From: Arbacia lixula
Lineage: Eukaryota > Echinodermata > Echinoidea > Arbacioida > Arbaciidae
Length of the DNA stretch: 64,000 nucleotides
Reading direction: 5' to 3'
NCBI GenBank assembly: GCA_963669155.1
Contig: OZ022589.1
Span: 22,431,042-22,495,041 of the forward strand
A program made the position numbers and the translations under genes. Below are positions 1 to 64,000 of this stretch, piece by piece; within the stretch, counting starts at the first letter, position 1, and each line of letters starts with the position of its first letter. The notes under the pieces were generated by a model. The model did not search any database. It saw only the letters and a program-made list of their open reading frames with translations, and was not told the origin of the DNA.

Positions 1-215
1 ATTAAGAAACATATAATCTCAATCCCTGGGCAAAAAAATCCTGATCAGTATGCTTACAGAAGACACCAGCAAAAGATCTCGCGAGCATGTCGAATTCCTT
101 CATAATCTAGGTGCAGCAAAATCTGCGCGTGAGATTTCGCGAGACGAAAAATAAAACGCTCACTATTTCTATAGAACGAGCGAGCGCTGCCGATTGACTT
201 CTCGCAGTTATACGG
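1..215 (-). repeat. Dispersed repeat, copy 1 of 3
   Basis: This segment is nearly the reverse complement of 18,385-18,585, and a third, more diverged copy lies at 21,405-21,605. The shared core includes tctcgcgaaatctcacgcg and the tail near the tgcttacagaagacaccagc stretch. Small open frames in it recur with the repeat and are not treated as genes. It is probably part of a transposable element cut by the window edge. Confidence 0.7.
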
Positions 216-699
216 AACTCGTGTGAAGCATTGTGGGGGATTAACCCCCGGCGAGATTGTACGGCGAGCAACTTTTCCTTCAGCCTTTTGGAACACTGGT
301 TATATTTTGCTAGTTCCTGACTGGTATAGATCGTAGAATATTACATTTTGGGTACTTTTTACTAGAAAGAGGGTTTCGTGAGACTGTGAAGCAATTATTT
401 CGGTGAATCATGTATAAAGAACTTAATTCTCAAGATGTTTTGTAACCGAGTAACAATACACATTTTCCTCTGATAAATCTCTTAGATTTGCAAGTATTTC
501 TAGAATTCACCTAAGAATTTTCCTTAGGCAAATGAAATTTCATAATTTTATCTCCATAACCACGAGGATTTCATGGAATTGTGTCGTTTCTTTCCAGTGT
601 TATTCTATTGCAAATCCAGGTCTGTCAGTGTTTATTACATATGCAGCGACAAAAGTTTCGTACATACGACTTTTATAAATACGTGCGATTGTGAAGGCG

Positions 700-2110
700 C
701 TGCGGCTAGACTGTATCCTTCCATAACACATCCCTGGTCTAATCACGAAAGGGACATAATAATCCATTTCCGTAATTTATTCACAACTTTTTCATTAACT
801 GCCTAGTGACGCGCTGCTACATTCACCTGTACTTCGTGATTCAGTTTCATTGAATTGACGCATCTGAATGTATGAGGTGTTGCTACTCGGACAAACCTCG
901 GACACGCTTTGGGGTTACCATCAGCATTGCATTGTTTGATCGACGTGCATAAAATGTGCATACATTTGGAAAATGGTCTATTAGTATGTATCAGACACAG
1001 AGTTTGGCCAGCAGTATTGGACAACAACACGGCACATATCCAAACAGAACACAACAATGGCCATTGTGCATCACGCGTGTCAACTCACAACCTCTTTTCT
1101 ACCAGAAACATCATGAATAATTATTAATGACACTCTGAAGCCAGTTGCTAGTGGATGGACAGGTGTGATACACAATGGTCATCATTGTGTTCTGAATTGG
1201 TTATCAGATACACAAAACATTTTACTTCCAAATTTGTCCAGAAGTTAAAATTACATTTTTACAAGAATAAATAATTACGAAACCCGCTCCGAGAAAATGT
1301 GCCAACATTTGACTTCATGGCGTGTCAATTTCAGCTTTATTTGAGCTGTAACTTATTTCTTTTTATTTCTCAAAAGTGTCAAAAAGATTCTCACTCTCGT
1401 GCTCACTCCAGCTCTTACATTTCCCTGATTGAAGGAAGTAATAATCTTGAAACTGATGATTATAACTATGATGAGTAATCATGCTGCGCAAATACCGCAA
1501 AGTTGGCCTCAAAGTCCTATATTTGTGTTATAGCTGCATGGGTCGACACGATAGAAATCATTGTCATTTTTCATTTTCATTTGATATCATTAGTAGCCTA
1601 TGAATGTATGTGCTGAAAAGTTTTGCTAGATATAGGACGAAACATTTCAGCCATTGCATGAGTGTTTTCTTTTTATCATTTCATGAATCAAAATATGCTG
1701 GAAAATGCTCCATATGATGATATTAATGTATTAATATTAAAGTAAATCAGACTAATTTCTTATTTTCTTTCTCGAAGAGCCACCATTTGTGGCTATATAT
1801 AGTACCATTGTGCATCTTGGAGGCTGCCGTGTGCATTCCACATTGTATTTCAAGGAACGCCTTTCACACAATAGACAATTCTCGTTAAAAATTCAAATCT
1901 TATTTACATCGATCAAACAATACGTTGCTAATGGTAACCCCAAAGCTTGTCTGAGTTTTGTCCGAGAAGCAACAACTAATATACTCAGAGTGCGTTCCAT
2001 CCATTGAAACTAAATCACGAAATACAGGTGAAGTAAAAAAACAAACAAACGTGTCACTAGGCAGTTCGGGGAATATTGTGCACACTTAACGAAAACGGCT
2101 TTTTTTCCCC
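700..2110. repeat. Foldback element with inverted end modules
   Basis: Two related modules in opposite orientation, roughly 765-960 and 1,895-2,100, bound about 0.9 kb of AT-rich sequence. The module contains a caccTGTAcTTCGTGATTcag-type block and a ggttaccat block near a tgtttgatcga stretch. The same module recurs at 18,305-18,380, 20,465-20,580, 36,030-36,125, 63,480-63,680 and 63,915-64,000, so it is a common nonautonomous element. No transposase is visible. Element ends are approximate. Confidence 0.6.
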
Positions 2111-2639
2111 TTTGCATTATTACTCCTATTTTTGTATTTATGGAAGATCCGGCTAGAAATGCGGAACATTCATTGCAGATTACCTCCGTGTGGTTGCAAT
2201 GAAATGGTTGCTGTCAACATGCATAACACATGTTACTTAGGCCTACACACCCCGTTTCGACATCGTGGACATTGTCTATCGGGTAGGTGATCTGAAATTG
2301 CACGCTCATCGTTGATAGCTAGCCGCCGTTATGATGGCGGTGGCCGGCTAGCCAGTGCGTAGAATAGTTGTCAAACATTGTCCTGACAATGCGCTAACAG
2401 GCCATAATCCTGCATACACTTGCGGGTTGATCTTACCAACGCCGCTTTCTATACCATAGTCAAGGGGTCAAAGTTCCCTCTCGAAGAAATAAAGATTTCC
2501 CTTATCGATCGTTTATCAATAGCTACGATTAACTGCCTATTTCAAATGATAGGCCTGGTTTTATTGAAAAATATGTTATATCGGTATATATCATTTCAAG
2601 GACGGATCGGAAATCATTAATAGTTAAGTAAATCAGCAA

Positions 2640-3620
2640 TTTGCTTAAATCGGCGCGGATTGTAATAGTTACGGTAAAGGGACAGTCTATTTACATGAAG
2701 TTACAATTAGTTAGCAGTTTCTTAATAATAATAATCAATTCTTAGAGATGCATAATACCATTCAAATAGTCTCTATGCGTGTGAAAGTAAAAATTGATAA
2801 TGTGAGAATTTGAAAATAACTAATAATTATCAAACATATGCGTCTTTAGTCTTGATTTAAATTGATCGAAGTCTGTCAATTCTAATGCCTTGGGGGAGGT
2901 TATTCCATAATTTGGGTGCCGTATTTGCAAAGGCTCTATCACCGAATGTCTTAGATTTTACACATCGTCTCGATGATTCCCATACATCCACGTTTCTGTG
3001 ATAGCAACGATATCAAGTTTTCTCTCTATCATTACATCACAAAACATTCCCACTTTGTTATTGAGTGATCGTGCATTCCATAGACCGAAATTACAAGGTG
3101 CTGGTGGCGACACTGGTGAAACTGTACGTGAGGTCACGCCAACATCATGTCAAGTTGTAGAAGACTCGGCAAAAATACCAGTTTGTTTATGCTTTGGGGA
3201 AGGAGAGCGAACATAATCGGCGATATTTGCCCTTCCTGTACGTTTTTTTCCCACGCCGGGTTTTCTTCTTGTACGAGATCCCAAGGGAAGTGAGCGTTCT
3301 CCATAATGTAGGAGCCAATGATGACATGACCTTTTCAGATCAATCTCATATAGTTCATTTCTGCAATAGGTATAGGTAACATATCTTCCAGTGTCTGCGG
3401 TTGGCCTACTATCCTCTCCGCATGGTTCACCTGAAGGCCCTGGATTAGGATTGATGTCACCATCACAGAGAATTGAGGTTCGAAAACAAGCATTCGCATT
3501 AGGGTAGTAGTGAACAAAGCCTCTACATAGCTTGCTTGTAGGCTTTGAAGGCTGGTAATGTGTCAAATTGACAGACACTGTACTAGTAAAAGTGTATAGT
3601 GACATTCCCTGTTGAGACAA
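2640..3620 (-). pseudogene. Internally deleted non-LTR retrotransposon with 2A-like peptide
   Basis: Read on the minus strand, an open frame (3,620-3,150) carries GDINPNPGP at 3,461-3,435, matching the 2A-like pattern ending in NPGP. About 330 bases on, another frame reads LWNARSLNNK followed by KLDIVAITETW (about 3,090-2,970), the start of an APE-type endonuclease domain. After a stop near 2,965 it jumps to FGDRAFANTAPKLWNNLP (about 2,953-2,900), the C-terminal tail of CR1/L2-type reverse transcriptase ORFs, followed by a frameshift. The rest of the endonuclease and all the catalytic reverse transcriptase are missing. 2A-like sequences at the N terminus of such elements are known from sea urchin and amphioxus. 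The copy is dead; clade assignment is tentative. Confidence 0.75.
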
Positions 3621-3695
3621 CAGTATGTACTTCTATTCAGCAGGCACACGCCAAGAAGAAACACAAAGGTTGAACACCTGACTAACTCCATTACC

Positions 3696-3950
3696 TCAAA
3701 AAGCACCTTTGTAGCTATTCCAATAGAACACAAAGCTGTCTTGATTCAAGCTTGAGTGATCATCAAAAGGTGATGTCCATGAAGAGACTGCAACATGGCT
3801 GCACTTGATCCAAGTATATACAAGACATGCAGAAAAAGATAAGGTCCATATTATCAGAAGTACAAACAGACAGATCACTAAAAGTGTCCAGAGTGGTCTA
3901 GGGATCGTGCCAAGCACATTGGTGTAGTTTTGAAACAACGGACACGCCAA
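3696..3950 (-). other. Short open frame with one hydrophobic segment
   Basis: An 84-residue open frame starts with ATG and has one strongly hydrophobic stretch at about residues 19-45, rich in L, I, V and F, which would make a membrane segment. It lies directly upstream, on the same strand, of the retrotransposon remnant, so it may be its 5' region rather than a gene. No family was recognised and no promoter or splice signal supports it. Confidence 0.2.
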
Positions 3951-4119
3951 ATAATCAGCTAATCAAGGCAAAACTGAGGAGCAGATGTGAGGAGCTGCCC
4001 ATATGAACGCTCAACTCAACAAAAAAAAAAATGATGATGCGTTTCGTCAGAGGGCGCGTTGGGATTAGTTAATAGCTACATTGCAATGAAATCGGCAGTT
4101 TCCGTCAATCCCTTCAAAC

Positions 4120-4430
4120 GTTGAACATGCAAAATAAGTACATGTAGCTAACCACGGAACAAGGGCTAATACACCGGTTTACCAATGTAGTCAAATTTAT
4201 GGATGTTTCTTCCCTCGGGGCCTAGTAACGAGTTATTCCATTAACCTATACGTAGCAATGGTATTTCAGTACTTGGAATCCACTTTGCATACATAAATTG
4301 TTGCTATGTCGGGCAGACCTCGGGTAAGCTTTCCGGTTGTCAGGGGCAACCTTTGTCAAAGTGGTATGCATAAAATTTGAATATGTTACCAAACCGATCT
4401 ATTCAATTGATGCGTGTGTGCACTAACATA
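4120..4430 (+). repeat. Diverged copy of the dispersed module
   Basis: The segment carries the gttgctatgtcgggcagacc and ggtaagctttccggttgt blocks in the same order as the module at 765-960, followed by gcataaaatttgaatatg, which resembles its far end. It is an old copy with many substitutions. From 4,430 to 5,570 the sequence is AT-rich with no gene or clear repeat visible. Confidence 0.45.
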
Positions 4431-5615
4431 AACGTAAAATGTAAACAGAAAACGTCGTTCTTGGCAAAATAACAATGGGAGCTGCGCTCCGTTGACTAAA
4501 TCTATTGTCTAGACCATGCCTTTGCAAATCATGCATTATTCTTGGTCCTTGCTTGCACAGCTGAGCAGAGTGATGTGTTACATAAGCTTTGAAAAGCGCT
4601 AAACGCAAAACTGTACCTTGAACTGCATCTTTATTTCTTAGTGTTTATTACTGCATAGAAATGGGTAAAAATGATAGAATATGATGTATGTAGTGTCAGA
4701 AACATGAAACCTGTAAAAAAAACCCCGGAATTTTCACATTGCATTCTCGCTACGCACGGAAAGACGCGCGGAAATTTTTGAAATGCTAGAAATGGCTAGA
4801 AACATATGTAAAACAATTTCTAATTGATTTGGAGCATTTTAAAGATTTTGCGCGGCCTTGCACTAACGTAGAATGCGCGCGTCTTTATTCATTAAAATCA
4901 ATTGTCTTATCATTAACTTTATGCATGTAAATTGTATTTGCTATAGATGATAATATGTAACAGATTTTCTTTTTAATTGCTCGTAGATGATCGCAATTAC
5001 AAGTTCAGATATCTATACACGATGAAATTTTGATGAAACATGACATGTGCATTGTTGAGATATAGATGCCACAAAAAGTAGGTAGGGTGTATAGAATAAA
5101 AATAAATAAATAATAAAGAAAGAAAATTCTAACGAAATTAGAAGGTGATTTGTCGATTATGACAGACCACCTAAAAAGAATAAACCTCTATCAAAGACGA
5201 AAAAATAAAATAACACAAGAAATAACATGTTTCTTCCGATTTATTACGACATCAATTATTTTCTATTCATTTGTCTCATATTCAATCAACTGGTTTCATT
5301 CGGAACACTTTAGTATAGTAACATAAACGAGTCTGATGAATCAAATAGATGATCGTAAACATGAACAATCAAATATTGCAATGATTTTAGTGTTATGGTT
5401 AAACAAACCCATTAGCGACAAATGTGCTTGCTAATCTCATCTGATTAACTTACGAAATTCGAAAATGATATTAATTGAGCCATTGACGAGATATGTACCA
5501 ATGAACTGGACAGATCGAGAGGCGTAATGTACATAAGGTAGATTTTTTTGTATAAAAGCGCGCACGTATCATTTCAAACCAGCATTTTCATATTCCGCCA
5601 ACACCCCTGGAACCC

Positions 5616-5657
5616 CCGCCCCCCCCCCCAAAAAAAAAAAAAAAAAAAAAAAAAATT
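5616..5657 (+). repeat. Poly-C / poly-A tract
   Basis: About 12 C residues run into about 25 A residues. This is a low-complexity tract, possibly the A tail of an old retroposed sequence, though no body could be recognised upstream. Confidence 0.8.
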
Positions 5658-5689
5658 GAAACATTCAATGAGATATCAAATGCTAATGT

Positions 5690-6220
5690 TAAGTTTTATC
5701 ATGAACTGGTATTTTCAATTGAAATCAACTGGTACCAGGTTTTCAATTTTCATATCGAGACCACGCAATTGGATCAACTAGTGTCAACTGATCTAATGAT
5801 ATACCAGTTGGCCTAATTGGTTTCAACTAGAATCAACTGATTGGTAGACAAACCAGCAATGTCTTAATGGTTTCAGCTGGATACATCAGTATAGTTTATT
5901 TGTTTCGACTGGAGTCAACTGGTAGACAAACTGGTTTTCACTAGAGTCAACTGGAATCATCTGATATACTAGTTTGCTTTAACTGGTTTCAACTGGAATC
6001 AACTGACTTGACATAGTAACCAGTAACCAGTAACGCCTACCGGTTTACTGAAATCAACTTGTCTAATGATTTTACCAGTCAGGCCAAATGAATTCAACTG
6101 AAGCTGTCTGGTTTCTACGATGTTTACAAGTTGAGTTTACAATGTGTTTTCAACTGGTTCCAGTTGATTCCAGTGAAGGTCAGTTGAAAATCTGATTGAT
6201 TTCAACTGTTCTTCTTGACT
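5690..6220. repeat. Degenerate array dense in CAACTG / CAGTTG
   Basis: About 530 bases hold roughly 13 copies of CAACTG or its complement, mostly inside a loose unit like tttcaactggaatcaactg. Chance would give fewer than one. The spacing is irregular, so it looks like a decayed short tandem satellite. It ends about 170 bases beyond the 3' end of the minus-strand inositol kinase gene. The hexamer fits both an E-box (CANNTG) and a Myb core (YAACNG), but function is not shown. Confidence 0.7.
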
Positions 6221-6383
6221 TGTGAAGAGGCAAGATAACGTGTGACATGTGCATCAGAAAAGGTGGCATTCTTGCAGGCAAAAGCAGCAAACCGTCTCCA
6301 TGTGAAAGTAAAAACACTCTCTAGAAAGGCCGAGTACTAAATGAACGTCAATGTGACCTGAGAGCGGTCACCATCCCTGAGCA

Positions 6384-9300
6384 TTAGACAGGGCAAGATT
6401 TAGAACACGACGAAGCCAAATGGATACACCCGTTTTTGCAAGAAATTCCGTCCTTCCCCGTTGCCTCAATGGCGCGCAGAATATGCAACAGGTTTTGCAG
6501 TCCATAGATGTAGCCCTTATCAGGACCCTCGTTGCTCTCGGCGTACGACACGCTCACGAAGTCGATCATCTTCAAGGTCACGTGATAGTCCATGTGTGCA
6601 GACGACCCCCGCTTCCGCGCGGAGGGACACTTCTCCGTAGTTCGCGTATTCGCGTCGCGTTCTGCAATGTTGCCGCTGTTGCTGCGGAGCTCGTCATCGG
6701 AGGAGGAGGAGGATGACTCGGAGATGCTAGAGAAGTTCATCTGTAGCCCCTCGTAGATCAGCAGCAGGGAGCTACCGTAGAAGCGGTAGTGCGGCAGGCG
6801 GAGGATGATTTCGATGAGGCGGTGGAGCTTGCGACACAATGACGGAATGAGCTCAAAGCGGAATGTATGGCCGTTGTAGAGGAACTTGCACAGCGCCTCC
6901 TTGAGTCCATGTTCAGTCAGGCGTCGACCGTAGTACTTGTTACGGCATACGAAGCTTCCTCGATCTGCGTGGAATACCTGTGTGTAGAAATGAAGTGTAC
7001 TCATTCAGAGGGTAATAGAATGCTACTTAAATGTGTTGATTTAAGATTCAAGAATTTTTTTTTTAACACTTTATATGCCAAACAAATTGGTGTTTTATCA
7101 GATCTAGGCCTATCTCTAGCCAGTGCTTTCTGAACATTTTCAGGAAAGAAGTAAAACTATCCTTGATTACGTTTGAAACACCCTAGCTATTTCGAAGCGA
7201 CCATAGTCGACATTCAGAAATTATTGTCAGTGCGTAATGCATCGGTCAGTGGGCACTGCTGGCATGAACTCATGGCCAACAGGACGAGCAGCGGTCTCCG
7301 CTCTCTATAGACCATGTAGACTGCAGGAACCGGTAGGTTTGGGACTAGTCGTTAAAAACCATTATAATTATTCTTCTTAAAGTCAGTGTACGGTTCCTCT
7401 AATTGAGATATTGTGAGGAAAGTTCTTATATTTTATTTTTAAATTTTCCGTCGGACATACGCAATTTTATTTTTGTGGCATGCAATAAGGCAACCCTACC
7501 TGTAAAGTTTGAACATGATTAGTGTTTAGCATAATACACGGAGGAAGGTGAACGGACCTGCATTCCAGCGGTTCGAACCCCGACCGTAGCGGTAGTGGTT
7601 GCGGCAGCCTTGGTCACATGCACGCGCCTCTTCTCATCAGTCACGTGATCAGCGTAGGAGCGCGTCCCGATTTTCAGGTCGAGGATGCAGGGGAAGTAAT
7701 AGTGCCGTGTGCAGTTCTCCAGCACCATGAACTCTGAAGGGCGGTACAAGGTCAAGGAAAGTAACTGAAATCTCCATTATTGCTCGATAGGGGAATGTCA
7801 TCCAATGATATATCATATCAGCTAGTCAATTCAACTTGCCTGATAGCATCTGGGTTAAATCGTTGCAAAACTAGCATCCTCATCCGATAAACATTTGGAC
7901 ACAATATGAATAAGCATATTAATACGTCTCTCTCTGTTTTACACACACAAACACACACATACACACACACACACATACACACACATACACACGCACACAC
8001 ACATACACACACACACAAACACACACACATCCACATCCTTTAATCCTTACACACAGAGTCCCATATGATAACAAATTTCAAGGTGGCATGCAAGGATACT
8101 GTAGCAGGATGAGGCGTTTTCTGGCCGCCTCATCTTCGCTAGTTGCTGCAGCTGACAGTACATGCTCCAGGGGTTGCACCCAGCTCTCCGAACACCCGAA
8201 ACGCTCCGACTGGGATCCGACTGGTCCTCGAAGAGTTCCGAGTCCTCTTCGTCAGAGTTTACGTCAATGCACAAATTTCCCGAGTTTCGAACTCGAACCC
8301 TTTAGGATGAAACAACATTACCACCCATCAAAATTCAATAAGCATATCAAAGGGTTATCAACTGAAAAGATAGATTTAATAAATATCTTTTCAACAATAC
8401 ATGAGTCACAATATTCGGTGTGATGAGTTTGTGATATATAAAACTTCTCAATAACGTCAAAACTCCAGTCCGGCATGAAAATCATGATACGAGACGTACT
8501 TAACACTTTGCCTCTCTGAGCTAGTCAGTTCTTTTCAAATGCACTGAGAAGTCGAAGTGATCCATATCATTTATTTTCAGTCGATATATCTGTCGAACAT
8601 AGAAAAAAATGATCATTTATCTTCAAAGTCCACAAGCACTGCGTAGTTGATAAGTAAGCCTATACAGAAGAAAAAATATTTTTGCATAATAGTTGCCACG
8701 CCTCTCAAATCTTTATAAAGCTATACCGGAAGTATGATTTTGTGGGTCTAGGAATTCGACTATTCAATGGGCAAAAGGGTAAATTGGGGTATTTTTGTCT
8801 AATGTCAATAGCGAGAACTCTCCATCCCGCATTATGCTTTCGAGGAGAGTCGTACCGTAATATACCACGCAGCGACATCCGGGTTTTGTTTGCCGTCACG
8901 TCCGCTCTGGTGTCAATCACCAGTACATTAGACCGGAAGTGGACGTGACTACAAACAAAATCCAATTGTCGCTGCGTGGTGTATTACGGTACGACTCTCC
9001 TCGAAAGCATAATGCGGGATGGAGAGTTCTCGCTATCGGCAATGATGTCGGCAATCTGATGTGTTTGCGCCGTGCATTATGGAACGGCTTTCCGCTATAC
9101 GCGGTATGGATCACTGAGCCACGTCTAGTCAGGAATAAGAAACAAACTCACCAGCAGCATGCGCTCTTCCTCTCTTCCTTCTTACATGCCGCGCACCATG
9201 ATGACGACGACGACGACCGGTGTGAGGACGTGGATGATCCACGCCGCGATCTCCTATTCGAGCGGGATGTCGAGTGGCCTTTGTCACACCGTGAGTTTCC

Positions 9301-10378
9301 TGTCTGTAGAAAGTTACACGCCGCAACAGCGAAACTTAACAAAAGTAATATTTTTTTCAACTGTTATTGTCCACAGATAAAATGGTGCTTATTTCTCTCT
9401 GAACTATACATGTTATTTGTTTGTATTATATGTAAACAGTGTTGTGTTAAATGCCAAAGCAGGGCCCCCTGATAAAACAGTTTTCAACCACTGAAGGGGC
9501 TACCCTGGGTAAATACTATCAATAAAATGAAAAATAAAATAAAATGCAAATGTGTGGACAGTTTCATGAAGATTACGTGTTGACATGGCCTATACGTACA
9601 TTGACGTATAGTCTTCCGATGTATGGCATGCATTTAATCGAACCAGGCTTCGACCACACATAAACATACCAGTGGAATAGTTTACTGTACCGTATCAAGG
9701 GTAATTAAAATGAATGCTCTCGATCACTACAGTACAGGTCACCGCAGATGACAGCAGGACCCGGCCATTGAATTTGTGTAAAAAGATGACACCACATTAT
9801 TGTCTTATACCCCTACGACTGCAGAATCGGGACAACATCGGGACGTCAACTGCGATCTTAAGAGCCGCTTTTGTATTTTTGCCGAATTGGAAATAAACAA
9901 TAAACATTCAAGATTCAAGACTGTTCACAGCAATCTTGGCAAAATGTAGGCCTGTTCATTTTAAATGTCAACATGTACAAACTGACGGACCGTTTCCCGC
10001 CTTTCGTACGTTAATCTGTTAATGAGGCATTTACATGGCTTAGATTGCTGTTGTAAGCTACAATAATTTAAAATATAATTATGCAGTATAACTCATCAGC
10101 ACTCATACCTGGCGCCTTGATGGCAACGATGTCGACGATGATGACGATAATGACGACGAGGAGCTGGATCGGCGTTCGTTCTCCCGTGCGTCCCCGTCCG
10201 AATCCCAGTCGTCGCCGACTCCGTTCACGATGCAGCCACCGTTTTGTTTCTTGGCACCCTCGGGGCATGCCTTCATCGTTAGGATGCCGTCTTCCTTCTC
10301 CTCCAAGTACACGTCTACCTGACCTGGACGAGGGATGGACAGAGGGGTGGGAGAGTCAGAACAAGAGTGAGGAAGATG

Positions 10379-10476
<98 letters not shown>

Positions 10477-12857
10477 GGGGGGGGGGGGGGGAGGCGGAAG
10501 ACAGAAACAGAAAGTTAGAGACAGAGAGAGAGACCGAAGCAAATCGAATATTTTTTTTCCAGCTGTAGATAATAAGTTACAGTTTCATACTCTGTAATAT
10601 CGTTCTAATTGATTTAACATCTTTAAATTTATCGTTGCGGAAAGAGCCGTTGTAGTTTTTTCATCGGGACAAAAATATCCAGACTGATTCAAGCTTGTAG
10701 CAGGGATCGAAAGAGCAACTGGCGACACTCCACCGCCCGCCTGGAGTCTCGACTGATATCAACCCCGCTGAAACGAAATGGAACCATGGTTACGTTACGT
10801 AATGTGACACAACCCTCTGCAGTGTATCGCACAATTAAATCTCGTTAACGCACTCACAATCATAGGTTTAATTGATGATGAGCAGATACCAGCTGTTAAC
10901 GATTTATATACAACAGGAACACGACAGGGTTTTAGAAAACGATACACTATTCCTACAACAATGGTCAAAACGATTAATCTTGAAGAACGAATCACAGGCC
11001 AGCGTGAACTTGCTTTTTAAGAACCGCATATTCCACCCCCAAAACCCCACTCTAGTTACGCTAGTTTTCATGCTAACCACTAGGTTGACGGCTATATGCA
11101 TGAGTAAACGAAGCAACACCCTCCATTTTATCATACACCGTGCCTATGCCCCTTACTACGTGAATGACAGGAAAAGGTTATCACAAGGCTAATCTTAATC
11201 GCTAAGAGGCCAATAAGTAAATAATTACTGCAGGTTGAATACATAGGTTTATCGTGACACAACTTTTAACACCGCGTTCTCTCACGTTTCCTGTAATTGT
11301 GTTGCATTCTATTTATATAATGTCAATGAATGTGATTGAACGGCGTTGACCCGAAGTATATAGAAGGCGATGGCAACTAAGACAATGGATTACCCGACAC
11401 GTGCCGGTACAATGTGTCAATCTTCATGATCGTACTTAGGTGCTGGCAACACGTCGCAAAAGGCAAAGAAGTAGGTCTGTCCCGTCTTGTAGTCTCAACA
11501 GCCATGAACGATGTTGTTCAAAACATATGTGTTCCGTGAATGGGAAGCAGAAATAGAGATAGAGAGAGAGAGAGAGAGAGATTTTGTTTCAAGGTAGAAA
11601 CTTGTAATTTTGAGGAAATCAGCGCCTCAATGTATAAACCACAAGATTTGCACTGCATTTGCTTATGAACAGGACATTACTTACATGCGCTATCATTTGA
11701 CTATTTCAAAATAGAAACTGCCAAAAGACCACGAAAATTATTAAAATAAATACAGATCTGCAAAATACGATTACTCCTCAATAAGCATGATAACGCTATC
11801 ACAATCCTGCCTCCGTGATAAATTACTCATGACCACGATTGTGTCCGCTAGCATTTTCATAAACGCATACGGGATTGTTTTTAAGTCTGAAGGTTAAGTG
11901 GGTGCTTATCCCACGAGACATCTACACAATAATTGTTGTGACATTAGATCTGACAGGTTATTGCCTATAGAAACAAATAACATAGACCGCCATGATCACA
12001 ACGTGATAAATCCACGTCAAACCATCCCGTTTGTTGGAAAACACTTATTTTACGCTCACATTTATCGTAATTACACATATATCAAGATGTAGGGTAAATT
12101 CTCGCTTTCTTTCCGACAAGTTTCAGACAACTATTTTGGAACAAGATTTTATAGCAAATGATTATAGTGATTAATGATCCCATCCTAATTTCAGGGAAAC
12201 CACATGTATGTATGATGACCGTAAAATAAGGCTACACGGGACCATTATATTCATGAACATACATTTTTCATATTATGCTATTATTGCGTGACATCGTTGA
12301 TTATCTTGTCGACATTTGCTAAGATCTCAGCTTTTTTGATACACAGTACCAATGAAAAAATATGAAAACATATGTTATCATCGACACATGCACTAACCAT
12401 ACACTGAATTCATGCATTCGCTCGCACATCACGTCTCATTTCACACGCACAAATATCATATGCACGTCTAATCCTTTAAAATGAATTGACGGTGATTCTT
12501 ACCTCGGAATTTCGGGACGAAATCACGCAGGGCTTCCGGGATCGCCTTGTAGAACTGGAGTTCGGTCGGGTTGCTGGGCTTGCACACCGACCTCTCATCG
12601 TACTTCATCACGGCCGAGTGTCCACCGACTTGGTGCTCGAACGGCTTCAACAGCACGCAGTCCGTGATAGACACCCCGTCATCAACTAGGTCGTCAGCGT
12701 GCTCATCGACCACAGGTGGGTCCTCATCGTCGAAGACTGCGATTTCTAAATTAGCAGCCGAGGTCGAAATCGAAGTCCGTAGCGGCGAGCAACAACTGCT
12801 AGTGTTACTTATAGATTTGCAACTATAGTTTAGGCTGTAATTTTGATGTGCATACAT
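6384..12857 (-). CDS. IP6K: Inositol hexakisphosphate kinase-like protein (6 exons)
   Basis: Exons on the minus strand: 12,857-12,503; 10,323-10,109; 9,303-9,152; 8,299-8,100; 7,733-7,558; 6,977-6,384. All introns are GT-AG and all phases close, giving 563 residues. Diagnostic motifs: HQVGGH (75-80), NPWSMYCQLQQL in exon 4, the family signature PCILDLKIG (322-330, PxxxDxKxG), CRNKYYGR (377-384), SLLLIYEG (436-443) and MIDF (503-506), whose Asp is the conserved metal ligand. The family phosphorylates InsP6 to the pyrophosphate InsP7 with ATP in cytosol and nucleus. Two Ser-rich, low-complexity linkers (exon 2 end plus exon 3; about 448-458) replace the variable loops. After MIDF the sequence is VSVSY rather than the usual AHTT-like stretch. 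The start is the first ATG in exon 1; a further 5' exon, or an acceptor inside exon 1 near 12,747, is possible. Exon 3 is the least certain exon. Confidence 0.88.
7940..8032. repeat. (CA)n microsatellite in kinase intron 4
   Basis: About 93 bases of imperfect CA repeats with occasional T and G interruptions, inside the intron between kinase exons 4 and 5. The open frames of alternating C and V residues across it are artefacts of the repeat. Confidence 0.95.
8808..9036. repeat. 229 bp foldback element in kinase intron 3
   Basis: Two 69 bp arms (8,808-8,876 and 8,968-9,036) are inverted copies with about one mismatch, and the inner sequence continues as an imperfect inverted repeat. The arms begin atagcgagaactctcc and end with its complement. 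It is a MITE-like foldback without coding capacity, between kinase exons 3 and 4. Both the near-perfect arms and the lack of other copies here suggest a fairly recent insertion or gene-conversion upkeep. Confidence 0.85.
9395..9545 (+). repeat. Retroposon 3' tail, copy 1
   Basis: The block caaagcagggcccc, then ccactgaaggggctaccct, then an A-rich tail (aataaaatg repeats) also occurs at 32,455-32,600 and, in reverse, at 42,035-42,180. The conserved body ending in a variable A-rich tail is the pattern of a SINE or LINE 3' end. It lies in kinase intron 2. The family was not identified. Confidence 0.6.
9735..9860 (+). repeat. Dispersed repeat related to 52,970-53,110
   Basis: The blocks gcaggacccggccattg, aagatgacaccacatt and ctacgactgcagaatcg align in order with gcaggacccggtcattgg, aaggtgacgtcacattt and ttacgactgtagaatcg near 53,030-53,095. 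The two copies are diverged by roughly a fifth by eye. It lies in kinase intron 2 and has no coding signal. Confidence 0.55.
10384..10492. repeat. (GA)n tract with GC core and poly-G
   Basis: About 88 bases of GA repeats, interrupted by gcgcgcgcgc at 10,425-10,433, run into about 20 G-rich bases. On the gene strand this is a C-rich and CT-rich tract about 60 bases upstream of the kinase exon 2 acceptor (AG at 10,325-10,324), so it extends the normal pyrimidine tract. Confidence 0.95.
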
Positions 12858-13857
12858 AATGTTGCTGCACTATACGTACTAGTCTCGTCAGTGTTTGCTC
12901 TACAGCGCTCAGCTGGTACATTGACCGACGCTATAGAATCGGTGGTTTGGTACAGTCATGCAACAATACAAATTCAACTCATCTGATTTCTCGAAATCAG
13001 TGCGGGCGCATGCAATGGCTTGGCCAAAAAACAAATTTCTGTGTCTGAACTAGCCATGTTGGATGTTGTATAACTGCATGATATCAAGATCACACCATCC
13101 ACGATCGAGCGCGATATATTCATCGCTTAAAGTATGACACGATCATACACGGTGAACCGTACAGCTGATCTCGCGAACACAACCCGGCAGCTATGACAAA
13201 CAATTCGTACCATTATTTCGTTTTTCTGACCCACTTTGTCAAAGCCTTGGAAAAGTTTGTGTAGGTCTGGATCATTTCACCTCCATAGCTAATGTGCGTA
13301 CTCTTCGCATGATCGTCATACTGCAGTCACGTGATATATAAATGTATGTTGTATGGAGAAATGCATAAGCAATCAATTTAGTCTTTACTCGCATAAAATG
13401 CACATACAGTGAAACATGTCTATAGTGGCCACCCAAGGGAAACACAAATTGTGGCCTTTATTGACAGGTTCTTTAACACATGATCTCTCTCCGGGGGAAT
13501 TATTTTAGTGGCCTACTATAGACATGTTGGCTGTTATAGACTGGTGGTCGTTAAGACAGGTTTGACTGTATACAAAAATGAAAACTTTTTCTTTACAGTT
13601 TACACAACCAACGAGAAAAAAAAAAGAAACACCATAATTTTATATATCAAAAGTACACTTAAACATTACAAAAACATTTACATCAAAGCTGTGGTATGCG
13701 TTTTGTATATATTTCTGTATGTCTTGTACTTATGTGGCTTTATTAAATACCCTTTGACAGGGTGACATGAGAACTAAACATTGAACTCATAGAACCCAAA
13801 GAAAAAAAACAATTACCGGGTATATAAAGAGTAAAATATGGTTATCAAGCTTCATAC
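12858..13857. other. Region upstream of kinase exon 1; short foldback inside
   Basis: No convincing TATA or other promoter element was picked out. A short inverted repeat (acatgtctatagtgg near 13,417 against its partner near 13,520) frames about 100 bases that include tggccacc and gtggcct blocks; it is probably an old MITE. Short open frames here are AT-rich and unsupported. Confidence 0.4.
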
Positions 13858-14203
13858 AGGGCATTTACTGTACCGGGAAGACAAAAAGCCTTCAAAAGGT
13901 GATCTTGAGCAATCTTCTTGCCAATGGTCGTAAATTCATGTATTGTCCATTTTAGAAACTTGCTGAAAGTTATTTGCCCTCAAATGATCCAAATTTGGAG
14001 TAATTAGTGATTAAATCACAAATCCTCATTTTGTTCGGCCCGAACATTTTAAAGATTTGTCATTAAATCACTAATAACTCCAAATTTGGATTATTTGAGG
14101 GCAAATAAAATGGACAAAACATGAAGTTAAGACCATTGGCATGGAGATTGCTCACGATCACCCTTTTGAAGGCTTTTTGTCTTCCCAGTACAGTATATTC
14201 CCT
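13858..14203. repeat. 346 bp foldback element
   Basis: The left arm begins agggcatttactgtacc followed by ggaagacaaaaagcc; the right arm ends with the complement, ggctttttgtcttcc then cagtatattccct. The interior is also an inverted repeat around ggcccgaaca near 14,040 (ccaaatttggagt against its partner). This is a MITE-like element with no coding capacity. Confidence 0.85.
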
Positions 14204-16017
14204 TTAAGACACTCAGTAACCCCTGGAGCCCGAGTTATCGGCTAGATTAAACAATTAAATGAGCAGATTGACTGGAGATTATCAGTTCTTTGTGGAATGA
14301 TGAATAGCACTGAGAATGAACGAGACAGCCAAAGCGGAGGCAGGTTGTTGGGGAGTGGTGCCCCCCCCCCCTCCACCCACCCCCACCGTATTATTGCTCT
14401 TTTTTTCTTTTTAATAAATCGTGATATATTTGAGCAGTTGTATGCACACGTGACATATCACTAAGTCCTCTCATTGCCAACATGACCAAGCATAAGCATA
14501 TTATATGGGGTAACCACCAAAATCCCCACCTTAATTACTACAGGGTATATGCAAAAGGTTTCTGTTTTTAGGTGATATTACCCCATGGACCCCTTTCGCA
14601 AAGTTTTATGTCATTTATATTATAGATTAGTTTTTTCCATATCGTTACTAGTTTCTTGTTTGAAACCACTGATATAATTGAAGGGATGATTGCACACGCG
14701 ACCACCCCCTCGACCGAAACGGTGGGGATGCCCCCCCCCCCCTTTCTCCTGCTATCTACGCCCTTCGTTGTTATTTCAACCACCCCAGTACCAATGATAC
14801 TGCACATGGGTTAAGGATAACTAATTTGAATAATGGAGACGTGGCTTCCCATAGCAGGTGAGTAGAGCTCTTGTGTAAACTTGACTGACCTGGTAAATAA
14901 GATGAGAACAATGAGAACGCACCGCCCACCGTAATGTCAATGTTACACATCCTGCTCTTCGTTAAAACCCCCAAACAAGACACAGACGACCTATCCCGCC
15001 ACTTAGCATGCTTAGTACACGTGACTAGTATTTCTATTTGACTACGCCCCCAGTAGTCGAGTTGGACATGCAGGAAGCGATATTCCATGCTGGCTTCCCT
15101 ATCATGCCCGTGTTAAAATATATTTCTCTGCAAATCTTAGAGGTAAAAGCATAACTTGAAACATACAAATTGAGAACAAAAATGCAAACAGAAAAGAAAA
15201 TATACAGCTGCTATGCAAGAATAATGATAACGATGTAATAATGGAAATGACGGGCGAGGTTGTGCTGTCACATACGAGAAACAGCGTACCGGTATAAGAT
15301 CGATCTACCCATTATTCAAATATTTATCTACCCATACTTAGGATACGTTAGCATGGTCAGAATGTTTCTCTATTGTTGACAATAAGATGGGTTGCACGAG
15401 AAATTATTTATCAACAGATGTATGTAAATACCTAACATCAATCAATGGAGTGTCTTTCTGTTACAAACATGTGCAAATGATAAAATAGTTGAACTTTAAG
15501 ATATACGGACCTAAAAATGACTTAGAACGCAATTATTGGCACTTAGACTCCTCCCCTTCAAATCCTTTAATTCCTTAACACCATTGAATGCCAGACCTGC
15601 TTGTATCATCTTTTAATCATGTTGTGATTTTCTCGTATCAATCAAACACTCATCAATAAGCGTTAGTACATTAACCTGTATTTCGTAATTGAGTTTCGAT
15701 TGGTGGAACGCATTCTCAGACTATTAGAAACGTATTGGAGACCCCTCTTCTTCTACCTCCATTCCATCCCATTTATTTCCGGTTTAAAACACCGAAAACT
15801 TAAGTTAAAATAGTCTTGTGTAAGTGTTATAAAAATATAAAAACTCACCTCTCCTTTTTTCACTTTTCACTTTCCTTTCCTTTCTTCACCCCATAAGTGG
15901 GCCAATTATCCGAAAGAATACAACCACATGGTGTTACCGAAACTTTTACAATTTTCTAAATAGTATTTATTAGTACTCTCTCACCATGGAAACATTCAAA
16001 GAACATTTAGAAACGTA
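14204..16017. other. Intergenic, low-complexity and old repeats
   Basis: C-rich runs at about 14,360-14,375 and 14,729-14,742 flank matching cccccaccg and accgaaacggtgggg blocks, suggesting an old repeat. A fragment of the common dispersed module (tgtatttcgtaattgag) lies at 15,680-15,730. No gene was found. Confidence 0.5.
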
Positions 16018-18126
16018 TTGTTTGAACGACGTGAATGACATTTATACATAACGTAAATGGTGTAGTCCTCAGCAAACGTTAGCATATAGCTTGAGGTATC
16101 GCTCACCGCAATGACAAGCAAATTGGAATGCTCAATGTTTTTTTTGTGTGTGCCAGATAAACCGATGCTCTATGGAAATTGTGTACATTGCTGGTGAAAA
16201 TTAATACCCTTGGCACACAACGAGTTAAGCCAAATGGTGGACCGCCGTGGTTTTACACATCAGAGCGCGCATAACGGAAAGGCGGTGCAAGTGATTACAA
16301 CCGTAATAAAAACTGCTTTGGCATGAAAGTAGTTTTACGCATCCATCACGAGTTGACAGATATTAAAACCACGTTCGGTATGAGGAGAGCCGTTACATCA
16401 TCAATCAACCAATCAGGTTACGAGAAAGAGGATGCTTTATTCAGTGCGATGCATGACGAGACTTGTAGGAGAAGATATTTTTTACATGCAACTTTGGTAT
16501 TAAATGCTGTGGTTGTGCAGAAGACACGCACATCTCAGCGAGGATGGTTCGGGAGCGTTGACATGGTTGAAGAGAAAGAATTACTAGGATGCACAATGGC
16601 TGCCAATTACACGGAACCAGCCACGGATTATCCTACTCTCCGATACATTCACGCAACTGTCCTTCTTCTCTACTGCTTGTTCAGCCTGATTGGAAACTCC
16701 CTTAACCTGTTGGTACTGCGGAGACTGACGAGTGTCAGTGAATCTCGCAAGATTATCTTTATATTCCTATCCAATGTTGATATTGGTACTGGCTTTGCCT
16801 TGATACCATGTATTCCAGCCGTCATCTTGAGGTCATGGCCATTCGGAAGTGTCGCTTGCTTGACGTCCTTTCTTATGTTCTTTTTAAATCTTTCGCTGTC
16901 AATATGCTTCATCTTTTATCTCACTTTGGACTGTTTTATTGCAGTGATGTGTCCCTTCCGGTACACGTTGTGGATCACAAAATCTCGAGTCTTCACTGCT
17001 TGTGTTGTCCAGACCATAACCTGCATCATTATTTTGTCCGTAGCCGTTGTAATAAATGGTACATTCACACAAGATTCTTTTGTGAGATTCTACCCGCTGC
17101 TTGGAATGTGCTATCTGAACTTTAACTCGACACATCCCTTCGTAACTGCTATGTTCCCGGGTTCTCTTGGTATTATCGTGCTTGCGCTTTTGATCATAGT
17201 CATGCAAGGCAGAATCGCCGGCATCGCCAGGCGACAAGCTCTAAAGATCGCCGCTCAGAGGAGGGTTCGTGTTCCAACAAACCCCGAGCATCATGACGGA
17301 GCAGTAAGGGAACGCGGCCTCCGACAGGCCTCTGAGCTGAAAGGAGTCTACGTCTGCATGGTAGTGTCCGCCTCCTTCTTCATCAGCTGGCTGCCTGCAT
17401 CCATCTGGCATATCGTCATCACCATCCAGATCAAAGCGCCCATGGACACACCCACTCTCAACCTTGTCATGTGGCTGGCTCTCTTTCAATGCTGGGGCAA
17501 TATCCCAATTTACATGTTAATGAAGAAATCATACAGAGACACGCTCAAATTATAAGCTCAGCTTCGTCCAAATGCTGTCCACAGAGATCTACTTAGGATC
17601 TCTCAGCACTAAACGACAAACATCGCAAGGAACTTTTGGATATATCTCCCACAAACTCCAAGCATCCCTGAAAACCTCGGTGCATCTTTGATACGTAACA
17701 AATATAAAATGAAGATCTAATGTTGTACTTTTTTGCCTTCTTTTCGCTCTAATCTGACTGACAGTAAATGAAATAACTTCGATTTAGACACAATCAGCCG
17801 TTTTCTCAAAATATGTTTTGAACTACCAAGACCGGCAACGCTGGCGATCGTACATACGCAAACAGGTCTTTACCAACAACTTGATCCCTTTACTCAGAAT
17901 GTCACACAATGGCCAACATTCAGATTAGAGAAAAAGCGGGCGAACTTTTAAACCAATGCTTAGAGTCTAAGTTCCAAAGGAAACCTAAATGGAGCAAGGA
18001 AAAAAAATCCGCTTCTGTGCACTAATACTTTAAACGGACGTTGAGGATCGACGAGCGCTCCACTAAAAAGAGACAGTAAGCATAAAAAAATGTTATCTGA
18101 AGTGAACAATTTATGACATAACCAGG
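16018..18126 (+). repeat. GPCR duplication unit, copy 1
   Basis: About 2.1 kb aligns, in reverse complement, with 38,205-40,140. Homology starts at tgtttgaacgacgtgaatga, continues through the coding region and about 570 bases of 3' flank, and stops within a few bases of ccaggttaa, exactly where a TTAA-flanked element begins at 18,126. The unit lies outside the large GH3 inverted duplication, so the two duplications are separate events. Confidence 0.85.
16596..17555 (+). CDS. Class A GPCR, intronless, C-terminally truncated copy
   Basis: A 319-residue seven-helix receptor. TM1 about 20-41 with GNSLN; TM2 52-78 with NVD (Asp 2.50 kept); TM3 86-112 with Cys88, which can pair with Cys172 in extracellular loop 2; TM4 133-153; TM5 182-206; TM6 251-276 with SWLP; TM7 289-309. 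The DRY motif reads DCF (112-114) and NPxxY reads NIPIY (302-306). Glycosylation sites are N4 and N154. I chose the ATG at 16,596, which has A at -3 and G at +4; the frame is open back to 16,323, but the paralogue has a stop there. A 4-base deletion after TLK, relative to the paralogue, replaces the last 16 residues with a single Leu and a stop. Ligand unknown; it resembles lineage-expanded echinoderm receptors. Confidence 0.88.
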   Translation: MAANYTEPATDYPTLRYIHATVLLLYCLFSLIGNSLNLLVLRRLTSVSESRKIIFIFLSNVDIGTGFALIPCIPAVILRSWPFGSVACLTSFLMFFLNLSLSICFIFYLTLDCFIAVMCPFRYTLWITKSRVFTACVVQTITCIIILSVAVVINGTFTQDSFVRFYPLLGMCYLNFNSTHPFVTAMFPGSLGIIVLALLIIVMQGRIAGIARRQALKIAAQRRVRVPTNPEHHDGAVRERGLRQASELKGVYVCMVVSASFFISWLPASIWHIVITIQIKAPMDTPTLNLVMWLALFQCWGNIPIYMLMKKSYRDTLKL

Positions 18127-18669
18127 TTAAAGGGCTACTAAATTTGAAAAATAAGTTCCCACTAATCTATGTAAAATTATCCATCAAAAAGAATTTCACA
18201 TTCGTTTGCCGCAATAAAGCCTGGTTGTGACGAAAAATTGAAAAAAAACCGCACACCTCCAGTGACGTCAGAAAAGGCAAAATGCCATAAATGCCAACGG
18301 TCACGCCATTCAAACAATACGTTATCAATGGTAACCCCAAAGCTTGTCCGAGGTCTGTCCGAGTAGCAACAACTAATATACAGTCAATCGGCAGCGCTCG
18401 CTCGTTCTATAGAAATCGTGAGCGTTTTATTTTTCGTCTCGCGAAATCTCACGCGCAGATTTTGCTGCACCTAGATTATGAAGGAATTCGACATGCTCGC
18501 GAGATCTGTTGCTGGTGTCTTCTGTAAGCATACTGATCAGGAATTTTTTAGGCAGGGATTGAGATTATATGTTTCTTAATAAATGTTTTCATTTTTTGCC
18601 GAAATCCGCAAAGGAGTTTTTATATCATGTGCTTTCAAAAACAGGCCTCAATTTTTTTTTGAAATATGT

Positions 18670-19466
18670 AAGCTATCAGACCTTGCTGGATCCTGACCCT
18701 TCTATGGGTTGTACGGCAACGACAGTTACGGCTCTAAAAAGCCAATACTTCAGCGGAGATTTTGATTCCAATATTGTTTGGGCTCAAAAATAAAACATTT
18801 TTGCTATTCGTCTTCAAAGTGACGCGAGATTTCAGAAATCGTACGGACTTCGCAACCGATATAAATGTAAGCTCTCAGACTTTGCTGGATCCTGACCCTT
18901 CTATGGGTTGTACGGCAACGACAGTTACGGCTCTAAAAAGCCAATACTTCAGCGGAGATTTTGATTCCAATATTGTTTGGGCTCAAAAATAAAACATTTT
19001 TGCTATTCGTCTTCAAAGTGACGCGAGATTTCAGAAATCGTACGGACTTCGCAACCGATATAAATGTAAGCTCTCAGACTTTGCTGGATCCTGACCCTTC
19101 TATGGGTTGTACGGCAACGACAGTTACGGCTCTAAAAAGCCAATACTTCAGCGGAGATTTTGATTCCAATATTGTTTGGGCTCAAAAATAAAACATTTTT
19201 GCTATTCGTCTTCAAAGTGACGCGAGATTTCAGAAATCGTACGGACTTCGCAACCGATATAAATGTAAGCTCTCAGACTTTGCTGGATCCTGACCCTTCT
19301 ACAAATTGGACGGCAACACCAGTTACAGCTTTGGAAAGCCAGTACTCTAGCGGAGAATTTGATTCCAGTTTTGTTTGGGCTCGAAAATAACACATTTGTG
19401 CAATTCGTCTTCAAAGTGACGCGAATTTTCAGAAATCATACGGACTTCGCAAACGATATTCGTCCG
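18670..19466 (+). repeat. 199 bp tandem array, 4 units
   Basis: Units begin at about 18,670, 18,869, 19,068 and 19,267, each starting aagctctcagactttgctgg. Units 2 and 3 look identical and unit 1 differs only at its start, while the last changes near tacaaattggacgg and onward. The repeated 76-residue open frames here follow from the DNA repeat. Near identity of the inner units points to recent amplification. Confidence 0.95.
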
Positions 19467-19467
19467 C

Positions 19468-20447
19468 AGGCAGCAGAAAACACGGGATTTTATTTTCAGC
19501 GAGGTAGTCGTGACCTTCATTTGTCCTCTAGAACCGCGGAAAACGTCTCCTTTTTAAACTGCGATATCTTCATGAATATACCATATTTTCGTACGCTTTC
19601 TTTTGCAACTGTATGTTGGAGGTCGAAATTTACCAACTATGAAGAATCATTTCATTAAAATAGGCAGAAAAATATTGTAAATTCGAGATAAATATGTGGT
19701 TCTAATTAAATAAAGAAAAGTTAATATAAACTCTATATTTCAATGTCAATCGCTTTTAAGCCCCTAACATTTAGAGGTCATCTGAAGCGGAATGTATTGT
19801 ACTTTATGAAGGTACCATTATTTTTCAACCTCCCCCCATAGAAGGGTCAGGATCCAGCAAAATATCAACCATGTTCAAATCCAAAATGAGTGAGATATGA
19901 CGAAGTTGTGAGCGATCATAATCAGCCAATCATAGTCCGCGACACTTGAATCGCCGGTAGTATTTCGTTATTATCGCGGACTATGATTGGCTGGGTAGGA
20001 TCGTTCACAACTTCGTCATATCTCGCTCATTTTGGATTTGAACATGGTTGATGTTTTGCTGGATCCTGACCCTTCTATGGGGGGAGGTTGAAAAATAATG
20101 GTATCTCCATAAAGTACAATACATTCCGCTTCAGATGACCTCTAAATATTAGGGGCTCAAAAGCGATTGACATTAAAATATAGAGTTTATTTTATTTTTT
20201 TTTATTTTCATTAGAACCACATATTTATCACGAATTTACAATATTTTTCTGCCTATTTTAACGAAATGTTTTTTCATAGTTGGTAAATTTCGACCTCCAA
20301 CATACAGTTACAAAAGAAAGTGTACGAAAATATGGTATATTTATGAAGAAATCGCAGTTTGAAAAGGAGACGTTTTCCCCGGTTCTAGAGGTGAAGTGAA
20401 GGTCACGACTACCTCGCTGAAAATAAAATAAGCGTATTTTCCGGTGC
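19468..20447. repeat. 980 bp foldback inside the 2.6 kb element
   Basis: Arms of about 480 bases (19,468-19,945 and 19,965-20,447) are inverted copies; the centre lies near 19,957 in tcgccggtagtatttcg. The ggatcctgacccttctatgg block of the tandem array also occurs in both arms. Small indels separate the arms. Confidence 0.9.
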
Positions 20448-20769
20448 CTGCCATTTGGCTGTATATTCAAAGTGCATTCCATCCATTGAATCTGAATGAC
20501 AAGATACGGGTGAATGCAATAATGCGTTACTACGCAGTAAGGGGGAAAGTTGTGAATACATTACGAAAATGGTCTATTGTTGACTTCCGTACAATCTAAG
20601 TTTAACAGCGGAGTCTTTTATGGCATTTGACTTCTTTGACGTCACTTGTAGGTGTGCGTTTTTTGAGACTTTATTGCAGCAAACGAATGTGAAATTCGGT
20701 TTCAGTGGATAATTTTATATAAATGGGAACTTATTTTTCTAATTAAGTAACACTTTAAGGGCACCACCA

Positions 20770-22340
20770 CTAAAGATCCTGTACTCGGTTTTCTTCTTAA
20801 CAATTGTTGAATGATGCACAAGCGGAAATATAAGATAATATTCTTATTTAAACAATTAACAAATTTCTTCACTTTCCGGATTTTTCCAGAAATGTGGGAT
20901 TCAATCATTATCAAAATCATATCTTAAGCTGTATATTTTCATTAACAGAGTTTGCGTGCATTTGCGTGCAGCTAATATATTTTACTAGAAAAAATATTTT
21001 TGTTCGCTGATATATATTTTCCTCACAAAAAAGTATTGATGCAATCCAACAGAACTGGACAAGCGAAATAAGACTCTACATTTCTTTTGTTCTCTCTGAA
21101 AAACCGTTGGTAAGCAATCATGTTCGATATTGTTAAAACACGGCGGTGCCACGCATGGGTTCAAAGAAAGAAAGTTGGTTCATATCCTTCCATAACACAT
21201 CCCTGATTAAATCGACGAATATTGTTACATTAGGGTAGAAATGCTATAAACGTGATTTTACACTTTTCCGCATCATATTCCATAAAAGAAAAGTTGCTGG
21301 AAACGTTGCTGTAAGATATTATCTTTTCAGACGAGTAACATGAAAAATATGCCCAGCTGCCATCAAGCTGGTATTTTTATCTCGAAAATTAAATTTTGTA
21401 TTCGCTAGTCAGTCTACCGGCAGCCCTCGCTCATGCTATACAAAACGTGAGCATTTTTCGTCTCGCGAAATCTCACCTGCAGATTTTGCTGCACGAGATT
21501 ATGAATGAATTCGACATGCTCGCGATATCATTTGCTGGTGTCTTCTGTAAGCATACTGATCACGATTTTTTAAGACAGGGATCGAGATCATATCTTTCTT
21601 AATAAGTATTTTCATTTTTTTCGAAATCTGCAAAGGAGTTTTTATTTTACTTGCTTTCAAAAACGGGCCTCATTTTTTTTAATATGAAAGCTCTCAGACT
21701 TTGCGGGATCCTGACCGTTCTACAAATAGGACGGCAACACCAGTTACAGCTTTGGAAAGTCAGTACTCTAGCAGAGATCTTGTTTCCAGGTTTTTTTTTT
21801 CTTTGGGGGGGGGGGGGGGGCTCAAAAATAAATTGTGCTATTCGTCTTCAAAGTGACGCGAATTTTCAGAAATCTTTCGGACTTCGCAACCGATATTTGC
21901 AGTACAGCCAGTCCGCAGGCAGCAGAAAATTTTATTTGGAGGTCGAACTTTACCAAGTGTGAAAAAACATTTAATTAAAACAGGCAGAAAAATATTGCAA
22001 ATTCGAGATAAATATGTGGTTCTAATTTAAAAAAAATGAAAATAAACTCTATATTTCAATGTCAATCGCCTTTGAGCCCTCAACACTTATAGATAATTTG
22101 AAGCGGAATTGCACTTTTTGAAAAATACAATTTTTTCAACATCTCCTTGTAGAAGGGTCTGGATTCAGCAAAATATCAATCATGTTCAAATCCAAAATGC
22201 GTGAGACATGACAAAGTTGTGAACAATCCTAAACAGCCAATCATAGTCCTCGATAATGACGCGGACTATGATTTGCTGGTAGAAAGACAAATTTATAAAA
22301 ACGCCGGAGATAAACAATAGAATTTAATCTCTCATAATCT
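20770..22340 (+). repeat. Mosaic of older repeat fragments
   Basis: From 20,940 to 21,230 the sequence resembles an intron segment of the right GH3 copy (about 45,770-46,040, reverse), sharing gtttgcgtgc and catatccttccataacacat-type blocks, the latter also near 716-735. From 21,405 to 22,290 it is a diverged, deleted relative of the 18,385-20,050 interior, with a G run at 21,805-21,820. No gene is seen. Confidence 0.6.
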
Positions 22341-24475
22341 GTCATAGGTGATAGGATTTCACGGAAGGTGCAGGGTTATGAACAACAACTTGTGAATAGA
22401 TCGTATGATTGGTATCTATTCCGACTCCCTATATCACAAAATTATTCCTGATATAATTATGTTGACAAGTCCAAGCTAATTTTATGTTGAAATCACTTGT
22501 TTAGTTACGATAGATCGACATACGCTACATTCAATATAAATTGCAAGAAACGATCGATTGTTATTGCATTTTCTGTTTTGCTATCAATCCTTCGATCTAA
22601 GGTCAGCCGTTCATTTTAACTAGGTCAGGAAAAGACTGGAGACTAAACATAATGTTAATCCCAGTATGTTGCTACAGAGTTCTATATACCGTTGAACTCA
22701 TTTGTATAACCTTGGTACTAAATCCGTTTAACCCCAATGATGTACCATTCTTAATCTCGTGTTCAGTAACGGGATTTCCAAACTTGCTACAGGCAATAAA
22801 ATAAGAAGTTGCATATATGTGGTCATTTCCAATATCATATTAAAGATCAATAATGTAATTTCCACGTATGAATGTTGATTTATTTGATACATGAACGTCT
22901 GAATGTGAAGGAACATGAAGGAATATTATTAATTTTATGGAGCTGGAGAGTACAATTACCCCTTAAAAAATATCATAACAAAAACGAATTTCGATATTAT
23001 TGGTATCGATGCCTGGAGGTGTTCCGTCAACACATAAAATCGGTCTTGAAATCGATTTAGTGAAGCAGCTCCTTAAATTATATTTTAAGGTGGAATTAAT
23101 TTCGTCAACTTAAATCGTTCCTACTGTCGATTTCGATTTTAATTCATGGAACCCCCCGCCCCCCCCCCCCTGTACCAATTTATATCCGACTTGTCAACTT
23201 TCCATGAAGGCACGGTTTTATCAGTAAGGATGGTGCCCTCGCTTGTAAGCATGCTATAAACGATACTGCACGGTTTACGACTTCTTTAATGTTATTAACT
23301 TTGAAGAAACTTAACGACAGAGTAGCCCTTTTGCATAAGTCATAAAACTCGGAATAAATCAACAGAAAACCCTTCCAATGACGTGTATGAAATCTCACAC
23401 CCAGAGCTTCGCGTACCATTTCAGGAAAAGAAAGAACTTTCTCTGTTTACGCTTGAAACGTAGTTACATGGTCTACATTTAAACACCGTATTGCAATGAT
23501 CAGTGTATTGACCAGAGGTGCGCTACTTTCCTCAACTTATCGCTGTGCTGTGCAGTTTCCAGTGCTATTGTTGTCTTTAAACAAATGATATGATATATCT
23601 GGGTCAGTCCTTTGTGAGGTTATTCTTTTCTGGCTACTACCCTCTCGTGTAACATTTTACACTGTTGTTTTTGTACCTCATCTACACATGTTTATGATTT
23701 GCATTCATCATTTTGTTGTTCAATTTAATGATATTCATATTCATATTAGTTCATACCATATCACATTTCGTGATGACGTATTTCTTATATAATATATTGT
23801 TTTCTGGACCCCCAGGAAGAACAGCTGTGTCACGTGGGCACAGCTGAGTAGGATTATCCAGCTGTGAGTACACATGCGGTATTGATTCATATTCATGTAT
23901 TGTTAATTCATATCGGAAAATTAATTCTATTGAATTCAATGAGTAGCATAACGTTTGAATTAAATTGCATTAAAATTGAAAATTGAATTGAATTATTTGT
24001 ATGTTAAAAACTCACTTCTACAGGTTTCTTAAGCATTACTATCAACAAAACTACCTATGTCACTGACCCAATTCAATTCATTTCAGTTCAATGCGGTAAA
24101 ATGTCATAAGAACAAAACAAAGTTATATATATATATATATATAGATATATAAACACCAATTAAAAAGTCCGGAGTTTTAAAGATATTGATTTACAATGAA
24201 ATATATATTTCTGTATCACTACATATGAAATGTTGCATTCACACTTTCCTCATGTTGGGAATGGTTTCCGGGAGCGGAAATATCTTTGGCCCATGAACCT
24301 AATTGATAGTGAAACCAGATGGTGTTTTCATCGTAGAGTTCGTATAGCTATACACCTAGGACCTCTTTGTCAATTCGACTTTTAACAACAAACATGGTCA
24401 TGATAGCAAAGAGCGTTGTCCTTGCCACGCACAAGCAGATAAACATTTGGACTCTGGTCGTGTTGGCCGTGAGAT

Positions 24476-24484
24476 TATATAAAA
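24476..24484 (+). promoter_or_regulatory. TATA box of left GH3 gene
   Basis: TATATAAAA lies about 55 bases before the start codon and is kept in the right copy as CATATAAAAG (48,961-48,970). The distance would give a short 5' leader of about 25-30 bases. Inferred from sequence only. Confidence 0.6.
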
Positions 24485-24534
24485 GCAATAACCCATCGAT
24501 CATTTGGCCTAGCTACACACTGACAGTAACCAAC

Positions 24535-27500
24535 ATGGCGTTGACGACCAAGCTGGTTCTTCTCTCCGCTACCTTCCTCGCCGTTTCTGCCTGTGCCTTC
24601 ACAGCAACCTGGCTCCGACTTGAACATGCAAGTAGCCAGGCATTAATGTTGGGTAAGAAAGGAATTTGAAAATACTGATTCTTTGTTTCCAACCTCTGAG
24701 TGCCAGATCAACCACTGCTAAATGTGTTTTGCTTGTATTACTTGTATAACTTTTCTTAGATGAAAATGTATATTTTCTCGCCGTTTCTGCTTCTGCCTAC
24801 ACAACAACCTGGCTCCGATTTAAAGTAGCCAGGCATTGGAATTGATACATTTATTAATGTCCCCATCCCTCTTCTTTGCATATTATTTCAACTCGAAAAT
24901 TTTACATTTTGTGTACAAAGATTATCCATGAGTCTTACGCACACGGAGAGTACAAGGAGAAATAAAGATAACATAATATCTATATTCATATCTCATATTA
25001 TAGGAGTGATAGGGGTGCTGTCACTATGCCTGGCCGGGCTCTTCCTTGCTATCCTCAGTCTCCCACTGTCTCCACATGGAGGAATCCGTGGCCTCCTTCT
25101 GCACCTATTCTTTGCCGCCAAGTCCTACCTCAAAGGTAAACTCCTGCTACGCCGTGCCAGGAGAACGTGGAAGAATCCTCGCGCATACCAAACTCAGTAT
25201 CTTCTCAGGGTATGGAAGTCTGTGTCATTTTTATCATTATAAAACCTAAATGAATATGCCTGATAGGCAAATAATGCCTTCAATCCTTAAACGCTACCGA
25301 TGCATTTTGTATAATTACGATACATTATTCCCAAAGAGCAGCTCACAAAAGGTTGATTTGTGAAACACACAGGGTTACACAGGCTCTACCAGAGTTGCCA
25401 AAAACTTGATAAAAACATGAGAGTATAAAACCAACGGATGCTTTATGAATGTGACTTTAAACGAATAGCTATATTAGCAAGCTACAGCATGTACAGCATA
25501 GTAGTATTGTTTTTATTCTTGTTTCAAAACATATCGTAAACATGGTAAATTAAACGCGTGTGATTTTACACTAGTCCTATCAGATTAGCCCAAGTCGTTA
25601 TGATTTTGATTTCTGACAGGTTCTCAGTAAGAATGCGCAGACCGATTACGGCCGTAGATTCCAGTTCAAGTACATCAAGTCAAGGGAGGAGTTCAGAAAG
25701 CACCATCCTCTGATATCTTATAAGGAGTACGAACCGTTCATCGAGCGGGTGATGGAAGGCGAGCGAAACGTGCTCACACCCGAACCAATACCAAGTTTCA
25801 TCAAGACCTCTGGGACGACTGGAAAGTCCAAGTTCATTGGTCAACTCGACAAATTTGGCCCACTCGAGGACAGTCTGGATATGACCTTCGCAGCTGTGAA
25901 GGACCTTATTCCGTCTCTGAGCATCGTCCAGAAGCACGTTCATCAATATGTCGCTCCAATCAGGTCTAAAGCCAAAAGCGGAGGTACAATCGACACTATT
26001 ATGTCTCTGGGTGACTGGGGCAAACTGTACACCTTCTCATCGCCTCCCAAGGGCTTCAGGTAACCATTGGTAGCAAAGGAGTAAATACAGTAAACACAAG
26101 TTATGTGTGAGAATTTAAATAGGCTTCATGCTTCTGTGTAGAAGTGTTTCTTCTACCATTTAGTCAACAGTATTCTGAGTTCAACAAGCCTGTTGAGATA
26201 TGGAGTTTTAGAATATCTAAAAAACACTGGAGCGAGCCATAGATGGTGGTCTACATGATCGTGAATTCAGGTTCCTTGAACCATGAACAAAGGTTGTTGC
26301 TATTAATAATACCCTTATTCAGTGATGAACATTAGCCTGTCGAACTCAACTGTCAAAAAAAGCCTAATGTGACAGAATGGATACGCGATCAGTTGGGCAA
26401 AAACCCATGCCGTTCACTCAGTTCAATCAGCGTCAGTTAGGTTCAAACTGCAATCATATGGTCCATAGCTGTCTCATCAAAGCCCTTCAGACACTCCTCT
26501 CTCAGGTCACGCGCCCTCTGCGGGTCACCCCCTTGTAGTCCCCGCAGCAGAGATGCCCTGATGTCGTCGGGCAACTCGATGCGGCTGTTGATGGTTGATT
26601 TGTACAAGCCTCCCGACTCGTAAAATGCACAATAAAGTGGAAGTTACGTTTTCAGGTGGTACAAAAAGTCTCTATTTTTTTCAAAAAAGATACCGACTTG
26701 ATCGAGACTCAACTGGCTAGTCAGAACTTTGTCTCATATATTGACGACAGTATCACACAAATGACACAATTGTGTCAGTGCTCACAGACTAAGCAATGCA
26801 TTCGTTATGTGCTTCTTGTAGAATCCATTCCTTTGAGACGTCGAACTACGTGCACCTCGTCTTTGCCCTCCGTGAGCCGAATATTGGAGTCTTCATCTCT
26901 ACGTTCATTTCGAGCATCGAAAGCCTGATGAAACAACTCCGTAAAGAGTGGGAGGACATCGTACGCGACATCGAGCAGGGGACCATCAACAGCCGCATCG
27001 AGTTGCCCGACGACATCAGGGCGTCTCTGCTGCGGGAACTACAAGGGGGTGACCCGCAGAGGGCGCGTGACCTGAGAGAGGAGTGTCTGAAGGGCTTTGA
27101 TGGGATCATGATGAGAGTGTGGCCGAAACTGGCTGTTGTTCTGTCTGTCGATAACAGTCAAATATGGTCCAAGCTTCAGCAAACCTACGCTAAAGGTCAG
27201 TGTCAGAATTACAGAAAACTCGGCGGGCGAAAATGGGTTATAGTTGTTGCACCCCCATCTCCCTCACGTACATTAACCCATGACATATCGATTATACCAT
27301 CATCACGAAAACAGATACTGAATAGTGTCGTTAAAAGACAAATGTTGTGTAGTGTACGTTGGTGTTCCGTTACGGGATTAACTATGCAGTTCTGTACTGT
27401 TGCTATATCCTAAGCGAAGGAGGAGTCGTTGACTCGAAGTGAGTTGGGTTGAAGTACATTTATTCGTTTCTCCGCTCACACACTCAATGAGATCTTTGTG

Positions 27501-30500
27501 AAAACGCTGTATCGTATCTCAGCTGTCTATCTACTGTATCTCTGACACTATATCTCTGATTCCAATCCCTCTGATAGCTATGGTGATGGACTGGTTCTTT
27601 AATACGATACACGTTAACAATTATTATTATTATTATGCAATTTCTTCGATTTATAATGACTCATTTATATTCCACAGAAACTGGACGATACTACATCAAA
27701 ATGCAAAATTTCGGTTCAAGGTCGTCTTCTAAAAAGTAGGCATTAACTTTTTTGTGCCATAGAGGCAATAGCTCATAGCGCAGCCGTTGATGTGGCAGCT
27801 AAAGGGTTAGAGTGGATGATACGATTTTGGGCGGGGAAGTGATAAATGGATTGATATTACGTATCACTACAATCACAAGATCGTTAAAATGGTCGCGTGT
27901 CGCTTATTGTATTGATATATTGCATTTGCACTTTGGTATTTCATGAACCTTAATAGCCATGTCATGTACGCGTGCGAAGTATCAGGCAATCTTAGGCAAA
28001 ATTCGAACGTCTCTCATACCTGACATGATTAATGTCTTTCCTATTTCGCGCATAAATGGCTAACAAAGCTGAAAAATAGTGGCGTATTTCTAGAGCTTCT
28101 GAAATATATTTGATTGCCCAGTTTTTCTTTAGACGCTTTTCAAATTACTTTTTCATTCTTTGAAATCACTATGGCATAGTGTTCGTTGGAATTTGTAGAG
28201 TCTATATCGCAACGTGCACAAAATCAATTTGCTTCCGGGTTTCGGAGCGTCGCATGAATATGAAACCAAAAAGTACGATCATGTAGCCGCACCGACCCGA
28301 ACGCTTTTGTACGTTAAATTGTCATTTATTGTATAGATTGTTGGTATCAGATGTGGAATATAAAGCAAATAATCAACTTTTGGTTTCAGGCAATGAGACG
28401 AACTGTCACTTCCTCGGCGATCTGAATGTATACGCTACCTTTCCCCAACTAACGCTTCGGAAAGATAGCTACATCCAGATCGCCTTGGAAGTGATAGTTC
28501 GTCTCATCACCTTCACCGACGTTGATTATTTGCTTATGCTCACAGAAGTATTGATTTCATTAACTGAACTGGACAAGAGAAATGATTCTTCTAAATGTTT
28601 GTTGTTCTCTTGTTCATCTTCGTAATTGTTTAAACACCTGAAAAGCACACGTTGAAGGCAAATCCTTTTTGGGCGGAGTCGAGCAATGGCTTTAAAGAAA
28701 GAATGTTGATTCATATCTGGCCATACCAGTATCCCTTGAACACATAACCTAACGCATTGCTCACACAGGAGTACCACTAGTGGCTGATGGGTACGGGTCA
28801 TCAGAGGCGACACTAGCGGCAATTGCGCCGTGGTTCTGGGAAGAACGTCCCGAGTATGTCTTCGTGAACACATCGTTCTTTGAATTTATCAGATCGCAAG
28901 ACGTGTAAGTATACTTTATGGTTGGTGCGTGCTTTAAAAAAATATCAATTCTTTATTTATCATATACAAACAAAATAATCACTTTTCATAAACAATGCAT
29001 TCAAGGTATCGCTAGAAAGCTGATGGCCGGTTAAGTGTGAAAACTTCAACATACGGTTCAATGTACATTCAAATGAAGCTTATGATACATATGAACGACA
29101 AAAATGACAAAAATTTGACAAAATGACAAAATTGATACATTTTGAAATACAAACAAGATCCTAACAAGCACAAAACAAGATTAAACGTACGCACATGATG
29201 AACTGCGAAGACAATCATGACAATAGACGATACATTTACCAATTAGTAAGCTTGAAATTAAACAGTTAGCATCCCTGTGAGTTTAGCTCTCAGACTACGA
29301 TGAGGAAAGACCATTAAACCATTAGAATAAATACTCGTCATCTTCATTGTCATCATCATCGTCATCATATAAAGGAGCTGAACATGGTGCCTGGGATATG
29401 TGTTGAATACTCGTTTATATCATTTACGTATTTGGATGATATTCGTATTTTTATCCTGCGTCGCATAGGAGTTGTGCATGACGATTATCTCTCATCTTCA
29501 CTCCCAGCCTTGTCATGTTTGTGGAGAAGTTTGTACTCGATGTATACGGATTACTTCCAAGCATCTTTGAGTGGAACTGGAACATTAACATTGTTAATCC
29601 TGGTAATTGTTTGAAAGTAAAGTAATTACATAATGCCGTAATGTTATTTGTTGGCCTGGTAGGAATATACACTTTGGATTTCTCGTTTTCTCGTGGGAAC
29701 AACAAACCCCATTACTGACTTCTTGAGGATTATCATTTCCGACGTATATGTCGCAGTGTATTCGTGCACTATTATTCCCAGAACTAACATGAATACCGAA
29801 GTGACGTCATCATATCAATTGTTACGCCGGCTTCTGGTTCTAAACACTCCAATAAGACTTTTAACTGGTCCGACATTATTTAGCGGACTAGTGATTGGCA
29901 CTCCCAATGAGGGTCCCCGTTATCATCATTGCTGCTCGCTCAACCCTCATAGTTTGGAAAAAGTTGTCTTAAAAACTTGCTCATATTATGACGTCACACT
30001 CAGAACAGATAGGTAAATAAATCTGCGACTAGCCATCGCCAAACGTTTAATGTATTCCGTATAATACCTACAATAAATAGTGATATCCGTGTCGCTATAT
30101 TTTTCCTGTTGATAAAATAGACACGAGAACCAACCACCCACCTACTTCCTAGATGAACTAGAGGTCGGCCAGGACTACGAAGTCGTCATCACGAATAAGA
30201 GTGGTCTGTGTCGCTACAGAATGGGTGACGTTATCCGCATTGCCGGATTCCACCACAACATGCCGACATTTCAGTTCCTGTATCGGTAAGCGCAACGTCT
30301 TGGCAACGGTGTCGAGCCAACTCGGCCAACAGGCTAATTCAGCAGTCTCAAGGTTCATATAGGGTAGGAAAAAAGTTTAAACTCGCCCGAGATTATCAGA
30401 CCGGCCCGCCACCGCGAGCACGAGTTGTCCCGGTTAATTTTCATCCAGAAGTCTGTATGTTGGGGGGGGGGGGGTGAAAATTATGCCACTTTTAATTAAA

Positions 30501-31132
30501 TGAAATTCGATCGTAAATGATAGCTACAAAGAAGTGATAAAGGTAAAGCATGAATAGTAGGCCTACAGGTGATCTACAAGTACCTCATTTGATAATGATC
30601 ATTCATACGCACGTTGTTTTTATACTTATATTATTTTTAATATCTAGACTGGGGCTGGTGCTGAATCTGCGATACGAGAAGATGAACACAGATACCTTGA
30701 GATTGGCCCTTCACTCAGCGGTCGACCGGTGGGCAGGGGTGGGATTGGTGGAGTATGCCGCTGCGGAGAGCACGCTGGTCCCAGATACATGCTCTGGTAA
30801 ATACATCCTTGAGAGATTCACCTTCCAGTTTCGTATCTGAAACAGATACATTATCATTGTAACTCCCACATTGCCTAATTGAGCACTCAACACTGCATCC
30901 CGCCTTTAACAAGCATCTTCCAAGCTGAACGACAAAGTAAGCCAGGAACGTCACCATGACTAAGGACCTGGAGCAAATAATCTTATGAGATCGAGATTTC
31001 GTCAAGTATAAACATAAACAACAGAATTTGGAATTACCTGTCTGGATGGCGTTATCGTGCAATACCTTCATTACAGTGACATTTATATTTCGCAAACAAT
31101 TAGGAGATAGTGTTTGTTTTTTTTCTAGACAA

Positions 31133-31167
<35 letters not shown>

Positions 31168-32254
31168 AGTGACGTTCCCTGGAGACGTACTTGTATGCAA
31201 CCATGATATACCACAAATCTCTTTTTCTAGCCTTCGGAATTTTGAATTAATTAACTGGCCGGCGTCATCGTGCTATACCTTCATTACAGTAACATTAATA
31301 TTTCGCAAAAACCTAGGAGACTTCAAACGAAGTTAAACATGTAAAACCAAATGTGTTTTTTTTTTCCAAACATACATCTCTCTCTCTCTAAGAGACGTTC
31401 CCCGGAGACGTACTTGTAGGCAACCATGATATGCCACAAATCTCTGTTTCTAGCCTTCTGGATCATCTCCGCTTCTTGCTGACATTCACCTCTTTCTGCA
31501 AATACATGCATCCTGAATGGACATCCAATTAATTCGTTTCCCTCCTGTACCCCTATACTCCTCTATACCTTTGCCTGCTTCTTATCTCCTCAATCAGCTC
31601 TCTCTCTCCCAGCGCTTCTTAGATCCTCTTCATTGGCTGCTCTGTCCATTCGTAGAATCCTCATAATTCTTCATGAGGAACCACATTTCACGACTCTCCA
31701 AACAATTTCTAATGTGTTTAATGTTATTGACCATGCTTTCGTTCCATTCAACAACATTCACCACGTGGTAAATATAACAACCAAGTACACGAAGTACTCG
31801 TAACCGAGTCTCCATCCTTAGCATGATGTTTCTCATGATTTTCTCCAAATTCAAAATGGCTGATTCACCCTTTGTGCGCCACACGAAGCGCTACTCTCTG
31901 GAAAGTGTGTGTATTTCTTGGGAATAAAGTCACTTGTGGCACAAAAAGAGTTTAGCTAGTGCAGCTTTCCTTTTTTTATATCTTTAGAATCCAAAAACAG
32001 ACATGATAGACGGGCTAAACTAACGATGAATAATACCGATCGTGTAGAAGGAAAGATTCTGAACAAAGCAAAGAAGAACGAGAAATGTTCCATATAGAAG
32101 ACAAGGAGGAAGTAGAGATTTCAATAAAGGTAAAGGAAAAGGAAAGAAGAGGGAAATATAGACACTCATGTGGACGTAGAGACCGAAGAGAGAGGAGTAC
32201 ATCCAAAGATCTAAAAAAGTTGTTAGTGTTATTTTTTTCATAAAAACGCACATA

Positions 32255-32291
<37 letters not shown>

Positions 32292-33533
32292 GTATATATA
32301 GATTATATGTGTGTGTATTTGGTTACAAGTCGTACCGAGAAGAGATAATACATGTTCCTACCAGTTTTATAAGTGTGATGCAATTTGAGATAATCATATT
32401 TTCCACGATGTTATTGCCCACTGATATAATGCCAATTCCAAAATGATATGTATTTGTCACTGAACTGTACATGTTCTTTGTTTATTTTTATGTAAACCAT
32501 GTTGGGTTAAATGTCAAAGCAGGGCCCCGTTGTAGAAACAGTATTTAACCACTGAAGGGGCTACCCTGGTTAATAATACTAATCAATAAAATATACATAA
32601 ATAACCTTTTGTGTTTGTGTGTATGCAGCATTCGAAGAGAGCGAGATAATGCCGTATTATCTCATCTTCATGGAACTAGAACCAGCCATTGATCAACCTG
32701 AAAACTATTACCGTATTCCTCAAGACGAGATAGCAATGGTAAGTGAGATATATTAAAGTTATTACCAACATTCTGCCACCGAATAGATTTCTATAAAGAT
32801 ACACGTAGCTCTGGGCCATGTTGCATATAGGTTTTTAATTGTGGTGAATTAACATCAATGGTAACTATTTTGGCAGCACGTGCAATAATGAGAGCTTATT
32901 AGCTATTGCCATGGTAGTTACCATTGATGGTAAGCATGGTAAGTTACAATCATTGAGAAAGTATATGCACCTGATTTGGATCAGTCGCAAATAGCAACCA
33001 TCAGTTTAGAACATATTATTTAGGACCGTTTGACTTGGGTCTGTTGTTCGTGTATGTCAAACTGACTGGATACGAAATACAGGTACTCACAAATATGCTG
33101 AGAAAAATGCAACAATGGGGAAGTAAGCGCTTCGATTTGCATGTTTTAGCACCAGCACTTTCGCCACTATCGTTTTTCTTTCTCCCTGACATCGGGTATT
33201 ACAAGCTCCGTCCAAATAATAATTTCACATGACCTGTGATTTCTTTTTTCCCTCTTGTTTTTTAACTTCTTTGTTCCGATTCTAAATCTGTTGTGTGATT
33301 CTTACCTTCCTCAGATTGACGAGGAGTTGCGACGTCTGAATAGCGACTACGACCGACTCCGCCGAGAAAACTCGATCTCTCACCCTCGCGTTCACATCGT
33401 GAAACCCGGCACGTTTGACGCACTTAAGGAGTATGTCTTGGCGCACACGAACACCAGCGGGAACCAGTACAAAATACCGCGAAAACTTCGAACGGCTGAG
33501 ACTTTGGAGCTGCTGCTGCATCGTAGCTACTAA
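24535..33533 (+). CDS. GHDC: GH3 domain-containing protein, left copy (9 exons)
   Basis: Exons: 24,535-24,652; 25,004-25,209; 25,620-26,059; 26,822-27,195; 28,769-28,904; 30,121-30,285; 30,648-30,796; 32,629-32,738; 33,315-33,533. Every intron is GT-AG and phases close to 638 residues. An N-terminal hydrophobic segment (about 4-28) and a second (41-62) suggest membrane or secretory location. The three nucleotide-binding motifs of GH3 and adenylate-forming enzymes are present: TSGTTGKSK (171-179), YGSSEA (388-393) and CRYRMGDV (455-462). In plants GH3 enzymes adenylate acyl acids such as jasmonate or auxin and couple them to amino acids; the animal substrate is unknown. The intact motifs suggest, but do not prove, activity. 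It converges on a 95% identical copy. The symbol is by family resemblance. Confidence 0.9.
24774..24840 (+). pseudogene. Decayed second copy of GH3 exon 1 (left)
   Basis: Intron 1 repeats the 3' half of exon 1 (ctcgccgtttctgc, caacctggctccga, gtagccaggcatt). It lacks the start region, has lost a few codons and has no GT donor. The right arm has the same remnant, more complete, so it predates the arm duplication. Confidence 0.8.
26475..26595 (-). pseudogene. 121 bp inverted copy of GH3 exon 4 in intron 3
   Basis: This segment is the reverse complement of 26,982-27,102 (exon 4) with 2 differences. The right arm has an uninterrupted sequence at the equivalent place (near 46,955), so it is an insertion specific to the left arm. 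It matches the left exon, not the right one, at a diagnostic base (ggtcacg versus ggttacg). Only three or four bases of homology lie at the junctions. Confidence 0.9.
28390..28625 (+). other. Exon-like open segment in left GH3 intron 4
   Basis: A good acceptor (ttggtttcag) is followed by an open frame beginning GNETNCHFLGDLNVYATF, entered in the phase left by exon 4. The stretch about 28,180-28,535 is not in the right arm, which has unrelated sequence of about 260 bases there. No donor in the right phase was clear, and skipping it gives a perfect GH3 join (YAKG to VPLVADGYGSSE). It may be an inserted fragment of another gene or a cryptic exon. Confidence 0.4.
31049..31475 (+). repeat. 213 bp tandem duplication in left intron 7
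   Basis: The unit starting gcgttatcgtgcaatacc (31,049) repeats from 31,262 and includes a (CT)n run (31,136-31,166 in unit 1, shorter in unit 2) and gagacgtacttgta. The right arm has a single copy (about 43,150-43,370), so the duplication followed arm formation. The two units have diverged noticeably. Confidence 0.8.
32256..32600 (+). repeat. (CA)n microsatellite and retroposon 3' tail, copy 2
   Basis: A 33-base CA run (32,256-32,288) and, at 32,455-32,600, the gggccccgttgta to gaaggggctaccctgg block with A-rich tail shared with 9,395-9,545. Both are kept in the right arm (42,343-42,380 and 42,035-42,180, reversed), so they were present before duplication. They lie in GH3 intron 7. Confidence 0.7.
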
Positions 33534-34075
33534 AACCAAAGATGTTTACATCACAACGATGTCTGATTCCGCCACGCATTATCTGTGGAGCCCATGGAAG
33601 AACAGTAGTAGGCCTAATCCTTTATCACCGCTGAAATGGACTATCCGCCGTATCTTGTGGAATTTTGTATTTGCTCGTTGTATATTGATTACGGAAATAG
33701 ATACAAACAAACAAACATACAAATTTGATATAGAAATTATACAATACAGAGGTACACGATTGGGTCGTGTTCACCTGGATTTTACTATACAGGCGTATAT
33801 CTCAGCTTTCGCTGATAAACTGGTAGTTTTATCATTCAGTGTTTGGTATGTAGTTAACGAAGAAAAGCGAATACACAGTGTAAAAGTTCTCTAAAAACAG
33901 TATAGTTTGGGTGCAGCTGAGCACGTTTCCATGTTAGCTATTTGAAAGGAAATAATCTTTGAGTAAAGGTTCGAACATTTTGATGCGGAACAGCGTGAAA
34001 AAACCCACTTTTCTGCTGTAACATAAAATCTCGTTTAGAGCCTGTTTAACGTATTATCACAGTAATCCTCGATTA

Positions 34076-34340
34076 TGCCTCAGTCACATTTGCTACGGCC
34101 GCTGTAGATTATAAAATTGCTCTGGCGAGCAGCAATTCTACGGTCGCCGCAGAATTTCCACGACTTTGCTACTGTCGCCCCACGGCGTATTTTTAAATTT
34201 ATGGAGCAAGAAAATCTGCGGCTGCCGTATATTCTTGACATGATGACGTATGGTCGCCGGAGGGTGACCATAGGCTTTTTGACAAATACTACGGCCGACG
34301 CACGGTGGCCGCAAGGCGCCCTCACGGCGCCGTAGGGGGA
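34076..34340. repeat. GC-rich repeat at inner end of left arm
   Basis: The block starts cctcagtcacatttgctacg and is dense in acggccgcc, ctgcggc and cgaccgtag-like words in both orientations, an imperfect foldback within AT-rich sequence. The matching copy is at 40,295-40,602 near the inner end of the right arm. No coding signal is credible. Confidence 0.65.
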
Positions 34341-34429
34341 CTATACACTGAGTACAAATTATGTAAATATTTGGCCTCAAGTGTACCTCTGTGTACAATC
34401 TAGGTTTAATAAAAAAAGTATTAGAAAGT

Positions 34430-34826
34430 TAAGATCTCTTAAAGTTTTGTTTTTGTGACGGTCACGTGCGAGGTTCTCTCCCATATTTGCGTATATTTTT
34501 TGGTTAAGATATCCGTTTCTCAAAAGGATATGCATCGTTTTACTTGTGCATTTGATACATAATTAGAAACACACTTTTACACACATACCTCTGTGGAAAA
34601 AAAAATCCTTCATAATAAACAAAAAAAGAGCAATTCATGGAATCATACAGCATACACACAAAAAATATGGGAGAGCATCTCGCACGTGACGTCACAAAAT
34701 TAGAATTCCAAAAGTTCATATCTTTCTTGTTTTTTAACGGAGATTCATCAAGCCTTCAATATGTTTCTATCATATTTTTGCTTTTATTGAAACTAACGTA
34801 TTTTCAGGGTGAACTATCCCTTTAAA
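34430..34826. repeat. CRE-bearing foldback MITE, copy A
   Basis: Near-inverted halves carry ggtcacgtgcgaggt and gcacgtgacgtcacaaaa. The right end is gggtgaactatccctttaaa. Related copies are at 37,189-37,697, 57,855-58,287 and 60,617-61,055. The left end is less clear than in copy B. The following stretch to 35,845 shows no gene. Confidence 0.75.
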
Positions 34827-34829
34827 CTA

Positions 34830-35845
34830 TATAGGCCCGCGGTAATCTCGAAACAATGCTGTTATCACTCACCCTGCGACCTTGTGATGATAGCATTATT
34901 GTGAGATCACCTCGTGCCAATAGTTTTAACCACGCCCATATGAGTAGCCTAGTCTCTGTGTAAAATTTATATAATTCACTTATAAGATTGAGTTTTCTTA
35001 TAGCAGAAAGGAAGCCGTTTCACCATGTTTACACCAGAATCAGTATATAAATCACATTGTGTCACCTTTTCCATCACCGTGAAGCTCTGAATAAAGTTCC
35101 TTCAATTGAGACAACGACAATGACGTGAACAACAATGAATAAGTCTGGAACTGGACACGTGGGCGTGTCAGAAGAACCGTATCACGGTATAACCGCGCAA
35201 TCAATCGTCAGTTATTATAAATAAGTTTTAGATGAGCTAACTAATTACAGTGATGGAACAAACGGGTATTTACCTCTTGTCCTTGAATTTATTTGCGAAA
35301 CATTTAAATGTCACAAAATTCATTAAAATGTCAATTTTACTCAGATATTTATTGACTGTTCCGTATTTAAAAAGAAAAATTGGTAAAAGAAGCATTGTGC
35401 TTCGTTAAGTATGACAGGAATGGAGATTGCCATGAATACTCTATTGGTATAAAGGAGTAATTGCATCTGTGATTGATCATCCTCTTCCCAGCTGTCACTG
35501 TTTGAATACTAATGGAAAAGGCAGGAAATGAAGGTTTTCGCCTCAATGAGAAATCTGATGTTTGTGGAAATTGAGAGGCGTGGGCGGTTGGCTAGAGAGA
35601 AATACAACGAGGAGCGTACAAATACGATAGACAGATGACACTTTTGCGGACAAATCACATTTTAATGAACAAAATATGCTATTTATATCACGATTTATAA
35701 TATATGTGTTGGATTAAATGCAGGGATAAGAACACACGGTTACAATGGACACATAATTAAGACTCATTAACAATTTTTTTTTGAATACAGACATCAAATA
35801 TAATCTGTTTGCTCATTTGAGGACAGAAGGGGATAAAAACGAGTT
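34830..35845. other. Spacer sequence, nothing recognised
   Basis: AT-rich sequence without a supported gene, RNA or strong repeat. Some short direct words recur but no structure was convincing. Confidence 0.5.
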
Positions 35846-36306
35846 GTTAAAGGGTTACTAAATTAGAAAAATAAGTTCCCACTAATCTATGTAAAATCAT
35901 CCACTAAAAAGAATTTCACATTTGTTTGGCCCAAAAAAGTCTCTTTGCGACGTCAGAGGATTCAAATCCATAAAAGACTCCGCTGTTAAACTTACATTGT
36001 ACGGAAGTCAACAATATAACATTTTCGTAAAATATTCACAACTTTCCCCATAACTGCATAGTAACGCATTATTGCACTCACCTGTATCTTGTCATTTAGA
36101 TTCAATGGATGGAATGCACTTCTAAGTTTAACAGCGGAATCTTCTTTGGCATTTGACTCCTCTGACGTCACTTAAAGGTGTGCGTTTTTCAAATTTTCGT
36201 CAAAATGAGACTTTATTGCGGCAAACAAAAGTGAAATTCGTGTTTAGTGGATAATTTTACATAGATTTGTGGGAACTTATTTTTCGAATTTAGTAACCCT
36301 TCAACA
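35846..36306. mobile_element. 460 bp MITE, relative of the 2.6 kb element
   Basis: The ends, aaagggttactaaattag and its complement ctaaatttagtaaccctt-like, match those of the 18,126-20,758 element, as does the aagtttaacagcgga block present near both ends in opposite orientation. The middle is one copy of the common dispersed module (ttcacaactttcc, caatggatggaatgcac). Flanks are TTAA-like on the left and TTGA on the right. It is a complete short deletion derivative or progenitor. Confidence 0.8.
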
Positions 36307-37188
36307 ACTTGTTTTTCTTCCCTTCTCTAAAAATGTCCTCAAATGAGCAAACAGGCAATATGTAATGTTTGTAGTGGGAACTTATTTTTCTTATTCAGTA
36401 ACCCTATAACATTAGTATTGGATGCGTATAACCACCATTCCTTACAACTGTACTACCATATCAATACCACTCGGACATCCTTTAAGAATGGTAAAAAAAT
36501 TGTATACATGTATATCTTTACCGTAGTGTTTACGGCTAATTTGGTAATGATTTAGAAAAAAATGTGTTAATATAGTACGTGTAGAAATATACCAACTTGC
36601 CTTTAGACTGTAAACGTACTAATATCATTTTGCAATACACGTGTATTGCAATACTACGACATTACTGCCACATACCTGTACATGGTATCTAAGCTTCCTT
36701 TAAAGTGATGTTTATTTCAAAGCAAAATAATGAATGTTTTTGAAGAGAGACAATAAATGATACAATCTTTGTCTTGCTGTATCCAGATAGTAACAGCAAA
36801 AGAACAATTTCATGTTGTTGTGTTTTAATCACATGTCCATGTATTCTTTATTATGAAACATTTGCGCACCATTAACCTGCTAATCCTTAGATCGTCGGGA
36901 GAGAATTGCTGGGCAGAAAAGCGATTCCTTTTCAAGAAGGGAGAAGTGTTCCCATGCCACTTCGTTCTTCGTACAATAGAGAACGAAAGGCGAGACTATG
37001 TTGTCTTTTGACTAAAACATCCCGTAATTCTTTGAACTTTGATTTTGACGGGCTTTGGGATGAAGAAAGTAAGAATCAACTTTAAGGCGCTGGAAAGTGT
37101 CCTCTGAGATGAATCTCCTCGGACCGATCTCCACTGCTAGCAATTGCATGGGCCTCCTATCCGTTGTTTTCTATGTCAGTCAATCATT

Positions 37189-37697
37189 AAAGGGATACTT
37201 GCCCCTGAAGATAACTGGGTGTCAGTCAAAGCAGAAACATGAAAGAAACATATTAATGAAGGTTTGACGAAAATCCGTCAAAGGATAAGACAGTTATGAT
37301 CTTTTGAAATTTCAATTTTGTGATGTTACGTGCGAGGTGCTCTCTCATGTTGTGTACAGTGTAATTATATAAATGGCTTTTTCTCTGTATTTTTAGAGAA
37401 CGAAATGATTTTGTTCATAGGTATGTGTGTAAAACCGTATTTCTAATGATGGATCGAATGGATCACAGGTACAATGGAGCATATATTTTTTTTGAGAAAC
37501 TGCAAATTTTCGAGAAAAAAAACGTACACATATTTGTGCGAAAGCACCTCGCACGTGACGTCACAAAATCAAAGTTTTAAAACATCATAACTTTCTTATC
37601 CTTTGGCGTTTTGTCATCAAATCTTCACTAATATGTTTCTATTATGCGTCTGCTGTCATTCAAATAAAGTTAATGTCAGGGTGAACTATCAGTTTAA
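37189..37697. repeat. CRE-bearing foldback MITE, copy B
   Basis: The left end is ttaaagggatacttgccc and the right end gtgaactatcagtttaa, so both sides carry TTAA. The inner halves, with gttacgtgcgaggtgctctc and gcacctcgcacgtgacgtca, pair with each other. The aatccgtcaaaggataaga block is paired with ttatcctttggcg further on. It is the most complete of the four copies. Confidence 0.85.
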
Positions 37698-38204
37698 GTT
37701 TGCGTATTGATTTATTCCTAGTTCAAATGGTATGGTTAGATCGAATAAAAGAGCTTTTTAGTCTCGTTCTCGGTAACGACATCAATCTGGTTTGGGATTT
37801 GTCAGGGTACAGGACCGTGGGATTATCGTAGCGGGTGAGTAGCCCTGCATATTTGGAAGATCGCGGGTTACCGCCAAATTTGAGGAACAGCCCTTTAGCG
37901 CAACATTTCTAAGATATGCGAGGACATTGCTGTGACGCCATGTATAGTGTCTCTGTTCTAGAAACAGTAGGCAGGCGTTTAATACATGATTGAGAATCTC
38001 CCTCCTGGGACAATGTTTACAATTTAGCTACTGTGGACTTTCCCCACCTGACTAAGTTTGCTCTAGTATTCAATGTGTCGGTAACTGATTGAGTTAACAT
38101 GATATTTCAACACTCTATCACACAGGTTATACATGTTGCTTTTCCACATAACACATCTTTGTTTTAGACATATTAGCTCACGAAATCTTCCTTGTACTCT
38201 TAGT

Positions 38205-40140
38205 TTCTTAACCTGGCTATGTCATAAATCGTTCACTTGGTCAGATAACATTTTCTTGGCTTTCTGTCTTTTTTTATTGGAGCGTTCCTCGATCCTCTAC
38301 GTCCGTATAAGTATTAGTGCACAGAAGCGGACATTTTCCTTGCTCCATTTAGTTTTCCTGTGGAACTCAGAGTCTATGCATTGGTTGGAAAGTTCGTCCG
38401 CTTTTTTCTCTAATCTGAATGTTGGTCATTGTGTGACATTCTGAGTAAAGGGATAAAATTGTTGATATAGACCTGTTGGCGTATGTACGATCGCCATTGT
38501 TGCCGGTCTGGGTAACGGCTGATTGAGACTAAGTTATTTCATTTATTGTCAGATAGGAGCGAAGAGAAGGCAAAAAAGTACGACATTAGATCTTCAGTTT
38601 ATATTCGTTGCGAATCAAAGATACATGAGGTTTTCAGAGATGCTTGGAGTTTGTGGGAGATATACCCGAAAGTTCCTTGCGATGTTTGTCGCTTAGTGGT
38701 GAGAAATCTTAAGTAGATCTCTGTGGACAGCATTTGGACGAAGCTGAGCTTATAATTGCTTTGAGCGTGTCTCTGTATGATTTCTTCATTAACATGTAAA
38801 TTGGGATATTGCCCCAGCATTGGAAGAGAGTCAGCCACATGACAATGTTGAGAGTGGGTGTGTCCATGGGCGCTTTGATCTGGGTGGTGATGACGATATG
38901 CCAGATGGATATAGGCAGCCAGCTGATGAAGAAGGAGGCGGACACTACCAAGCAGACGTAGACCCCCTTCAGCTCGGAGGCCTGTCGGAGGCCGCGTTCC
39001 CTTACTGCTCCGTCATGATGCTCGGGGTTTGTTGGAGCCCGAACCCTCCTCTGAGCGGCGATTTTTAGAGCTTGTCGCCTGGCGATGCCGGCGATTCTGC
39101 CTTGCAGGACTATAATCAAAATCACAAGCACGATAATGACAATGGAACCCGGGAACATAGCAGTGACGATGCGGTGTGTCGAGTTAAAGTTCACATAGCA
39201 CATTCCAAGCAGCGGGTAGAATCTCACAAACGAATTCTGTGTGAATGTGCCATTTATTGCAACGACTATGGACAAGATAATGATGCAGGTTATGGTCAGT
39301 ACAAGACAAGCAGTGAAGACTCGAGATTTTGTGATCCACAACGTGTACCGGAAAGGACACATCACTGCAATAAAACAGTCCAAAGTGAGATAAAAGATGA
39401 AGCATATTGACAGCGAAATATTTACAGAGAACATAAGAAAGGACGTCAAGCAAGCGACACTTCCGAATGGCCATGACCTTAAGATGACAGCTGGAATACA
39501 TGGTATCAAGGCAAAGCCAGTACCAATATCTACATTGGATAGGAATATAAAGATAATCTTGCGAGATTCACTGACACTCGTCAGTCTCCGCAGTACCAGA
39601 AGATTCAGTGAGTTTCCAATCAGGCTGAACAAGCAGTAGAGGAGAAGGACAGTTGCGTGAATGTATCGGAGAGTAGGATAATCCGCGGCTTGTTCCGTGT
39701 CATTGGCAGCCATTGTGCATCCTAGTAATTCTTTCTCTTCAACGCGCCCGAATCATCCTCGCTGAGAAGTGCATGTCTTCTGCACAACCACGGCATTTAA
39801 TACCAAAGCTGCATGTAAAAAATATCTTCTCCTCCAAGTCTCGTCATGCATCGCACTGAATAAAGCATCCCCTTTCTCGAAACCTGATTGGTTGATTGAT
39901 GAGGGCGTGTAACGGCTCTCCTCATATCGAACGTTGTGTGCCAAGGGTATTTATTTTCACCAGTAATGTACACAATTTCCATAGAGCATCGGTTTATCTG
40001 GCACACAAAAAAACATTGAGCATTCCAATTTGATTGTCATTGCGGTGAGCGATACCTCAAGCGACGCCCATGCTAACGTTTGCTGAGGAATACACCATTT
40101 TCGTTATGTATCCAAATGTCATTCACGTCGTTCAAACAAT
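38205..40140 (-). repeat. GPCR duplication unit, copy 2
   Basis: Reverse-complement match to 16,018-18,126, lying in the spacer between the two GH3 arms and ending about 85 bases from the inner end of the right arm. Homology includes 5' sequence containing ccagataaaccgatgctcta and the 3' flank down to the ccaggttaag junction. Confidence 0.85.
38709..39713 (-). CDS. Class A GPCR, intronless, full-length copy
   Basis: A 334-residue receptor, about 92% identical to the copy at 16,596-17,555 (about 26 differences in 319). It keeps the C-terminal tail after TLK, ending SSKCCPQRST, where the paired cysteines could be palmitoylated. The motifs are the same: GNSLN in TM1, NVD in TM2, DCF in place of DRY, SWLP in TM6, NIPIY in TM7. 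Residues 11-95, covering TM1, TM2 and the start of TM3, are identical in both copies, while differences cluster in TM3 to TM7. An in-frame TGA lies just upstream of the ATG, which fixes the start better than in the other copy. The ligand is unknown. Confidence 0.9.
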   Translation of the reverse strand: MAANDTEQAADYPTLRYIHATVLLLYCLFSLIGNSLNLLVLRRLTSVSESRKIIFIFLSNVDIGTGFALIPCIPAVILRSWPFGSVACLTSFLMFSVNISLSICFIFYLTLDCFIAVMCPFRYTLWITKSRVFTACLVLTITCIIILSIVVAINGTFTQNSFVRFYPLLGMCYVNFNSTHRIVTAMFPGSIVIIVLVILIIVLQGRIAGIARRQALKIAAQRRVRAPTNPEHHDGAVRERGLRQASELKGVYVCLVVSASFFISWLPISIWHIVITTQIKAPMDTPTLNIVMWLTLFQCWGNIPIYMLMKKSYRDTLKAIISSASSKCCPQRST

Positions 40141-41127
40141 TCGTTCCTAATGGTCTGAGGTTTGCCCGAGTGGCAGAACTATACTTTTTATCAAACCTTC
40201 GTAATATGTTATTTTTTCATAATGTAGATCGTACACAGAGGTACACATGAGGCCCAACGTTTACATACACCACTCATTTTGTACTCACTGTACCGCTACG
40301 GCCGCCGTGAGAGCGCCTTGCGGCGTCCTTGCGTCGGCCGTAGTTTTTGTCAAAAAAACCTACGACCGCCGCAGGGTCGCGGTACGGTGACCGTACGTCA
40401 TCATGTCAAGAACATACGGAAGCCGCAGATTTTCTTGCTCCATAAATTCAAAAATACGCCGTGCGGCGACCGTAGCATATGTGACTGCTACAATAAGTGG
40501 CAGTGGAAATTCTGCGGCGACAGTGGACACATGGTGGAATTGCTGCTCGCCATAGCAATTTTAGAATCTACGGCGGCCGTAGCAAATGTGACTGAGGCAT
40601 AAACGAGGATTATTGTTATAATAAGTTAAACAGGATCTAAACGATATTTTATGTTGCAGCAGAAAATGTGTTTTTCACGCTGTTTCGCATCAAAAAGTTC
40701 GAACCTATACTCAAAGATTAGTATTTCCTTTTAAATAGCTAACATGTGAAACGTGCCCACCTGCACCCAAACTATACTTTTCTTTTGGAGAACTTTAACA
40801 TTGCGTATTCACTTGTCTTCATTTACTACGTGCCAAACACTAAATGATAAAACTAGTTCATCAGTGAAATATATGCCTGTTTAGTAAAATCCAGGTGAAC
40901 ACGTCACAATCGTGTAGGCCTATGTATTGTATAATCAATATCAACTTTGTTTGTTTGTATTCATTTCCGTAATCAATATACAACGATCAAATACAAAATT
41001 CCACAAGATACGGCGGATAGTCCATTTCAGCGGTGATAAAAGATTAGGTCTACTACTGTTCTTCCATGTGCTCCGTAGATAATGCGTGGTGGAATCAGAC
41101 ATCGTTGTGATGTAAACATCTTTGGTT

Positions 41128-42339
41128 TTAGTAGCTACGATGCAGCAGCAGCTCCAAAGTCTCAGCCGTTCGAAGTTTTCGCGGTATTTTGTACTGGTTC
41201 CCGCTGGTGTTCGTGTGCGCCAAGACATAGTCCTTAAGTGCATCAAACGTGCCGGGTTTCACGATGTGAACGCGAGGGTGAGAGATCGCGTTTTCCCGGC
41301 GGAGTCGGTCGTAGTCGCTATTCAGACGTCGCAACTCCTCGTCAATCTAAGGAAGGTAAGAATCACACAACAGACTAAGAATTGGAACAAAGAAGTTTAA
41401 AAAAAAAGAGGGAAAAAAGAAATCACAAGTCATGTTCAATTATTATTTGGACCGAGCTTGTAATACCTGAAGTGTGGGAGAAAGAAAAACGATAGTGGCG
41501 AAAGTGATGGTGCTAAAACATGCAAATCGGAGCGCTTACTTCCTCAATGTTGCATTTTTCTCAGCATATTTGCGAGTATTTCGTATCCAGTCAGTTTGAC
41601 ACACACGACCAACAGACTCAAGTCAAACGGTCCTAAATAATATATTCTTAAACTGATGGTTGCTATTTGCGACTGATCCAAATCAGGTGCATATACCTTC
41701 TCAATGATTGTAACTTACCATCAATGGTAACTACCACGGCAACATCCAATAAGCTCTCATTATTGCACGTGCTGCCAAAATAGTTACCATTGATGTTAAG
41801 TTACCACAATTAAAAACCTATATGCAACATGGCCCAGAGCTATGTGTATCTTTGTATTCGGTGGCAGAATGTTGGTAATAACTTCAATATATCTCACTCA
41901 CCATTGCTATCTCGTCTTGAGGAATACGGTAATAATTTTCAGGTTGATCACTGTCTGGTTCTAGTTCCATGAAGATGAGATAATACGGCATTATCTCGCT
42001 CTCTTCGAATGCTGCATACACACAAACACAAAAGGCTATTTATGTATATTTTATTGATTCGTATTATTAACCAGGGTAGCCCCTTCAGTGGTTAAACACT
42101 GTTTCTACAACGGGGCCCTGTTTTGACATTTAACCCAACATGGTTAAAATAAAAATAAATAACATGTACAGTTCAGTGACAAATACATATCATTTTGGAA
42201 TTGGCATTATATCAGTGGGCAATAACATCGTGGAAAATATGATTATCTCAAATTGCATTACTTATAAAACTGGTAGGCACATGTATTATCTCTTCTCGGT
42301 ACGACTTGTAACCAAAACACACACATATAATCTATATAC

Positions 42340-42382
<43 letters not shown>

Positions 42383-43233
42383 TGTGCGTTTTTATAAAAA
42401 AAAAATAACGCTAACATTTTTTTTACATCTTTGGATGTACTCCTCTCTCTTCAATCTCTACGTCCACATTAGCGTCTATATTTTCCCTCTTCTTCCCATT
42501 CATAGCTCTACTTCCTCCTTGTCTTCTAAATGGAACATTTCTCGTTCTTCTTTGCTTTGTTCCGAATCTTTCCTTCTACACGATCGTTCTCATTCATCGT
42601 TAGTTTAGCCCGGCTATCTATCTGTGTATCATGTCTATTTTTGGATTCTAAAGATATAAAAAAGGAAAGCTGCACTAGCTAAACTCTTTTTGTGCCACAG
42701 GTGACTTTATTCCCAAGAAATACACACACGTTCCAGACAGTAGCGGTTCGTGTGGCACATAAAGGGTTAACCAGCCATTTTTAATTTGGAGAAAATCATG
42801 AGAAACATCATGCTAAGGATGGAGACTCGGTTACGAGCACGTGATTGTTATATCTACCACGTGTTATGTTGTTGAATGGAACGGAAGCATGGTCAATAAC
42901 ATTAAACACATTAGAAATTGTTTGGAGAGTCGTGAAATGTGGTTCCTTATGAAGAATGATGAGGATTGTACGGATGGACAGAGGAGCCAATGAAGAGGAT
43001 CTAAGAAGCGCTGGGAGAGAGAGAGGTGATTGAGGAGATAACAAGCAAGCAAAGGTATAGAGGAGTATAGGGGTACAGGAGGGAAACAAATTAATTGGAT
43101 GGCTATTCTGAATGGATGGATTTGCAGAAAGAAGTGAATGTCAGTGAGAAGCGGATCTGACCCAGAAGGCTAGAAAAAGAGATTTGTGGCATATCATGCT
43201 TGCTTACAAGTACGTCTCTGTGGAACGTCACTT

Positions 43234-43265
<32 letters not shown>

Positions 43266-46200
43266 TTGTCTAGAAAAAAACCCCACGCTTTTGGGTTTAC
43301 ATGTTTAACTTTGTTATCTCCTAATTGTTTGCGAAATATCAATGCCACTGTAATGAAGGTATTGCACGATAGCGCCTTTCAGACAGGTAATTCTAAATTC
43401 TGTTGTTTATGTTTATACGTGATGAAATCTCGATCTCATCAGATTATTTGCTCCAGGTCCTTTAGTAATGGTGACGTTCCTAGCTTACTTTGTCGTTCAG
43501 CTTGGAAGATGCTTGTTAAAGGTGGGATGCAGTGTTGAGTGTTCAATTAAGCCATGTGGTAGTTACAATGATAATGTATCTGTTTGGTTACAACTAAGAG
43601 TTTTCAGATACTGGAAGGTGAATCTCTCAAGGATGTATTTACCAGAGCATGTTTCTGGGACCAGCGTGCTCTCCGCAGCGGCATACTCCACCAATCCCAC
43701 CCCTGCCCACCGGCCGACCGCTGAGTGAAGGGCCAATCTCAAGGTATCTGAGTTCATCTTCTCGTATCGCAGATTCAGTACCAGCCCCAGTCTAAATATC
43801 AAAAAGAATATAAGTATAAAAACAACGTGCGTATGGATGATCATTATCAAATGAGGTACTTATAGATCAACTGGAGGCCTATTAGTCATGCTTTACCTTT
43901 ATCAGTTGATCATTTCTCTGTAGCTATCATTTACCATCGAAGTTCATTTAATTAAAAGTGGCATAATTTTCACCCCCCCCCCCCCAACATACAGACTTTA
44001 ATATGGATGAGAATGATCCGGGACAACTCGTGCTCGCGGTGACGGGCCGGTCTGAAAATCTCGGGCGAGTTTAAACTTTTCCCTACCCTATATGAACCTT
44101 GAGACCGCTGAATTAGCCTGTTGGCTGAGTTGGCTCGACACCGTTGCCAATTCGTTGCGCTTACCGATACAGGAACTGAAATGTCGGCATGTTGTGGTGG
44201 AATCCGGCAATGCGGATAACGTCACCCATTCTGTAGCGACACAGACCACTCTCATTCGTGATGACGACTTCGTAGTCCTGGCCGACCTCTAGTTCATCTA
44301 GGAAGTAGGTGGGTGGTTGGTTCTCGTGTCTATTTTATCATCAGTAAAAATATAGCGACACACATATCACTAATCATTGCTGGTATCTTACGGAATACAT
44401 TAGACGTTTGGCGATGGCTAGTCCCAGATTTAATTACCTATCTGTTCTGAGTGTGACGTCATAATATGAGCAAGTTTTTGAGACAACTGGTTCTAAACTA
44501 TGAGGGTTGAGCGATCAGCAATGATCATAACGGGGACCCTCTTTGGGAGTGCCCATCACTCGTCCGCTAAATAATGTCGGACCAGTTAAAAGTCTTATTC
44601 GAGTGTTTATAACCAAAGCCGGCGTAACAATTGGTATGAAGACGTCACTTCGGTATTCATATTAGTTCTGGGAAGAACAGTTTACTGATCGAATAAACTG
44701 CGACATATACGTCGGAAATGATAATCCTCAAGAACTCAGTAAACGGTTTGTTGTTCCCACGAGAAAACGAGAAATCCAAAGTGTATATTCCTGCCATGCC
44801 AACAAATAACATTGCGGCATTCTGTAATTACTTTACTTTCAAACAATTACCAGGATTAAGAATGTTAATATTTCACTTCCTTTCAAAGATGTTTGGAAGT
44901 AATCTGATTTGTTAGGCTATGATATATACCAAGTATACATCGAGTACAAACTTCTACACAAACATGACAAGGCTGGGAGTGAAGGTGAGAGATAATCGTC
45001 ATGCACAACTCCTATGCGACGCAGGATATAAATACGAATATCATCCAAATACGTAAATGACATAAACGAGTATTCAACACATATCCCAGACACCATGTTT
45101 AGCTACTTTATATGATGACGATGATAATGATGACAATGATGATGATGAGTATTTATTCTCATGGTTTAATGGTCTTTCCTCATCGTAGTCTGAGAGCTAA
45201 ACTCACAGGGATGCTAACTGTTTAATTTCAAGCTTACTAATTGGTAATCGTCTATTGTCATGATTGTCTTCCCAGTTCATCAATGACGTACGTGTAGTCC
45301 TGTTTTATGTGTGTGTTTTGTGCTTGTTGGGTTATTGTTTGCATTTCAAATTGTATCAATTTTGATGTCATTTTTGTTGTTCATATGTATCATAAGCTTC
45401 ATTTGAAAGTACATTGAACCGTATGTTGAAGGTTTTCACACTTAACAGGCCATCAGCTTTCTAGCGATACCTTGAATCCATTGCTTATGAAAAGTGGTTA
45501 TTTTGTTTGTATATGCTAAATAAAGAATTTATTTTTTTTAAAAAAAAGCACGCACTAACCACGAAGTATACTTACACGTCTTGCGATCTGATAAATTCAA
45601 AGAATGATGTGTTCAGGAAGACATACTCGGGACGTTCTTCCCAGAACCAGGGCGAAATTGCCGCTAATATCGCCTCTGATGACCCGTACCCATAAGCCAC
45701 TAGTGGTACTCCTGTGTGAGCAATGCGTTAGGTTATGTGTTCAAGGGATACTGGTATGGCCAGATATGAATCAACATTCTTTCTTTAAAGACATTGCTCG
45801 ACTCCGCCCAAAAATGATGTGCCTTCAACATGTGCTTTTCAGGTGTTTAAACAATTACGAACATGATTGTACGGCAACAATTGAAGAGAACAACAAACAT
45901 TTAGAAGTCTCGTTTCTCTTGTCAAGTTCTGTTAACGAAATCAATCCTTCCGTGAGCATAAAAGATATCAGCAAGCAAATATAACCAAGTTTTTCAAGCA
46001 AAATATCTCAGCTACACACAAACGCACGCAAACACTGCCAATGCTAATACACAGCTTAAGATGTCATTTGACAATAATTGAATTCTGCAAATGCGCAAGA
46101 TATTGAAAAGTAATGAATCAGTAAACTCTGTAATACAAATATCTTAGATGTCCGAATTTTAATTATTCTATTTTACTTTTGATTTGTTATAGTGTTGCCA

Positions 46201-48907
46201 ATAACTTCCATGAAATTTGTGCCCAAAATGATTTCAAAGAATGCAAAAGTGATTTGAAAAGTCTCAAGAGACAATCGGGGCAATCAAATCTATTTCAGAA
46301 GCTCTTGAAATACGCCACTATTTCTGTAATTTTCTGTAATTCTAACACTGACCTTTAGCGTAGGTTTGCTGAAGCTTGGACCAGAGTTGACCGTTATCGA
46401 CAGAGAGAACAACAGCCAGTTTCGGCCACACTCTCATCATGATCCCATCAAAGCCCTTCAGACACTCCTCTCTCAGGTTACGCGCCCTCTGCGGGTCACC
46501 CCCTTGTAGTTCCCGCAGCAGAGACGCCCTGATGTCGTCGGGCAACTCGATGCGGCTGTTGATGGTCCCCTGCTCGATGTCGCGTACGATGTCCTCCCAC
46601 TCTTTATGGAGTTGTTTCATCAGGCTGTCGATGCTCGAAGTGAAGGTCGAGATGAAGACTCCAATATTCGGCTCACGGAGGGCAAAAACGAGTTGCACGT
46701 AGTTCGACATCTCAAAGGAATGGATTCTACAAGAAGCAGATAACGAATGCATTGATTAGTCTGTGAGCACTGACACAATTGTGTCATTTGTGTGATACTG
46801 TCGTCAACATATGAGACTAAGTTCTGACTAGCCAGTTGAGTCTCGATCAAGTCGGTATCGTTGTTGATAAAAACAAAGCCTTTTTGTACCACCTGAAAAC
46901 GTAACTTCCACTTTATTGTGCGTTTTACGAGTGGGGAGGCTTGTACAAATATGAGACAGCTATGGACCATATGATTGCAGTTTGAACCTAACTGACGCTG
47001 ATTGAACTGAGTGAACGGTATGGGTTTGTGCCCAACTGATCGTGTATCCATTCTGTCACATTAGGCTTTTTTTGACAGTTGAGTTCGACAGGCTAATGTT
47101 CAGCATTGAATAAGGGTATTATTAATAGCAACAATGTTTGTTCATGGCTCAAGGAACCTGAATTCACGATCATGTAGACTACCAGCTAATAAAACTCGGT
47201 CCAGTGTTTTTTGATATTTTAAAATTCTATATCTCAACAGGCATGACAGGCTTGTTAGATCAAAATACGGTTAATATTAAGATAATTTTTTTTACACAGA
47301 AGCATGAGGCCTGTTTAAATTCTATGACATAACTTTTGTTTACTCCTTCGTTGCCAATGGTTACCTGAAGCCCTCGGGAGGCGATGAGAAGGTGTACAGT
47401 TTGCCCCAGTCACCCAGGGACATAATGGTGTCGATTGTACCTCCGCTTTTGGCTTTAGACCTGATTGGATCGACATATTGATGAACGTGCTTCTGGATGA
47501 TGCTCAGAGATGGAATAAGGTCCTTCACAGCTGCGAAGTTCATATCCAGACTGTCCTCGAGTGGGCCAAATTTGTCGAGGTGGCCAAAGAACTTGGACTT
47601 TCCAGTCGTCCCAGAGGTCTTGATGAAACTTGGTATTGGTTCGGGTGTGAGCACGTTCCGCTCGCCTTCCATCACCCGCTCGATGAAAGGTTGGTATTCC
47701 TTGTAAGATATCAGAGGGTGGTGTTTCCTGAACTCCTCCCTCGACTTGATGTACTTGAACTGGAATCTACGGCCGTAATCGGTCTGCGCATTCTTACTCA
47801 GAACCTGTTAGAAATCAAAGGTCGCCCATGTATATATCATAACCCCTTGGGCTGGGCTGATAGGATTAGTGTAAAATCACACGCGTTTATTTTACTATAT
47901 CTTTTGGAATAAGAATCAAAACAATGCCAGTATAAACTGTACATGCTCGCTAATATTGCTCTGCGTTTAAGTTACATTCATTAAGCATCCGTTTGTTTTA
48001 TATTCTCATGGTTTGATCAAGTTTTTGGTAACTCTGGTACAGCCTGTGTATGCGAATCATTTCACAAACCAACCCTTTGTGAGCTGTTCTATGGGAATAA
48101 TGTATAGTAATTGTGCAAAATGCATCGAAAACGTTTAAGGATTTAATGCATTAATGCCTATCAGGCATATTCATTTAAGTTTTATAATGATACAAATGAC
48201 ACAGACTTCCATACCCTGAGAAGAAACTGAGTTTGGTACGCGCGAGGATTCTTCCACGTTTTCCTGACACGGCGTAGCAGGAGTTTCCCCTTGAGGTATG
48301 ACCTGGCGGCAAAGAATAGGTGCAGAAGGAGACCGCGGATTCCTCCATGTGGAGACAGTGGGAGACTGAGGATAGCAATGACGAGCCCGGCCAAGCATAG
48401 TGACAGCACCCCTATCACTCCTATAATATGAGATATGAATATAGATATTATGTTATCTTTATTTCTCCTCGTACTCTCCGTGTGCGTACGAGTCATGGAT
48501 AATCTTTTTTTCTGTAAAAAGAAAGTGTTACAATTTAGAGTTCAAATACTATGCAAGGAAGAGGGATGGGGAGATTAATAAATGTATCGATTTCAATGCC
48601 TAGCTACTTCCATGTTCAAGTCGGAGCCAAGTTGCTGCGAAGGCAGAAGCAGAAACGGCGAGAAAATATATATTTTCATCTGAGAAAAGTCATACAAGTT
48701 ATACAAACAAAATACATTCAGCAGTGGTTGATCTGGTACTCAGAGGTTGGAAACAAAGAATCGGTTTTTTTTTCAAATTCCTTTCTTACCCAACATTAAT
48801 GCCTGGCTACTTGCATGTTCAAGTCGGAGCCAGGTTGCTGTGAAGGCACAGGCAGAAACGGCGAGGAAGGTAGCGGAGAGAAGAACCAGCTTGGTCGTCA
48901 GCGCCAT
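41128..48907 (-). CDS. GHDC: GH3 domain-containing protein, right copy (9 exons)
   Basis: Exons on the minus strand: 48,907-48,790; 48,420-48,215; 47,804-47,365; 46,726-46,353; 45,711-45,576; 44,329-44,165; 43,791-43,643; 42,011-41,902; 41,346-41,128. Lengths equal those of the left copy exon by exon and sum to 638 residues, with no stop or frameshift. About 32 residues differ from the left copy. TSGTTGKSK, YGSSEA and CRYRMGDV are unchanged. Differences fall outside these motifs, for example Ala to Asp at about 530-540 and Asp to Tyr just before GYGSSE. Both copies therefore look functional and under constraint. Its 3' end faces the other gene across 7.6 kb. Substrate unknown. Confidence 0.9.
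42035..42380 (-). repeat. Retroposon 3' tail, copy 3, and (TG)n
   Basis: Right-arm counterparts of 32,256-32,600: the ccagggtagccccttcagtgg block at 42,073-42,093 and a 38-base TG run at 42,343-42,380. The TG run is slightly longer than in the left arm. Confidence 0.7.
43234..43262. repeat. (GA)n microsatellite
   Basis: A 29-base GA run in the right GH3 intron 7, counterpart of the CT run at 31,136-31,166 on the left. Confidence 0.9.
48595..48664 (-). pseudogene. Decayed second copy of GH3 exon 1 (right)
   Basis: On the minus strand, ctcgccgtttctgc, gcaacttggctccgac and gaacatggaagtagc match exon 1 (48,907-48,790) but end in an in-frame TAG where exon 1 reads CAG, and no donor follows. It is more complete than the left-arm remnant, which lost the gaacatg codons. 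Confidence 0.8.
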
Positions 48908-48960
48908 GTTGGTTACCGTCAGTGTGTAGCAATATAGGCCAAATTATCGATGGGTTATTG

Positions 48961-48970
48961 CTTTTATATG
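48961..48970 (-). promoter_or_regulatory. TATA box of right GH3 gene
   Basis: CATATAAAAG on the minus strand, about 55-60 bases before the start codon, at the same relative place as in the left copy. Confidence 0.55.
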
Positions 48971-50867
48971 ATCACGGCAAACACGAACTAGGGTCCAAAT
49001 GTATTACTGCTTGTGCGTGGCGAGGACAATGTTCTTTTCTATCATGATCATGTTTGTTATTAAAAGTCGAATTGACAATCAGGTCCTAGGGGTATAGCTA
49101 TACGAATTCTACGATGAAAACACCATCTGGTTTCACTATCAATTAGTTTCATGGGCCAAAGATATTTCCGCTCGCGGAAACCATTCCCAAGAAGAGGAAA
49201 GTGTGATTGCAACATTGTATATGTAGTGATATACAAATATATATTTCATTGTAAATCAATATCTTTCACTCTTCAGACTTTTTGATTGATATATATATAT
49301 TTAGCTTTGTCTTGTTTTTATCACATTTTACCTCGTTGAACTGAAATTGATTGCATTTGGACAATGACGTAGGCAGTTTTGTTGATAGTAACGCTCAAGT
49401 AACCTGTAGAAGCAAGTTTTTAACATACAAATAACTCAATTCAATTTTCAATTTTATTGCAATTCAGTTCAAACGTTATGCTACTCATTGAATTCAATTG
49501 AATTATTTTTCCGATATGAATCAACAATACAGAAATATGAATCAATATCGCATGTGTACTCACGGCTGGATGATCCTACTCAGCTGTGCCCACGTGACAC
49601 AGCTGTTCTTCCTGGGAGTCCAGAAAACAATATATTATATAAGAAATACGTCATCACGAAATGTGATATAGTATGAACTAATATGAATATGAATCTCATT
49701 AAATTGCACAACAAAAAGATGAATGCAAAAAAATCAACATGGATAGATGAACAACCTTATAAAGGACTGACCCAGATATATCATATCATTTGTTTAAAGA
49801 CAACAATAGCACTGGAAACTGCACAGCACAGCGATAAGTTGATTTAATTAGCGCACCACTGGTCAATACACTGATCATTGCAATATGGTATTTAAATGTA
49901 GACCATGTAGCTACGTTTCAAGCGTAAACAGAGAAAGTTCTCTCTTATCCTGAAATGGTTCGCGAAGCTATGTGTGTGAGATTTCATACACGTCATTGAA
50001 GGGTTTACTGCTGATTTATTCCGAGTTTTATGACTTTTGCAAAAGGCTTACTCTGTCGTTAAGTTTCTACAAAGTTAATAACATTAAAGAAGAAGTCGTA
50101 AACTGTGTAGTATCGTTTATAGCATGCTTACAAGCGATGGCCCCATCATTACTGATAGAACTTTGCCTCCATGGAAAGTTGACAAGTCGGGTTTAAAGGT
50201 CACCTGTCATTAAAATTTATGTCGACTTATGTTGATGCAACATAATATGTACATAACAAAGTCACTACCTGTTCAATGGAAATATGTGTCGTACATTTTA
50301 AAATATTTTTTCTTTATTTTTTTCTCAGCACTGATAAGCCCCGCCTCCAAAATATCCTTCAGCTAAACGAGTGATTACAACATAAAATTAGTTAGGATTT
50401 GTCAAAATATGTCAGGGGCAATTTTGTGATATAGGGAGTCGGAATAGATACCAATCATACGATCAATTGAAACAAGCTGTTATACATAACCGTGACCTTT
50501 GATGAAAGCCTATCATTTATGGCCAACATAAACTCCCGCGTTTTATAAAACTTTTCCCTTTGTCTCTCTATCGCTGACTCAGCCGTCAGAATTTGTCTTT
50601 GTGAGTTGTATATAAAGGTAAATGTGTCAAAAGACAGGTAACTGCGAAGGTCATGGAGGTAGCATGCACGATAGACAGGTGATATGTTATTAGATATGGG
50701 ATATAGTGAATTATACTGAAAAAGCAGTGTTCTCGTTCACGAACGCGTTCACCAAACAGGCGTCTGACTATACAGCTGGCGCTGTGCTATTTCGTGTACG
50801 GTTGAAGATTGCGTTTCTCGGCATGCGCAGTCTGGCCTGTAATGAAACCTCCCTGATGTGATTAAGG

Positions 50868-51665
50868 ATGCCTCCATATAACACATTGGGCAATCAGATT
50901 TCTTTCGAAAGATCTTGTAAATCGTTTAATGAGTGTTCCACCTTCCATGGAAACAACATCAATTTCGTGTCCGGAGGTGTTCAAAAGAGTTACAGACGAA
51001 ACTCTTTCTACAATTTTATAAAAATCTATCTTCGCTCATCCCCAAAAGAATTCACAGTTTGTGTATCAAGAACAGCTATGATCTCCCAGAGACGGTTGAC
51101 CTATTTCTCAAACCAGATTTTATTCATAGGAAGGAACTGACTAATTAAAAATACAACACCAAACACCTGAATGTTTCGAATTCTTTTTAGGTGGCGGTCA
51201 GATCAGAGCACAGCGTATGAAATAATAGATCCATGGTACCATGGATCTATCATGGATGGACTGCGCTCGGAGAGACTTCCTTTGATCTATGATGACCGCC
51301 GCCTCATAAAAATTCAAGATATTCAGGTGTTTCAAACAATACACCGTATTTCTAATTAGGCAATTCCTTCCTCTGAATAACAAAAGAAAATCTAGTTTGA
51401 GAAATATGTCAACCGTTTAGCCTTCGCTGGGAGTTCATAGCTGATCTTATTACACACACTGGAAATTAGTTTGGGGGGGGGGGGGGGGTGACCAAGGGAA
51501 ATTTTGATAAAATTGTAGAAAGAATTTGGTCCGTAACTTTTGCGCGCATCTCCGCACATCAAAATCGAGGTTGTTTCCATGGAAGGTGAAACACTCAAGA
51601 AACGAGTTTACAAGATATTTGTCATGAAATATGATTGCCAAATATGCGATGTGGAGGCATTTCTT
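50868..51665. repeat. 800 bp palindromic element with perfect 26 bp core
   Basis: The ends gatgcctccat and atggaggcat pair, as do ccttccatggaaacaac (50,942) and gttgtttccatggaagg (51,571), aattttataaaaatc and its partner, and ctgaatgtttcgaatt near 51,168 with its partner near 51,320. The core at 51,225-51,250 (ATAGATCCATGGT and its complement) is a perfect palindrome. The outer arms carry indels and a G run at 51,473-51,488. It is a foldback element. Confidence 0.8.
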
Positions 51666-52124
51666 TGACATGTTTTCGACAGTATTCTTGATTTATCACA
51701 AAAACAAAGCAACAATATAATTTGAAATTCACAGAATCGTATAATTGTACGATGTTCTACTACTGCAAATGCCTTTCAGTACATGAAGTGGTTCTGAAAT
51801 CTTCTGCGCATACAGAATATATATTACTCAAAATGCATACTTCATTTGTCTTGCTTGTTTGGCGGCGGATCTCGATCAAAGAGCCAAACGCGAAAAAAAA
51901 TATTCCATTGTGATATCAACGCATGCGACTCGTGTAGGAATAAATTACACTTCGTGCTGACTCCATTCCTTACACCTCTCTGATGGTAATGAGTAGAACC
52001 TTTCATTTTGTTCCTCCTATATTTTGTATATTACTCGATTTCCTTTTATTGTTATCACTCCCCCTTTCTATATCCACCTGTCCCTCTCTTCGTCTCTATC
52101 TTCATCTTCTTCACTTTCTCTCTT

Positions 52125-52127
<3 letters not shown>

Positions 52128-52158
<31 letters not shown>

Positions 52159-52866
52159 CACTCCTCTTCTTTTGCACAAATATGTTTTGATATGTCTGTT
52201 TGTGTGCTGGAGTGTGTGCAAAACAACAAACACTATAATGAGCGTGCATGATTGGACAAGGGAGATTTTTCTAAGGCAAAACCGAAAACCGTTAAAACAT
52301 TTTTCTGTTTTGTTTTGTACCTCACTGCTGGCAGACCGATCGCTGACGTTGTATTTTTTTTTTAAAGATTATTGAACATATATCCTTGCAGATAGTCAAC
52401 AAGTTTACTTTCATTACTGAGGCGATTTTTTTCACAATAAAGAAATGTGTAAATCCTCCCCTCCTTCTCCCTCCTCCTCCTCCTCCTCCTCCTCCTCCTC
52501 TTCCTCATATCTGCCTCCCTCTCTCTTCTCCCTCCTTCTCCTTCTATCGGTATCCTCCCCCTCTCCCCTCCTCCCCCTTTTCGACGTCATTAATTTCCTT
52601 GTTTTTAGTACTGTAACTGGTATTGATCAAGCATTGTGAAGCTCGTCGCACTCGCCTTGACCATGTTGACAGAGATCCAGACGGATGCTGAGTCTTAAGC
52701 CGTACCTTCCGTGTGGAATCCAGTCACACTAACCCTCGCGATGTATCGGCTTGCTCTGATCGCTAACTGCAAAGAAAGAACAAGAACAGTTGAAATGCCC
52801 CCCCCCCCACACACACACACACAAACACACACATACACACATACACAAACACACACAACCTCACAC
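52128..52866. repeat. Cluster of CT, CTC and CA microsatellites
   Basis: (CT)n at 52,128-52,155, (CTC)n at 52,471-52,501 within a longer pyrimidine-rich stretch, and a C run with CA repeats at 52,794-52,866. Open frames across them are artefacts. Confidence 0.9.
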
Positions 52867-52969
52867 ACGTGATACTTTCCTTGTTGCCGTTTCCTGTTTT
52901 TTAATCTCGTTTTCAATTGTTTTCCGCACCGGTCCTCTAATCATACATATCAGCAGTACATGTAAAGGC

Positions 52970-53110
52970 CACTACAGACGTCACGATCCGATCAGCCGTG
53001 TGACTCTGCGACTGGTCGATTCGCAGGACCCGGTCATTGGATTTATGCAAGAAGGTGACGTCACATTTCCAGTCCTCCACCATTACGACTGTAGAATCGT
53101 GGCAAACTCG
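52970..53110 (+). repeat. Dispersed repeat related to 9,735-9,860
   Basis: Shares cgcaggacccggtcattgg, aggtgacgtcacattt and ttacgactgtagaatcg, in order, with the kinase-intron copy. This copy looks less decayed and contains TGACGTCA. Confidence 0.55.
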
Positions 53111-53221
53111 TGTCGTGTGCGGTGGTCTTAAGTCTGAAACTCAAACGGTTGAAGGGTAAGAGAGAAGCATTGACACGCACGACTTGACATTTCAATATAC
53201 ATTGGTTATGTTTTCTAGATC

Positions 53222-53368
53222 CAGTCTGTCAACAACTACGTCTGGTATGACAGACTACGCCCTAATGACGTCATAGCTCCTCTGGTTTCTTCCCCTCTCA
53301 GAGAGGAGGAGCGAGGATGGGATTGGGGCATAGTCTGTGTTACCAGACATAGTCGTTAACAGACTGGT
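53222..53368. repeat. 147 bp foldback element
   Basis: cagtctgtcaacaactacgt, ctggtatgacagactacgcc on the left pairs with ggcatagtctgtgttaccag, acatagtcgttaacagactg on the right, around a ctctcagagagg centre. It is MITE-like. The following 53,370-54,270 stretch shows no feature. Confidence 0.8.
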
Positions 53369-54840
53369 TTGTGTCCATGCACCTCACAACCTATAACCTA
53401 GGCTAGCTTTGATTACGGAAGTACAATTCGCGAGGAAACAGCTAGCGTCATACCTTAGGAGGTTAATGTCGCAACTATTGGCTTGAAAGTGGGCACACCA
53501 TTCTCTCGCACACTTCCTGATTGGCTATTTCGAAACCGTTATAGCCAGTCTACAGAGGACAGGTTTGCCACATCGTGTTATGATTGCGATTGCAATGCGA
53601 TCTCAAGCACAGTGTTTATATATCTACACGAAACATGAGCAATAGCAGTAAGCGTGGTTCATCTCAAGTTGAGGTTAACCCTGAAAACCAGTTCTGCACA
53701 ACAAACTTAACATACTTAACAAGATGAAGAAGAATAATTCAAATGCTAATAAGATGGTAATGCACCTAAAGGTATAACCATGTGACAACATACGCCTGTA
53801 ACAAGGGGGCATCTTATCTCCAAAATTTTAGCTGGGTTGGTTACAAGTTTGTCGTCATCAAATACGCGTGCAGCCATTTCGAAGTACGAATGGAAATTCA
53901 TTTGAGGCAATGTCCTTCACTATCGATTCTAAAACTGGCTTTGAGTCAATTACGAGAATTAAAGGTAGCATGCTCATTTTGAAGGTAAAACAATGGACCC
54001 TACTTCCAAACACATTGACTTGTTGCAGTACAATGAAAGATATGGTATCATGTCTACATGTATATATTTTATCAGATTTGTTTAATTGTTGATGCGATCA
54101 TGCAGACAAGTGGAACATAATCATCATACGCCCGGCTTCCACTTGTCTGAAAAGGATACTTTGTCTAGGATAACACAAAACCAAGCCACAAAGATCTCTT
54201 CATGCATTATGTGAATTATATAAACATCATATATCACAAACCGGACTTGTCTGTTGTTTCTGTGATTCATGTAATGTGCTACAGAGCTCGTTAAAGTCTG
54301 CAAAATAGATACCCAACCTTTAAGTCTTCTGTATGAAACCTTTGGAGCGACTGGGTCTCCAATCCGCCCCCGCTACTGTCTGTTCGTCTCGTTTGGGCTC
54401 GGCGCGTTGGTTGACGAGAGTTCCGATGAAGGTGGGGACGCATCTTCGTCATTATCACCTGACAATGACCGCCGGAGGGACAAACTATCTCGTCTGGGGG
54501 CAAAGGAAATCATTTTTGATGTCTTTGTAGTATTGTTGTGGTTATAGTAATGCGGTGATAGAGCTCAGGACACGTAGAAGGATGCATCGAGAAAAAAGGA
54601 GAGAAACACGGATCCCTCCGATCATTTAGATCAGTCAGTTGTGACGAATATATTAACACGTTAACATATTTTATACTCTTTGCTTATTCCACGTGACATT
54701 TTGGTTTTCCTTTTGGAGAAAACTTCTACGTGACGAAAATTGATATTGTTTGATGAAAGCGAGCTCTGGAAGTATACGTTCGGCCACTGAGGAATTAAAT
54801 TATTCGAGACACTTACTACGGAACAAATACGAAGGCAAAC

Positions 54841-56541
54841 ATGGCAAGTTTATGTCTATGGGGGATACATGCAAAACATGATTATTCCTTCACCGTTCTG
54901 ATCGTCTTCTCACTCGTGTTTTCTCAGGCGTGGTCGTCACCGAGAAGTTTTAGTTCGTCGTCGCTCTCTGATGGAGATATCGAAGTCATTGAAGACTGGC
55001 TGAGCATTCCACCCTCGTCAAATAACGACAAGGATTTCGGACATGTGAACCACACGAACTCGACATCGGCGTCGAACTCGCAGTGTGGTTGTGGCGAGAT
55101 CGTGTCCGTGTACGAAGAGATTAAGCAGACGAAGGGTCTGTGCGTCGATGCAGCCCTTCTCCTCGAGGGTCACGTGACGAAAATCAACACGTTGCAATTG
55201 GCGGTTGACGGCCTGGCAGCGATCGTAGATACCAATTTTGCAGATGTGTCTGGTAAGCTCTCTCGCTCTTCTCGTATTCTCGTAAAGTATACACGAAGAG
55301 ACTGCTCTGAAGGACGGGTTAATATCATGCACGAGGTGATCCCAAAACAATACTATTATTACGATGCCGCGGGCCGAGGGATAGTAGTTCATGTTTTGTT
55401 TTAAGATGACCGCGGACCTATAGTTTAACCATGTCCCAAATATCAGAACAGAATGTATTTGTTTTACATAAAATAATAATGAATATCAATGTGTATTTCG
55501 ACCCCACTATCAGTTAACATTTTTTTTTTTTAGAACAGAATTTTATCCTATTTTCATCAATCAACAGCGCCCGTTAGATTACAGTGCGTATGCGTATCCC
55601 ACATTGCTCATTGCGTATTTGTACTGCGCACACGTTGATTGGTCGTTGCATACATATAGCATTTCGTCATGTAAGACAGCTCACCTGACGCTTCTGTTTG
55701 CAACTATTTTCCGCGAATTGGCACATTATTACACTAAAGTCTGATGGTTTTCAAAGTTGGTCGCGCAAATGAGTTAACACGCAAACTCCCATTTGGAATC
55801 AAACAAAGGCTGGTGGCCACTTATTATGCAAAGTTATGTAATAAAAGTATTATTGACAGCTATTTATGCTAATGGAGTACTATTGCTCGCCATTTTTTTT
55901 TCAGATAAAACTACTATTAACCGCTATTTGTTTTCATAAGATATTTTTGCTATGATGGTTAAATGTAGTTCATGTATATCAGCATACATGTGTGTAACTT
56001 CCAGGGATCACATTCATGAAACCTTATTTAGCCTAGCTGGTTGCTAAAATGCATTCAGCTGCATGCATTTTAGTAACTAACTAGGCTTAGAAAGGTTTCG
56101 TGAATACCCCAGCACTCCACTGGAACTCTTAATATATCATCAATGAATTACTGGTATCATATACCACCGTATCCACTAGTTACACTTGAATACTACTATA
56201 CGCCCAGGCATTCTGCACAGCTTTAATAACTTTGTATAAGCGATTGATGCATTTTGTACAAGTAATACACGCACATTCTACAGAGCAATATTTTGTCTGG
56301 CGCAAAAAGGGTTAACGAAGCAAACAAGACAATGACTCCATATCTAGGGCGATAGAAACTACCACTCGCTTTGACTGCACCTCGGGATGACGCAAACCTG
56401 AGTGAAATTATTCGGAAGTGATTTGTGTTTCCGACATTTCCTCTGCTTCTCTGCCGCGTCTGAACCCTGCAGCCTTGGGGTCAACACACTCTCGGTTATT
56501 CTCAGTGACGAAATGCTGGTAAAACGTGTGTGTATGCGCGC

Positions 56542-56623
<82 letters not shown>

Positions 56624-59387
56624 ATTCGTGTGTGTGGGAGGGCATCTGTTCCCCCATTCTCAAATGTTGACACCATTCCCCCCCCCCCCTCTCAAAACAA
56701 AATCCACCCCAACAAAAATAAATGCGCTTTTGAAGGTAAATTTTCATCCAAAAAAAAAAAAAAAAAAATCACAGCCGGATTCACTGGGGATACCTGCATG
56801 GATGTCATTTTTATGATTTTGGAATGAATCATTAATATATCGTTGCCCATCCCAACAGCAGTATATCTAAAGTTAGTGGACGGCAGAGTAAGCAAAAATG
56901 ATTATATTCTTTGCAAATTTGCAAACTTTTCGGTGGGCATTATATCATTTTTGTCTGGGCCTGCAAAGCGGAGTGTGCATGAGTGTGTGTGTAAGTATCG
57001 TCTTTATGAGTGGTTGTGTGGGTTGGTTGCGTGTTTGTGTGTCGGAGGGAGTGAGGGAAAGAGGGGGAGGGGGGGGGGGGTAGAGAACACTATCATCAAC
57101 CCACCCTTTCATCCTGATTATCTTGTTACATATGCCCCCTTAATAATGATAATAATAATCAAACATTTATATAGCGCATAATATTAATAATCTTTATGCA
57201 ATTTACAATCATTTTAAACGTAAAAAATAACATAATAAACACATTGGGTGATTTCAAGTTGGGTGTTATGGGCTGGTGTTGGTGTTAAAATGACACCAAC
57301 ACCCGCGATAACGCCAGAATTGAAATCAGGCGACGTTAGCGATTTGACCTAAAACTTATGACGTACTTCCGGTTGCTGGTGTTGGGGCTGGTGTTGAATA
57401 TCGTCTGCTGAACCGAGTCCAGCCGGCTGCTAGAGCGATCTACGTGCAATTTTCCCATTCACTAACACTAGCCCCTAGGGATTAAGAAAATCTTCATTTC
57501 AAGTTTGATGTTGGTGTTGGTGTTATGTGTAGTATGCACGCATGTATGCATTAATGTTGGTAAAAGTTTGGTCATTTCTTTATCATTTATTTTTGTAAAC
57601 TACTAGTAAGTGGGATTATTTTAAATACATAGGTTCTTTCAATTTTGTATTGGTAACTGTTATAGTGCTTCACAATGATTGAGCTTTTTGACTTATCAAA
57701 GAATAGGCCTATTCCCCAAACTATTTTGTTTCACTAAATCAAACAAACGGGTGACTGAATATAAAGGAAACTTTCATGTTGATTTGATTATAGACTACTA
57801 GGATAGCTTCCTTTAATAGTGAAGTTGTGCCATCCTACTAAAAGTTCGTTTATATGCAAGCAGGCATATCAAAAACACATATTAGTGAAGGTTTGATGAA
57901 AACCCGTTAAAGGATAAGACAGTTATGATCGTTTAAAATTTTGATTTTGTGACGTCACGTGCGAGGTGCTCTCCCATTATGTTGTGTACAGGGTTTTTTT
58001 TAATGTGCATTTTCTCAAATAGATTTGTATCCGTTTACATATGCATTTGATATAAATACGTTTTTACACACATTCTTCTATGATGAAAAAAAATCCGTCG
58101 TCAAAACAGATAAAGAATAATGTATAATTTTGCACACAACATAATTATGCGAGGGCACAAAATTTAAATTTCAAAAGATCATAACTTTCTTATCCTTTGA
58201 AGGATTTACAAATATTCGCTAATATGTTTCTGTCATGTCTTTGCTTTTATTGAAACCACTCATTATACGGTGAACTATCACTTTAAAGAATGATGCTTAC
58301 ATTGACAATCACAAATCAATCAATTATTTTGTCTCCTTCTGTTCCTGTTTCCGCATTGTGCAGAGGGTGAAGAATCTACTGTGATTGTGCATTCCAGTTC
58401 AGAAACAGAAGACTCGTTATCCTCGTCTTTCCCCGACCTCGAGTTGAAGAAGCCGAGCGTTGCCGAACCGGTCGTGAATATGCTTGACGTCACCGTCCCT
58501 CTATCCCTAAAGGGAGTCAACCTCGTTGTAATGGAAGAACCCAAGGTGATTCCACGGGACTGCCTGGAGGTACAGCAGAAGATAGGCAACGTCACGGGGG
58601 TCTATACCATTCTACCAGATGGGTGTGGTCAGGCCTTCCAGGTGTACTGTGACATGGACACAGCGGGAGGCGGCTGGACGGTATTTATTTTTGATCTTCT
58701 TCTTTGTCATCTGATCGTTTACTAAGACATCATCATTGTTAAACTATTATTGTCATAACCGATGTTTTCACGATCTATTATCAAAACCGAAACATGCGTC
58801 ATTACGCATGCTGAGTGCAATGATAATAATTATATTTCACCTCTGTAACGAGCGCTGTATATATTCCACCTACGTGAATTCTACGCCATTGAAATCTGTC
58901 TTGACTGTGTGTGCGTTGTGTGAGTGTGTGTGACTGACTATGTGTGTGACTATGTGTGTGTGTAGATGTATACTTTCAAACCTCATAACATAAATATGTC
59001 AAAGTAAATAAAGAAGAATACAAATGAGTTAATCAGTACTTTGGTAAATAAGTCAAAGTAAGATGCTGTTTGAACCTGACGACGAATCGTATAACTATTG
59101 GAAACGTCAAGTCCCCCCTAAACAGTCCTTTTCAGTACTCACTCAGAGAGAATAAAAACAGTCCTTTCCATGATTACCCCCTATCAGTCCCTTTAAGAGA
59201 TACCAACAGTCCTTTTTAAGACTTCCACAACTTCCAGAAAAAAAAATCGAATCCCTCCCTTTCTCACATGGTGTACCCTAAATATCTAGTATTAAGTCAA
59301 AGCAAATGAGAAAATAAGTCAAAGCAAATAAGTGAATAAGAATACAAACGAGTAAGTAATTAAGTAAATGAACAGGCCTACATAAAA

Positions 59388-59440
<53 letters not shown>

Positions 59441-62082
59441 TTAGGTTTTCAGGTCTGCATCAATCATGGGTATTTGCGTCTAGTACCAACATGGTGCGCC
59501 ACCATGCGTCAGACGCAGCCCGGAGTCGAACTCTACCATTGGCCGATTTCACGATACCACAGTCACGGCATTCGCAAGGATTATAAAAAAGCATGCAACA
59601 AAAATAGACTGACATGTTATCACTCGTGCATTGCATAGTGCGCGAATGTTCTGGCTTCCACACCGAAAAGTGTATCATTGTCTAGAGACTACCTCTGGAA
59701 ATACATGTTTGTTCGTCCACCTCGTTCTTAGGTGTTCCAACGCCGCCAGGACGGCAGCGTCGACTTCGGGCGCCCCTGGGGCACGTATCGGCGCGGCTTT
59801 GGCCGGCTGCTGGGCGAGTTTTGGCTCGGTCTCGACAAGATGAGTAGGCTGACGGCCCAGGACGACTACGAACTACGGATCGATCTTCAGGACTACAACG
59901 GAACCAGAGCCGAGGCCGAGTACGAGAGTATCAGGATTAGCGATACCTGGGGGAACTTCCGGCTAAATCTAGGAGAGTTTAAGGCCAACGGCTCGGCAGG
60001 TACTTTTAGGATTGAACAGTTGACCTGATCAATTGATGGCTTGTTATACAATTTAGGAGCATATTAAAACCGTTTCACCAAATTAGAAGCAAATCATATT
60101 TTTGGCTCCCCCAACAAACAGTTTTCCCATTTTCTTTCCATCTTCTTTGCAATATTAAAAAACAATTAAATGCGTTTTAATTTGCAGTGCTCTTGTATAT
60201 ATGTTTAGTCCGTCTTTTCTCTTACCAACCAGGTGATTCGTTGAGTTACCATAGCAACATGCCATTCACGACGCACGACCGAGACAATGACTTGGCCAAG
60301 ACGAACTGTGCGGAGCGGTAAGATAAACAAAATATAACACGTTATTTGAACTTCTTCACGTTTCCAGTTATTCCCTGCCTGGCAGACAGACTATATTAAT
60401 TTTACTATGTTTTCAGGACCTATGGGATTTTAAGATATGATAGACAATTGTGAGACAATGACATCCACTATAAGTACATAATCAGTAATAAATAGAGCTG
60501 CGATATCGTGTGAGAGCTGACATGGACAACTAACAAGGTTTACGCTGCTGCAATGAAAACTAACCCATAATCCTTGTATGACAGACAAAATGAAAGGAGA
60601 AACATGAAGAAAAAAAAACAATAGTAAAGGTGTGTCGAAAATCCGTCAAAGTATAAGAAAGTTATGATCTTTGCAAATTTCAAGTGTGTGCGAGGTGCTC
60701 TCCCATATTATGTTGTACACAAAATAATTCCATGAATTGCTCTTTTTCTGTTTTTTACAGTGGACTTATATTTTCTTAGGACAGGTTTGTGTGTAAAAAC
60801 GTATTTCTCATGATGTATCAAATGCACAGGTAAAAGGATGCATATCTTTTTTGAGAAAATGCACATTTTCGAGAAAAAAAATTGTACACAACATATGGGA
60901 GTGCACCTCGCACGTGACGTCACAAAATCAAAAATTTGAAAGATTCTAACTTTCTTATCCTTTGACGGATTCTCATCAAACCTTCACTTATATGTTTCTT
61001 TCATGTGTCTCGTTTTATTGAAACCATCTTAATTTCAGGGTGAACTATCCAGATAAGTGCACGACAAACCTGTCAGCGCATAGCACAAACAGCAGAGCCA
61101 TTTATACACAGATTATGGCCAATTCGGTTTCAATAGCTAGCCACATGACGCGTGTTGCTTTGTGAGGCAAGTAGATAACAAAATAATATGCGCCATGTCG
61201 CTACCTATTGGGACCGAGTTGGCCAACGTCTGTGTCGTGAAGCCTCATAAAGAGTTAACTAGCGCCCTCGACGTTGGGATGGTCACGATTAAGTGGCTCT
61301 AACTTAAGTTCGTGAGATAGCACAAGGAATTCAAGAAATTCAGGTTTAGTCAAGTACTGCACAACTTTCATATTATCAACACTTTTAGGCGTTAAAGGGC
61401 TATTCTACTTAACGAATTGTATCGTACAGTACTATTTATTAACTAAATATTATTAGCTTCATCTGGACTCCGACAAATCAGTTGACTCAGTATACTGTAT
61501 TCTGGTCGCAGATGGAGCTAGACCACTTAAGACGGCGGTCCGAGAGTATGGAAGCGTACGTTCGAGAGAGCAAAAGAGGGAGAGAAAAATAGTGTGTTTG
61601 CCCAGGTATCGGGTAATAATTTTTTCTCTTGATTAGGTATTTAAATCATCCAAATACAGCATACAGCTAATGTGTGTGTTTTTTTTGGTCGATAAATCAT
61701 TATTTAATTACTTGAAATTAATTTAACACATGACGTACCACAATTTACACGACATATTTGTAACGAGAAACCTACACGTCGCATGCCGGAAGGTCGTAAA
61801 AAAACCCTCTTCATCTGATGTTTTTTTGTAATTATACAGTACACTAACCGACAGCATTTCATCTGGCGCAGGAGAGGCTAACCATTTATATACTGTACTC
61901 ATTCAACGCACAGATATTCAGGCGGCGGTTGGTGGTTCAACGAGTGTCTGTACAGCAACCTCAACGGCCTGTACCTCGGCCAAGACAATGAGGACTTCGC
62001 CACTGGGGTCACGTGGTATAAGTTCTCCGGCTTCTACGACTCTATCAAGTTCGCCGAGATGAAAGTCAGACCAGTGATGTAG
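54841..62082 (+). CDS. Secreted fibrinogen-related domain protein (5 exons)
   Basis: Exons: 54,841-55,252; 58,364-58,680; 59,732-59,999; 60,233-60,317; 61,914-62,082; all GT-AG, phases close to 416 residues. A hydrophobic segment at about 16-30 followed by a small-residue run looks like a signal peptide. Residues 35-200 are Ser-rich and acidic with NHTN and a CGCGE cluster and match no domain I recognise. A full fibrinogen C-terminal domain fills about 201-414: RDCLEV (202-207), [13 protein letters not shown] (231-243), [12 protein letters not shown], the Ca-site DRDND (348-352), and C358/C372 around GGGWWFNEC. Length and cysteines fit the family. Such proteins (ficolins, FREPs, angiopoietin-like, tenascins) bind glycans or proteins; in invertebrates many act in immunity. 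No collagen repeat is present, so it is not a ficolin proper. Confidence 0.9.
55390..58363. other. Intron 1 of the fibrinogen-domain gene
   Basis: Holds a hairpin at 56,004-56,110 (cattcatgaaacctt against aaggtttcgtgaat, with a gcatgcatttt core), a TG microsatellite at 56,546-56,622 preceded by tgcgcgcgc, a G run near 57,061-57,080, a hairpin at 57,249-57,331 built on gctggtgttggtgtt, and a MITE listed separately. No exon is supported. Confidence 0.6.
57855..58287. repeat. CRE-bearing foldback MITE, copy C
   Basis: Carries aacccgttaaaggataagac, ttttgtgacgtcacgtgcga and gtgaactatcactttaaa. The right half has lost the cacctcgcacgtgacgtc segment (a deletion near 58,150), so the foldback is incomplete. 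It ends 76 bases before fibrinogen-gene exon 2. Confidence 0.75.
59391..59437. repeat. (GT)n microsatellite
   Basis: A 47-base pure GT run in intron 2 of the fibrinogen-domain gene, about 295 bases before exon 3. Confidence 0.95.
60617..61055. repeat. CRE-bearing foldback MITE, copy D
   Basis: aaatccgtcaaagtataag and gtgtgcgaggtgctctccc on the left pair with gtgcacctcgcacgtgacgt and ttatcctttgacggattctc on the right; it ends gggtgaactatcc. The left CRE is lost while the right one, cgtgacgtcac, is intact. It lies in intron 4 of the fibrinogen-domain gene. Confidence 0.8.
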
Positions 62083-62085
62083 AAC

Positions 62086-62312
62086 AATGGACTATCGCGG
62101 GCTGTCCAATCATGATTCGCGTAGCGCGTCACGTGACACTGTTGCACTTTTACTCTACTTTAATGCAACATGACTGCGCCTGTTCATCAATCGTTGGGAA
62201 ATGGACTATTGTCATCGGCTGTCCAATCATGATCAGCGTAGCGCGTCACGTGACACTGTCGCAATTTTACTCACTTTAATACAGCATGACTGCGCCTATT
62301 CATCAATCGTTG
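62086..62312 (+). repeat. 114 bp tandem duplication after the fibrinogen-domain stop
   Basis: Units start at 62,086 and 62,200 (aatggactat). Each has ggctgtccaatcatgat, cgtagcgcgtcacgtgacac and catgactgcgcct. The two are about 90% identical. It begins 4 bases after the stop codon, so it probably lies in the 3' untranslated region. Confidence 0.9.
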
Positions 62313-63479
62313 GTCTTCTCTGGTGGTTATACGCCAAACGTACACGAATATTACATGCACGTCATACTCAACATATTGTAGGAAATTGACTAGCCTGTCT
62401 CCAAGGCTTTTGAGCATTTATAATCCAATATCTGAAATAAACAGGTGTGACTGTAGTGGGCGAAATATCATCTACTGTCGCTTTCACAGTGATCCCTCCT
62501 CTTACATATTAGCTTGGCTTCCAGACTGACGGACAATTATAATCCAAACTGAAAATTCGAGTCTAGTATGATTAAGACTATTCCCTTTACCGTTGCTCTC
62601 TTTCATAAGTCCATGGAGAAGCCAGAGAATAATTTAGTATGATTAGTCTACCGCACCAAGACCCGTTTATGGAATAGTTTAGTTTAATACTGCCCAACCG
62701 CCTGGAAGTAAGGCTAAGCACACACAAGGTGAAAATGGGATTTATCCTTTTCATACTCGACCCGACAAGATACATGTGATGGCTTGAAATTGATGTGCCA
62801 AACCACCTGAATGTTAGGCTACATTTTCCCTGCCACAGCAGCTGTGACGAGATGACCAATAGCAATGGAGTTATCAGTGTACAAAATAAACACAGGAAAT
62901 CATTTGTCCCGAAACTTGTGACGTGAACGCCTCTAAGCCGCATCGTATTTGACTTGAAACGAAACTAATTTTGTTTTCATTTTGTTTATCTCATCATCAT
63001 CCTAATGACAAGTTATAGTTTTGTCAGAAATGAATGACGACATGACAGCTTTTGCACTGAAATAATGTATGAAGATCGTTTGATTCACACAAGAACACTC
63101 ATTACAGTTTCCTCTGCAAAAAAATGTCTGCTGTCATATCTTATGCTCACAGAACTATATATAGGTGTAAGATTATTTTAATCTTTGTCACCTTTGAAAA
63201 GTTATCCCTAGTTACTCCTGTGTCATTTGAATAAGATTTTTGTCAACCCACATGATTACTTTGCTACTATTCAATGGATCATCAAGTAATATACAATTTA
63301 TTTATAAGTGTATTTTTCTTTTTATGAGTAATCTATAGGATAGGAATATCTTGACATAGTCATCATTGTGATAAATTATATTTTGTCAGAAACGACTATA
63401 TGCATTCTCAATGAAATGTTTGTAATTCAAGTACAAGAAATGCCGACCTTTGGATATTGATTTATATACTGCAGTTGCA

Positions 63480-64000
63480 TTGTTACAATAATCCGTTTTC
63501 GTAATGTATTCACAACTTTCCTCTTAATTGGCTGTTGACGCGTATTCCATTCACCTGTATTTCGTGATTCAGTTTCAATGGATGGAACGCACTCTGAATA
63601 TTAGTTTTTGCTACTCGGACAAACCTCAGACAAGCTTTGAGGTCACCATTCGTAACGTATTTTTTTAATGACGGGAATAAAATTTGCATACATAATTAAA
63701 ATGGCATATTGTTGCAATAAAGTAGTATGTATTAATCAGCTACCATGTGTTAATACTGGCTGCTTCAACTTTATGATATTTGAATAATTCATTTAAAATC
63801 ATTCATATCAATTTACTATTGTTCGCGGACACTCATGAGCACGCACCAGCTTTCTACTTTGTGTTTCAGTCCACAGACTCCACTTCATCTTTACCTCGCT
63901 CTTTTTTTTCGTCAAACAATACATTACTAATGGTTACCTCAAAGCTTGTCTGAGGTTTGATGAGTATCGACGACTAAAAGATTCATTGTGCGTTCCACCA
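63480..64000. repeat. Dispersed module pair at window end
   Basis: The module at 63,480-63,680 (ttcacctgtatttcgtgatt, gctactcggacaaacctcag) and its inverted partner at 63,915-64,000 (caaacaatacattactaatg) form a foldback like that at 765-2,100, cut by the window edge. The stretch 62,400-63,480 has no supported gene. Confidence 0.65.

Follow-up and report, generated by a model that had tools for sequence, protein, structure and literature searches.

Two intact and constrained GH3-domain genes in a probable rearranged segmental duplication of the sea urchin Arbacia lixula

A stretch of the Arbacia lixula genome holds two nearly equal GH3-domain genes in opposite orientation, which raises the question of whether both are real genes or are two alleles of one gene placed side by side by the assembly, and of what their proteins might do. 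Here, the window is the whole 64,000-nucleotide stretch that we analyzed (C14:22431042-22495041, GC 40.0%; labels such as C1, C5, and C7 are the contig labels of this analysis), and the genome searched comprised 606,990,701 bp in 590 contigs. We consider it very probable that the locus is a real, fairly young, rearranged segmental duplication whose two GH3 copies have stayed intact under constraint and encode probable amido synthetases. As an event, it is mostly an ordinary gene duplication, to which the size of the family, a GPCR partner, and an exon-3 hairpin add somewhat.

We compared the window with itself and found two inverted arms around a spacer.

22343..34417, + strand: duplication arm A, with GH3A inside (self-BLAST, finer BLAST, global alignment)
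40212..50521, - strand: arm B of the duplication, carrying GH3B (self-BLAST, finer BLAST, global alignment)
34418..40211, no strand: spacer between the arms; it holds GPCR copy 2, repeats (35786-36373 and 37187-37697), and, from 34415, an element of a repeat family (self-BLAST, finer BLAST)

The large inverted duplication described in the earlier note was thus recovered, with arms of ∼12.1 kb (A) and ∼10.3 kb (B) and a 5.8 kb spacer. In self-BLAST and finer BLAST of the window, the matching pieces were 80.0-95.8% identical, with E = 0 for the longer ones, well past what chance would give. Global alignment of A with B showed identity over most of the length, the main breaks being inserts in A at ∼22.6-23.1, 27.2-28.1, and 31.1-31.4 kb. 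Two further matching blocks each carry a GPCR gene.

16007..18130, + strand: copy 1 of the GPCR block (P'), lying upstream of arm A, with a 319-aa ORF that starts at 16596 (BLAST; Pfam 7tm_1, E 1.7e-19)
38208..40150, - strand: copy 2 of the GPCR block (P), within the spacer and adjoining arm B; ORF 39713 to 38709, 334 aa (BLAST; Pfam 7tm_1, E 2.8e-19)

The order of blocks on the + strand is GPCR'(+) GH3A(+) GPCR(-) GH3B(-). A simple palindrome was rejected, as the BLAST matches put one GPCR copy beyond arm A and its counterpart beside arm B, in a permuted order. The arrangement reads instead as a permuted duplication, in which every block is inverted while the order of the blocks is kept. Noncoding DNA diverged alike in the arms (7.95% of 7,467 bases) and in the GPCR block (7.2% of 964 bases), which fits one event. 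Along the arms, divergence was uneven (6.7% at 28541-33590 versus 9.2% at 23179-27218; chi-square p = 1.8e-4), and the closer stretch makes a later exchange between the copies possible.

Some block ends coincide with copies of local repeat families. In the self-comparison of the window, one repeat starts at 34415, at the end of arm A, and another at 18126, at the end of GPCR', while the sequence at the GPCR end, near 40150, is similar to repeats around 0.9 and 1.9 kb of the window. The outer arm ends at 22343 and 50521 overlapped none of the repeats among those listed. Copies of the family that begins at the arm A boundary lie at 34415-34825, 37187-37697, 57849-58287, and 60590-61050. Two routes could each give the observed block order: inversion and deletion within a tandem array, or passage through a circular intermediate.

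We then modeled the two GH3 genes.

24928..33533, + strand: GH3A, eight coding exons (24928-25209, 25620-26059, 26822-27195, 28769-28904, 30121-30285, 30648-30796, 32629-32738, 33315-33533), 624 aa (splice sites and open frame; Pfam)
41128..48496, - strand: GH3B, eight coding exons (48496-48215, 47804-47365, 46726-46353, 45711-45576, 44329-44165, 43791-43643, 42011-41902, 41346-41128), 624 aa (alignment to GH3A)

The genes are convergent, with GH3A on the + strand and GH3B on the - strand, and both models are complete, with equal exon lengths and AG/GT at all internal boundaries, in agreement with the two intact genes first described. The details of that description changed: it gave nine exons, 638 residues, and ∼32 differences, whereas we obtained eight coding exons and 624 residues, and the copies differ at 68 of 1,875 nucleotides and 35 of 624 residues (proteins 94% identical). 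A ninth exon was not found from splice sites and open frame; a 5' exon upstream of the modeled start codon is possible. We scanned GH3A against the Pfam GH3 set (PF03321, PF23571, and PF23572), with GH3B represented by its 94% identity, and observed GH3 (PF03321; E 3.1e-61, 207.7 bits), GH3_M (E 6.8e-24, 84.2 bits), and GH3_C (E 8.6e-19, 68.8 bits), each above its cut-off of 23.6. The three nucleotide-binding motifs, defined as in PMC12493201, are kept in both copies as KTSGTTGKSK, YGSSE, and GLCRYRMGD, again as originally claimed. Motif 1, the YGSSE core, and motif 3 are free of the 35 residue changes, although D372Y, T380I, and K437E each lie two residues away from a motif. The GH3 protein also has a hydrophobic stretch near residues 24-45 (19-residue mean), and beyond it no further stretch along the chain exceeded 1.6 by the same measure.

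To what extent are both copies under constraint? Between GH3A and GH3B, dS was 0.081 and omega was 0.34 (likelihood-ratio test, p = 3.1e-5). By segment, omega was significantly low in exons 2-3 (0.23, p = 7e-5) and not significantly so in exon 1 (0.45, p = 0.12) or exons 4-8 (0.56, p = 0.25). We counted 73 gap events across the noncoding alignment (7,467 bases) versus none in the 1,875 bp coding sequence, where 18.3 would be expected without constraint on either copy and 9.2 with constraint on one, numbers that are somewhat high as the noncoding rate includes simple repeats. These observations support the conclusion that GH3A and GH3B are both intact and constrained. The earlier note had proposed selection for two copies, through dosage or divergent substrates; the constraint (omega, absence of coding indels) speaks for the first part, while dosage or divergent substrates gain no support from the residue changes, none of which lies inside a motif. 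It had also put forward dN/dS well below 1 as a check on two functional genes, and the ratio did come out below 1; however, the same is expected between alleles, so constraint cannot tell paralogues from alleles. This is a caution for heterozygous genomes generally, in which dN/dS alone does not distinguish the two.

Sea urchins are highly heterozygous, and the two arms might be two haplotypes of one locus that were wrongly joined, a concern already raised in the earlier note and a reading that we regard as distinctly unlikely. The noncoding substitution divergence is about twice the heterozygosity of 3.47-4.40% published for A. lixula (PMC11310861), although local allelic divergence can exceed the mean. 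Copy number fits both a duplication and a misjoin, as two copies in all were found genome-wide among the best candidates scored: arm A probes of 2,551 and 2,701 bp gave long matches at A and B alone, the others being short repeats (40 best candidates scored), and two arm probes together with two protein probes found no third copy or haplotig elsewhere among the best candidates scored. A right-flank probe, on the other hand, gave a long match to itself alone, apart from repeats, and a single-copy flank argues against joined haplotypes. So does the order of the blocks, since misjoining would give an inverted and permuted order only through two or more separate errors without gaps, and there are no Ns in the window or in the 10 kb on either side. 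A missed-adapter PacBio read gives identical arms, not 8%-divergent ones.

Echinoderm assemblies are known to retain alleles as false duplicates, and the nomenclature guidelines for echinoderms warn of such "pseudoduplicates", defined by ≥90% identity over ≥90% of the longer gene, its introns and 1-kb flanks included (PMC8361234). Set against this definition, the arm pieces span 80.0-95.8% identity, which is a value for pieces and not for the whole gene, and arm A carries an insert of more than 0.8 kb. Two other GH3 pairs have a comparable dS, which could also reflect retained haplotypes. The published A. lixula assembly, on the other side, was haplotig-purged: it was made from HiFi reads with hifiasm, purge_dups, and Omni-C, and is described as 607.91 Mb with 22 chromosome-scale scaffolds, the longest of 55.6 Mb, and a GC content of 39.33% (PMC11310861). 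Its published count of 22 plus 676 scaffolds (PMC11310861) compares with the 590 contigs of the assembly that we searched. This assembly contains a bindin gene (profile match at E 2.2e-65; 0 of 14 controls matched), and two primers developed from an EST of Patiria miniata (PMC3314618) each had 0 exact hits in it, which taken alone is weak evidence on the species.

The duplication could also be real and yet segregate as a copy-number variant, its copies kept by chance and not by selection. This account overlaps with the one we prefer, and we judge it to be unlikely. A divergence just about twice the mean allelic divergence (PMC11310861) is compatible with it; the finding of no coding indels where 9.2 are expected with one constrained copy (P = 1e-4) and the omega of 0.34 are harder to reconcile with chance retention. 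The residue changes are also even between the copies: when polarized on paralogues, with many calls made from few of them, the 35 differences comprised 13 that are ancestral in A, 14 that are ancestral in B, and 8 that are ambiguous. We therefore return to a real duplication with two constrained copies. In the order of events that we infer, one segmental duplication would have copied the GH3 gene together with its GPCR neighbor, and GH3A would, probably afterward, have gained in intron 2 a reversed piece of the exon 3 that it carries itself.

Both GPCR copies scored above the 7tm_1 (PF00001) cut-off of 30.5 (70.8 bits for copy 1 and 70 bits for copy 2), as rhodopsin-family GPCRs. Copy 2 is a gene in one open frame. 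The tail of copy 1 is 15 residues shorter through a 4-bp deletion at 17540-17560, and with it the CC pair of the copy 2 C-terminal tail is absent. The GPCR pair is likewise constrained (omega 0.38, p = 9e-4, 318 codons). With 120 of 282 candidates scored, two close copies were found genome-wide, at 100% and 92%, the next being at 34%, and none of the close copies lay outside the window. Judged by its similar divergence, the GPCR gene was probably duplicated together with GH3, a point that goes beyond the earlier note, as do the permuted block order, the GH3 family of 18 or more loci, and the exon-3 hairpin.

The exon-3 fragment sets GH3A apart from GH3B.

26475..26595, - strand: 121-bp inverted copy of GH3A exon 3, within GH3A intron 2 (self-BLAST, 98.3% to 27102-26982; alignment)
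26460..27118, + strand: predicted pre-mRNA hairpin of 130 base pairs, intron 2/exon 3 of GH3A (folding; stem from 26460/27118 to 26595/26982)

Folding of this hairpin gave a z of -17.8, and none of 20 shuffles folded as well. The antisense copy is absent from GH3B, where the A/B alignment shows an uninterrupted site. At the single site in the copied stretch where exon 3 differs between A and B, the inverted copy matches A, and its other two mismatches to exon 3 are private to it. Agreement with A at this site suggests that the insertion came after the duplication, so the antisense copy is probably the younger of the two, on the thin evidence of one site. GH3A and GH3B may differ in RNA processing through the hairpin. 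It is conceivable, though very doubtful, that GH3A acts as a self-limiting regulator, its hairpin giving rise to small RNAs (or being edited, or mis-spliced) and acting on both genes; small RNAs from the hairpin would reach both, since the two genes have almost identical exon 3 sequences. More speculative still is the idea, prompted by neighborhood alone, that GH3 and the co-duplicated orphan GPCR might form a synthase/receptor pair for an N-acyl amino acid-like signal. The window also shows clearly how a recent inverted exon copy can set apart two otherwise near-equal genes.

The rest of the window has features of its own. Four copies of a 199-bp tandem unit (18666-19459) are followed by a 986-bp self-inverted repeat (19466-20451), with related pieces at 21410-22253 and immediately beyond the left end of the window; the array at 18666-20451 looks like a foldback-type mobile element. 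An ORF at 3153-3632 (- strand) had no Pfam match and contains a GDINPNPGP stretch, which we take to resemble the 2A recoding motif of sea urchin non-LTR retrotransposons. An ORF at 6387-7004 (- strand) matches inositol polyphosphate kinase (IPK, E 4e-27), and exons coding for a fibrinogen-related protein lie at 58306-60025 (Fibrinogen_C, E 3.8e-11 and 2.5e-27).

How the pair sits within its family was followed genome-wide. We found at least 18 GH3 loci, grouped from 23 matched stretches, with an exon-by-exon search also run; this is a count of loci, 16 of them outside the window, and not of working genes. The locus at C7:3.07 Mb looks fragmentary, with internal stops, and was omitted from the tree for having too few aligned residues. 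The tree comprised 17 of the 18 urchin loci, one plant sequence, and 12 of 80 bacterial sequences, and is unrooted with local supports. The urchin loci grouped together (0.955) as a clade separate from, and next to, the one plant sequence used (0.995), and none fell among the 12 bacterial sequences. A first bacterial scan confirmed 0 of 7 stretches; a second gave 113 relatives from 363 stretches, of which 80 were kept, as an uneven sample in which the scan patterns favor certain bacteria. GH3A and GH3B formed their own branch, and over aligned residues their identity was 47-51% to two C5 loci at 24.3 Mb and 47-48% to the fragmentary C7 locus. Measured on the first large exon only, dS was 0.060 for the C14 13.42/13.44 Mb pair, 0.109 for the C8 1.11/1.12 Mb pair, and 0.337 for the older C5 pair; dS was thus ≤0.11 in three of the four GH3 pairs compared, A/B among them. 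The region that corresponds to GH3A exons 1-3 aligns without a break at 13 of the other 16 GH3 loci. GH3A and GH3B introns split this region after residues 94 and ∼241, and the locus at C14:17.295 Mb also breaks near 241. An echinoid with 18 or more loci and a number of young pairs provides a natural series for the study of animal GH3 function.

What might these proteins do? By analogy with the family, the most likely function of each GH3 protein is that of an ATP-dependent acyl-acid amido synthetase anchored to a membrane. As in plant GH3 and bacterial OlsH, an acid would be adenylated at the three-motif nucleotide site, and an amino acid or other amine would then attack the adenylated acid to give an amide. 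The hydrophobic segment near the N terminus would hold the enzyme on a membrane, and such anchoring makes a lipid-like acyl acid a plausible substrate. A word-match search of literature listings found no substrate or enzymatic activity for any animal GH3 protein, a result that would also agree with GH3-fold proteins that have lost amido synthetase activity, for example as scaffold or lipid-binding membrane proteins. We find this unlikely, given that both copies retain all three nucleotide motifs together with many residues found in a plant GH3.

A PDB search with GH3A (E ≤ 0.001) returned 10 sequences, all named plant-type GH3 (E 6.4e-50 to 7.6e-44). The plant amido synthetases GH3-1 (4b2g), GH3.5 (5kod), GH3.8 (7dk8), GH3.12 (4epm), and JAR1 (4epl) have the same three Pfam domains, and plant GH3-1 has the motifs in common with urchin GH3 at 31% identity. 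In contrast to the plant chains, the urchin protein has an unaligned N-terminal extension with the hydrophobic stretch, the alignments starting at residue 71-83. OlsH, a bacterial GH3-like lyso-ornithine lipid synthetase, is described as making an amide from fatty acid and ornithine in an ATP-dependent manner (PMC12493201). GH3A matched the OlsH profile (NF052613) partially, with E 1.6e-18 and 66.5 bits against a cut-off of 620; it is GH3-like as OlsH is, but not a member, and the likeness serves as analogy and not as assignment. Vertebrate GH3, presumably the protein named GHDC, is an animal GH3 like GH3A, and the match of GH3A to GH3_N_vert was weak, at 24.2 bits (E 3.4e-5) and below the cut-off of 34.1. 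Within the same genome, the young tandem GH3 pairs at C8:1.11/1.12 Mb and C14:13.42/13.44 Mb resemble A/B in their dS (0.109 and 0.060, respectively) but, unlike A/B, lie in direct orientation.
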